Below, in pieces: positions 1-64,000 of a stretch of DNA of 64,000 bases (the first letter of the stretch is position 1; each line of letters opens with the position of its first letter). The notes beneath the pieces were generated by a model, which had not been told where the DNA came from, ran no database searches, and saw only the letters and a program-made list of their open reading frames with translations. Location: NCBI GenBank assembly GCA_947650365.1, contig CANTAL010000193.1, positions 1-64,000 of the forward strand. The letters run 5' to 3'. The stretch is from Chamaelirium japonicum. Lineage: Eukaryota > Streptophyta > Magnoliopsida > Liliales > Melanthiaceae. A program made the translations under genes and the position numbers.

Positions 1-1025
1 ATGAATTAGAATGGATACATTCGTGCGAATGAATTATAATGGATCGGACGAATGAATTAGAATGGATCATACGAATGAATTAGAATGGATCAAATGAATG
101 AATTAGAATGATTACATTCATGCGAATGAATTAGAATGGATCGTACGAATGGATTAGAATGGATCGTATGAATGGATTAGAATGGATACATTCGAGCGAA
201 TGAATTAGAATGGATCGTACGAATGAATTAGAATGGATCGTACGAATGGATTAGAATGGATCGTACGAATGAACTAGAATGGATACATTCGTGCGAATGA
301 ATTAGAATGGATCATACGAATGAATTAGAATGGATCGTACGAATGAATTAGAATGGATCTTATGAATGAATTAGAATGGATCGTACAAATGAATTAGAAT
401 GGATCGTACGAATGAATTAGAATGGATACATTCGTGCGAATGAATTAGAATGGATCGTACGAAGGAATTAGAATGGATCGTACGAAGGAATTAGAATGGA
501 TCGTACGAAGGAATTAGAATGGATCGTACGAATGAACTAGAATGGATATATTCGTGCAAATGAATTAGAATGGATCGTATGAATGAATTAGAATGGATCG
601 TATGAGTGAATTAGAACGGATAGTACGAATGAAGTAGAATGGATCGTATGAATGAATTAGAATGGATACATTCGTTCGAATGAATTAGAATGGATCGTAT
701 GAATGAATTAGAAAAGATTGTGCGAATGAATTAGAATGGATCGTACGAATGAATTAGAATAGATACATTCGTGCGAATAAATTAGAATGGATTGTATGAA
801 TGAATTAGAATGGATCGTACGAATGAATTAGAATGGATCGTACGAATGAATTAGAATAGATTGCGTGAATGAATTAGAATGGATCGTACGAATGAATTAG
901 AATGGATCGTACGAAGGAATTAGAATGGATCGGACGAATGAATTAGAATGGATCGTACGATTGAATTAGAATGGATCATACGAATGAGTAAGAATGGATC
1001 GTATGAATGAATTAGATTGGATCGT
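1..1025 (+). repeat. Satellite block 1, forward sense
   Basis: Head-to-tail array of a short monomer. The forward unit is a 16-nt core GAATGAATTAGAATGG followed by a spacer. The common spacer ATCGTAC makes a 23-bp unit; the longer ATACATTCGTGC makes a 28-bp unit and appears roughly every four to six units. Variation is concentrated in the spacer (CATAC, TGTAC, CGTATG forms) while the core is mostly intact. The window starts inside the array, so the true left end is not seen. No coding potential beyond repeat-derived reading frames. I do not recognise this satellite family. Confidence 0.97.
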
Positions 1026-1039
1026 ACGATCCATTCTAA
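1012..1039. repeat. 28-bp near-perfect palindrome at a strand switch
   Basis: Two cores meet head-to-head around TCGTACGA. The 28 bases are self-complementary except for one symmetric mismatch pair. It forms the left border of the single reverse-oriented core in block 2. The same structure recurs at 29494-29521 and 54108-54135. Confidence 0.9.
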
Positions 1040-1053
1040 TTCATTAGCATGGA
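1026..1053 (-). repeat. Satellite block 2, single reverse core
   Basis: One reverse-sense core wedged between forward blocks. Its left border is the centre of the 1012-1039 palindrome and its right border is the loop of the 1030-1076 hairpin. Confidence 0.9.
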
Positions 1054-1076
1054 TCGTGCTAATGAATTAGAATGGA
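1030..1076. repeat. 47-bp perfect hairpin, 20-bp arms and 7-nt loop
   Basis: Left arm TCCATTCTAATTCATTAGCA (1030-1049), loop TGGATCG, and right arm the exact reverse complement (1057-1076). It is built from a variant core carrying TTAGCA. Three further copies lie at 29457-29503, 54071-54117 and 62661-62707. Confidence 0.95.
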
Positions 1077-1590
1077 ATATACGAAAGAATTAGAATGGAT
1101 TGTAGAATGGATCGTACGAATGAATTAGAATGGATCGTACGAATGAATTAGAATAGATCATAGAAATGAATTAGAATGGATCGGGCAAATGAATTAGAAT
1201 GGATGCATTCGTGCAAATGAATTAGAATGGATCGTGCGAATGAATTAGAATGGATATATTTGAACGAATAAATTAGAATGGATCAAATGAATGAATTAGA
1301 ATGGATCGTACGAATGAATTAGAATGGATAGTGCGAATGAATTAGAATCGATCGTACGAATGAATTAGAATGGATCGTACGAATGAATTAGAATGGTTCA
1401 TACGAATGAGTAAGAATGGATCGTACGAATGAATAAGAATGGATCGTACGAATGAATTAGAATGGATCGTACGAATAAATTAGAATAGATACATTCGTCC
1501 GAATGAATTAGAATGGATCATACGAATGAGTAAGAATGTATCGTACGAATGAAATAGAATAGATTGTACGAATGAATTAGAATGGATCCT
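1054..1590 (+). repeat. Satellite block 3, forward sense
   Basis: Forward array resuming after the hairpin. It contains a shortened unit near 1102-1110 (GTAGAATGG, most of a core missing) that recurs beside the other hairpin copies. It ends where GGATCCT abuts AGTACGATCC, a junction without a long palindrome. Confidence 0.95.
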
Positions 1591-1795
1591 AGTACGATCC
1601 ATTCTAATTCATTCGTACGATCCATTCTAATTCATTCATACAATCCATTCTAATTCTTTCACACGATCCATTCTAATTCATTCGTACGATCCATTCTAAT
1701 TCATTCGTGAAATCCATTCTATTTCATTCGTACGATCCATTCTTACTCATTCGTACGATCCATTCTAATTCATTCACACGAATGTATCCATTCGT
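1591..1795 (-). repeat. Satellite block 4, reverse sense
   Basis: About nine reverse units reading CCATTCTAATTCATTC with spacers GTACGAT, ATACAAT, ACACGAT and similar. It ends at the centre of the perfect 14-bp palindrome CATTCGTACGAATG (1789-1802). Confidence 0.95.
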
Positions 1796-3752
1796 ACGAA
1801 TGAATTAGAATAGATTGTACGAATGAATTAGAATGGATTGTACGAATGAATTAGAATGGACCATATTAATAAATTAGAATGGATCGTACGAATGAATTAG
1901 AATGGATCGTACGAATGAATTAGAATGGATCGTACGAATAAATTAGAATGGATCGTACGAATGAATTAGAATGGATCCAACGAATGAATTAGAATGGATC
2001 CTACGAATGAATTAGAATGGATATTAATAAATTAGAATGGATCCTACGAATGGATTAGAATGGATACCTTTGTGCATATGAATTAGAATGGATCGTACGA
2101 ATGAATTAGAATGGATCCTACGAATGAATTAGAATGGATCCTACGAATGAATTAGAATGGATCGTATGGAATGAATTAGAATGGATATATTTGAACGAAT
2201 AAATTAGAATGGATCATACGAATGAATTAGAATGGATCGTACGAATGAATTAGAATGGATAGTGCGAATGAATTAGAATCAATCGTACGAATGAATTCGA
2301 ATGGATCGTACGAATGAATTAGAATGGATCATACGAATGAGTAAGAATGGATCGTACGAATGAATTAGAATGGATCGTACGAATGAATTAGAATGGATCG
2401 TACGAATAAATTAGAATGGATACATTCGTCCGAATGAATTAGAATGGATCATACGAATGAGTAAGAATGGATCGTACGAATAAAATAGAATAGATTGTAC
2501 GAATGAATTAGAATGGTTCCTACGAATGAATTAGAATGGATCGTGTGAAAGAATTAGAATGGATTGTATGAATGAATTAGAATGGATCGTATGAATGAAT
2601 TAGAATGGATCGTACGAATGGATTAGAATGGATCGTACGAATGAATTAGAATGGATCATACGAATGAACTAGAATGGATACATTCGTGCGAATGAATTAG
2701 AATGGATCATACGAATGATTTAGAATGGATCGTACGAATGAATTAGAATGGATCGTACGAATAAATTAGAATGGATCGTACGAATGAATTAGAATATATC
2801 GTACGAATGAATTAGAATGGATCGTACAAAGGAATTAGAATGGATCGTACGAATGAATTAGAATGGATCGTATGAATGAATTATAATGGATACATTCGTG
2901 CGAATGAATTAGAATGGATTGTACGAATGAATTAGAATGGATCGTACGAATAAATTAGAATGGATCGTGTGAAAGAATTAGAATGGATTGTATGAATGAA
3001 TTAGAATGGATCATATGAATGAAATAGAATGGATACATTCGTGTGAATGAATTAGAATGGATCATACGAATGAATTAGAATGGATCGTACGAATGAATTA
3101 GAATGGATCGTACGAATGGATTAGAATGGATCGTACGAATGGATTAGAATGGATACATTCGAGCGAATGAATTAGAATGGATCGTACGAATGAATTAGAA
3201 TGGATTGTACGAATGAATTAGAATAGATCCTACGAATGGATTAGAATGGATACCTTTGTGCATATGAATTAGAATGGATCGTACGAATGAATTAGAATGG
3301 ATAATATGAATGAATTAGAATGGATCGTGTGAAAGAATTAGAATGGATTGTATGAATGAATTAGAATAGATTGTATGAATGAATTAGAATGGATCGTACG
3401 AATGAATTAGAATGGATTGTACGAATGAATTAGAATGGATCGTACGAATGAATTAGAATGAATACATTCGTGCGAATGAATTAGAATGGATACATTCGTG
3501 CGAAAGAATTAGAATAGATCGTATGAATGAATTAGAATGTATCCTATGAATGAATTAGAATGGATCGTGCGAATGAATTAGAATGGATCGTACGAATGAA
3601 TTAGAATGGATCGTGCTAATGAATTAGAATTGATCGAACGAATGAATTAGCATGGATCGTGCTAATGAATTAGAATGGAACGTATGAATGAATTAGAATG
3701 GATCATGTGAAAGAATTAGAATGGATTGTATGAATGAATTAGAATGAATTCG
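1796..3752 (+). repeat. Satellite block 5, forward sense
   Basis: A 1.96-kb forward array. Around 2420-2580 it holds a recognisable higher-order string (ACATTCGTCC spacer, then GAGTAAG core, GAAATAG core, CGTGTGAAAG unit) found in many other blocks. It ends at a hinge with 11-bp arms, GAATGAATTCG (3742-3752) and CGAATTCATTC (3764-3774). Confidence 0.95.
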
Positions 3753-3774
3753 TACGATCCATTCGAATTCATTC
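3742..3774. repeat. Hinge hairpin, class C
   Basis: Perfect inverted repeat with 11-bp arms GAATGAATTCG / CGAATTCATTC and an 11-nt loop, exactly at a forward-to-reverse switch. Copies lie at 21811-21843 and 43999-44031; versions with a mismatch lie at about 31889-31920 and 38609-38640. Confidence 0.93.
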
Positions 3775-4393
3775 GCACGATCCATTCTAATTCATTCATA
3801 TGATCCATTCTAATTCATTCGTACGATCCATTCTAATTCATATGCACAAAGGTATTCATTCTAATCCATTCGTAGGATCAATTCTAATCCATTCGTACGA
3901 TCCATTCTAATTCATTCGTACGATCCATTCTAATTCATTCGCTCGAATGTATCCATTCTAATCCATTCGTACGATCCATTCTAATCCATTCGTACGATCC
4001 ATTCTAATTCATTCGCATGAATGTAACCATTCTAATTCATTTATTTGATCCATTCTAATTCAATCATACGATCCATTCTAATTCATTCGTCCGATCCATT
4101 CTAATTCATTCGCACGAATGTATCCATTCTAATTCATTCGTACGATCCATTCTAATTCATTCGCACGATCCATTCTAATTCATTCATAGGATCCATTCTA
4201 ATTCATTCGTACGATCTATTCTAATTCTTTCGCACGAATGTATCCATTCTAATTCATTCGCACGAATGTATCCATTCTAATTCATTCGTACGATCCATTC
4301 TAATTCATTCGCACGATCCATTCTAATTCATTCGTACGATCGATTCTAATTCATTCACACGAATGTATCCATTCTAATTCATTCGTACGATCC
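3753..4393 (-). repeat. Satellite block 6, reverse sense
   Basis: Reverse array with several long spacers of the GCACGAATGTAT type and one rare spacer ATGCACAAAGGTAT near 3841. It returns to forward sense at 4393/4394 (GATCC then TGAATTAG) with no obvious palindrome. Confidence 0.95.
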
Positions 4394-5782
4394 TGAATTA
4401 GAATGGATCGTACGAATGAATTAGAATGGATAACTTTGTGCATATGAATTAGAATGGATCGTACGAATGAATTAGAATGGATCATATTAATAAATTAGAA
4501 TGGATCGTACGAATGAATTAGAATGGATACATTCGTGCGAATGAATTAGAATGGATCGTGCGAATCCATTAGACTGGATCGTGCGAATGAATAAGAATGG
4601 ATCATACGAATAAATTAGAATGGATCGTACGAATTAATTAGAATGGATACATTCGTGCGAATGAATTAGAATGGATTGTATGAATGAATTAGAATGGATC
4701 GTACGAATGAATTAGAATGGATCATACGAATTAATTAGAATGGATCATACGAATGAATTAGAACGGATCGTACGAATGAATTAGAATGGATCGTACGAAT
4801 GAACTAGAACAGATACATTCATGCGAATGAATTAGAATGGATCGTACGAATGAAATAGAATGGATCGTACGAATGAATTAGAATGGATCTTACGAATGAA
4901 TTAGAATGGATCGTACGAATGAATTAGAATGGATCGTATGAATGAATTAGAATGGATCGTACGAATGAATTAGAATGGATACATTCGTGCGAATGAATTA
5001 GAATGGATCGGACGAATGAATTAGAATGGATCGTACGAATGAATTAGAATGGATCAAATGAATGAATTAGAATGGTTACATTCATGCGAATGAATTAGAA
5101 TGGATCGTACGAATGGATTAGAATGGATACATTCGTGCGAATGAATTAGATGGATTGTATGAATGAATTAGAATAAATCGTACGAATGAATTAGAATGGA
5201 TCGTATGAGTGAATTAGAATGGATACGAAGGAATTAGAATGGATCGTACGAAGGAATTAGAATGGATCATACGAATGAAATAGAATGGATCGTACGAGGG
5301 AATTAGAATGGATCGTAAGAAGGAATTAGAATGGATCGTACGAAGGAATTAGAATGGATCGTACGAAGGGATTAGAATGGATATATTCGTGCAAATGAAT
5401 TAGAATGGATCGTATGAATGTATTAGAGTGGATCGTATGAGTGAATTAAAACAGATAGTACGAATGAAGTAGAATGGATCGTATGAATGAATTAGAATGG
5501 ATACATTCGTGCGAATGAATTAGAATGGATCGTATGAATGAATTAGAATAGATTGTGCGAATGAATTAGAATGGATCGTACGAATGAATTAGAATGGATA
5601 CATTCGTGCGAATAAATTAGAATGGATTGTATGAATGAATTAGAATGGATCGTACGAATGAATTAGAATGGATCGTACGAATGAATTAGAATAGATTGCG
5701 CGAAGGAATTAGAATGGATCGTGCGAATGAAATAGAATGGATATAAATGAATTAGAATGGATCATACGAATGAATTAGAATG
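4394..5782 (+). repeat. Satellite block 7, forward sense
   Basis: Forward array with a local run of core variants in which GAATGAATT has become GAAGGAATT (about 5226-5370), suggesting recent local expansion of one variant. It ends GAATG/ACGATCC at 5782, a junction repeated at 56578. Confidence 0.95.
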
Positions 5783-5953
5783 ACGATCCATTCTTACTCA
5801 TTCGTATGATCCATTCGAATTTATTCGCACGAATGTATCCATTCTAATTCATTCGTACGTCTAATTCATTCGTACGGTCCATTCTAATTCATTCGCACAA
5901 TCCATTCTATTTCATTCGTACGATCCATTCTTACTCATTCGTATGATCCATTA
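5783..5953 (-). repeat. Satellite block 8, short reverse block
   Basis: A 171-bp reverse block containing a truncated unit (GTACGTCTAATTC). It is closely similar in order and length to 56579-56748, including both borders, so the two are copies of one inverted segment. Confidence 0.94.
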
Positions 5954-8355
5954 TCGATACATTCATGCGAATGAATTAGAATGGATCATACGAATGAGTA
6001 AGAATGGATCGTACAAATGAAATAGAATGGATTGTGCGAATGAATTAGAATGGATCGTACGAGTGAATTAGAATGGATCGTGTGAAAGAATTTGAATGGA
6101 TTGTATGAATGAATTAGAATAGATCGTATGAATGAATTAGAATGGATCGTACGAATGAATTAGAATGGATCATACAAATGAATTAGAATGGATACATTCG
6201 TGCGAATGAATTAGAATGGATACATTCGTGCGAAAGAATTAGAATAGATCGTATGAATGAATTAGAATGTATCCTATGAATGAATTAGAATGGATCGTGC
6301 GAATGAATTAGAATGCATCGTACGAATGAATTAGAATGGATCGTGCTAATGAATTAGAATTGATCGAACGAATGAATTAGCATGGATCGTGCTAATGAAT
6401 TAGAATGGAACGTACGAATGAATTAGAATGGATCGTGTGAAAGAATTAGAATGGATTGTATGACTAATGAATTAGAATGGATCGTGTGAAAGAATTAGAA
6501 TGGATCGAACGAATGAATTAGAATGGATTGTGCGAATGAATTAGAATGGATTGTACGAATGAATTAGAATGGATACATTTGTGCGAATGAATTAGAATGG
6601 ATCGTACGAATGAATTAGAATGGATCGTATGAATGAATTAGAATGGATCGTACGAATGAATTAGAATGGATCGTGCGAATGAATTAGAATGGATCGTACG
6701 AATGAATTAGAATGGATCATACGAATGAAGTAGAATGGATACATTCGTGCGAATGAATTAGAATGGATCGTACGAATGAATTAGAATGGATCGTACGAAT
6801 GAATTAGAATGGATCTTACGAATGGATTAGAATGGATCGTACGAATGAATTAGAATGGATCGTACGAATGAATTAGAATGGATACATTCGTGCGAATGAA
6901 TTAGAATAGATCGGACGAATGAATTAGAATGGATCGTTCGAATGAATTAGAATGGATCGTACGAATGAATTAGAATGGATCGTACGAATAAATTAGAATG
7001 GATACATTCGTCCAAATGAATTAGAATGGATCATACGAATGAGTAAGAATGGATCGTACGAATAAAATAGAATAGATTGTACGAATGAATTAGAATGGAT
7101 TCGTACGAATGAATTAGAATGGATACATTTGTGCGAATGAATTAGAATGGATCGTACCAATGAGTAAGAATGGATCGTACGAATGAAATAGAATGAATAG
7201 TGCGAATGAATTAGAATGGATCGTACGAATGAATTAGAATGGATCGTGTGAAACAATTAGAATGGATTGTATGAATGAATTAGAATAGATCGTATGAATA
7301 AATTAGAATGGATCGTACGAATGAATTAAAATGGATTGTACAAATGAATTAGAATGGATCGTATGAATGAATTAGAATGAATACATTCGTGCGAATTAAT
7401 TAGAATGGATACATTCGTGCGAAAGAATTAGAATAGATCGTATGAATGAATTAGAATGGATCCTATGAATGAATTAGAATGGATCGTGCGAATGAATTAG
7501 AATGGATCGTACGAATGACTTAGAATAGATCGTATGAATGAATTAGAATAGATCGTACGAAGGAATTAGAATGGATCGTACGAATGAATTAGAATGGATA
7601 TATTTGTGCAAATGAATTAGAACGGATCGTATGAATGTATTAGAATGGATCGTATGAGTGAATTAGAATGGATCGTACGAATGAATTAGAATGGATTGTA
7701 TGAATGAATTAGAATGGATCGTACGAATGAATTAGAATGGATCAGACGAATTAATTAGAATGGATCGTACGAATGAATTAGAATGGATCGTACGAATGAA
7801 TTAGAATGGATCGTACGATTGAATTAGAATGGATACATTCGTGCGAATGAATTAGAATGGATTGTGCGAATGAATAAGAACAGATCGTGCGAATGAATTA
7901 GAATGGATCGTACGAATGAATTAGAATGGATCGTGCGAATGAATTAGAATGGATCGTACAAATGAATTAGAATGGATCGAGCGAATGAATTAGAATGGAT
8001 CGTACGAATGAATTAGAATGGATCGTGTGAAAGAATTAGAATGGATCGTACGAATGAATTAGAATGGATCGTGCGAATGAATTAGAATGGATCGTACGAA
8101 TGAATTAGAATGGATCGTACTAATGAATTAGAATTGATCGAACGAATGAATTAGCATGGATCGTGCTAATGAGTTATAATGGATCGTACGAATGAATTAG
8201 AATGGATCGTGCAAATGAATTAGAATGGATCGTACGAATGAATTAGAATGGATACATTTGTGCGAATGAATTAGAATGGATCGTACGAATGAATTAGAAT
8301 GGATCGTGCGAATGAATTAGAATGGATTGTGCGAATGAATTCGAATGGATCGTAC
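5954..8355 (+). repeat. Satellite block 9, forward sense
   Basis: A 2.4-kb forward array. Units with TTAGCA cores and CGTGCTAATG spacers occur near 6340-6400 and 8130-8170. The start near 5954 matches 56749 onward. It ends at the class B hinge 8333-8365. Confidence 0.95.
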
Positions 8356-8365
8356 GAATTCATTC
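8333..8365. repeat. Hinge hairpin, class B
   Basis: Arms GAATGAATTC (8333-8342) and GAATTCATTC (8356-8365) are perfect reverse complements around a 13-nt loop. They mark a forward-to-reverse switch and create two GAATTC sites. Copies: 24832-24864, 43098-43130, and 20956-20988 with one mismatch. Confidence 0.93.
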
Positions 8366-8719
8366 TAATTCATTCATACAATCCATTCTAATTCTTTCAC
8401 ATGATCCATTCTAATTCATTCGTATGTTCCATTCTAATTCATTAGCACGATCCATGCTAATTCATTCGTTCGATCAATTCTAATTCAGTAGCACGATCCA
8501 TTCTAATTCATTCGTACGATCCATTCTAATTCATTCGCACGATCCATTCTAATTCATTCATAGGATCCATTCTAATTCATTCATACGATCTATTCTAATT
8601 CTTTCGCACGAATGTATCCATTCTAATTCATTCGCACGAATGTATCCATTCTAAGTCATTCGTACGATCGATTCGAATTCATTCGTACGATCCATTCTAA
8701 TTCATTCATACGATCTATT
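8356..8719 (-). repeat. Satellite block 10, reverse sense, interrupted by retrotransposon
   Basis: Reverse array broken inside a monomer by the copia element. Joining the flanks across one CTATT gives an uninterrupted monomer (CGATCTATTCTAATTCATTC), so blocks 10 and 11 were one block of about 1.76 kb before insertion. Confidence 0.95.
8715..8719. other. Target-site duplication, left copy
   Basis: CTATT immediately before the TG of the 5' LTR. It matches CTATT at 18634-18638. A 5-bp duplication is the usual length for Ty1/copia integrase. Confidence 0.93.
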
Positions 8720-10062
8720 TGTTAGAATTGGTGAGGTCTATAGCTCGTAAAAACCTAGTGTTTAGCTTTGTATGGTTGATAGTATAGGAATGCATATTGG
8801 TACGTACCTTAGTACGTGTTCTGATTACAGAACAGAGAGCCATGGCTACATGGTAATCCACTTGAGTGGGAGACTCAATGGATTGGTCCCATGTAACCTA
8901 AATACGTTCGCAGCTCTGATTAGGGTTGGTCGCCCTATCAGGATAAGCTGTTGGGATGACAGAGCGTGGGTGTCTCCACCACGGTCATTACCAGGCACAG
9001 TGTCTGTGGCCGAACGGAACCAACACGGTGCACAGATCGGTGAGCAGACACCGGTGCACTAAACCGTGTTTCTGCTTAGGGTAAAACGGTCCTAAACCCT
9101 GAGGAGCCATGTCTGGTGGACTAACCAGTTGTGTGGTGCTTTGGCGCACCAATGTGTGAGGATCCGGATGCAGTGATCCAAAACCACGGTGTACTGGGTT
9201 ACCCGGCTGGCGTTGCATCAGCATGTCACTCCTGCAGGCTATCCACACCCCTAACGGGAGGTGCGTTCCTTGGTCTGACCTACGTCGTATTAAACCCTGG
9301 CCAGGTGGTCATTAGTTGGACTGATGACGGATCCGGTTGCTCGTCAGAGTAATCGGAGGTACGATGTATGTGGTCAACCTGGAAGGAACCGAGTCATATG
9401 AGCACTCGAGTCTGACGGTATTCTCCATCGCTCGAGTTGCATCATGGCACCAGTGGAGGGACAGCGAGTTTACCATACTAAACGGAGAGCAGGGGTATGT
9501 GGGAGAACATAGTAAGTCCGGGGGGATTGGAGTGTAGCCTGCGTCGCACTCTGGGTGGCTACGCAGGTTAACTCGAACTCAGAGGATCGATGGTACACTC
9601 GGGTAGTGTGTCGATCGAGTCTGAGTTGGAAGCCATGAACCCTGGTCCCTGAAGGTTCCACCTTATCGACATTATGTATGGTTCTTATACCATCTCCTCG
9701 AAACACAGAACGTAGTTAGAGGAAGCGAGAAGTCCAAGCATACGCTCCATGAGTGCTTCGCACTAGTGCTCGGTAGATGCGTAGCTACGTGTGTGCACTA
9801 AGGGGAAACCCTAGGTTAGTGCAGAGACGCATGTAGCAATTCCTTGCCATAAGTGGACTTTGCCACATGGGTGCGATGCACCGGGACATGTTGCGAGTTG
9901 ACTAGTTGACTTCACTAGGGGCACCCTACGGGAACCTCAGAGAATAGTGAAATCACTGGTGCACTTCACTTATGTGTGCCTTGTAAAGTCTCGTACACGA
10001 GGAACGACCAACTAGTGACATAAGGGCGTTTTGGTCATACCATGCGCCACTATGCACTAAGG

Positions 10063-10104
10063 GGGCCGGCCCTAAGTGTTGAGAGACTGGTCAAGGCCGG
10101 CCCC
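10063..10104. promoter_or_regulatory. Paired GGCCGG palindromes in U3
   Basis: GGGCCGGCCC (10063-10072) and GGCCGGCCCC (10095-10104) lie 22 bp apart, with further GGCCGG copies near 10139 and 10279. Clustered GC palindromes a few hundred bases before a TATA box could be factor sites. The function is inferred only; the 3' LTR carries the same set. Confidence 0.35.
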
Positions 10105-10224
10105 ATTAGTTTCGGGAGGTTGTTGCCTCCGATGAAGGGGCCGGTTATGAGGCGCAGAAAACGGGCTGGTTTTGACCGTTTTCGAAAACAAGGAAAGGAT
10201 AGAGATAAAGAAGAGATATATAGG

Positions 10225-10300
10225 GATAAGGCTTGAATCAATCATCCTTATCCATACTGTCCTTATCCATATGGATAGGCCGGCTATATATATGATAAGG
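10225..10300. promoter_or_regulatory. Cluster of GATAAGG / CCTTATC motifs upstream of TATA
   Basis: Four GATAAGG-type motifs lie in 76 bp: 10225 (forward), 10246 and 10261 (as CCTTATCC) and 10294 (forward, overlapping the TATA region). GATAAG is the plant I-box, bound by MYB-like and GATA factors in known promoters. Density and position suggest a promoter module; activity is not shown by sequence alone. Confidence 0.4.
10285..10293 (+). promoter_or_regulatory. TATA box of the 5' LTR
   Basis: TATATATAT in the context GGCCGGCTATATATATGATAAG. It is the best TATA candidate in the LTR, followed about 90-140 bp later by a CT-rich leader. Transcription would be expected to begin near 10315-10325. 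Confidence 0.6.
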
Positions 10301-11050
10301 AGAGAGAGGGTGCACGAAATTCATAGAGCCATGCAAGCCCTAGGGCTGGCCATGGCATGGGAAAACCCTAGCCGCCCCCTCTCCTCTCTTCGCATCTCCT
10401 CTCTCGTCTCTCTCTCTCTCGCTTGCGCCATTGGATGGCGACTCGTCTTCCTCACGTGGTGTTTCGTAGAAGGAGAAGGCTCGTCGTATGGAGGCACTCA
10501 GAGATCCATCAACGAGGTGCCGTGCATCGTGTGAGATCGGGTGAACTAGAAGGCGTCTCCCGCAACCTTTTGCTGTCCAGAATCTGCACAGAAAATCAAC
10601 GTTGTTTCTGCGATTCCGGGAGCTACAGAAGTCCAAACGATGTGAAACTTGTTGGAAAGGTTGCGTCTCGAAGTTGGCTACCTGCAGTCCAAATTTCAGC
10701 CCAATCGGAGTTCGGAGCAGAAAGTTATGGCCGTCACACCGAAGCTATGTTGAGCAGATCCGTAGCCCGTCTCCATCGACAAAGAAGAAATTTGTCGCGG
10801 TGAAAGATTCCGCACGCAGGTATGACCTCTAACAAGTAGATCTAACATAATTAGAACATGCATTCATGCTAGTTTGTTCTTTCGCGTTAGATCATCGTTA
10901 GGGGTTCGCGTAGTTGCCATGCTAGATTCATACACGCATATGTAGATCGTTTCGATGAAAATTTTGATATGTAACGTACACCGCTCATGGTCCTCGGACC
11001 TTCACTTTGCTTCCGCTGCGGGCCTCTACCATGGATTTATTTCCAACAAT

Positions 11051-11062
11051 TGGTATCAGAGC
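11051..11062 (+). other. Primer-binding site, initiator-Met tRNA
   Basis: TGGTATCAGAGC starts 2 bp after the LTR end. It is the standard plant copia primer-binding sequence, complementary to the 3' end of initiator methionine tRNA, and it starts minus-strand cDNA synthesis. The match continues only weakly after GC. Confidence 0.93.
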
Positions 11063-13117
11063 ACGCTAGTGGTGTGCGTTTCATGTTTTTTTCATGAAAC
11101 CGTCATGTGCGCGCATGAATAGTATGTGCCGCCATCGGGGTTCTACGAGTAGATCATGCATAGTAGATTTTGTATGTTCTATGAATCGTTCTTGCAGGGC
11201 GCCGCTTCTAAAATTATTCTGGATATGTGATTGTTTGCTACCGGGGGTCGGATCCCGTGTTAGCGATTTTGTCTGGATGTTTTTTCTTCTGTGTGTGGAT
11301 AGATTTTAGAGCCATAGTCGGGCAAGAGGTGAAGATTTACCACCCTTGATTCCCAGGCTTTTGCTAGGTTTGTTTTCCTTTTCTTTCTAGGAAATTGTGT
11401 ACGAGCGAGCACTTGCTCGAAGCGTACTAGATCTTTTTCGGTTACAGATTGAAGAGGAGGACTTACCGTGGAGATCCACCACTGGGAAGATGAGCGGAAC
11501 CTTGGAGGACGATGGCGATCCGGCGAAGCGTACACGATGACGGCAAAGGGCATAAAGCGTCAGAAGATCGTATACAGAGGCTTGCACCGGATCGAGGAGC
11601 CTTGTGGAGGAGACAGAGAGCCTGCGCTGTGCCAGTCAGGTTCAGGGGTCGGACCCTGAACTTGATTCAGTTGTGTGCTTATTTCTTTCAGTAGTTCTTT
11701 ATATTTCTGTAGAGAACCCCGATGCGATAATTTGATTATCTGTGTCAGAGGGATGCCCTTTCCCCTCGGGTCCTAGCGACCTTATTAGGATTGGATTCCA
11801 CTAGTGACGCCTATTATTTAATTGACCCTTGATGATAGTATGAATTCCTCACATTTGGTTATGCCCCCATTAGGTCAACACCCGATTAGTCGGGTGTGCC
11901 TATTTGGCAAGCATCGAAACCTAGAATGAGTTGGAATTCTACTATGACATCATTCGTCAAATTTATAAGCAAGGTGCCATGGTAGTGGAAGACCTTTCCT
12001 GTCAGTCTGACCTTAGGCTAGGCTCCAGGGCATTAGCGTGATAGCCAAGTTTGCAAAGCATCAATGTTCTTGGGATATGTAATGTGACCCTTGAGTGGAG
12101 AAATCCACTCGAGGCAGGGACTATGATATTCCAAGATCGATTAATGCTTCGCGAAAGGCTTGAATGCTAGTGGGAGCACGGTATGACCAGGGTCTAGTGT
12201 ATAGGTTGTCGTGACCTTAGTGTACACTCATACTTGCATTAAATAACCCTCAACTTTAATAAGGGATGTAAGAGAGGACTTTTAGAGATCCTCTGGCCTC
12301 CACGGCCAGTCGTTTTGTGTTTGGGTGGGGATGCATAACTTCACACCCCCTAGGGTGGGAGCTGTGTGTTTCCATGCCAAATTACTTAATGACCTCCCTA
12401 AGGATATGGCGATTACGAGGCCAGGAGAGAAGGGCTTTTCATCCCACCCTAGTGGGGGCCGCATGAACTCCCGTGTCGTAATTGCTTAGGCTCGTGGGTA
12501 AGCATCCTAAGTGCACGTGAGGTATTCGTTGCGAAGACAACGGTGATCACGTGGTACTGGCCAAAAGATAACCATGGTCCATCAAAGCCCTTAGTTGGCA
12601 GATTTGGACTGGGTCAAGGAAAGGCCCGTGTAAGCGGATTGACGCTGCATGATGCCCCCTAGGGCAGGTGTAGTCGATTCCGAGATCTTACATACATGGT
12701 TAATTAATCCATAGAGGTGTCTTCGCTTTGAGGGTAGCGCTGACATTTGGATATAATTAGCTTATTTTCAAAATCCATAAAATAAGTTATTTTGCATTCA
12801 TTTTCATTCAACCATATAGTTCCCCTATCCGTTATCCCATAAGAGAACCAGTTATCGGGTCTCTAACTACGTAGAGCGGAAGCGCTTTCTTTAGCTTATG
12901 CATAGGGTAGTTAACGTACATTGGCATGCAATCTAAATATCCCTGTACTAGACTAACGGGTTCAGATATCACTAGGGCACTAACTAGGGCATATGACGAC
13001 TAGCAAGAGTCTAAGGAGATGTGCAAGTGCTATGATTATAGCAGACTTGCGGACAACTCTTTAGAAGCGAGTCAGAGATATGCCGGGTGTTCTCTAATTA
13101 AGTTTTACTTGCATTAG
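11063..13117 (+). other. Long internal leader, no recognised coding
   Basis: About 2.05 kb between the PBS and the gag remnant. Several short frames occur on both strands, none with a family I recognise. The composition differs clearly from the satellite. It could be an extended packaging leader, decayed N-terminal gag, or captured sequence; the last part (about 12950-13117) may hold the decayed start of gag. No internal repeats were noticed. Confidence 0.55.
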
Positions 13118-13393
13118 ATGTCTGGAAGGCGAAGTCAGTCGACTCATCGCTTTTCCACTAAGATACTTGTCGGTACCAAGATGTTAGAGGGAATGCTTGT
13201 TCGGGAACACATCCTTGAGTTCCAGATCGAACTAGATTCCAAAGACATAGTACCAGATGACGAGGTGGTGGAAGACGTCTATCTTGCATCCCTGTCTGGA
13301 ACCTTCGAAGGCGTTATCAGAGACTTTAGCTTTAACAAGTTAGAGATGATAAACGCAGAACTTCTAAGGAGATTTCCAAGAGACAAAGGATGA
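13118..13393 (+). pseudogene. gag remnant (copia-type UBN2-like)
   Basis: A 91-residue open stretch and the longest clean coding remnant in the element. From residue 22 it follows the pattern of the copia Gag central domain: KMLEGMLVREHILEF, then an acidic segment with PDDEVVEDV, LASLSGTFEGVI, and a closing NKLEMINAELLRRF segment. This corresponds to the usual order EG-x-V-x-EHV, DDE-x-V, SLP-x-S, then the MN...L-x-EL tail in plant copia Gags. The N-terminal half expected of a full Gag is not readable, and a stop follows DKG. Gag would form the virus-like particle. The frame (coordinate modulo 3 = 2) is shared with the zinc-knuckle and protease traces downstream. Confidence 0.65.
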
Positions 13394-13531
13394 GATCAAG
13401 ATTAAAGGCAATGCCTTTAGTGCTTAACCTAGGTCTTCTTTAGAAGAACCTAAGGGAATAACTTATAAGAGATCGAAAACTATTCTAGTGCAGAAACTGG
13501 TGTGGAATCCTAAGTCTGGTAACGCCAAGGA

Positions 13532-13585
13532 CGGAAGTATTTCCGCTGTGGTGAGCATTGGGGGTATTTGAAGATTGAGTATGGC
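13532..13585 (+). pseudogene. Degraded CCHC zinc knuckle of Gag
   Basis: Reads KYFRCGEHWGYLKIEY. This matches the copia nucleocapsid knuckle C-x2-C-x-E/K-x-GHW-x-K-x-C, but the first and last cysteines are replaced by Tyr, leaving only the second Cys and the His. It would no longer bind zinc. Its position between gag and protease supports the call. Confidence 0.5.
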
Positions 13586-13630
13586 CTCAGGATGTTAGGA
13601 GTTGAGTCGCTATCTAGTAGCAGTTCTTAT

Positions 13631-13660
13631 GCTTCTTGGAATGTAGACTTCGGGTCTACA
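13631..13660 (+). pseudogene. Aspartic protease active-site trace
   Basis: Reads ASWNVDFGST, the counterpart of the copia protease start W-x-x-DSGAT. The catalytic Asp remains but the loop is altered to DFGST. It lies about 50 bp after the knuckle trace, in the same frame. The rest of the protease is not readable. Confidence 0.55.
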
Positions 13661-14207
13661 GAGATTCAAGGAAAGCAGAAGGCTACTTTATAGTGAAGGA
13701 ATCCTAACATAGGTACTGATGCCATAAGCCGCTGCGGAAGCTGTTAGATATGATTGTCTTAGTTTTTCCGAAACACGGATTTTGATCTTTAGAGATGTAG
13801 TTCTGTTTCCTCCTTGGTAAATGAAATTTTTAGTTTTAGACAGCACCGTTGGTGTGTATCTTAAACTGAATAGATAGCTTCATTACTAGAGGAATAGATC
13901 AGAATAATCTCTTTGTATTTAATCCTAATTCGGAAATAGATTTCATGACAGCTGTAGCGTCTAACTGAAATTCATCTAAATCCTTCGGAGAAGCTATCCC
14001 ATTTGTGACCCCTCTGATTTAGATATTCTTCCTCAGATAAATTCAGAGGTAAAAGAAGGTCGATTTTCTGTTCACAGAATCATCGGAGATCCTTCTAACC
14101 TATGAGTGTAATCTGGACGGCAGAATAACTAAAAGGGCCATGAAGGTATGGGAGTTAGTTAATTTTGACGTCTATGGTTCCAAGAGCGTCCAGACGAAGG
14201 AGTCTCT
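13661..14207 (+). pseudogene. Decayed protease to integrase N-terminal region
   Basis: By position this should encode the rest of the protease, the HHCC pre-integrase domain and the first Asp of the integrase core. I could read no motif with confidence; stops occur in all frames. The frame changes across it from modulo-3 class 2 (gag/protease) to class 0 (integrase), so at least one net indel lies here. Confidence 0.4.
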
Positions 14208-14760
14208 TCGACTTATCGAGGAAATAAAAACCTATCGGATGGGTTCCATAGGATCCTGAGGGAGCATGGGATTAGCTCCCAGTTAAATGCTCCAAGGATG
14301 ACACGTTAGAATAAAGTCTCCGAGAGAAGGAATCGGACCCTGTTTGACATAGTCCGTAGTATGATGAATATTGCCAAGTGTACTACCCACCTTTTGGTGG
14401 GGTTGTACCTTAAAACAGTAGCTTATATCTGAAACTATCTCTTATCTAAATCAGTGCCTCAGACCTATAGAGAGCTATGGTCTAAGCGAAAGCTGACACT
14501 ATAGTGTCTCGAGATATAGGGTTGTCCTGCACTTGTGCAAAAGGACAAGAGGGATGAGATGGAGATATAGTTTCAGGTATATCTGTTTGTAGGTTACCCT
14601 TAGGAGGCATAAGGTGGACTGTTTTATGATCTTGAGGTTAGGAAGGTAATCGTTTCTACGAATACCATCTACCTAGACCAGGATTATATTATAGACCATA
14701 AGTTTGCCGGTAAGGTAGTTCTGGGTGAACTACTGGGTACTGGTAGAGAGTGCGCATCTG
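14208..14760 (+). pseudogene. Integrase remnant (rve core and C-terminal part)
   Basis: Reading from 14211 gives TYRGNKNLSDGF-RILREHGI, then a stop, then VSERRNRTLFDIVRSMM, SKSVPQT, the I-GCPA-V region, FVGYP, GGLFYDLE-RKVIVSTN and DHKFAGKVVLGEL. This is the plant copia integrase sequence in order. The usual SDRGGEY is TYRGNKN, so the second catalytic Asp of D-D-E is Tyr (14214-14216); the catalytic Glu in SERRNRT is kept. Seven in-frame stops fall within about 165 codons. The enzyme would insert cDNA into the host genome; this copy cannot. Confidence 0.9.
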
Positions 14761-15075
14761 AAAAACGTAGTGGGAGTAGATGATACAAGAAACTAGTATA
14801 CCAGGTATTGTAGAAACAATTCACTTTTGTACCACCACCACTTCGTCGTTGTGGGACCATCAGAGCTCCTGAAAGATGCTATGGAGAAACTTTGATAGTT
14901 AATCCAGAGTTTCAGGAGGATGACCCCTAGAGCTACGAAGAAGTAGTGGGAGCTTCCGACAGCTCTTACTGACAAAAGACCATGGAGACAAATTTGCATC
15001 AATGTCCCTTGAAACAGTCTTGACACTTATAGCACTATCACCCTTCAGGGTGTAGAAGGTGTATTAGAAGAGCAC
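14761..15075 (+). pseudogene. Integrase-RT linker remnant
   Basis: Frame class 0 continues and reads VPPPLRRCGTIRAPERCYG at 14829-14885, matching the basic PRRSGR-x-R-x-P-x-R-(F/Y) linker typical of plant copia between integrase and reverse transcriptase. The following acidic, YEE-containing segment fits the start of the RVT_2 domain. Several stops. Confidence 0.6.
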
Positions 15076-15690
15076 CCGATTAAGACTTAAGTGGCTAGAT
15101 TAGTTGCCAAAAGAGAAGGGATTGACTATGTCAAAACCATCTCACTGGTAGCTATGCCTAAGTCTATTTCGGATCCTCTTAATCCATCGCAGCCCATTAT
15201 AGTTGGGAGATCTGGTTGATGGATGTCAAGACAGTTATTCCCTAACGGGAATTTGGAAAGGACATATGGATGAGTAGCCCCAGGCTTTGTGTCAGTAGGT
15301 TAGGAAGATATGGAATGCAAGTTGCAACGGTCCATTTATGGACTGATGCAAGCATCCAAGTTGGAATATCTATTTTGATCAAGGGAATCCGCTCATACGG
15401 ATTTGATCAGAATGAGGATAAACCAAGATGGTACAGGAAAGGTGAAATAGCTACAAGGGTATATTTAGTACTTTACGTTAACGATATTCTACTGATTGAA
15501 AATGATGTAGGAATATTGTTTACGATAAAGGTTTGTAGTCATCACAATTCGATGTGAAAGACCCTAGTGAGGCGAGTTATGCTCTGGGAATCAAGGTAAC
15601 TCGAGATAACCAGAGCAAGATTCTCTTGCTGTCACAGGCTATGCATGAAGATAAGATTCTAGCCAGATTCGGTTTACGAGGCTAGATATC
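15076..15690 (+). pseudogene. Reverse transcriptase remnant (RVT_2)
   Basis: Copia reverse transcriptase readable in three frames in turn. From 15090: VARLVAK-REGIDYVKTIS-VAMPKS, then (about 15241-15350) NGNLE, APGFVSVG, CKLQRSIYGLMQAS. From about 15380: SYGFDQNEDKP, then VLYVNDILLIENDVG. From 15548: FDVKDPSEASYALGIKVTRDNQSKI, LSQAMHEDKIL. At least two frame changes and several stops separate these. The catalytic YVDD box is YVND (15474-15485), losing one metal-binding Asp. The order and spacing of boxes are otherwise those of an intact copia enzyme, so the decay is mostly point change plus small indels. Confidence 0.93.
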
Positions 15691-15849
15691 TATTGCACAG
15701 CAGGAAGATGGGTCGGTTTCAGTCGAACCCGGGTCCAGATCTCTGGACCGATGTGAAGGGTATACTCAGAAATCCTCATTAAGTAAAGATTGTGAGTTAG
15801 CTTGCACTTCACAGGTCCTGATATCGATTGGACACACAGGATCTGACTT
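15691..15849 (+). pseudogene. RT-RNase H connection, decayed
   Basis: Between the last readable RT box and the RNase H start. Short and eroded; intact copia elements would carry the PYASAVGSLMYA connection here, of which I see nothing convincing. It appears shortened compared with the usual span, so an internal deletion is likely. Confidence 0.4.
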
Positions 15850-16294
15850 TGGTGTCAGATGTGTGTACCAGAAAATCGATTTCAGGGATTATTTTTATCT
15901 TGGGATTAGAAGCGGTAGTTGGTAGAGTGTGAAGCAAGTGCATCACAGACTCTACCACAGATGCTTAGCACGTTGTTGCGTGCGAAGTAGTATATTAGGT
16001 GGTAAGGCTTAGGAAGTTCTTAGAGAACTTGGGACGCGTACCAGAGGCTCAGTTATCTGTTGTTACAACAGAAGAGCGGTAAGCAAGGTCCAAGGAGACT
16101 AGGCACCGCCGTGAGGGGAAACCCATCAAGTACAAACTCCACTTGATCTGACAGTTATAGGAGGAAATGCAAGTAGCGGTACTGAGGTGGAATCTACAGA
16201 CAATGTTGCCAATTCCTTTAGGGAATTCCTGCAAAGGCTTTTGGGCAGCATGTAGAAGCTACAGAGCTCAACACCGTTATTCCTCGTTAGACCT
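15850..16294 (+). pseudogene. RNase H remnant and end of pol
   Basis: From 15858 the frame reads TRKSISG-IFILG (usual RKSTSGY-F-LG), KCITDSTTDA, VACEVVY, RLRKFLENLG-VPE, SKETRHRREGKPIKYKLHLI and finally HRYSSLDLVGD running into the PPT. This is the copia RNase H order with its C-terminal tail. Six in-frame stops are present. The domain would degrade the RNA strand during cDNA synthesis. It ends directly at the PPT, as usual. Confidence 0.88.
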
Positions 16295-16304
16295 AGTGGG
16301 AGAT
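16295..16304 (+). other. Polypurine tract
   Basis: AGTGGGAGAT directly before the TG of the 3' LTR, the typical plant copia plus-strand primer site. It appears intact, as do the PBS and LTRs, in contrast to pol. Confidence 0.85.
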
Positions 16305-18633
16305 TGTTAGAATTGGTGAGGTCTATAGCTCGTAAAAACCTAGTGTTTAGCTTTGTATGGTTGATAGTATAGGAATGCATATTGGTACGTACCTTAGTAC
16401 GTGTTCTGATTACAGAACAGAGAGCCATGGCTACATGGTAATCCACTTGAGTGGGAGACTCAATGGATTGGTCCCATGTAACCTAAATACGTTCGCAGCT
16501 CTGATTAGGGTTGGTCGCCCTATCAGGATAAGCTGTTGGGATGACAGAGCGTGGGTGTCTCCACCACGGTCATTACCAGGCACAGTGTCTGTGGCCGAAC
16601 GGAACCAACACGGTGCACAGATCGGTGAGCAGACACCGGTGCACTAAACCGTGTTTCTGCTTAGGGTAAAACGGTCCTAAACCCTGAGGAGCCATGTCTG
16701 GTGGACTAACCAGTTGTGTGGTGCTTTGGCGCACCAATGTGTGAGGATCCGGATGCAGTGATCCAAAACCACGGTGTACTGGGTTACCCGGCTGGCGTTG
16801 CATCAGCATGTCACTCCTGCAGGCTATCCACACCCCTAACGGGAGGTGCGTTCCTTGGTCTGACCTACGTCGTATTAAACCCTGGCCAGGTGGTCATTAG
16901 TTGGACTGATGACGGATCCGGTTGCTCGTCAGAGTAATCGGAGGTACGATGTATGTGGTCAACCTGGAAGGAACCGAGTCATATGAGCACTCGAGTCTGA
17001 CGGTATTCTCCACCGCTCGAGTTGCATCATGGCACCAGTGGAGGGACAGCGAGTTTACCATACTAAACGGAGAGCAGGGGTATGTGGGAGAACATAGTAA
17101 GTCCGGGGGGATTGGAGTGTAGCCTGCGTCGCACTCTGGGTGGCTACGCAGGTTAACTCGAACTCAGAGGATCGATGGTACACTCGGGTAGTGTGTCGAT
17201 CGAGTCTGAGTTGGAAGCCATGAACCCTGGTCCCTGAAGGTTCCACCTTATCGACATTATGTATGGTTCTTATACCATCTCCTCGAAACACAGAACGTAG
17301 TTAGAGGAAGCGAGAAGTCCAAGCATACGCTCCATGAGTGCTTCGCACTAGTGCTCGGTAGATGCGTAGCTACGTGTGTGCACTAAGGGGAAACCCTAGG
17401 TTAGTGCAGAGACGCATGTAGCAATTCCTTGCCATAAGTGGACTTTGCCACATGGGTGCGATGCACCGGGACATGTTGCGAGTTGACTAGTTGACTTCAC
17501 TAGGGGCACCCTACGGGAACCTCAGAGAATAGTGAAATCACTGGTGCACTTCACTTATGTGTGCCTTGTAAAGTCTCGTACACGAGGAACGACCAACTAG
17601 TGACATAAGGGCGTTTTGGTCATACCATGCGCCACTATGCACTAAGGGGGCCGGCCCTAAGTGTTGAGAGACTGGTCAAGGCCGGCCCCATTAGTTTCGG
17701 GAGGTTGTTGCCTCCGATGAAGGGGCCGGTTATGAGGCGCAGAAAACGGGCTGGTTTTGACCGTTTTCGAAAACAAGGAAAGGATAGAGATAAAGAAGAG
17801 ATATATAGGGATAAGGCTTGAATCAATCATCCTTATCCATACTGTCCTTATCCATATGGATAGGCCGGCTATATATATGATAAGGAGAGAGAGGGTGCAC
17901 GAAATTCATAGAGCCATGCAAGCCCTAGGGCTGGCCATGGCATGGGAAAACCCTAGCCGCCCCCTCTCCTCTCTTCGCATCTCCTCTCTCGTCTCTCTCT
18001 CTCTCGCTTGCGCCATTGGATGGCGACTCGTCTTCCTCACGTGGTGTTTCGTAGAAGGAGAAGGCTCGTCGTATGGAGGCACTCAGAGATCCATCAACGA
18101 GGTGCCGTGCATCGTGTGAGATCGGGTGAACTAGAAGGCGTCTCCCGCAACCTTTTGCTGTCCAGAATCTGCACAGAAAATCAACGTTGTTTCTGCGATT
18201 CCGGGAGCTACAGAAGTCCAAACGATGTGAAACTTGTTGGAAAGGTTGCGTCTCGAAGTTGGCTACCTGCAGTCCAAATTTCAGCCCAATCGGAGTTCGG
18301 AGCAGAAAGTTATGGCCGTCACACCGAAGCTATGTTGAGCAGATCCGTAGCCCGTCTCCATCGACAAAGAAGAAATTTGTCGCGGTGAAAGATTCCGCAC
18401 GCAGGTATGACCTCTAACAAGTAGATCTAACATAATTAGAACATGCATTCATGCTAGTTTGTTCTTTCGCGTTAGATCATCGTTAGGGGTTCGCGTAGTT
18501 GCCATGCTAGATTCATACACGCATATGTAGATCGTTTCGATGAAAATTTTGATATGTAACGTACACCGCTCATGGTCCTCGGACCTTCACTTTGCTTCCG
18601 CTGCGGGCCTCTACCATGGATTTATTTCCAACA
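16305..18633 (+). repeat. 3' long terminal repeat
   Basis: The second 2,329-bp LTR, shifted exactly 7,585 bp from the first, so there is no indel between them. One difference was seen: C at 17013 against T at 9428. Polyadenylation would be expected in its R region, but I see no clear AATAAA. Confidence 0.96.
17870..17878 (+). promoter_or_regulatory. TATA box of the 3' LTR
   Basis: Same TATATATAT as in the 5' LTR. If active, it would direct read-out transcription into the reverse-sense satellite beginning at 18634. Confidence 0.55.
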
Positions 18634-18638
18634 CTATT
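18634..18638. other. Target-site duplication, right copy
   Basis: CTATT immediately after the terminal CA of the 3' LTR, identical to 8715-8719. Confidence 0.93.
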
Positions 18639-20030
18639 CTAATTCATTCATACAATCCATTCTAATTCTTTCACACGATCCAATCTAATTCATTCGTACG
18701 TTCCCTTCTAATTCATTCGCACAATCCATTATATTTCATTCGTACGATCCATTCTTACTCATTGCTACGATCCATTCTAATTCATTCGCACGAATGTATC
18801 CATTCTAATTCATTCGTACGAATCTATTCTAATTCATTCGTACAATCTATTCTATTTCATTCGTACGATCCATTCTTACTCATTCGTATGATCCATTCTA
18901 ATTTATTCGGACGATTGTATCCATTCTAATTTATTCGTACGATCCATTCTAATTCATTCGTACGATCCATTCTAATTCATTCTTACGATCCATTCTAATT
19001 CATTCGTCCGATCCATTCTAATTCATTCGCATGAATGTATCCATTCTAATTCATTCGTACGATCCATTCTAATTCATTCGTATGATCCATTCTAATTCAT
19101 TCGTAAGATCCATTCTAATTCATTCGTACGATCCATTCTAATTCATTCGTACGATCCATTCTAATTCATTCGCACGAATGTATCCATTCTAGTTCATTCG
19201 TACGATCCATTCTAATTTATTCGTACGATCCATTCTAAATCATTTGCACGATCCATTCTAATTCATTCGTACGATCTATTCTAATTCATTCATATGATCC
19301 ATTCTAATTCATTCGTACGATCCATTCTAATTTATTCGCACAAATGTATCCATTCCAATTCATTCGTACGATCCATTCTAATTCATTCGCACGATCCATT
19401 CTAATTCATTCGTACGATCCATTCTAATTCTTTCACACGATCCATTCTAATTCATTAGTACGATCCATTCTAATTCATTCGCACGATCCATTCTAATTCA
19501 TTCGTACGATCCATTCTAATTCATTCATACGATCCATTCTAATTCATTCGTACGATCCATTCTAATTCATTCGCACAAATGTATCCATTCTAATTCATTC
19601 GTACGATCCATTCTAATTCATTCGCACGATCCATTCTAATTCATTCGTACGATCCATTCTAATTCATTCGTACGATCCATTCTAATTCATTCGTATGATC
19701 CATTCTAATTAACTCGTATGATCCATTCTAATTCATTCGTACGATCTATTCTAATTTATTCATACAATCCATTCTAATTCATTCGCACGAATGTATCCAT
19801 TCTAATTAATTCATACGATCCATTCTAATTCATTCGTATGATCTATTCTTATTCATTCGCACGATCCAGTCTAATTGATTCGCACGATCCATTCTAATTT
19901 ATTCGCACGAATGTATCCATTCTAATTCATTCGTACGATCCATTCTAATTCATTAATATGATCCATTCTAATTCATTCGAACGATCCATTCTAATTCATA
20001 TGCACAAAGGTATCCATTCTAATTCATTCG
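18634..20030 (-). repeat. Satellite block 11, reverse sense
   Basis: Continuation of block 10 after the retrotransposon. From 19431 to 20030 it aligns with 41573-42172 at a constant offset of 22,142 bp. It ends with the rare ATGCACAAAGGTAT spacer followed by CATTCGCACGAAAG, where sense flips. Confidence 0.95.
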
Positions 20031-20978
20031 CACGAAAGAATTAGAATAGATTGTATGAAAGAATTAGAATGGATCGTGCGAATGAATTAGAATGAATCGT
20101 ACGAAGGAATTAGAATGGATCATACGAAGGAATTAGAATAGATCGTACGAATGAGTAAGAATGGATCGTACGAATGAATTAGAATGGATCATACGAATGA
20201 ATTAGAATGGATCGTACGAATTAATTAGAATGGATCGTACGAATGAATTAGAATGGATCGTACGAATGAATTAGAATGGATACATTCGTGCGAATGAATT
20301 AGAATGGATCGTACGAATGAATTAGAATAGATCGTACGAATGAATTAGAATGGATACATTTGTGCGAATGAATTAGAATAGATCGTACGAATGAATTAGA
20401 ATGGATGGTATGAATGAATTAGAATGGATCGTACGAATGAATTAGAATGGATCGTACGAATGAATTAGAATGGATCGTACGAATGAACTAGAATGGATAC
20501 ATTCGTGCGAATGAATTAGAATGGATCGTACGAATGAATTAGAATGGATTGTATGAATGAATTAGAATGGATCTTACGAATGAATTAGAATGGATCATAC
20601 GAATGAATTAGAATGGATCGTACGAATGAATAAGAATGGATACATTCGAGCAAATGAATTAGAATGGATCGGACGAATGAATTAGAATGGATCGTACGAA
20701 TGAATTAGAATGGATCGTACGAATGAATTAGAATGGATCGTACGAATAAATTAGAATGGATACATTCGTCCGAATGAATTAGAATGGATCATACGAATGA
20801 GTAAGAATGGATCGTACGAATGAAATAGAATAGATTGTACGAATTAATTAGAATGGATCCTACGAATGAATTAGAATGGATCGTGTGAAAAAATTAGAAT
20901 GGATTGTATGAATGAATTAGAATAGATCGTATGAATGAATTAGAATGGATCGTGCGAATGAATTTGAATGGATCGTAC
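20031..20978 (+). repeat. Satellite block 12, forward sense
   Basis: Paralogue of 42173-43120 with equal length. It contains the higher-order string at 20748-20920 and ends at the class B hinge, here with one mismatch (GAATGAATTT). Confidence 0.95.
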
Positions 20979-21342
20979 GAATTCATTCTAATTCATTCAT
21001 ACAATCCATTCTAATTCTTTCACACGATCTATTCTAATTCATTCGTAGGATCCATTCTAATTCATTCGTACAATCTATTCTATTTCATTCGTACGATCCA
21101 TTCTTACTCATTCATATGATCCATTCTAATTCATTCGGACGAATGTATCCATTCTAATTTATTCGTACGATCCATTCTAATTCATTCGTACGATCCATTC
21201 TAATTCATTCGTACGATCCATTGTAATTCATTCGCATGAATGTATCCATTCTAATTCATTCGTACTGTCCATTCTAATTCATTCGCACAATCCATTCTAT
21301 TTCATTCGTACGATCCATTCTTACTCATTCGTTTGATCCATT
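20979..21342 (-). repeat. Satellite block 13, reverse sense
   Basis: Paralogue of 43121-43484. It ends in the 13-base odd palindrome ATCCATTATGGAT (21336-21348), the class E reverse-to-forward hinge. Confidence 0.95.
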
Positions 21343-21348
21343 ATGGAT
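21336..21348. repeat. Class E hinge palindrome
   Basis: ATCCAT-T-ATGGAT, 6-bp arms around one base, at a reverse-to-forward switch. Recurs at 43478-43490 and 56742-56754; a variant (CCATTATCGAT) marks 5947-5957. Confidence 0.88.
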
Positions 21349-21821
21349 ACATTCGTGCGAATGAATTAGAACGGATCATACGAATGAGTACGAATGGATC
21401 CTACGAATGATATAGAATGGATTGTGCGAATGAATTAGAATGGAACGTACGAATGAATTAGAATGGATCGTGTGAAAGAATTAGAATGGATTGTATGAAT
21501 GAATTAGAATAGATCGTATGAATGAATTAGAATGGATCGTACGAATGAATTAGAATGGATCGTACGAATGAATTAGAATGGATCTTACGAATGAATTAGA
21601 ATGGATCGTACGAATGAATTAGAATGGATCGTACGAATAAATTAGAATGGATACATTCGTCCGAATGAATTAGAATGGATCATACGAATGAGTAAGAATG
21701 GATCGTACGAATGAAATAGAATAGATTGTACGAATGAATTAGAATGGATCCTACGAATAAATTAGAATAGATCGTGTGAAAGAATTAGAATGGATTGTAT
21801 GAATGAATTAGAATGAATTCG
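21343..21821 (+). repeat. Satellite block 14, forward sense
   Basis: Paralogue of 43485-44009, which is exactly 46 bp (two units) longer. It ends at the class C hinge 21811-21843. Confidence 0.95.
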
Positions 21822-21843
21822 TACGATCCATTCGAATTCATTC
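21811..21843. repeat. Hinge hairpin, class C
   Basis: Perfect 11-bp arms GAATGAATTCG / CGAATTCATTC and an 11-nt loop; a copy of 3742-3774. Confidence 0.92.
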
Positions 21844-23108
21844 GCACGATCCATTCTAATTTATTCATACGATCCATTCTAATTCATTCATACAATCCAT
21901 TCTAATTCTTTCACACGATCCATTCTAATTCATTTGTAGGATCCATTCTAATTCATTCGTACAATCTATTCTAATACATTCGTACGGTCCATTCTTACTC
22001 ATTCGTATGATCCTTTCTAATTCATTCGGACGAATGTATCCATTCTAATTTATTCGTACGATCCATTCTAATTCATTCGTACGATCCATTCTAATTCATT
22101 CGTACGATCCATTCTAATTCATTCGTTCATCCGTTCTAATTCATTCGCACGAATGTATCCATTCTAATTCATTCGTACGATCCATTCTAATTCATTCGTA
22201 CGATCCATTCTAATTTATTCGTAAGATCCATTCTAATTCATTCGTACGATCCATTCTAATTCATTCGTACGATCCATTCTAATTCATTCGCACGAAGGTA
22301 TCCATTCTAGTTCATTCGTACGATCCATTCTAATTCATTCGTACGATCCATTCTAATTCCTTCGTACGATCTATTCTAATTCATTCGTATGATCCATTCT
22401 AATTCATTCGTACGATCCATTCTAATTCATTCGTACGATCCATTCTAATTCCTTCGTACGATCCATTCTAATTCATTCGTACGATCCATTCTAATTCCTT
22501 CGTATCCATTCTAATTCATTCATACAATCCATTCTAATTCATTCGCACGAATGTATCCATTCTAATTTATTCATACGATCAGTTCTAATTCATTCACAAA
22601 ATCTATTCTAATTCATTCATACGATCCATTCTAATTCATTCACACGAATGTATCCATTCTAATTCATTCATACGATCAATTCGAATTCATTCGTACGATC
22701 CATTCTAATTCACTCATACGATCCATTCTAATACATTCATACGATCCATTCTAATTCATTTGCACGAATATATCCATTCTATTTCATTCGTATGATCCAT
22801 TTTTATTCATTCGTACGATCCATTCTAATTCATTCGTACGATCTATTATAATTCATTCGTACGATCCATTCTAATTCATTCGTACGATCCATTCTAATTC
22901 CTTCGTACGATCCATTCTAATTCATTCGTACGATCCATTCTAATACATTCATACAATCCATTCTAATTCTTTCACACGATCCATTCTAATTCATTCGTAC
23001 GATCCATTCTAATTCATTCGTGCAATCCATTCTATTTCATTCGTACGATCCATTCTTACTCATTCGTACGATCCATTATAATTCATTCACACAAATGTAT
23101 CCATTCGT
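21822..23108 (-). repeat. Satellite block 15, reverse sense
   Basis: Counterpart of 44010-46432, which is about 1.1 kb longer. It ends at the perfect palindrome CATTCGTACGAATG (23102-23115). Confidence 0.95.
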
Positions 23109-24854
23109 ACGAATGAATTAGAATAGATTGTACGAATGAATTAGAATGGATCGTACGAATGAATTAGAATGGATCATACGAATGAATTAGAATAGATCGT
23201 ACGAATGAATTAGAATGGATCGTATGATGGAATTAGAATGGATCGTACGAATGAATTAGAATGGATATATTCGTGCAAATGAATTAGAATGGATCGTATG
23301 AATGTATTAGAATGGATCGTGCGAATGAATTAGAATGGATCGTACGAATGAATTAGAATGGATCGTACGAATGAACTAGAATGGATACATTCGTGCGAAT
23401 GAATTAGAATGGATCGTACGAATGAATTAGAATGGATAGTACGAATGAATTAGAATGGATCTTACGAATGAATTAGAATGGATCGTATGAATGAATTAGA
23501 ATGGATCGTACGAATGAATTAGAACGGATACATTCGTGCGAATGAATTAGAATGGATCGGATGAATGAATTAGAATGGATCGTACGAATGAATTAGAATG
23601 GATCAAATGAATGAATTAGAATGGTTACATTCATGCGAATGAATTAGAATGTATCGTACGAATGGATTAGAATGGATCGTACGAATGGATTAGAATGGAT
23701 ACATTCGAGCGAATGAATTAGAATGGATCATACGAATGAATTAGAATGGATCGTACGAATGGATTAGAATGGATCCTACGAATGGATTAGAATGGATACC
23801 TTTGTGCATATGAATTAGAATGGATCGTACGAATGAATTAGAATGGATCATATTAATGAATTAGAATGGATCGTACGAATGAATTAGAATGGATACATTT
23901 GTGCGAATGAATTAGAATGGATCGTGCGAATCAATTAGACTGGATCGTGCGAATGAATAAGAATAGATCATACGAATGAATTAGAATGGATCGTACGAAT
24001 TAATTAGAATGGATACATTCGTGTGAATGAATTAGAATGGATTGTATGAATGAATTAGAATGGATCGTACGAATGAATTAGAATGGATCGTACGAATGAA
24101 TTAGAATGGATCGTACGAATGAATTAGAATGGATACATTCGTGCGAATGAATTAGAATGGATTGTGCGAATGAATAAGAACAGATCGTGCGAATGAATTA
24201 GAATGGATCGTACGAATGATATAGATTGGATCGTGCGAATGAATTAGAATGGATCGTACGAATGAATTAGAATGGATACATTTGTGCGAATGAATTAGAA
24301 TGGATAGTACGCATGAATTAGAATGGATCGTATGAATGATTTAGAATGGATCATACGAATGAATTAGAATGGATCATGCGAATGAATTAGAATGGATCGT
24401 ATGAATGAATTAGAATGGATCGTACGAATGAACTAGAATGGATACATTCGTGCGAATGAATTAGAATGGATCGTATGAATGAATTAGAATGGATCGTACG
24501 AATGAATTAGAATAGATACATTCGTGCGAATGAATTAGAATGGATCGGACGAATGAATTAACATGGATCATACGAATGAATTAGAATGGATCGTACGAAT
24601 GAATTAGAATGGATCGTATGAATAAATTAGAATGGATACATTCGTCCGAATGAATTAGAATGGATCATACGAATGAGTAAAAATGGATTGTACGAATGAA
24701 ATAGAATAGATTGTACAAATGAATTAGAATGGATCCTACGAATGAATTAGAATGGATCGTGTGAAAAAATTAGAATGGATTGTATGAATGAATTAGAATG
24801 GATCGTATGAATGAATTAGAATGGATCGTGCGAATGAATTCGAATGGATCGTAC
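23109..24854 (+). repeat. Satellite block 16, forward sense
   Basis: Counterpart of 46433-48208. Contains ATACCTTTGTGCAT long spacers near 23797 and the higher-order string near 24630-24800. Ends at the class B hinge. Confidence 0.95.
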
Positions 24855-24864
24855 GAATTCATTC
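24832..24864. repeat. Hinge hairpin, class B
   Basis: Perfect 10-bp arms GAATGAATTC / GAATTCATTC with a 13-nt loop, as at 8333-8365. Confidence 0.92.
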
Positions 24865-27018
24865 TAATTCATTCATACAATCCATTCTAATATTTCACAC
24901 GATCTATTCTAATTCATTCGTACAATCTATTCTATTTCATTCGTACGATCCATTCTTACTCAATTGTATGATCCATTCTAATTCATTCGGACGAATGTAT
25001 CCATTCTAATTTATTCGTACGATCCATTCTAATTCATTCGTACGATCCATTCTAATTCTTTCATACGATCCATTCTAATTCATTCATACAATCCATTCTA
25101 ATTCTTTCACACAATCTATTCTAATTCATTCGTAGGATCCATTCTAATTCATTCGTACAATCTATTCTATTTCATTCGTACGATCCATTCTTACTCATTC
25201 GTATGATCCATTCTAATTCATTCGGACGTATGTATCCATTCTAATTTATTTGTACGATCCATTCTAATTGATTCGTACGATCCATTCTAATTCATTCGCA
25301 CCAATGTATCCATTCTAATTCATTCGTACGATCCATTCTAATTCATTCGTAAGATCCATTCTAATTCATTCGTACGATCCATTCTAATTCATTCGTACAA
25401 TCCATTCTAATTCATTCGCACGAATGTATCCATTCTAGTTCATTCGTACGATCCATTCTAATTCATTCGTACGATCCATTCTAATTCATTCGCACGATCC
25501 ATTCTAATTCATTCGTATGATCCATTCTAATTCATTCGTACGATCCATTCTAATTCATTCGCACAAATGTATCCATTCTAATTCATTCGTACGATCCATT
25601 CTAATTCATTCGCACGATCCATTCTAATTCATTCGTACGATCCATTCTAATTCTTTCACACGATCCATTCTAATTCATTCGTACGATCCATTCTAATTCA
25701 TTCGCACGATCCATTCTAATTCATTCGTACGATCCATTCTAATTCATTTGTACGATCCATTCTAATTCATTCGCACAAATGTATGCATTCTAATTCATTC
25801 GTACGTTCCATTCTAATTCATTCGCACGATCCATTCTAATTCATTCGTACGATCCATTCTAATTCATTCGCACGATCTGTTCTTATTCATTCGCACAATC
25901 CATTCTAATTCATTCGCACGAATGTATCCATTCTAATTCATTCGTACGATCCATTCTAATTCATTCGTATGATCCATTCTAATTAATTCGTATTATCCAT
26001 TCTAATTCATTCGTACGATCCATTCTAATTCATTCATACAATCCATTCTAATTTATTCGTACGATCCATTCTAATTCACTCATACGATCCATTCTAATAC
26101 ATTCATACGATCCATTCTAATTCATTTGCACGTATATATCCATTCTAATTCATTCGTACGATCCATTCTAATTCATTCGTACGATCCATTCTAATTCATT
26201 CGCACAATCCATTCTAATTCATTCACACGAATGTATCCATTCTAATTCATTCGTACGATCCATTCTAATTCATTCGTACGATCCATACTAATTCATTCGT
26301 ATGATCCATTCTAATTAATTCCTATGATCCATTCTAATTCATTCGTACGATCCATTCTAATTCATTCATACAATCCATTCTAATACATTCGTACGATCCA
26401 TTCTAATTCACTCATACGATCCATTCTAATACATTCATACGATCCATTCTAATTTATTTGCACGAATATATCCATTCTAATTCATTCGTACGATCCATTC
26501 TAATTCCTTCGTACGATCCATTCTAATTCATTCGTACGATCTATTCTAATTCATTCGCACGATCCATTCTAATTCATTCGTACGATCCATTCTAATTCTT
26601 TCACACGATCCATTCTAATTCATTCGTACGATCCATTCTAATTCATTCATACAATCCATTCTAATTCATTCGTACGATCCATTCTAATTCTCTCATACGA
26701 TCCATTCTAATACATTCATACGATCCATTCTAATTCATTTGCACGAATATATCCATTTTAATTCATTCGTACGATCCATTCTAATTCCTTCGTACGATCC
26801 ATTCTAGTTCATTCGTACGATCTATTCTAATTCATTCGCACGATCCATTCTAATTCATTCGTACGATCCATACTAATTCTTTCACACGATCCATTCTAAT
26901 TCATTCGTACGATCCATTCTAATTCATTCGTGCAATCCATTCTATTTCATTCGTACGATCCATTCTTACTCATTCGTACGATCCATTCTAATTCATTCAC
27001 ACGAATGTATCCATTCGT
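24855..27018 (-). repeat. Satellite block 17, reverse sense
   Basis: Counterpart of 48209-50069, which lacks about the first 190 bp. The end is a near-palindrome, TTCGTACGAA (27014-27023), where the next core begins GAAGG. Confidence 0.95.
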
Positions 27019-28971
27019 ACGAAGGAATTAGAATGGATCGTACGGATGAATTAGAATGGATCGTACGAATGAATTAGAATAGATCGTACGAATGAATTAG
27101 AATGTATCGTACGAAGGAATTAGAATGGATCGTACGAATAAATTAGAATGGATATATTCGTGCAAATGAATTAGAATGGATCGTATGAATGCATTAGAAT
27201 GGATCATATGAGTGAATTAGAATGGATCGTACGAATGAATTAGAATGATTGTATGAATGAATTGGAATAGGTCGTACGAATGAATTAGAATGGATCATAC
27301 GAATTAATTAGAATGGATCATACGAATGAATTAGAATGGATCGTATGAATGAATTAGAATGGATCGTACGAATGAATTAGAATGGATACATTCCTGCGAA
27401 TGAATTAGAATGGATTGTGCGAATGAATTAGAATGGATCGTACGAATGAATTAGAATGGATCGTATGAATGAATTAGAAAGGATCGTACGAATGAACTAG
27501 AATGGATACATTCGTGCGAATGAATTAGAATGGATCGTACGAATGAATTAGAATGGATCGTACGAATGTATTAGAATGGATCTTACGAATGAATTAGAAT
27601 GGATCATACGAATAAATTAGAATGGATCATATGAATGGTTTAGAATGGATACATTCGTGCGAATGAATTAGAATGGATCGGACGACTGAATTAGAATGGA
27701 TCGTACGAATGAATTAGAATGGATCAAATGAATGAATTAGAATGGTTACATTCATGCGAATGAATTAGGATGGATCGTACGAATGGATTAGAATGGATCG
27801 TACGAATGGATTAGAATGGATACATTCGTGCGAATGAATTAGAATGGATCATACGGATGAGTAAGAATGGACCATACGAATGAAATAGAATGGATTGTAC
27901 GAATGAATTAGAATGGATCGTGCGAATGAATTTGAATGGATCGTACGAATGAATTAGAATGGATCGTGCTAATGAATTAGAATTGATCGTACGAATGAAA
28001 TAGAATGGATTGTACGAATGATTTAGAATGGATCGTACGAATAAATTAGAATGGATCGTACGAATGCTTTAGAATGGAGACATTCGTGCAAATGAATTAG
28101 AATGGATCATACGAATGAGTAAGAATGGATCGTACGAATGAAATAGAATAGATTGTGCGAACGAATTAGAATGGATCGTACGAATGAATTAGAATAGATC
28201 GTGTGAAATAATTAGAATGGATTGTATGAATGAATTAGAATAGATCGTATGAATGAATTAGAATGGATCGTACGAATTAATTAGAATGGATCGTACGAAT
28301 GAATTAGAATGGATCGTACGAATGAATTAGAATGGATACATTCGTGCGAATGAATTAGAATGGATACATTCGTGCGAAAGAATTAGAATAGATCGTATGA
28401 ATAAATTAGAATGGATCCTATGAATGAATTAGAATGGATCGTGCTAATGAATTAGAATGGATCGTACGAATGAATTAGACTGGATAGTGCCAATGAATTA
28501 GAATTGATCGAACGAATGAATTAGCATGGATCGTGCTAATGAATTAGAATGGAACGTACGAATGAATTAGAATGGATCGTGTGAAAGAATTATAATGGAT
28601 TGTATGAATGAATTAGAATGGATCGTACGAATGAATTAGAATGGATCGTGTGAAAGAATTAGAATGGATTGTATGAATGAATTAGAATAGATTGTATGAA
28701 TGAATTAGAATGGATCGTACAAAGGAATTAGAATGGATCGTATGAATGAATTAGAATAGATCGTACGAATGAATTAGAATAGATCGTACGAATGAATTAG
28801 AATGGATCGTACGAATGAATTAGAATGGATCGTGTGAAAGAATTAGAATGGATGTACGAATGAATTAGAATGGATCGTGCGAATGAATTAGAATGGATCG
28901 TACGAATGAATTAGAATGGATCGTGCTAATGAATTATAATTGATCGAACGAATGAATTAGCATGGATCGTG
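27019..28971 (+). repeat. Satellite block 18, forward sense
   Basis: Counterpart of 50070-52082. Rich in CGTGTGAAAG and TTGTATG units near 28200-28850. It ends GGATCGTG/CATTCGTACG without a long palindrome. Confidence 0.95.
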
Positions 28972-29480
28972 CATTCGTACGATCCATTCTAATTCATTCG
29001 TAAGATCTATTCTAATTCATTCGTACGATCCATTCTAATTCATTCGTATGATCCATTCTAATTCATTCGCACGAATGTATCCATTCTAGTTCATTCGTAC
29101 GATCCATTCTAATTCATTCTTACGATCCATTCTAATTCATTCGTACGATCGATTCTAATTCATTCGCACTATCCATTCTAATTCATTCGTACGATCCATT
29201 CTAATTCATTCGTATGATCCATTCTAATTTATTCGTTCAAATATATCCATTCTAATTCATTCGTACGATCCATTCTAATTCATTCGCACGATCCATTCTA
29301 ATTCATTCGTACGAATGTATCCATTCTAATTCATTTGCACGATCCATTCTAATTTATTCCTATGATCTATTCTAATTCATTCGTACGATCCATTTTAATT
29401 CATTCTAATTCATTCGTACGATCCATTCTACGATCCATTCTAATTCATTCGTATATTCCATTCTAATTCATTAGCACGAT
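28972..29480 (-). repeat. Satellite block 19, reverse sense
   Basis: Reverse array containing two shortened units (CATTCTAATTCATTCTAATTC near 29403 and CATTCTACGATCC near 29426) that also occur, in either sense, beside the other hairpin copies. Confidence 0.94.
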
Positions 29481-29503
29481 CCATGCTAATGAATTAGAAT
29501 GGA
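29457..29503. repeat. 47-bp perfect hairpin, copy 2
   Basis: Same 20-bp arms as 1030-1076, loop CGATCCA. The flanks are in the opposite order to copy 1, as if the whole locus were inverted. Confidence 0.95.
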
Positions 29504-29507
29504 TCGT
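29481..29507 (+). repeat. Satellite block 20, single forward core
   Basis: One forward core between the hairpin loop and the centre of the 28-bp palindrome 29494-29521; the mirror image of block 2. Confidence 0.9.
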
Positions 29508-29521
29508 ACGATCCAATCTAA
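29494..29521. repeat. 28-bp near-perfect palindrome, copy 2
   Basis: Reverse-complement copy of 1012-1039 with the same single mismatch pair. Confidence 0.9.
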
Positions 29522-31473
29522 TTCATTCATACGATCCATTCTTACTCATTCGTATGACCCATTCTAATTCAATCGTACGATCCATTCTAATTCATTCGTA
29601 CGATCCATTCTAATTCCTTCGTACGATCCATTCTAATTCATTCGTACGATCCATTCTAATTCATTCGTACGATCCATTCTAATTCATTCGCGCAATCTAT
29701 TCTAATTCATTCGTACGATCCATTCTAATTCATTCATACGATCCATTCTAATTCATTCATACAATCCATTCTAATTTATTCGCATGAATGTATCCATTCT
29801 AATTCCTTCGTAGGATCCATTCTAATTCATTCGTACGATCCATTCTAATTCATTCATACGATCCATTCTAATTCATTCATACGATCCATTCTAATTCATT
29901 CATACAATCCATTCTAATTCTTTCACACGATCCATTCTAATTCATTCGTAGGATCCATTCTAATTCATTCGTACAATCTATTCTATTTCATTCGTACGAT
30001 CCATTCTTACTCATTCGTATGATCCATTCTAATTCATTCGGACGAATGTATCTATTCTAATTTATTCGTACGATCCATTCTAATTCATTCGTACGATCTA
30101 TTCTAATTCATTCGTACGATCCATTCTAATTTATTCGTCCGATCCATTCTAATTCATTCACACGAATGTATCCATTCTAATTCATTCGTACGATCCATTC
30201 TAATTTATTCGTACGATCCATTCTAATTCATTCGTAAGATCCATTCTAATTCATTCGTACGATCCATTCTAATTCATTCGTATGATCCATTCTAATTCAT
30301 TCGCACGAATGTATCCATTCTAGTTTATTCGTACGATCCATTCTAATTCATTCGTACGATCCATTCTAATTCATTCGCACGATCCATTCTAATTCATTCG
30401 TACGATCCATTCTAATTCATTCATATGATCCATTCTAATTCATTCGTACGATCCATTCTAATTCAATCGCACAAATGTATCCATTCTAATTCATTCGTAC
30501 GATCCATTCTAATTCATTCGCACGAATCATTCTAATTCATTCGTACGATCCATTCTAATTCATTCGCAAGATCTGTTCTTATTCATTCGCACAATCCATT
30601 CTAATTCATTCGCACGAATGTATCTATTCTAATTCATTCGTACGATCCATTCTAATTCATTCGTACGATCCATTCTAATTCATTCGTATGATCCATTCTA
30701 ATTAATTCGTATGATCCGTTCTAATTCATTCGTACGATCCATTCTAATTTATTCGTACGATTCATTCTAATTCATTTGTAGAATCCATTCTAATTCATTC
30801 GTACAATCTATTCTATTTTATTCGTCCATTCTTACTCATTCGTATGATCCATTCTAATTCATTCGGACGAATGTATCCATTCTAATTTATTCGTACGATC
30901 CATTCTAATTCATTCGTACGATCCATTCTTACTCATTCGTACGATCCATTCTAATTCCTTCGTACGATCCATTCTAATTCATTCGTACGATCCATTCTAA
31001 TTCATTCGCACGAATGTATCCATTCTAATTCATTCGTACGATCCATTCTAATTCATTCGTAAGATCCATTCTAATTCATTCGTACGATCCATTCTAATTC
31101 ATTCGCACGAATGTATCTGTTCTAGTTCATTCCTACGATCCATTCTAATTCATTCGTATGATCCATTCTAATTCATTTGTAAGATCCATTCTAATTCATT
31201 CGTACGATCCATTCTAATTCATTCGTAAGATCCATTCTAATTCATTCGTACGATCCATTCTAATTCATTCGTACGATCCATTCTAATTCATTCGCACGAA
31301 TGTATCCGTTCTAGTTCATTCGTACGATCCATTCTAATTCATTCGTATGATCCATTCTAATTCATTCGTAAGATCCATTCTAATTCATTCGTACGATCCA
31401 TTCTAATTCGTTCGCACAATCCATTCTAATTCATTCATAGGATCCATTCTAATTCATTCATACGATCTATTCC
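29508..31473 (-). repeat. Satellite block 21, reverse sense
   Basis: Starts with variant units (CCAATCTAATTC, then GTATGACCC) also seen at 36101-36140 and 54122-54180. Ends CGATCTATTCCGTACGAATG, a junction shared word for word with 38183 and 56105. Confidence 0.95.
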
Positions 31474-31898
31474 GTACGAATGAAGTAGAATGGATCGTGT
31501 GAAAGAATTAGAATGGATTGTATGAATGAATTAGAATAGATTTTATGAATGAATTAGAATGGATCGTACGAATGAATTAGAATGGATCGTACGAATGAAT
31601 TAGAATGGATACATTCGTGTGAATGAATTAGAATGGATACATTCGTGCGAAAGAATTAGAATAGATCGTATGAATGAATTAGAATGGATCCTATGAATGA
31701 ATTAGAATGGATCGTGCGAATGAAATAGAATGGATCGTACGAATGAATTAGAATGGATCGTGCTAATGAAATAGAATTGATCGAACGAATGAATTAGCAT
31801 GGATCGTGCTAATGAATTAGAATGGAACGTATGAATGAATTAGAATGGATCGTGTGAAAGAATTAGAATGGATTGTATGAATGAATTAGAATGAATTT
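31474..31898 (+). repeat. Satellite block 22, forward sense
   Basis: Same length (425 bp) and content as 38194-38618, offset 6,720. Ends at a class C hinge with one mismatch (GAATGAATTTG). Confidence 0.95.
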
Positions 31899-34800
31899 GT
31901 ACGATCCATTCGAATTCATTCGCACGATCCATTCTAATTCATTCATACGATCCATTCTAATTCATTCATACAATCCATTCTAATTCTTTCACACAATACA
32001 TTCTAATTCATTCGTAGGATCCATTCTAATTCATTCATACAATCTATTATATTTCATTCGTACGATCCATTCTTACTCATTCGTATGATCCATTCTAATT
32101 CATTCGGACGAATGTATCCATTCTAATTTATTCGTACGATCCATTCTAATTCATTCGTACGATCCATTCTAATTCCTTCGTATGATCCATTCTAATTCAT
32201 TCGTACGATCCATTCTAATTCATTCGTACGATCCATTCTATTTCATTCATACGATCCATTCTTACTCATTGGTACGATCCATTCTAATTCTTTCGCACGA
32301 ATGCATCCATTCTAATTCATTCGTACAAATCCATTCTAATTCATTCGCACGATCCATTCTAATTCATTTGCACGAATGTATCCATTCTAATTCATTCATA
32401 CAATCCATTCTAATTCATTCCGTACGATCCATTCTAATTCATTTGCTCGAATGTATCCATTCTAATCCATTCGTACGATCCATTCTAATCCATTCGTACG
32501 ATCCATTCTAATTTATTCGCATGAATGTAACCATTCTAATTCATTCATTTGATCCATTCTAATTCATTCGTACGATCCATTCTAATTCATTAGCACGATC
32601 CATGCTAATTCATTCGTTCGATTAATTCTAATTCATTAGCACGATCCATTCTAATTTATTCGTACGATCCATTCTAATTCATTCGCACGATCCATTCTAA
32701 TTCATTCATAGGATCCAATCTAATTCATTCATACGATCTATTCTGATTCTTTCGCACGAATGTATCCATTCTAATTCATTCGCACGAATGTATCCATTCT
32801 AATTCATTCATACAAATCCATTCTAATTCATTCGTACAATCTATTCTATTTCATTCGTACGATCCATTCTAGTTCATTCGTACGATCCATTCTAATTTAT
32901 TCGTACGATCCATTCTAATTCATTCGTATGATCCATTCTAATTAATTCGTATGATCCATTCTAATTCATTCGTACGATCCATTCTAATTCATTCATACAA
33001 TCCATTTTAATTCATTCGCACGAATGTATCCATTCTAATTAATTCGCACGATCCATTCTAATTCATTCGTATGATCCATTCTTATTCATTCGCACGATCC
33101 AGTCTAATGGATTCGCACGATCCATTCTAATTCATTCTCACGAATGTATCCATTCTAAATCATTCATACGATCCTATCTAATTCATTCGTACGATCCATT
33201 CTAATTCATTCGCACAAATGTATCCATTCTAATTCATTCGTACGATCCATTCTAATTCATTCGTACGATCAGTTCTAATTCATTCACAAAATCTATTCTA
33301 ATTCATTCATACGATCCATTCTAATTCATTCGCACGATCCATTCTAATTCATTCGTACGATCCATTCTAATTCTTTCACACAATCCATTCTAATTCATTC
33401 GTACGATCCATTCTAATTCATTCGTACGATCCATTCTAATTCATTCGTACGATCCATTCTAATTCCTTCGTACGATCCATTCTAATTCATTCGTACGATC
33501 CATTCTATTTCATTCGTACGATCCATTCTTACTCATTGGTACGATCCATTCTAATTCTTTCGCACGAATGTATCCATTCTAATTCATTCGTATGAATCCA
33601 TTCTAATTCATTCGCACGATCCATTCTAATTCATTTGCACGAATGTATCCATTCTAATTCATTCATACAATCCATTCTAATTCATTCTGTACGATCCATT
33701 CTAATTCAGTTGCTCGAATGTATCCATTCTAATCCATTCGTACGATCCATTCTAATCCATTCGTACGATCCATTCTAATTCATTCGCATGAATGTAACCA
33801 TTCTAATTCATTCATTTGATCCATTCTAATTCATTCGTACGATCCATTCTAATTCATTAGCACGATCCATGCTAATTCATTCGTTCGATTAATTCTAATT
33901 CATTAGCACGATCCATTCTAATTCATTCGTACGATCCATTCTAATTCATTCGCACGATCCATTCTAATTCATTCATAGGATCCATTCTAATTCATTCTTA
34001 CGATCTATTCTAATTCTTTCGCACGAATGTATCCATTCTAATTCATTCGCACGAATGTATCCATTCTAATTCATTCGTACGAATCCATTCTAATTCATTC
34101 GTACAATCTATTCTATTTCATTCGTACGATCCATTCTAGTTCATTCGTACGATCCATTCTAATTTATTCGTACGATCCATTCTAATTCATTCGTATGATC
34201 CATTCTACTTAATTCGTATGATCCATTCTAATTCATTCGTACGATCCATTCTAATTCATTCATACAATACATTCTAATTCATTCACACGAATGTATCCAT
34301 TCTAATTAATTCGTACGATCCATTCTAATTCATTCGTATGATCCATTCTTATTCATTCGCACGATCCAGTCTAATGGATTCGCATGATCCATTCTAATTC
34401 ATTCTCACGAATGTATCCATTCTAATTCATTCATACGATCCATTCTAATTCAATCGTACGATCCATTCTAATTCATTCGCACAAATGTATCCATTCTAAT
34501 TCATTCGTACGATCCATTCTAATTCATTCGTACGATCAGTTCTAATTCATTCACAAAATCTATTCTAATTCATTCATACGATCCATTCTAATTCATTCGC
34601 ACGATCCATTCTAATTCATTCGTACGATCCATTCTAATTCTTTTACACGATCCATTCTAATTCATTCGTACGATCCATTCTAATTCATTCGCACGATCCA
34701 TTCTAATTCATTCGTATGATCCATTCTAATTCATTCATACGATCCATTCTAATTCATTCGTACGATCCATTCTAATTCATTCGCACAAATGTATCCATTC

Positions 34801-37800
34801 TAATTCATTCGTACGATCCATTCTAATTCATTCGCACGAATGTAACCATTCTAATTCATTCGTACGATCCATTCTAATTAATTCGTATGATCCATTCTAA
34901 TTCATTCGTACGATCCATTCTAATTCATTCATACAATCCATTTAGATTCATTCGCACAAATGTATCCATTCAAATTCATTCATACGATCCAATCTAATTC
35001 ATTCATACGATCCATTCTAATTCATTCGCACGAATATATCCATTCTAATTCTTTCGTACGATGCATTCTAATTCATTAGTATGATCCATTCTAAGTCATT
35101 TATTTGATCCATTCTAATTCATTCGTACGATCCATTCTAATTCATTCGTCCGATCCATTCTAATTCATTCGTACGATCCATTCTATTTCATTCGCACGAT
35201 CCATTCTAATTCATTCGTACGATCCATTCTAATTCATTCGTACGATCCATTCTAATTCATTCGTATGATCCATTCTAATTAATTCGTACGATCCATTCTA
35301 ATTCATTCGTACGATCCATTCTAATTCATTCGTATGATCCATTCTAATTCATTCGTACGATCCATTCTAATTCATTCCGCACGATCCATTCTAATTCATT
35401 CGTACGATCCATTCTATTTCATTCGTACGATCTATTCTTACTCATTGGTACGATCCATTCTAATTCATTCGCACGAATGTATCCATTCTAATTCATTCGT
35501 ACGAATCCATTCTAATTCATTCGCACGATCCATTCTAATTCATTCGCACGAATATATCCATTCTAATTCATTCATACAATCCATTCTAATTCATTCCGTA
35601 CGATCCATTCTAATTCATTCGCTCGAATGTATCCATTCTAATCCATTCGTACGATCCATTCTATTCCATTCGTACGATCCATTCTAATTCATTCGCATGA
35701 ATGTAACCATTCTAATTCATTCATTTGATCCATTCTAGTTCATTCGTACGATCCATTCTAATTCATTAGCACGATCCATGCTAATTCATTCGTTCGATCA
35801 ATTCTAATTCATTAGCATGATCCATTCTAATTCTTTCGTACGATCCATTCTAATCCATTCGCACGATCCATTCTAATTCATTCATAGGATCCATTCTAAT
35901 TCATTCATACGATCTATTCTAATTCTTTCGCACGAATGTATCCATTCTAATTCATTCGTACGATCCATTCTAATTAATTAATATGATCCATTCTAATTCA
36001 TTCGTACGATCCATTCTAATTCATATGCACAAAGGTATCCATTCTAATCCATTCGTAGGATCCATTCTAATCCATTCGTACGATCCATTCTAATTCATTC
36101 ATACGATCCATTCTTACTTATTCGTATGACCCATTCTAATTCAATCGTACGATCCATTCTAATATATTCGTACGATCCATTCTAATTCCTTCGTAAGATC
36201 CATTCTAATTCATTCGTACGATCCATTCTAATTCATTCGTACGATCCATTCTAATTCATTCGCGCAATCTATTCTAATTCATTCGTACGATTCATTCTAA
36301 TTCATTCATACGATCCATTCTAATTCATTCGCACGAATGTATCCATTCTAATTCCTTCGTACGATCCATTCTAATTCATTCGTACGATCCATTCTAATTC
36401 ATTCATACGATCCATTCTAATTTATTCATACGATCCATTCTAATTCATTCATACAATCCATTCTAATTCTTTCACACGATCCATTCTAATTCATTCGTAG
36501 GATCCATTCTAATTCATTCGTACAATCTATTCTATTTCATTCGTACGATCCATTCTTACTCATTCGTATGATCCATTCTAATTCATTCGGACGAATGTAT
36601 CTATTCTAATTTATTCGTACGATCCATTCTAATTCATTCGTACGATCTATTCTAATTCATTCGTACGATCCATTCTAATTTATTCGTCAGATCCATTCTA
36701 ATTCATTCACACGAATGTATCCATTCTAATTCATTCGTACGATCCATTCAAATTCATTCGTACGATCCATTCTAATTCATTCGTAAGATCCATTCTAATT
36801 CATTCGTACGATCCATTCTAATTCATTCGTACGATCCATTCTAATTCATTCGCACGAATGAATCCATTCTAGTTCATTCGTACGATCCATTCTAATTCAT
36901 TCGTACGATCAATTCTAATTCATTCGCACGATCCATTCTAATTCATTCGTACGATCCATTCTAATTCATTCATATGATCCATTCTAATTCATTCGTACGA
37001 TCCATTCTAATTCATTCGCACAAATGTATCCATTATAATTCATTCGTACGATCCATTCTAATTCATTCGCACGATCCATTCTAATTCATTCGTACGATCC
37101 ATTCTAATTCATTCGCACGATCTGTTCTTATTCATTCGCACAATCCATTCTAATTCATTCGCACGAATGTATCCATTCTAATTCATTCGTACGATCCATT
37201 CTAATTCATTCGTACGATCCATTCTAATTCATTCGTATGATCCATTCTATATAATTTGTATGATCCATTCTAATTCATTCGTACGATCCATTCTAATTTA
37301 TTCGTACGATTCATTCTAATTCATTTGCACGAATTTATCCATTCTAATTAATTCGTACGATCCATTCAAATTAATTCGCACGAATGTATCCATTCTAATT
37401 CATTCGCACGATCCATTCTAATTCATTCGTACGATCCATTCTAATTCATTCGTACGATCCATTCTAATTCATTCGTAGAATCCATTCTAATTCATTCGTA
37501 CAATCTATTCTATTTCATTCGTCCATTCTTACTCATTCGTATGATCCATTCTAATTCATTCGGACGAATGTATCCATTCTAATTTATTCGTACGATCCAT
37601 TCTAATTCATTCGTACGATCCATTCTTACTCATTCGTACGATCCATTCTAATTCCTTCGTACGATCCATTCTAATTCCTTCGTACGATCCATTCTAATTC
37701 ATTCGTACGATCCATTCTAATTCATTCGCACGAATGTATCCATTCTAATTCATTCGTACGATCCATTCTAATTCATTCGTAAGATCCATTCTAATTCATT

Positions 37801-38193
37801 CGTACGATCCATTCTAATTCATTCGTACGATCCATTCTAATTCATTCGCACGAATGTATCCGTTCTAGTTCATTCGTACGATCCATTCTAATTCATTCGT
37901 ATGATCCATTCTAATTCATTCGTAAGATCCATTCTAATTCATTCGTACGATCCATTCTAATTCATTCGTAAGATCCATTCTAATTCATTCGTATGATCCA
38001 TTCTAATTCATTCGTACGATCCATTCTAATTCATTCGCACGAATGTATCCGTTCTAGTTCATTCGTACGATCCATTCTAATTCATTCGTAAGATCCATTC
38101 TAATTCATTCGTACGATCCATTCTAATTCATTCGCACAATCCATTCTAATTCATTCATAGGATCCATTCTAATTCATTCATACGATCTATTCC
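31899..38193 (-). repeat. Satellite block 23, longest reverse block
   Basis: 6.3 kb without a flip. It includes an internal tandem duplication of about 1,290 bp (32171 and 33461 onward) marked by the ACTCATTGGTACG variant at about 32265, 33532 and 35449. It spans the join between the two copies of the 5.4-6.6-kb tandem unit. Runs of 23-bp units give long repeat-derived open frames that are not genes. Confidence 0.96.
32171..33460 (-). repeat. 1,290-bp internal tandem unit
   Basis: CTAATTCCTTCG at 32171 recurs at 33461, and downstream variants follow in the same order, one 23-bp unit out of step by 33858. Copy 2 of the large tandem duplication (38891 onward) has only one equivalent. Confidence 0.75.
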
Positions 38194-41100
38194 GTACGAA
38201 TGAATTAGAATGGATCGTGTGAAAGAATTAGAATGGATTGTATGAATGAATTAGAATAGATCGTATGAATGAATTAGAATGGATCGTACGAATGAATTAG
38301 AATGGATCTTACGAATAAATTAGAATGGATACATTCGTGTGAATGAATTAGAATGGATACATTCGTGCGAAAGAATTAGAATAGATCGTATGAATGAATT
38401 AGAATGGATCCTATGAATGAATTAGAATGGATCGTGCGAATGAATTAGAATGGATCGTACGAATGAATTAGAATGGATCGTGCTAATGAATTAGAATTGA
38501 TCGAACGAATGAATTAGCATGGATCGTGCTAATGAATTAGAATGGAACGTACGAATGAATTAGAATGGATCGTGTGAAAGAATTAGAATGGATTGTATGA
38601 ATGAATTAGAATGAATTTGTACGATCCATTCGAATTCATTCGCACGATCCATTCTAATTCATTCATACGATCCATTCTAATTCATTCATACAATCCATTC
38701 TAATTCTTTCACACAATCCATTCTAATTCATTCGTAGGATCCATTCTAATTCATTCATACAATCTATTCTATTTCATTCGTACGATCCATTCTTACTCTT
38801 TCGTATGATCCATTATAATTCATTTGGACGAATGTATCCATTCTAATTTATTCATACGATCTATTCTAATTCATTCGTACGATCCATTCTAATTCCTTCG
38901 TACGATCCATTCTAATTCATTCGTACGATCCATTCTAATTCATTCGTACGATCCATTCTATTTCATTCGTACGATGCATTCTTACTCATTGGTATGATCC
39001 ATTCTAATTCTTTCGCATGAATGTATCCATTCGAATTCATTCGTACGAATCCATTCTAATTCATTCGCACGATCCATTCTAATTCATTTGCACGAATGTA
39101 TCCATTCTAATTCATTCATACAATCCATTCTAATTCATTCCATACGATCCATTCTAATTCATTTGCTCGAATGTATCCATTCTAATCCATTCGTACGATC
39201 CATTCTAATCCATTCGTACGATCCATTCTAATTCAATCGCATGAATGTAACCATTCTAATTCATTCATTTGATCCATTCTAATTCATTCGTACGATCCAT
39301 TCTAATTCATTAGCACGATCCATGCTAATTCATTCGTTCGATTAATTCTAATTCATTAGCACGATCCATTCTAATTCATTCGTACGATCCATTCTAATTC
39401 ATTCGCACGATCCATTCTAATTCATTCATAGGATCCATTCTAATTCATTTATACGATCTATTCTAATTCTTTCGCACGAATGTATCCATTCTAATTCATT
39501 CGCACGAATGTATCCATTCTAATTCATTCGTACGAATCCATTCTAATTCATTCGTACAATCTATTCTATTTCATTCGTACGATCCATTCTAGTTCATTCG
39601 TATGATCCATTCTAATTTATTAGTACGATCCATTCTAATTCATTCGTATGATCCATTCTAATTAATTCGTATGATCCATTCTAATTCATTCGTACTATCC
39701 ATTCTAATTCATTCATACAATCCATTCTAATTCATTCGCACGAATGTATCCATTCTAATTAATTCGTACGATCCATTCTAATTCATTCGTATGATCCATT
39801 CTTATTCATTCGCACGATCCAGTCTAATGGATTCGCACGATCTATTCTAATTCATTCTCACGAATGTATCCATTCTAATTCATTCATACGATCCATTCTA
39901 ATTCATTCGTACGATCCATTCTAATTCATTCACACAAATGTATCCATTCTAATTCATTCGTACGATCCATTCTAATTCATTCGTACGATCAGTTCTAATT
40001 CATTCACAAAATCTATTCAAATTCATTCATACGATCCATTCTAATTCATTCGCACGATCCATTCTAATTCATTCGTACGATCCATTCTAATTCTTTCACA
40101 CGATCCATTCTAATTCATTCGAACGATCCATTCTAATTCATTCGCACGATCCATTCTAATTCATTCGTATGATCCATTCTAATTCATTCATACGATCCAT
40201 TCTAATTCATTCGCACGATCCATTCTAATTCATTCGCACAAATGTATCCATTCTAATTCATTCGTACGATCCATTCTAATTCATTCTCACGAATGTAACC
40301 ATTCTAATTCATTCGTACGATCCATTCTAATTAATTCGTATGATCTATTCTAATTCATTCGTACGATCCATTCTAATTCATTCATACAATCCATTTAGAT
40401 TTATTCGCACAAATGTATCCATTCAAATTCATTCATACGATCCAATCTAATTCATTCATACGATCCATTCTAATTCATTCGCACGAATATATCCATTTTA
40501 ATTCTTTCGTACGATGCATTCTAATTCATTAGTATGATCCATTCTAATTCATTTATTTGATCCATTCTAATTCATTCGTACGATCCATTCTAATTCATTC
40601 GTCCGATCCATTCTAATTCATTCGTACGATCCATTTTAATTCATTCGTACGATCCGTTCTATTTCATTCGCACGATCCATTCTAATTCATTCGTACGATC
40701 CATTCTAATTCATTCGTACGATCCATTCTAATTCATTCGTACGATCCATTCTAATTAATTCGTATGATCCATTCTAATTCATTCGTACGATCCATTCTAA
40801 TTCATTCCGAACGATCCATTCTAATTCATTCGTACGATCCATTCTATTTCATTCGTACGATCTATTCTTACTCATTGGTACGATTCATTCTAATTCATTC
40901 GCACGAATGTATCCATTCTAATTCATTCGTACGAATCCATTCTAATTCATTCGCACGATCCATTCTAATTCATTCGCACGAATATATCCATTCTAATTCA
41001 TTCATACAATCCATTCTAATTCATTCCGTACGATCCATTCTAATTCATTCGTTCGAATGTATCCATTCTAATCCATTCGTACGATCCATTCTAATCCATT

Positions 41101-41530
41101 CGTACGATCCATTCTAATTCATTCGCATGAATGTAACCATTCTAATTCATTCATTTGATCCATTCTAATTCATTCGTACGATCCATTCTAATTCATTAGC
41201 ACGATCCATGCTAATTCATTCGTTCGATCAATTCTAATTCATTAGCATGATCCATTCTAATTCTTTCGTACGATCCATTCTAATCCATTCGCACGATCCA
41301 TTCTAATTCATTCATAGGATCCATTCTAATTCATTCATACGATCTATTCTAATTCTTTCGCACGAATGTATCCATTCTAATTCATTCGTACGATCCATTC
41401 TAATTAATTAATATGATCCATTCTAATTCATTCGTACGATCCATTCTAATTCATATGCACAAAGGTATCCATTCTAATCCATTCATAGGATCCATTCTAA
41501 TCCATTCGTACGATCCATTCTAATTCATTC
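36101..41530. repeat. Large tandem duplication, copy 2
   Basis: 5.43-kb counterpart of 29530-36100, including its forward block (38194-38618). A third, partial copy of the first 2 kb is at 54122-56115. Confidence 0.85.
38194..38618 (+). repeat. Satellite block 24, forward sense
   Basis: Copy of block 22 with both hinge sequences preserved. Confidence 0.95.
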
Positions 41531-42172
41531 GTACCATCCATTCTAATTCATTCGTACGATCCATTCTAATTCTTTCACATGATCCATTCTAATTCATTAG
41601 TACGATCCATTCTAATTCATTCGCACGATCCATTCTAATTCATTATTACGATCCATTCTAATTCATTCATACGATCCATTCTAATTCATTCGTACGATCC
41701 ATTCTAATTCATTCGCACAAATGTATCCATTCTAATTCATTCGTACGAGCCATTCTAATTCATTCGCACGATCCATTCTAATTCATTCGTACGATCCATT
41801 CTAATTCATTCGTATGATCCATTCTAATTCATTCGTATGATCCATTCTAATTAATTCGTATGATCCATTCTAATTCATTCGTACGATCTATTCTAATTTA
41901 TTCATACAATCCATTCTAATTCATTCGCACGAATGTATCCATTCTAATTAATTCATACGATCCATTCTAATTCATTCGTATGATCTATTCTTATTCATTC
42001 GCACGACCCAGTCTAATTGATTCGCACGATCCATTCTAATTCATTCGCACGAATGTATCCATTCTAATTCATTCGTACGATCCATTCTAATTCATTAATA
42101 TGATCCATTCTAATTCATTCGAACGATCCATTCTAATTCATATGCACAAAGGTATCCATTCTAATTCATTCG
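38619..42172 (-). repeat. Satellite block 25, reverse sense
   Basis: 3.55 kb. From 38891 to about 41490 it matches 33461-36060 at offset 5,430; from 41573 it matches block 11. It thus joins the tandem duplication to segmental copy B. Confidence 0.95.
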
Positions 42173-43120
42173 CACGAAAGAATTAGAATGGATTGTATGA
42201 AAGAATTAGAATGGATCGTGCGAATGAATTAGAATGGATCGTACGAAGGAATTAGAATGGATCATACGAAAGAATTAGAATGGATCGTACGAATGAGTAA
42301 GAATGGATCGTACGAATGAATTAGAATGGATCATACGAATGAATTAGAATGGATCGTACGAATTAATTAGAATGGATCGTACGAATGAATTAGAATGGAT
42401 CGTACGAATGAATTAGAATGGATACATTCGTGCGAATGAATTAGAATGGATCGTACGAATGAATTAGAATAGATCGTACGAATGAATTAGAATGGATACA
42501 TTTGTGCGAATGAATTAGAATAGATCGTACGAATGAATTAGAATGGATGGTATGAATGAATTAGAATGGATCGTACGAATGAATTAGAATGGATCGTGCG
42601 AATGAATTAGAATGGATCGTACGAATGAATTAGAATGGATCGTACGAATGAACTAGAATGGATACATTCGTGCGAATGAATTAGAATGGATCGTACGAAT
42701 GAATTAGAATGGATTGTATGAATGAATTAGAATGGATCTTACGAATGAATTAGAATGGATCGTACGAATGAATTAGAATGGATCGTACGAATGAATAAGA
42801 ATGGATACATTCGTGCAAATGAATTAGAATGGATCGGACGAATGAATTAGAATGGATCGTACGAATGAATTAGAATGGATCGTACGAATGAATTAGAATG
42901 GATACATTTGTCCGAATGAATTAGAATGGATCATACGAATGAGTAAGAATGGATCGTACGAATGAAATAGAATAGATTGTACGAATGAATTAGAATGGAT
43001 CCTACGAATGAATTAGAATGGATCGTGTGAAAGAATTAGAATGGATTCTATGAATGAATTAGAATGGATCGTATGAATGAATTAGAATGGATCGTGCGAA
43101 TGAATTCGAATAGATCGTAC
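42173..43120 (+). repeat. Satellite block 26, forward sense
   Basis: Copy of block 12 at offset 22,142. It ends at a perfect class B hinge (43098-43130), where copy A has a mismatch. Confidence 0.95.
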
Positions 43121-43130
43121 GAATTCATTC
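43098..43130. repeat. Hinge hairpin, class B
   Basis: Perfect 10-bp arms GAATGAATTC / GAATTCATTC with a 13-nt loop (one base in the loop differs from 8333-8365). Confidence 0.92.
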
Positions 43131-43484
43131 TAATTCATTCATACAATCCATTCTAATTCTTTCACACGATCTATTCTAATTCATTCGTAGGATCCATTCT
43201 AATTCATTCGTACAATCTATTCTATTTCATTCGTACGATCCATTCTTACTCATTCGTATGATCCATTCTAATTCATTCGGACGAATGTATCCATTCTAAT
43301 TTATTCGTACGATCCATTCTAATTCATTCGTACGATCCATTCTAATTCATTCGTACGATCCATTGTAATTCATTCGCACGAATGTATCCATTCTAATTCA
43401 TTCGTACGATCCATTGTAATTCATTCGCACGATCCATTCTATTTCATTCGTACGATCCATTCTTACTCATTCGTTTGATCCATT
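43121..43484 (-). repeat. Satellite block 27, reverse sense
   Basis: Copy of block 13, ending in ATCCATTATGGAT at 43478-43490. Confidence 0.95.
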
Positions 43485-44009
43485 ATGGATACATTCGTGC
43501 GAATGAATTAGAATGGATCATACGAATGAGTAAGAATGGATCCTACGAATGATATAGAATGGATTGTGCGAATAAATTAGAATGGATCGTACGAATGAAT
43601 TAGAATGAATCGTGTGAAAGAATTAGAATGGATTGTATGAATGAATTAGAATAGATCGTATGAATGAATTAGAATGGATCGTACGAATGAATTAGAATGG
43701 ATCGTACGAATGAATTAGAATGGATCGTACGAATGAATTAGAATGGATCGTACGAATGAATTAGTATGGATCTTACGAATGAATTAGAATGGATCGTACG
43801 AATGAATTAGAATGGATCGTACGAATAAATTAGAATGGATACATTCGTCCGAATGAATTAGAATGGATCATACGAATGAGTAAGAATGGATCGTACGAAT
43901 GAAATAGAATAGATTGTACGAAGGAATTAGAATGGATCCTACGAATAAATTAGAATAGATCGTGTGAAAGAATTAGAATGGATTGTATGAATGAATTAGA
44001 ATGAATTCG
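43485..44009 (+). repeat. Satellite block 28, forward sense
   Basis: Copy of block 14 plus two extra 23-bp units, a clear case of monomer-number change. Ends at the class C hinge 43999-44031. Confidence 0.95.
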
Positions 44010-44031
44010 TACGATCCATTCGAATTCATTC
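43999..44031. repeat. Hinge hairpin, class C
   Basis: Perfect 11-bp arms and an 11-nt loop; third exact copy. Confidence 0.92.
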
Positions 44032-46432
44032 GCACGATCCATTCTAATTTATTCATACGATCCATTCTAATTCATTCATACAATCCATTCTAATTCTTTC
44101 ACACGATCCATTCTAATTCATTCGTAGGATCCATTCTAATTCATTCGTACAATCTATTCTAATACATTCGTACGATCCATTCTAATTCATTCGAACGATC
44201 CATTCTAATTCACGTACGATCCATTCTAATTCATTCGCACGATCCATTCTAATTCATTCATAGGATCCATTCTAATTCATTCATACGATCTATTCTAATT
44301 CTTTCGCACGAATGTATCCATTCTAATTCATTCGCACGAATGTATCCATTCTAATTCATTCGTACGAATCCATTCTAATTCATTCGTACAATCTATTCTA
44401 TTTCATTCGTACGATCCATTCTAGTTCATTCGTACGATCCATTCTAATTTATTCGTACGATCCATTCTAATTCATTCGTATGATCCATTCTAATTAATTC
44501 GTATGATCCATTCTAATTCATTCGTACGATCCATTCTAATTCATTCATACAATCCATTCTAATTCATTCGCACGAATGTATCCATTCTAATTAATTCGTA
44601 CGATCCATTCTAATTCATTCGTATGATCCATTCTTATTCATTCGCACGATCCAGTCTAATGGATTCGAACAATCCATTCTAATTCATTCTCACGAATGTA
44701 TCCATTCTAATTCATTCATACGATCCATTCTAATTCATTCGTACGATCCATTCTAATTCATTCGCACGAATGTATCCATTCTAATTAATTCGTACGATCC
44801 ATTCTAATTCATTCGTATGATCCATTCTTATTCATTCGCACGATCCAGTCTAATGGATTCGAACGATCCATTCTAATTCATTCTCACGAATGTATCCATT
44901 CTAATTCATTCATACGATCCATTCTAATTCATTCGTACGATCCATTCTAATTCATTCGCACAAATGTATCCATTCTAATTCATTCGCACAAATATATCCA
45001 TTCTAATTCATTCTAATTCATTCGTACGATCAGTTCTAATTCATTCACAAAATCTATTCTAATTCATTCATACGATCCATTCTAATTCATTCGCACGATC
45101 CATTCTAATTCATTCGTAAGATCCATTCTAATTCTTTCACACGATCCATTCTAATTCATTCGTACGATCCATTCTAATTCATTCGCACGATCCATTCTAA
45201 TTCATTCGTATGATCCATTCTAATTCATTCATACGATCCATTCTAATTCATTCGTACGATCCATTCTAATTCATTCGCACAAATGTATCCATTCTAATTC
45301 ATTCGTACGATCCATTCTAATTCATTCGCACGAATGTAACCATTCTAATTCATTCGTACGATCCATTCTAATTAATTCGTATGATCCATTCTAATTCATT
45401 CGTACGATCCATTCTAATTCATTCATACAATCCATTTAGATTCATTCGCACAAATGTATCCATTCAAATTCATTCATACGATCCAATCTAATTCATTCAT
45501 ACGATCCATTCTAATTCATTCGCACGAATATATCCATTCTAATTCTTTCGTACGATGCATTCTAATTCATTAGTATGATCCATTCTAATTTATTTATTTG
45601 ATCTATTCTAATTCATTCGTACGATCCATTCTAATTCATTCGTCCAATCCATTCTAATTCATTCGTACGATCCATTTTAATTCATTCGTACGATCCATTC
45701 TATTTCATTCGCACGATCCATTCTAATTCATTCGTACGATCCATTCTAATTCATTCGTACGATCCATTCTAATTCCTTCGTACGATCCATTCTAATTCAT
45801 TCGTACGATCCATTCTAATTCCTTCGTATCCATTCTAATTCATTCATACAATCCATTCTAATTCATTCGCACGAATGTATCCATTCTAATTCATTCATAC
45901 GATCAGTTCTAATTCATTCACAAAATCTATTCTAATTCATTCATACGATCCATTCTAATTCATTCACACGAATGTATCCATTCTAATTCATTCATACGAT
46001 CAATTCGAATTCATTCGTACGATCCATTCTAATTCACTCATACGATCCATTCTAATGCATTCATACGATCCATTCTAATTCATTTGCACGAATATATCCA
46101 TTCTATTTCATTCGTATGATCCATTTTTATTCGTTCGTACGATCCATTCTAATTCATTTGTACGATCTATTATAATTCATTCGTACGATCCATTCTAATT
46201 CATTCGTACGATCCATTCTAATTCCTTCGTACGATCCATTCTAATTCATTCGTACGATCCATTCTAATACATTCATACAATCCATTCTAATTCTTTCACA
46301 CGATCCATTCTAATTCATTCGTACGATCCATTCTAATTCATTCGTGCAATCCATTCTATTTCATTCGTACGATCCATTCTTACTCATTCGTACGATCCAT
46401 TCTAATTCATTCACACGAATGTATCCATTCGT
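44010..46432 (-). repeat. Satellite block 29, reverse sense
   Basis: Block 15 counterpart with about 1.1 kb extra. The extra part resembles 39.4-40.6 kb and holds a local duplication: the CACGATCCAGTCTAATGGATTCG variant occurs at about 44646 and again at about 44841, 195 bp apart. Shortened junction units occur at 44213 and 45008. Ends at CATTCGTACGAATG (46426-46439). Confidence 0.94.
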
Positions 46433-48208
46433 ACGAATGAATTAGAATAGATTGTACGAATGAATTAGAATGGATCGTACGAATGAATTAGAATGGATCG
46501 TACGAATGAATTAGAATAGATCGTATGAATGAATTAGAATGGATCGTATGAAGGAATTAGAATGGATCATCGAATGAATTAGAATGGATATATTCGTGCA
46601 AATGAATTAGAATGGATTGTATGAATGTATTAGAATGGATCGTACAAATGAATTAGAATGGATCGTGCGAATGAATTAGAATGGATCGTACGAATGAATT
46701 GGAATGGATCGTACGAATGAACTAGAATGGATACATTCGTGCGAATGAATTAGAATGGATCGTACGAATGAATTAGAATGGATAGTACGAATGAATTAGA
46801 ATGGATCTTACGAATGAATTAGAATGGATCGTACGAATGAATTAGAATGGGTCGTACGAATGAATTAGAACGGATACATTCGTGCGAATGAATTAGAATG
46901 GATCGGACGAATGAATTAGAATGGATCGTACGAATGAATTAGAATGGATCAAATGAATGAATTAGAATGGTTACATTCATGCGAATGAATTAGAATGTAT
47001 CGTACGAATGGATTAGAATGGATCGTACGAATGGATTAGAATGGATACATTCGAGCGAATGAATTAGAATGGATCGTACGAATGAATTAGAATGGATCGT
47101 ACGAATGGATCCTACGAATGGATTAGAATGGATACCTTTGTGCATATGAATTAGAATGGATCGTACGAATGAATTAGAATGGATCATATTAATGAATTAG
47201 AATGGATCTTACAAATGAATTGGAATGGATACATTTGTGCGAATGAATTAGAATGGATCGTGCGAATCAATTAGACTAGATCGTGCGAATGAATAAGAAT
47301 AGATCATACGAATGAATTAGAATGGATCGTACGAATTAATTAGACTGGATACATTCGTGTGAATGAATTAGAATGGATTGTATGAATGAATTAGAATGGA
47401 TCGTACGAATAAATTAGAATGGATCGTACGAATGAATTAGAATGGATCGTACGAATGAATTAGAATGGATACATTCGTGCGAATGAATTAGAATGGATTG
47501 TGCGAATGAATAAGAACAGATCGTGCGAATGAATTAGAATGGATCGTACGAATGAATTAGAATGGATCGTGCGAATGAATTAGAATGGATCGTACGAATG
47601 AATTAGAATGGATACATTTGTGCGAATGAATTAGAATGGATAGTACGAATGAATTAGAATGGATCGTATGAATGATTTAGAATGGATCATACGAATGAAT
47701 TAGAATGGATCGTGCGAATGAATTAGAATGGATCGTATGAATGAATTAGAATGGATCGTACGAATGAACTAGAATGGATACATTCGTGCGAATGAATTTG
47801 AATGGATCGTACGAATGAATTAGAATGGATCGTACGAATGAATTAGAATGGATCTTACGAATGAATTAGAATGGATCGTACGAATGAATTAGAATAGATA
47901 CATTCGTGCGAATGAATTAGAATGGATCGGACGAATGAATTAGCTTGGATCGTACGAATGAATTAGAATGGATCGTACGAATGAATTAGAATGGATCGTA
48001 CGAATAAATTAGAATGGATACATTCGTCCGAATGAATTAGAATGGATCATACGAATGAGTAAAAAGGGATTGTACGAATGAAATAGAATAGATTGTACAA
48101 ATGAATTAGAATGGATCCTACGAATGAATTAGAATGGATCGTGTGAAAAAATTAGAATGGATTGTATGAATGAATTAGAATGGATCGTATGAATGAATTA
48201 GAATGGAT
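46433..48208 (+). repeat. Satellite block 30, forward sense
   Basis: Counterpart of block 16. It ends abruptly GGATCT/AATTCATTCG, having lost the class B hinge present in copy A together with about 190 bp. Confidence 0.95.
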
Positions 48209-50069
48209 CTAATTCATTCGTACGATCCATTCTAATTCTTTCATACGATCCATTCTAATTCATTCATACAATCCATTCTAATTCTTTCACACGATCTATT
48301 CTAATTCATTCGTAGGATCTATTCTAATTCATTCGTACAATCTATTCTATTTCATTCGTACGATCCATTCTTACTCATTCGTATGATCCATTCTAATTCA
48401 TTCGGACGAATGTATCCATTCTAATTTATTCGTACGATCCATTCTAATTGATTCGTACGATCCATTCTAATTCATTCGTCCGATCCATTCTAATTCATTC
48501 GCACCAATGTATCCATTCTAATTCATTCGTACGATCCATTCTAATTCATTCATAAGATCCATTCTAATTCATTCGTACGATCCATTCTAATTCATTTGTA
48601 CAATCCATTCTAATTCATTCGCACGAATGTATCCATTCTAGTTCATTCGTACGATCCATTCTAATTCATTCGTACGATCCATTCTAATTCATTCGTATGA
48701 TCCATTCTAATTCATTCGTACGATCCATTCTAATTCATTCGCACAAATATATCCATTCTAATTCATTCGTACGATCCATTCTAATTCATTCGCACGATCC
48801 ATTCTAATTCATTCGTACGATCCATTCTAATTCTTTCACACGATCCATTCTAATTCATTCGTACGATCCATTCTAATTTATTCGCACGATCCATTCTAAT
48901 TCATTCGTACGATCCATTCTAATTTATTTGTACGATCCATTCTAATTCATTCGCACAAATGTATGCATTCTAATTCATTCGTACGATCCATTCTAATTCA
49001 TTCGCACGATCCATTCTAATTCATTCGTACGATCCATTCTAATTCATTCGCACGATCTGTTCTTATTCATTCGCACAATCCATTCTAATTCATTCGCATG
49101 AATGTATCCATTCTAATTCATTCGTACGATCCATTCTAATTCATTCGTACGATCCATTCTAATTCATTCGTATGATCCATTCTAATTAATTCGTATGATC
49201 CATTCTAATTCATTCGTACGATCCATTCTAATTCATTCATACAATTCATTCTAATTTATTCGTACGATCCATTCTAATTCACTCATACGATCCATTCTAA
49301 TACATTCATACGATCCATTCTAATTCATTTGCACGTATATATCCATTCTAATTCATTCGTACGATCCATTCTAATTCATTCGTACGATCCATTCTAATTC
49401 ATTCGCACAATCCATTCTAATTCATTCACACGAATGTATCCATTCTAATTAATTCGTACGATCCATTCTAATTCATTCGTACGATCCATTCTAATTGATT
49501 CGTATGATCCATTCTAATTAATTCCTATGATCCATTCTAATTCATTCGTATGATCCATTCTAATTCATTCATACAATCCATTCTAATTCATTCGTACGAT
49601 CCATTCTAATTCACTCATACGATCCATTCTAATACATTCATACGATCAATTCTAATTCATTTGCACGAATATATCCATTCTAATTCATTCGTACGATCCA
49701 TTCTAATTCCTTCGTACGATCCATTCTAATTCATTCGTACGATCTATTCTAATTCATTCGCACGATCCATTCTAATTCATTCGTACGATCCATTCTAATT
49801 CTTTCACACGATCCATTCTAATTCATTCGTACGATCCATTCTAATTCATTCATACAATCCATTCTAATTCATTCGTACGATCCATTCTAATTCACTCATA
49901 CGATCCATTCTAATACATTCATACGATCCATTCTAATTCATTTGCACGAATATATCCATTCTAATTCATTCGTATGATCCATTCTAATTCCTTCATACGA
50001 TCCATTCTAATTCATTCGTACGATCTATTCTAATTCATTCGCACGATCCATTCTAATTCATTCATACGA
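48209..50069 (-). repeat. Satellite block 31, reverse sense
   Basis: Counterpart of block 17. Repeated CACTCATACGATCC / ACATTCATACGATCC / TTTGCACGAATATATCC triplets at about 49270, 49610 and 49890 mark a local higher-order unit of about 290-340 bp. Ends at the palindrome TACGATCGTA (50065-50074). Confidence 0.95.
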
Positions 50070-52082
50070 TCGTACGAATGAATCGTACGAATGAATTAGA
50101 ATGGATCGTACGAATGAATTAGAATGGATCGTACGAATGAATCGTACGAATGAATTAGAATGGATCGTACGAATGAATTAGAATGGATATATTCGTGCAA
50201 ATGAATTAGAATGGATCGTATGAATGTATTAGAATGGATCATATGAGTGAATTAGAATGGATCGTACGAATGAATTAGAATGGATTGTATGAATGAATTA
50301 GAATGGATCGTACGAATGAATTAGAATGGATCATACGAATTAATTAGAATGGATCATACGAATGAATTAGAATGGATCGTATGAATGAATTAGAATGGAT
50401 CGTACGAATGAATTAGAATGGATACATTCGTGCGAATGAATTAGAATGGATTGTGCGAATGAATTAGAATGGATCGTATGAATGAATTAGAATGGATCGT
50501 ACGAATGAATTAGAAAGGATCGTACGAATGAACTAGAATGGATACATTCGTGCGAATGAATTAGAATGGATCGTACGAATGAATTAGAATGGATTGTACG
50601 AATGTATTAGAATGGATCTTACGAATGAATTAGAATGGATCATACGAATAAATTAGAATGGATCATATGAATGGTTTAGAATGGATACATTCGTGCGAAT
50701 GAATTAGAATGGATCGGACGAATGAATTAGAATGGATCGTACGAATGAATTAGAATGGATCAAATGAATGAATTAGAATGGTTAAATTCATGCGAATGAA
50801 TTAGAATGGATCGTACGAATGGATTAGAATGGATACATTCGTGCGAATGAATTAGAATGGATCATAAGAATGAGTAAGAATGGATCATACGAATGAAATA
50901 GAATGGATTGTACGAATTAATTAGAATGGATCGTGCGAATGAATTTGAATGGATCGTACGAATGAATTAGAATGGATCGTCCTAATGAATTAGAATTGAT
51001 CGTACGATTGAAATAGAATGGATTGTACGAATGATTTAGAATGAATCGTACGAATAAATTAGAATGGATCGTACGAATGATTTAGAATGGAGACATTCGT
51101 GCGAATGAATTAGAATGGATCATACGAATGAGTAAGAATGGATCGTACGAATGAAATAGAATGGATTGTACGAATGAATTAGAATGGATTCGTACGAATG
51201 AATTAGAATGGATACATTCGTGCGAATGAATTAGAATGGATCGTACCAATGAGTAAGAATGGATCGTACGAATGAAATAGAATGGATTGTGCGAACGAAT
51301 TAGAATGGATCGTACGAATGAATTAGAATAGATCGTGTGAAAGAATTAGAATGGATTGTATGAATGAATTAGAATAGATCGTATGAATGAATTAGAATGG
51401 ATCGTACGAATTAATTAGAATGGATCGTACGAATGAATTAGAATGGATACATTCGTGCGAATGAATTAGAATGGATACATTCGTGCGAAAGAATTAGAAT
51501 AGATCGTATGAATGAATTAGAATGGATCCTATGAATGAATTAGAATGGATCGTGCGAATGAATTAGAATGGATCGTACGAATGAATTAGACTGGATCGTG
51601 CTAATAAATTAGAATTGATCGAACGAATGAATTAGCATGGATCGTGCTAATGAATTAGAATGGAACGTACGAATGAATTAGAATGGATCGTGTGAAAGAA
51701 TTATAATGGATTGTATGAATGAATTAGAATGGATCGTACGAATGAATTAGAATGGATCGTGTGAAAGAATTAGAATGGATTGTATGAATGAATTAGAATA
51801 GATTGTATGAATGAATTAGAATGGATCGTACAAATGAATTAGAATGGATCGTATGAATGAATTAGAATAGATCGTACGAATGAATTAGAATAGATCGTAC
51901 GAATGAATTAGAATGGATCGTACGAATGAATTAGAATGGATCGTGTGAAAGAATTAGAATGGATGTACGAATGAATTAGAATGGATCGTGCGAATGAATT
52001 AGAATGGATCGTACGAATGAATTAGAATGGATCGTGCTAATGAATTAGAATTGATCGAACGAATGAATTAGCATGGATCGTG
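50070..52082 (+). repeat. Satellite block 32, forward sense
   Basis: Counterpart of block 18. It starts with two shortened 13-bp units GAATGAATCGTAC (50076-50088 and 50135-50147) exactly 59 bp apart (23+23+13), a small nascent repeat not present in copy A. Confidence 0.95.
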
Positions 52083-54094
52083 CATTCATACGATCCATTC
52101 TAATTCATTCGTAAGATCTATTCTAATTCATTCGTACGATCCATTCTAATTCATTCGTATGATCCATTCTAATTCATTCGCACGAATGTATCCATTCTAG
52201 TTCATTCGTACGATCCATTCTAATTCATTCGTACAATCCATTCTAATTCATTCATACGATCTATTCTAATTCATTCATACAATCTATTCTAATTCTTTCA
52301 CACGATTCATTCTAATTCATTCGTATGATCCATTCTAATTCATTCGTACGATCCATTCTAATTCATTTGTACGATCCATTCTAATTCATTCGTACAATCC
52401 ATTCAATTTCATTCGTACGATCCATTCTTACTCATTCGTATGATCCATTCAAATTCATTCGCACGAATGTATCCATTCTAATTCATTCATACAATCCATC
52501 TAATTCATTCCGTACGATCCATTCTAATTCATTGGTACGATCCATTCTATTTCATTCGTACGATCCATTCTTACTCATTGGTACGATCCATTCAAATTAA
52601 TTTGTATGATCCATTCTAATTCATTCATACGATCCATTCTAATTCATTCATACAATCCATTTAGATTCATTCGCACAAATGTATCCATTCAAATTCATTC
52701 GTACGATCCAGTCTAATTCATTCGTACGATCCATTCTAATTCATTCTCACGAATATATCCATTCTAATTATTTCGTACGATGCATTCTAATTCATTCGTA
52801 CGATCCATTCTAATTCATTTATTTGATCCATTCTAATTTATTCGTACGATCCATTCTAATTCATTCGTCCAATCTATTCTTATTCATTCGTACGATCCAT
52901 TCTAATTCATTCGTACGATCCATTCTAATTCATTCGCACGAATGTATCCATTCTAGTTCATTCGTACGATCCATTCTAATTCATTCGTACGTTCCATTCT
53001 AATTCATTCGTACAATCCATTCTATTTCATTCGTACGATCAATTCTAATTCATTAGCACGATCCATTCTAATTCATTTGTACGATCCATTCAAATTCGTT
53101 CGCACGATCCATTCTAATTCATTCGTACAATCCATTCTATTTCATTCGTACGATCCATTCTTACTCATTCGTATGATCCATTCTAATTCATTCGCACGAA
53201 TGTATCCATTCTAATCCATTCGTACGATCCATTCTAATCCATTCGTACGATCCATTCTAATTCATTCGCATGAATGTAACCATTCTAATTCATTTATTTG
53301 ATCCATTCTAATTCATTCGTACGATCCATTCTAATTCATTCGTCCGATCCATTCTAATTCATTCGCACGAATGTATCCATTCTAAACCATTCATACGATC
53401 CATTCTAATTTATTCTAATTCATCCGTACATACGATCCATTCGAATTCATTCGCACGATCCATTCTAATTCATTCATACGATCTATTCTAATTCATTCAT
53501 ACAATCCATTCTAATTCTTTCACACGATCCATTCTAATTCATTCGTAGGATCCATTCTAATTCTTTCGTACAATCTATTCTATTTCTTTCGTACGATCCA
53601 TTCTTACTCATTCGTATGATCCATTCTAATTCATTCGGACGAATGTATCCATTCTAATTTATTCGTATGATCCATTCTAATTCATTCGTACGATCCATTC
53701 TTACTCATTCGTATGATCCATTCTAATTCATTCGTACGATCCATTCTAATTTATTCGTACGATCGATTCTAATTCATTCGCACTATCCATTCTAATTCAT
53801 TCGTACGATCCATTCTAATTCATTCGTATGATCCATTCTAATTTATTCGTTCAAATATATCCATTCTAATTCATTCGTACGATCCATTCTAATTCATTCG
53901 CACGATCCATTCTAATTCATTCGCACGAATGTATCCATTCTAATTCATTTGCACGATCCATTCTAATTCATTCCTATGATCTATTCTAATTCATTCGTAC
54001 GATCCATTCTAATTCATTCTAATTCATTCATACGATCCATTCTACGATCCATTCTAATTCATTCGTATATTCCATTCTAATTCATTAGCACGAT
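52083..54094 (-). repeat. Satellite block 33, reverse sense
   Basis: Counterpart of block 19 with about 1.5 kb extra (roughly 52.25-53.75 kb). The extra part carries an imperfect join at 53400-53440 (TTTATTCTAATTCATCCGTACATACG). Confidence 0.94.
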
Positions 54095-54117
54095 CCATGC
54101 TAATGAATTAGAATGGA
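54071..54117. repeat. 47-bp perfect hairpin, copy 3
   Basis: 20-bp arms identical to the other copies, loop CGATCCA; paralogue of 29457-29503. Confidence 0.95.
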
Positions 54118-54121
54118 TCGT
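54095..54121 (+). repeat. Satellite block 34, single forward core
   Basis: Paralogue of block 20, between the hairpin loop and the palindrome centre. Confidence 0.9.
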
Positions 54122-54135
54122 ACGATCCAATCTAA
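54108..54135. repeat. 28-bp near-perfect palindrome, copy 3
   Basis: Same 28 bases as 29494-29521. Confidence 0.9.
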
Positions 54136-56115
54136 TTCATTCATAAGATCCATTCTTACTCATTCGTATGACCCATTCTAATTCAATCGTACGATCCATT
54201 CTAATTCATTCGTACGATCCATTCTAATTCATTCGTACGATCCTTTTTAATTCATTCGTACGATCCATTCTAATTCATTCGCGCAATCTATTCTAATTCA
54301 ATCGTACGATCCATTCTACTTCATTCATACGATCCATTCTAATTCATTCATACAATCCAATCTAATTTATTCGCACGAATGTATCCATTCTAATTCCTTC
54401 GTACGATCCATTCTAATTCATTCGTACGATCCATTCTAATTCATTCATATGATCCATTCTAATTCATTCATATGATCCATTCTAATTCATTCATACAATC
54501 CATTCTAATTCTTTCACACGATCCATTCTAATTCATTCGTAGGATCCATTCTAATTCATTCGTACAATCTATTCTATTTCATTCGTACGATCCATTCTTA
54601 CTCATTCGTATGATCCATTCTAATTCATTCGGACGAATGTATCTATTCTAATTTATTCGTACGATCCATTCTAATTCATTCGTACGATCTATTCTAATTC
54701 ATTCGTACGATCCATTCTAATTTATTCGTCCGATCCATTCTAATTCATTCACACGAATATATCCATTCTAATTCATTCGTATGATCCATTCTAATTCATT
54801 CGTACAATCCATTCTAATTCATTCGTAAGATCCATTCTAATTCATTCGTACGATCCATTCAAATTCATTCGTACGATCCATTCTAATTCATTCGCACGAA
54901 GGTATCCATTCTAGTTCATTCGTACGATCCATTCTAATTCATTCGTACGATCCATTCTAATTCATTCGCACGATCCATTCTAATTCATTCGTACGATCCA
55001 TTCTAATTCATTCATATGATCCATTCTAATTCATTCGTACGATCCATTCTAATTCATTCGCACAAATGTATCCATTCTAATTCATTCGTACGATCCATTC
55101 TAATTCATTCGCACGATCCATTCTAATTCATTCGTACGATCCATTCTAATTCATTCGCACGATCTGTTCTTATTCATTCGCACAATCCATTCTAATTCAT
55201 TCGCACGAATGTATCCATTCTAATTCATTCGTACGATCCATTCTAATTCATTCGTACGATCCATTCTAATTCATTCGTATGATCCATTCTAATTAATTCG
55301 TATGATCCATTCTAATTCATTCGTACGATCCATTCTAATTTATTCATACGATTCATTCTAATTCATTCGCACGAATGTATCCATTCTAATTAATTCGTAC
55401 GATCCATTCTAATTAATTCGCACGAATGTATCCATTCTAATTCATTCGCACGATCCATTCTAATTCATTCGTACGATCCATTCTAATTCATTCGTACGAT
55501 CCATTCTAATTCATTCGTAGAATCCATTCTAATTCATTCGTACAATCTATTCTATTTCATTCGTCCATTCTTACTCATTCGTATGATCCATTCTAATTCA
55601 TTCGAACGAATGTATCCATTCTAATTTATTCGTACGATCCATTCTAATTCATTCGTACGATCCATTCTTACTCATTCGTACGATCCATTCTAATTCCTTC
55701 GTACGATCCATTCTAATTCCTTCGTACGATCCATTCTAATTCATTCGTACGATCCATTCTAATTCATTCGTACGATCCATTCTAATTCATTCGCACGAAT
55801 GTATCCATTCTTATTCATTCGTACGATCCATTCTAATTCATTCATACGATCCATTCTAATTCATTCGTAAGATCCATTCTAATTCATTCGTACGATCCAT
55901 TCTAATTCATTCGTACGATCCATTCTAATTCATTTGCACGAAAGTATCCGTTCTAGTTCATTCGTACGATCCATTCTAATTCATTCGTATGATCCATTCT
56001 AATTCATTCGTAAGATCCATTCTAATTCATTCGTACGATCCATTCTAATTCATTCGCACAATCCATTCTAATCCATTCATAGGATCCATTCTAATTCATT
56101 CATACGATCTATTCC
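54122..56115 (-). repeat. Satellite block 35, reverse sense
   Basis: Third copy of the segment represented by 29508-31473 and 36101-38193, ending in the same CGATCTATTCCG junction. Confidence 0.95.
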
Positions 56116-56168
56116 GTACGAATGAATTAGAATGGATCGTGTGAAAGTATTAGAATGGATTGTATGAA
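56116..56168 (+). repeat. Satellite block 36, short forward remnant
   Basis: Only about two units, the start of the block 22/24 sequence, cut off inside GAATG where the next reverse block begins. It marks the end of the copy B duplication. Confidence 0.9.
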
Positions 56169-56306
56169 TGTATCCATTCTAATTTATTCGCATGAATGTA
56201 TCCATTCTAATTCATTCGTACGTTCCATTCTAATTCATTCGCACAATCTATTCTAATTCATTCATACGATCCATTCGAATTCATTCGCACGAATGTATCC
56301 ATTCGT
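56169..56306 (-). repeat. Satellite block 37, reverse sense
   Basis: 138 bp, ending at CATTCGTGCGAATG (56300-56313), a palindrome with a two-base mismatch at its centre. Confidence 0.92.
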
Positions 56307-56578
56307 GCGAATGAATTAGAATGGATCGTATGAATGAATTAGAATAGATTGTGCGAATGAATTGGAATGGATCGTACGAATGAATTAGAATGGATACATT
56401 CGTGCAAATAAATTAGAATGGATTGTATGAATGAATTAGAATGGATTGTACGAATGAATTAGAATGGATCGTACGAATGAATTAGAAAAGATTGCGCGAA
56501 TGAATTAGAATGGATCGTGCGAATGAAATAGAATGGATACAAATGAATTAGAATGGATCATACGAATGAATTAGAATG
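56307..56578 (+). repeat. Satellite block 38, forward sense
   Basis: Similar to about 5500-5782, including the unusual ATACAAATGAATTAG (ATATAAATG at 5750) unit just before the border. It is the left part of a distal copy of the 5.5-6.3-kb region. Confidence 0.93.
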
Positions 56579-56748
56579 ACGATCCATTCTAACTCATTCG
56601 TATGATCCATTCTAATTTATTCGCACGAATGTATCCATTCTAATTCATTCGTACGTCTAATTCATTCGTACGGTCCATTCTAATTTATTCGCACAATCCA
56701 TTCTATTTCATTCGTACGATCCATTCTTACTCATTCGTATGATCCATT
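56579..56748 (-). repeat. Satellite block 39, reverse sense
   Basis: Copy of block 8 at offset 50,796, including the truncated GTACGTCTAATTC unit. Ends in ATCCATTATGGAT (56742-56754). Confidence 0.94.
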
Positions 56749-57137
56749 ATGGATACATTCGTGCGAATGAATTAGAATGGATCATACGAATGAGTAAGAA
56801 TGGATCGTACGAATGAAATAGAATGGATTGTGCGAATGAATTAGAATGGATCGTACGAATGAATTAGAATGGATCGTGTGAAAGAATTAGAATGGATTGT
56901 ATGAATGAATTAGAATAGATCGTATGAATGAATTAGAATGGATCGGACAAATGAATTAGAATGGATACATTCGTGCGAATGAATTAGAATGGATACATTC
57001 GTGCGAAAGAATTAGAATAGATCGTATGAATGAATTAGAATGGATCCTATGAATGAATTAGAATAGATCGTACGAATGAATTAGAATGGATCGTACGAAT
57101 GAATTAGAATGGATACATTCGTGCGAATGAATTAGAA
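56749..57137 (+). repeat. Satellite block 40, forward sense
   Basis: Copy of the start of block 9. Ends at a GAATTC site (57135-57140) where sense flips. Confidence 0.93.
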
Positions 57138-57193
57138 TTCCTTCGTACGATCCATTCTAATTCATTCATACAATCCATTCTAATTCTTTCACA
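57138..57193 (-). repeat. Satellite block 41, short reverse block
   Basis: About two and a half units, ending TTTCACA/GATCGTATG without a palindrome. Confidence 0.9.
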
Positions 57194-58339
57194 GATCGTA
57201 TGAATGAATTAGAATGGATCGTACGAATGAATTAGAATGGATCGTGTGAATGAATTAGAATGGATCGTACGAATGAATTAGAATGGATCGTACGAATGAA
57301 TTAGAATGGATCATATTAATGAATTAGAATGGATCGTACGAATGAAATATAATGGATCGTACGAATAAATTAGAATGGATACATTCGTCCGAATGAATTA
57401 GAATGGATCATACAAATAAGTAAGAATGGATCGTACGAATGAAATAGAATAGATTGTACGAATGAATTAGAATGGATCCTACGAATGAATTAGAATGGAT
57501 CCTACGAATGAATTAGAATAGATTGTATGAATGAATTAGAATGGATCGTACGAATGAATTAGAATGGATCGTACGAATGAATTAGAATGGATACATTCGT
57601 GCGAATGAATTAGAATTGATCGTACGAATGAATTAGAATGGATCGTGCGAATGAATTATATGGATCGTACGAATGAATTAGAATGGATCGTAGGAATGAA
57701 CTAGAATGGATACATTCATGCGAATGAATTAGAATGGATCGTACGAATGAATTAGAATGGATCGTACGAATGAATTAGAATGGATCTTACGAATGAATTA
57801 GAATGGATTGTACGAATGAATTAGAATGGATCGTACGAATGAGTTAGAATGGATTGTACGAATGAATTAGAATGGATCGTACGAATAAATTAGAATGGAT
57901 ACATTCGTCCGAATGAATTAGAATGGATCATACGAATGAGTAAGAATGGATCGTACGAATGAAATAGAATGGATCGTACGAATGAACTAGAATGGATACA
58001 TTCGTGCGAATGAATTAGAATGGATCGTACGAATGAATTAGAATAGATCGTACGAATGAATTAGAATGGATACATTCGTGCGAATGAATTAGAATGGATC
58101 GGACGAATGAATTAGAATGGATCGTACGAATGAATTAGAATGGATCGTACGAATGAATTAGAATGGATCGTACGAATAAATTAGAATGGATATATTCGTC
58201 CGAATGAAATGGATCATACGAATGAATTAGAATGGATCGTACGAATGAATTAGAATGGATCATATTAATGAATTAGAATGGATCGTACGAATGAATTAGA
58301 ATGGATACATTCATGCGAATGAATTAGAATGGATCGTGC
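57194..58339 (+). repeat. Satellite block 42, forward sense
   Basis: Contains three copies of the ACATTCGTCC higher-order marker or its variant (about 57379, 57900, 58191). Ends GTGCATGAATG, where TGCA is the only palindrome. Confidence 0.94.
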
Positions 58340-58997
58340 ATGAATGTATCCATTCTAACTCATTCGTACGATTCATTCTGCACAAAGGTATCCATTCTAA
58401 TCCATTCATAGGACCCATTCTAATCCATTCGTACGATCCATTCTAATTCATTCGTACGATCCATTCTAATTTATTCGCTCGAATGTATCCATTCTAATCC
58501 ATTCGTACGATCCATTCTAATTCATTCGCATGAATGTAACCATTCTAATTTATTCATTTGATCCATTCTAATTCATTCGTACGATCCATTCTAATTCATT
58601 CGTCCGATCCATTCTAATTCATTCGCACGAATGTATCCATTCTAATTCATTCGTATGATCCATTCTAATTCATTCGTACGTTCCATTTTAATTCATTCGT
58701 AAGATCCATTCTAATTCATTCGTACGATCCATTCTATTTCATTTGTACGATCCATTCTAATTCATTTGCACGAATGTATCCATTCTAGTTCATTCGTACG
58801 ATCCATTCTAATCCATTCGTACGATCCATTCTAATTCATTCGCATGAATGTAACCATTCTAATTCATTCATTTGATCCATTCTAATTCATTCGTACGATC
58901 CATTCTAATTCATTCGTCCGATCCATTCTAATTCATTCGCACGAATGTATCCATTCTAATTCATTCGTACGATCCATTCTAATTCATTCGTAGGATC
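58340..58997 (-). repeat. Satellite block 43, reverse sense
   Basis: Starts with a cut monomer (GATTCATTCTGCACAAAGGTAT). Two similar stretches (58499-58640 and 58799-58950) form a local repeat of about 0.3 kb. Confidence 0.94.
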
Positions 58998-59126
58998 TTA
59001 GAATGGAATATACGAATGAATTAGAATGGATCGTACGAATGAATTAGAATGGATCGTATGAATGAATTAGAATGGATCGTACGAATGAATTAGAATGGAT
59101 CGTGCGAATGAATTCGAATGGATCGT
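58998..59126 (+). repeat. Satellite block 44, short forward block
   Basis: Starts TTAGAATGGAATATACG, the sequence that follows the hairpin at 1076 and 62707, and ends at the palindrome GGATCGTACGATCC (59120-59133). Confidence 0.92.
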
Positions 59127-60470
59127 ACGATCCATTCTAATTCATTCATACAATCCATTCTAATTTATTCGAACGAATGTAACCATTCTAATCCATTCGT
59201 ACGATCTATTCTAATCCATTCGTACGATCCATTCTAATTCATTCGCACAAATATATCCATTCTAATTCATTCGTACGATCCATTCTAATTCATTCGTACG
59301 ATCCATTCTAATTAATTCGTACGATCCATTCTAATTCATTCGTACAATCTATTCTATTCCATTCTAATTCATTCGTACGATCCATTCTTACTTATTCGTA
59401 CGATCCATTCTAATTCATTCGTACGATACATTCTTTCACACGATCTATTCTAATTCATTCGTAGGATCCATGCATTCTAATTCATTCGTACAATCTATTC
59501 TATTTCATTCGTACGATCCATTCTTACTCATTCGTATGATCCATTCTAATTCATTCGGACGAATGTATCCATTCTAATTTATTCGTACGATCCATTCTAA
59601 TTTATTAATATGGTCCATTTTAATTCATTCGTACGATCCATTCTAATTCATTCGTACGATCCATTCTAATTCATTCGCACGATCCATTCTAATTCATTCG
59701 TACGATCCATTCTAATTCATTCATACGATCCATTCTAATTCATTCGTACGATCCATTCTAATTCCTTCGTACGATCCATTCTAATTCATTCGTACAAATG
59801 TAACCATTCTAATTCATTCATACGATTCATTCTAATTCATTCGTATGAGCTATTCTAATTCATTCGTACGATCCATTCTAATTCATTCGTAAGATCCATT
59901 CTAATTCATTCGTACGATCCATTCTAATTCATTCGTACGATCCATTCTAATTCATTCGTACGATCTATTCTAATTCATTCGCACGAATGTAACCATTCTA
60001 ATTCATTCATACGATTCATTCTAATTCATTCGTATGAGCTATTCTAATTCATTCGTACGATCCATTCTAATTCATTCGTACGATCCATTGTAATTCTTTC
60101 ATACAATCCATTTAGATTCATTCGCACAAATGTATCCATTCAAATTCATTCGTACGATCCATTCTAATTCATTCGTACGATCCATTCTAATTCATTCGCA
60201 CGAATGTATCCATTCTAATTCATTCGTAGAATCCATTCTATTTCATTCGTACGATCCATTCTTACTCATTCGTATGATCCATTCTAATTCATTCATATGA
60301 TCCATTCTAATTCATTCGTACGATCCATTCTAATTCATTCGTATGATCCATTCTAATTCATTCGTCCGATCCATTCTAATTCATTCGCACGAATGTATCC
60401 ATTCTAATTCATTCGTACGATCCATTCTAATTCATTCGTACGATCCATTCTAATACATTCATACGATCTA
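59127..60470 (-). repeat. Satellite block 45, reverse sense
   Basis: Includes irregular units near 59345-59480 (fused cores CTATTCTATTCCATTC and GATCCATGCATTC) and a tandem pair of stretches containing GTATGAGCTATTC (59845, 60034). Confidence 0.94.
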
Positions 60471-61090
60471 TTTGTGCAAATGAATTAGAATGGATCGTAT
60501 GAATGTATTAGAATGGATCGTATGAGTGAATTAGAATGGATCGTACGAATGAATTAGAATGGATTGTATGAATGAATTAGAATGGATCATACGAATGAAT
60601 TAGAATGGATCGTGTGAAAGAATTAGAATGGATTGTACGAATGAATTAGAATGGATCCTATGAATGAATTAGAATAAATCGTGCGAATGAATTAGAATGG
60701 ATCGTACAAATGAATTAGAATGGATCAAATGAATAAATTGAATGGTTATATTCATGCGAATGAATTAGAATGGATCGTACGAATGGATTAGAATGGATCG
60801 TACGAATGGATTTGAATGGATACATTCGAGCGAATGAATTAGAATGGATCGTACGAATGAATTAGAATGGATCGTACGAATCGATTAGAATGGATCCGAC
60901 GAATGGATTAGAATGGATACCTTTGTGCATATGAATTAGAATGGATCGTACGAATGAATTAGAATGGATCATATTAATGAATTAGAATGGATCGTACGAA
61001 TGAATTAGAATGGATCGTGTTAAAGAATTAGAATGCATTGTATGAATGAATTAGAATGGATCATATGAATGAATTAGAATGGATCGTGCG
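60471..61090 (+). repeat. Satellite block 46, forward sense
   Basis: Starts inside a long spacer (TTTGTGCAAATG). Ends GGATCGTGCG/ATTCATTC. Confidence 0.94.
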
Positions 61091-62684
61091 ATTCATTCTA
61101 ATTCATTCGCACGAATATATCCATTCTAATTCTTTCGTACGATGCATTCTAATTCATTCGTTCGATCAATTCTAATTCATTAGCACGATCCATTCTAATT
61201 TATTCGTACGATCCATTCTAATTCATTCGCATGATTCATTCTAATTCATTCATAGGATCCATTCTAATTCATTCATACGATCTATTCTAATTCTTTCGCA
61301 CGAATGTATCCATTCTAATTCATTCGCACGAATGTATCCATTCTAATTCATTCGTACGAATCCATTCTAATTCATTTGTACAATCTATTCTATTTTATTC
61401 GTACGATCCATTCTAGTTCATTCGTACGATCCATTCTAATTCATTCGTACGATCCATTCTAATTCATTCGTATGATCCATTCTAATTAATTCGTATGATC
61501 CATTCTAATTCATTTGTATGATCCATTCTAATTCATTCATACAATCCATTCTAATTCATTCGCACGAATGTATCCATTCTAATTAATTCGTACGATCGAT
61601 TCTAATTCATTCGTATGATCCATTCTTATTCATTCGCACGATCCAGTCTAATGGATTCGCACGATCCATTCTAATTCATTCGCACGAATGTATCCATTCT
61701 AATTCATTCATACGATCCATTCTAATTCATTCGTACGATCCATTCTAATTCATTCGCACAAATGTATCCATTCTAATTCATTCGTACGATCCATTCTAAT
61801 TCATTCGTACGATCAGTTCTAATTCATTCACAAAATCTATTCTAATTCATTCATATGATCCATTCTAATTCATTCGCACGATCCGTTCTAATTCATTCGT
61901 ACGATCCATTCTAATTCTTTCACACGATCCATTCTAATTCATTCGTACGATCCATTCTAATTCATTCGCCCGATCCATTCTAATTCATTCGTACGATCCA
62001 TTCTAATTCATTCATACGATCCATTCTAATTCATTCGTACGATCCATTCTAATTCATTCGCATAAATGTATCCATTCTAATTCATTCGTACGATCCATTC
62101 TAATTCATTCGCACGATCCATTCTAATTCATTCGTACGATCCATTCTAATTCATTCGTATGATCGAGTCTAATTCATTCGTATGATCCATTCTAATTAAT
62201 TCGTATGATCCATTCTAATTCATTCGTACGATCCATTCTAATTCATTCATACAATCCATTCTAATTCATTCGCACGAATGTATCCATTCTAATTAATTCG
62301 TACGATCCATTCTAATTCATTCGTGTTATCTATTCTTATTCATTCGCACGATCTAGTCTAATTGATTCGCACGATCCATTCTAATTCATTCGCACGAATG
62401 TATCCATTCTAATTCATTCGTACGATCCATTCTAATTCATTCGTACGATCCATTCTAATTTATTCGTAAGATCCATTCTAATTCATTCGTATGATCTATT
62501 CTTATTCATTCGCACGATCCAGTCTAATTGATTTGCACGATCCATTCTAATTCATTCGCACGAATGTATCCATTCTAATCCATTCATACGATCCATTCTA
62601 ATTCATTCATACAATCCATTCTAATTCTTTCACACGATCCATTCTAATTCATTCGTACGATCCATTCTAATTCATTAGCATGGA
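61091..62684 (-). repeat. Satellite block 47, reverse sense
   Basis: Its first kilobase parallels 39.3-40.2 kb and 44.2-45.2 kb, including the CAGTCTAATGGATTCG and CACAAAATC variants. Ends in the loop of hairpin copy 4. Confidence 0.95.
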
Positions 62685-62707
62685 TCGTGCTAATGAATTA
62701 GAATGGA
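62661..62707. repeat. 47-bp perfect hairpin, copy 4
   Basis: Same orientation as copy 1 (loop TGGATCG) and followed by the same GAATATACG and shortened GTAGAATGG units, but without the adjoining 28-bp palindrome. Confidence 0.95.
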
Positions 62708-62996
62708 ATATACGAATGAATTAGAATGGATCGTAGAATGGATTGTACGAATGAATTAGAATGAATTAGAATGGATCGTACGAATGAATTAGAATGGATC
62801 GTACAAATAAATTAGAATGGATCGTACGAATGAATTAGAATGGATCGTGCGAATGAATTAGAATGGATACATTTGTGCGAATGAATTAGAATGGATCGTA
62901 CGAATGGATTAGAATGGATCGTACGAATGGATTTGAATGGATACATTCGTGCGAATGAATTAGAATGGATTGTATGAATGAATTAGAATGGATCGT
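62685..62996 (+). repeat. Satellite block 48, forward sense
   Basis: Ends at the centre of GGATCGTACGATCC (62990-63003). Confidence 0.94.
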
Positions 62997-63125
62997 ACGA
63001 TCCATTCGAATTCATTCGCACGATCCATTCTAATTCATTCGTACGATCCATTCTAATTCATTCATATGATCCATTCTAATTCATTCGTACGATCCATTCT
63101 AATTCATTCGTATATTCCATTCTAA
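62997..63125 (-). repeat. Satellite block 49, short reverse block
   Basis: Starts CCATTCGAATTCATTC. Ends GTATATTCCATTCTAA/GATCCTACC, the reverse counterpart of the 58997 junction. Confidence 0.92.
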
Positions 63126-63292
63126 GATCCTACCAATGAATTAGAATGGATCGTACGAATGAATTAGAATGGATCGTACAAATGAATTAGAATGGATCGT
63201 GCGAATGAATTAGAATGGATACATTCGTGCGAATGAATTAGAATGGATCGGACGAATGAATTAGAATGGATCGTACAAATGAATAAGAATTA
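63126..63292 (+). repeat. Satellite block 50, short forward block
   Basis: About seven units, ending GAATAAGAATTA/GGACGAATGTAT. Confidence 0.92.
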
Positions 63293-64000
63293 GGACGAAT
63301 GTATCCATTCTAATTTATTCGTACGATCCATTCTAATTCATTCGTACGATCCATTCTAATTCATTCGTACGATCCATCCTAATTCATTCGTCCGATCCAT
63401 TCTAATTCATTCGCACGAATGTATCCATTCTAATTCATTCGTACGATCCATTCTAATTCATTCGTACGATCCATTCTAATTCATTCGTAAGATCCATTCT
63501 AATTCATTCGTACGATCCATTCTAACTCATTCGTACGATCCATTCTAATTCATTCGCACGAATGTATCCATTCTAGTTCATTCGTACGATCCATTCTATT
63601 TCATTCGTACGATCCATTCTTACTCATTCGTATGATCCATTCTAATTCATTCGGACGAATGTATCCATTCTAATTTATTCGTACGATCCATTCTAAATCA
63701 TTCGTACGATATATTTTAATTCATTCGTACGATCCATTCTAATTCATTCGTCCGATCCATTCTAATTCATTCGCATGAATGTATCCATTCTAATTCATTC
63801 GTACGATCCATTCTAATTCATTCGTAAGATCCATTCTAATTCATTCGTACGAACCATTCTAATTCATTCGTACGATCCATTCTAATTCATTCGCACGAAT
63901 GTATCCATTCTAGTTCATTCGTACGATCCATTCTAATTCATTCGTACGATCCATTCTAATTCATTCGCACGATCCATTCTAATTCATTCGTATCGTGCGA
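63293..64000 (-). repeat. Satellite block 51, reverse sense, runs off the window
   Basis: Two successive copies of a roughly 350-bp higher-order string starting GGACGAATGTATCC (63293, 63653). The last bases (GTATCGTGCGA) may be the start of another flip, but too little remains to tell. Confidence 0.93.

Follow-up and report, generated by a model that had tools for sequence, protein, structure and literature searches.

Orientation flips in a Chio-type centromere satellite array: many are probably copies carried by segmental duplication

Does each reversal of sense in a satellite array that switches strand again and again record an inversion of its own? The window, by which we mean the whole 64,000-nt stretch analyzed, consists, outside one LTR retrotransposon, of 54 kb built throughout of a 23-bp monomer and its 28-bp variant. 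Mapping of a 14-bp core with up to two mismatches placed 885 copies on the + strand and 1316 on the - strand, giving 51 blocks with 49 orientation flips; blocks 10 and 11 have the same sense and are separated by the retrotransposon only, and their boundary is not counted as a flip. A two-strand HMM applied to both array parts returned 50 flips, the extra one (at 63990) being based on the final 10 bases of the window. Since 10 first-order Markov sequences of the length and composition of the array contained just 0 to 1 core matches on the + strand and 0 to 4 on the - strand, a chance origin of the core matches is excluded. Same-strand core-to-core distances below 80 bp were 23 in 1737 of 2153 cases and 28 in 306. 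A preliminary description had proposed a single 23/28-bp family outside the retrotransposon, with about 49 flips and 51 blocks, and the spacing counts and both mappings bear this out. Single-core blocks account for three of the 51 (1029, 29491, and 54105), and each of them is a copy of the other two.

Our reading, to which we assign a probability of about 0.86, places the window within a centromere unit from Chionographis japonica, or from a plant very closely related to it, that consists of Chio1 (23 bp) and Chio2 (28 bp) and has been invaded by one young LTR element; its flips would go back to occasional strand switches and would have been multiplied by segmental duplication. In NCBI naming, Chionographis japonica is Chamaelirium japonicum. 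According to the available parts of the 2023 paper, Chio1/Chio2 is the CENH3-binding centromere satellite of this holocentric lilioid, whose arrays form holocentromere units; the 23-bp form is dominant, lacks 5 bp of the less abundant 28-bp form, and carries one substitution relative to it (PMC10264360). Between our de novo consensus sequences, GAATTAGAATGGATCGTACGAAT for 23 bp (1737 units) and GAATTAGAATGGATACATTCGTGCGAAT for 28 bp (306 units), the only changes are a 5-bp deletion and a single substitution. A 9-mer, TTCGTACGA, given as common to the 23-bp Chio monomer and the Chama monomer (PMC12722358, in part), is present in our 23-mer, on the reverse complement of the consensus as written. 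The 2023 paper further describes a hairpin between neighboring monomers via an 8-bp dyad, as well as dyad symmetries numbering three and four per monomer (PMC10264360). Two neighboring same-sense monomers of the window are predicted to form an 8-bp stem via TCGTACGA (-6.8 kcal/mol, z -3.53), a z score whose shuffled control is weak because the tandem repeat does not survive shuffling and an equally good fold forms in 2 of 200 shuffles. Searching strictly for uninterrupted dyads, we obtained one and none per monomer, and the published counts perhaps follow another definition. The monomers are thus almost certainly Chio1 and Chio2, an identity drawn from the match to the published description rather than from published monomer letters. 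The preliminary description was therefore right in reading a plant satellite, and the monomer that it did not recognize now has a fitting name.

It had also proposed looking for an earlier account of such an alternating array. That comparison shows the alternation to be in print already: intermingled variants in mixed forward and reverse arrays are described for Chio (PMC10264360), and mixed or alternating orientation is stated in both the 2023 and 2025 papers (PMC10264360 and PMC12722358, each in part). The satellite and its alternating orientation are already known, and the novelty of the preliminary observation falls accordingly.

The young element within the array is probably Copia-like, with two LTRs that differ at a single position (Table 1); its RVT_2 match is weak (E = 0.013; 15.6 bits against a cutoff of 31.6).

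Table 1. Coordinates of the array parts, the inserted element, and the copied or inverted segments in the window
Feature	Position	Strand or orientation	Basis or remark
Satellite array, left part, Chio-type	1..8719	mixed orientation	blocks 1-10
Single inverted monomer	1025..1044		copies at 29488-29507 and 54102-54121, in opposite orientation
Flip pair copied at 56579-56748	5783..5952		offset 50796
Target-site duplication CTATT, left	8715..8719	+	read from sequence
LTR retrotransposon in array, probably Copia-like, decayed interior	8720..18633	+	LTR pair with 1 difference; weak RVT_2 match
5' LTR, 2329 bp	8720..11048	+	LTR pair; ends read from sequence
3' LTR, 2329 bp	16305..18633	+	one difference from 5' LTR (counterpart of 9428)
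Target-site duplication CTATT, right	18634..18638	+	read from sequence
Satellite array, right part, Chio-type	18634..64000	mixed orientation	blocks 11-51
12-flip block, largely collinear with 42175-56160	20033..31896		flank comparison
Inverted repeat around flip 21342	20456..22342		20456-21321 vs 21483-22342, 866 bp, 95.3%, spacer 161
Flip pair copied at 38192-38616	31472..31896		offset 6720, inside direct duplication of about 2.8 kb
Copy of flip pair 31472-31896	38192..38616		same direct duplication of about 2.8 kb
Second copy of 12-flip block	42175..56160		offset 22.1-24.6 kb
Inverted repeat centered on flip 48208	47240..49170		arms 47240-48208 and 48225-49170, 986 bp, 88.8%, spacer 16
Flip pair with inverted copy at 62996-63125	58997..59126		540 bp, 93.7%

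Judged from the sequence, many of the 49 flips are most likely copies of older flips, carried along by segmental duplication, and not 49 independent inversions. By their junctions they fall into 21 to 23 families at thresholds of 0.75 to 0.8 (25 +/- junctions in 11 families and 24 -/+ junctions in 10 to 12) and into 14 (10 + 4) at 0.7, while clustering by flanks gives 18, 27, 32, and 36 families at 0.7, 0.75, 0.8, and 0.85, the counts depending on the threshold in both cases. The highest values obtained with artificial junctions are 0.83 and 0.90, and some families may therefore merge independent flips. Copies of at least 90% identity occur elsewhere in the window for 285 of 338 sub-windows of 345 bp with pure orientation, and chains of direct duplication extend up to 2.8 kb.

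On a larger scale, ten flips recur with their order kept in a second block 22 to 25 kb away. The collinear partner is the best two-flank match for 9 of the 12 flips in the first of these blocks. Flip 27014 matches its collinear partner on both flanks (0.83 and 0.76) and has better matches in 23104 and 46428; flip 31472 matches on the left flank only; and flip 31896 does not match its partner. Full collinearity of the 12-flip block is thereby ruled out. Smaller flip pairs have likewise been copied (Table 1), and in the pair that has an inverted copy, only 59126 and 62996 correspond by both flanks at 0.75. The preliminary description had invoked repeated inversion; some inversions do fit, and many flips appear instead to have been carried as copies.

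How the founding flips arose is a separate matter. One explanation is fold-back copying, hairpin capped or palindromic, in which most flips would each be the center of an inverted duplication. The strong inverted repeats at flips 21342 and 48208, together with those at 43484 (827 bp, 92.5%) and 43124 (338 bp, 96.4%), are what such a process would leave, and the monomers carry a self-complementary 8-mer. The inverted repeat around flip 43484 is related to that around 21342. A flip's own right arm also ranked within the top 5% (at or below 0.05) of the other right arms in 6 of 48 flips with 600-bp arms and in 4 of 46 with 1000-bp arms, led by 21342, 43484, and 48208. However, the average excess that this explanation calls for is absent: the mean rank of the own right arm was 0.48 (600 bp, 48 of 49 flips) and 0.49 (1000 bp, 46 of 49 flips) against an expected 0.5, and for 300-bp arms at 26 of the 49 flips the mean score was 165, compared with 160 when arms were mismatched, with a lowest tail fraction of 0.07, all relative to a null that includes related segments. 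Arms are strongest at flips inside the duplicated blocks at 20 to 28 and 42 to 50 kb, and these flips therefore represent few events. In addition, the best inverted copies are mostly distant, with 11 of 181 within 3 kb, as are the best direct copies (11 of 265). Symmetry at old fold-back events could have been lost. Neighboring same-sense monomers pair via TCGTACGA, so that hairpin potential is predicted even without flips, as published (PMC10264360), and the region around flip 59126 is also predicted to fold into a long hairpin. The preliminary description had put forward cruciforms and double-stranded transcripts as possible products. Fold-back copying, which the preliminary description had suggested as part of the evolution of the array, thus finds its counterpart at a few flips and not in the average arm; as the origin of most flips it seems to us rather unlikely, and we retain it, or inverted duplication, as the probable cause of some.

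Still less likely is that flips are made by recombination at the core TCGTACGA, whose palindromic sequence is identical on either strand. Flips 1025, 62996, 59126, 61090, and 20033 are seamless at this core or one mismatch away, and the core, with at most one mismatch, holds the break in 5 of 21 junction representatives; among random joins, the corresponding shares for the two types of flip are 8.7% and 12.7%. Nevertheless, the break lies elsewhere in the monomer in 16 of the 21, which rules out the core as the sole flip site. Microhomology at the flip joins, measured as breakpoint ambiguity, is slightly greater than at random joins: it averaged 5.3 and 5.8, whereas random joins gave 3.75 and 3.79 (P of about 0.003 each). 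This small excess was obtained without the paired flips 1025 and 1044, where two flips per window inflate the span (6.0 and 6.6 with both), and with 62996 and 3747 among the representatives, which form one family by junction clustering.

It is very improbable that the array is an undescribed satellite of another plant that merely resembles Chio, given that several published particulars all match and that the sister genus has a 60-bp, consistently oriented satellite instead (PMC12722358, in part). What favors that alternative is that the window was compared with Chio by description. An exact 23-mer scan of genome and viral contig collections, in which the genome of the window itself is possibly absent, gave 0 matches, and a literature text search with 12- to 13-letter monomer words returned only papers unrelated by title. 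Satellite arrays are prone to misassembly, and this general proneness is what speaks for the flips being assembly errors. We regard this as the least probable explanation of all, since the same junction sequences recur at several places with diverged flanks and since the C. japonica authors, whose paper has a HiFi sequencing section, report mixed orientation themselves (PMC10264360, in part).

We therefore return to a Chio array with occasional strand switching and propose the following model. Repair of breaks or forks would now and then involve a strand switch that creates a flip. Some of these flips would be inverted duplications, leaving inverted repeats around a few flips, and others, lacking such arms, would be inversions or joins at microhomology. 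The flips would then be multiplied as passengers of segmental duplications ranging in size from hundreds of bases to kilobases, direct ones being commoner than inverted ones. The monomers, the flips and the junctions they share, the duplications, the inverted repeats around a few flips, and the small excess of microhomology are seen in the window itself, and to these we add by inference the repair pathway, the species, and a minor role of orientation in centromere function. A bolder and only tentative proposal, toward which we lean far less, is that flips in Chio arise continually by template switching, favored by the self-complementary core and at times producing kilobase inverted duplicates, and spread by duplication as heritable markers of the copying history of the holocentromere; alternation itself may even be favored, unlike in the uniform Chama arrays.

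The addition to the published alternation is modest: 49 flips here do not equal 49 inversions, and many look copied from older ones rather than being separate events. The available text of PMC10264360 and PMC12722358 yielded no account of flip junctions being copied in Chio, and we do not claim that none is in print. Because junction sequences are common to several flips, they could serve as tags for the growth of a megabase centromere unit. Such tags could also help to ask if there is sequence exchange between the units of different chromosomes; interlocus gene conversion between centromere units was suggested as possible by the 2023 authors (PMC10264360, in part).

Among known systems, Chio1/Chio2 is the closest, with the same 23/28-bp monomers, 5-bp deletion and substitution, 8-bp dyad hairpin, and mixed orientation; compared by description, we see no clear difference from the window array, apart from the strict dyad count (PMC10264360, in part). 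The Chama satellite of Chamaelirium luteum, from the sister genus, is rich in dyad symmetries and shares TTCGTACGA with the window but has a 60-bp monomer that keeps one orientation over long distances, and arrays without retrotransposons (PMC12722358, in part), and the window differs on each of these points; a 60-bp monomer in consistent orientation is not what its array contains. The macro-dyad arrays of TmSat1/TmSat2 in Tribolium madens resemble the window as putative (peri)centromeric satellites with kilobase orientation blocks and recurring sequences at inversion sites, and they have a unit of about 110 bp and arrays that mostly comprise two subarrays and tend to symmetry (PMC13081366, in part). 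The window, in contrast, combines a 23/28-bp monomer with many unequal blocks and with inverted repeats around only some of its flips.

Our data confirmed the 49 orientation flips claimed in the preliminary description. Matches to a 14-base core of the monomer (at most two mismatches, both strands of the window) numbered 885 in the forward and 1316 in the reverse sense and formed 51 blocks, which give 49 flips because at one of the block boundaries the sense does not change and the retrotransposon alone intervenes. In ten Markov sequences as long as the array, each strand had 0 to 4 matches. A two-strand HMM returned 50 flips, the final one depending on the last ten bases of the window; this possible 50th flip lies at the very end, at 63990-64000. 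Same-strand units shorter than 80 bp measured 23 bp in 1737 of 2153 cases and 28 bp in 306.

These 49 flips are not all independent. When 120 bp across each flip were clustered at a similarity of 0.75-0.8, the 25 forward-to-reverse flips fell into 11 junction families and the 24 reverse-to-forward flips into 10 to 12; at 0.7 there were 10 and 4. Artificial junctions of the two flip types reached 0.75 and 0.77 at the 99th percentile, with maxima of 0.83 and 0.90, and some families may therefore be wrongly merged. The biggest forward-to-reverse family has 11 members, with both orientations represented. Two-sided clustering of 150-bp flanks gave 18, 27, 32 and 36 components at 0.7, 0.75, 0.8 and 0.85, and about 21 to 36 distinct flips is a fair range for the window. 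One junction, shared by 3747, 21816 and 44004 on one side and 62996 on the other, takes two forms, of which one is seamless at TCGTACGA and the other carries a small change, GAATGAATTCGTACG. A single turned-round monomer recurs at 1025-1044, 29488-29507 and 54102-54121, one copy being opposite to the other two.

Much of the array is segmentally duplicated. Among 338 pure-orientation 345-bp windows, 285 have a copy at least 90% identical elsewhere in the 64 kb and 160 a copy at least 97% identical. Direct copies predominate: an inverted copy was the better one in 85 windows (7 ties), with 160 expected if orientation were irrelevant, and direct chains extend up to 2.8 kb among the 28 of 55 chains listed. 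The stretch at 20.0-31.9 kb, with 12 flips, largely parallels 42.2-56.2 kb, the two being offset by 22.1-24.6 kb. For nine of these 12 flips the collinear partner is the best two-flank match; of the remaining three, one fits its partner but resembles two further flips more closely, another fits on one side only and the last is unmatched. The repeated inversion proposed in the preliminary description is partly supported: many of the flips are duplicated copies with shared junctions and not separate events. At the collinear pairs 24858/48208 and 27014/50063, the junction sequences differ between the large block copies, as if remodelled by small deletion after duplication. Inverted-repeat arms are 16 bases apart at 48208 versus 154 at 24858.

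Features within the array
Feature	Position	Identity or difference	Other
LTR retrotransposon	8720-18633	LTRs of 2329 bp, one difference	CTATT target-site duplication
Inverted repeat at flip 21342	20456-21321 vs 21483-22342	95.3%	
Inverted repeat at flip 43484		92.5%	Counterpart of 21342
Inverted repeat at flip 48208		88.8%	Arms nearly 1 kb, spacer 16

Fold-back copying, the other proposed route, fits only a few flips. With 300-bp arms, testable at 26 of the 49 flips, the mean score was 165 versus 160 for arms of different flips, showing no excess; the lowest tail fraction was 0.07, and five flips lay between 0.07 and 0.10. The own right arm had a mean rank of 0.48 with 600-bp arms (48 flips) and 0.49 with 1000-bp arms (46 flips), against 0.5 expected, and there is therefore no general excess of arm likeness. 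Ranks of at most 0.05 occurred in 6 of 48 (2.4 expected) and 4 of 46 (2.3 expected), respectively. The strongest inverted repeats flank 21342, 43484 and 48208; since all three flips lie within the two duplicated blocks, they stand for a small number of events, probably inverted duplications. No such trace was seen at the remaining flips in the 600- and 1000-bp arm tests. Flips whose flanking inverted repeats are strongest cluster in the two block copies, at 20000-28000 and 42000-50000.

Breakpoints could slide by 5.3 and 5.8 positions on average versus 3.75 and 3.79 in random joins (P about 0.003 per flip type, two paired flips left out). Flips may accordingly be pictured as strand switches that take place in the course of repair, at sites of short homology. 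The break falls inside the palindromic core, the self-complementary 8-mer of the monomer, in 5 of 21 junction representatives versus 8.7% and 12.7% of random joins, making the core at most a mild favourite as switch site.

The near-identical LTRs and target-site duplication of the retrotransposon imply a recent insertion, and judged by identity alone the element is probably younger than the surrounding duplications of 93-98% identity. The longest stop-to-stop frame of its interior, among 21 listed frames of at least 60 codons, has 118 codons, and a Pfam search of four of the 21 gave one weak reverse-transcriptase match, below cut-off (E 0.013). Near-identical LTRs enclosing no long open frame suggest a non-autonomous family mobilised in trans. 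The sequence following the 5' LTR, TGGTATCAGAGC, may resemble a primer site for initiator tRNA.

The monomer, unrecognised in the preliminary description, fits by description Chio1 and Chio2 of Chionographis japonica (Chamaelirium japonicum at NCBI). The 2023 paper, in its passages on the satellite, describes units of 23 and 28 bp, a 5-bp deletion and one substitution apart, which lie interspersed in arrays of mixed forward and reverse sense, show CENH3 ChIP enrichment and carry an 8-bp dyad with predicted pairing of neighbouring monomers (PMC10264360). A 2025 paper, where it treats these arrays, names the shared 9-mer TTCGTACGA and calls their orientation frequently alternating (PMC12722358). 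The window consensus likewise shows a 5-bp deletion, one substitution and the 9-mer, and two 23-bp monomers are predicted to fold into an 8-bp stem through TCGTACGA (-6.8 kcal/mol, z -3.53). Published dyads number three and four, whereas the window monomers have one and none on a strict count of uninterrupted dyads, perhaps owing to a differing dyad definition. The window satellite is almost certainly the known Chio satellite, identified by description, and prior accounts of its alternating orientation exist in both papers. To this known Chio picture, our analysis adds a useful but modest detail, namely that flips are carried along as copies in duplications and have junctions in common.
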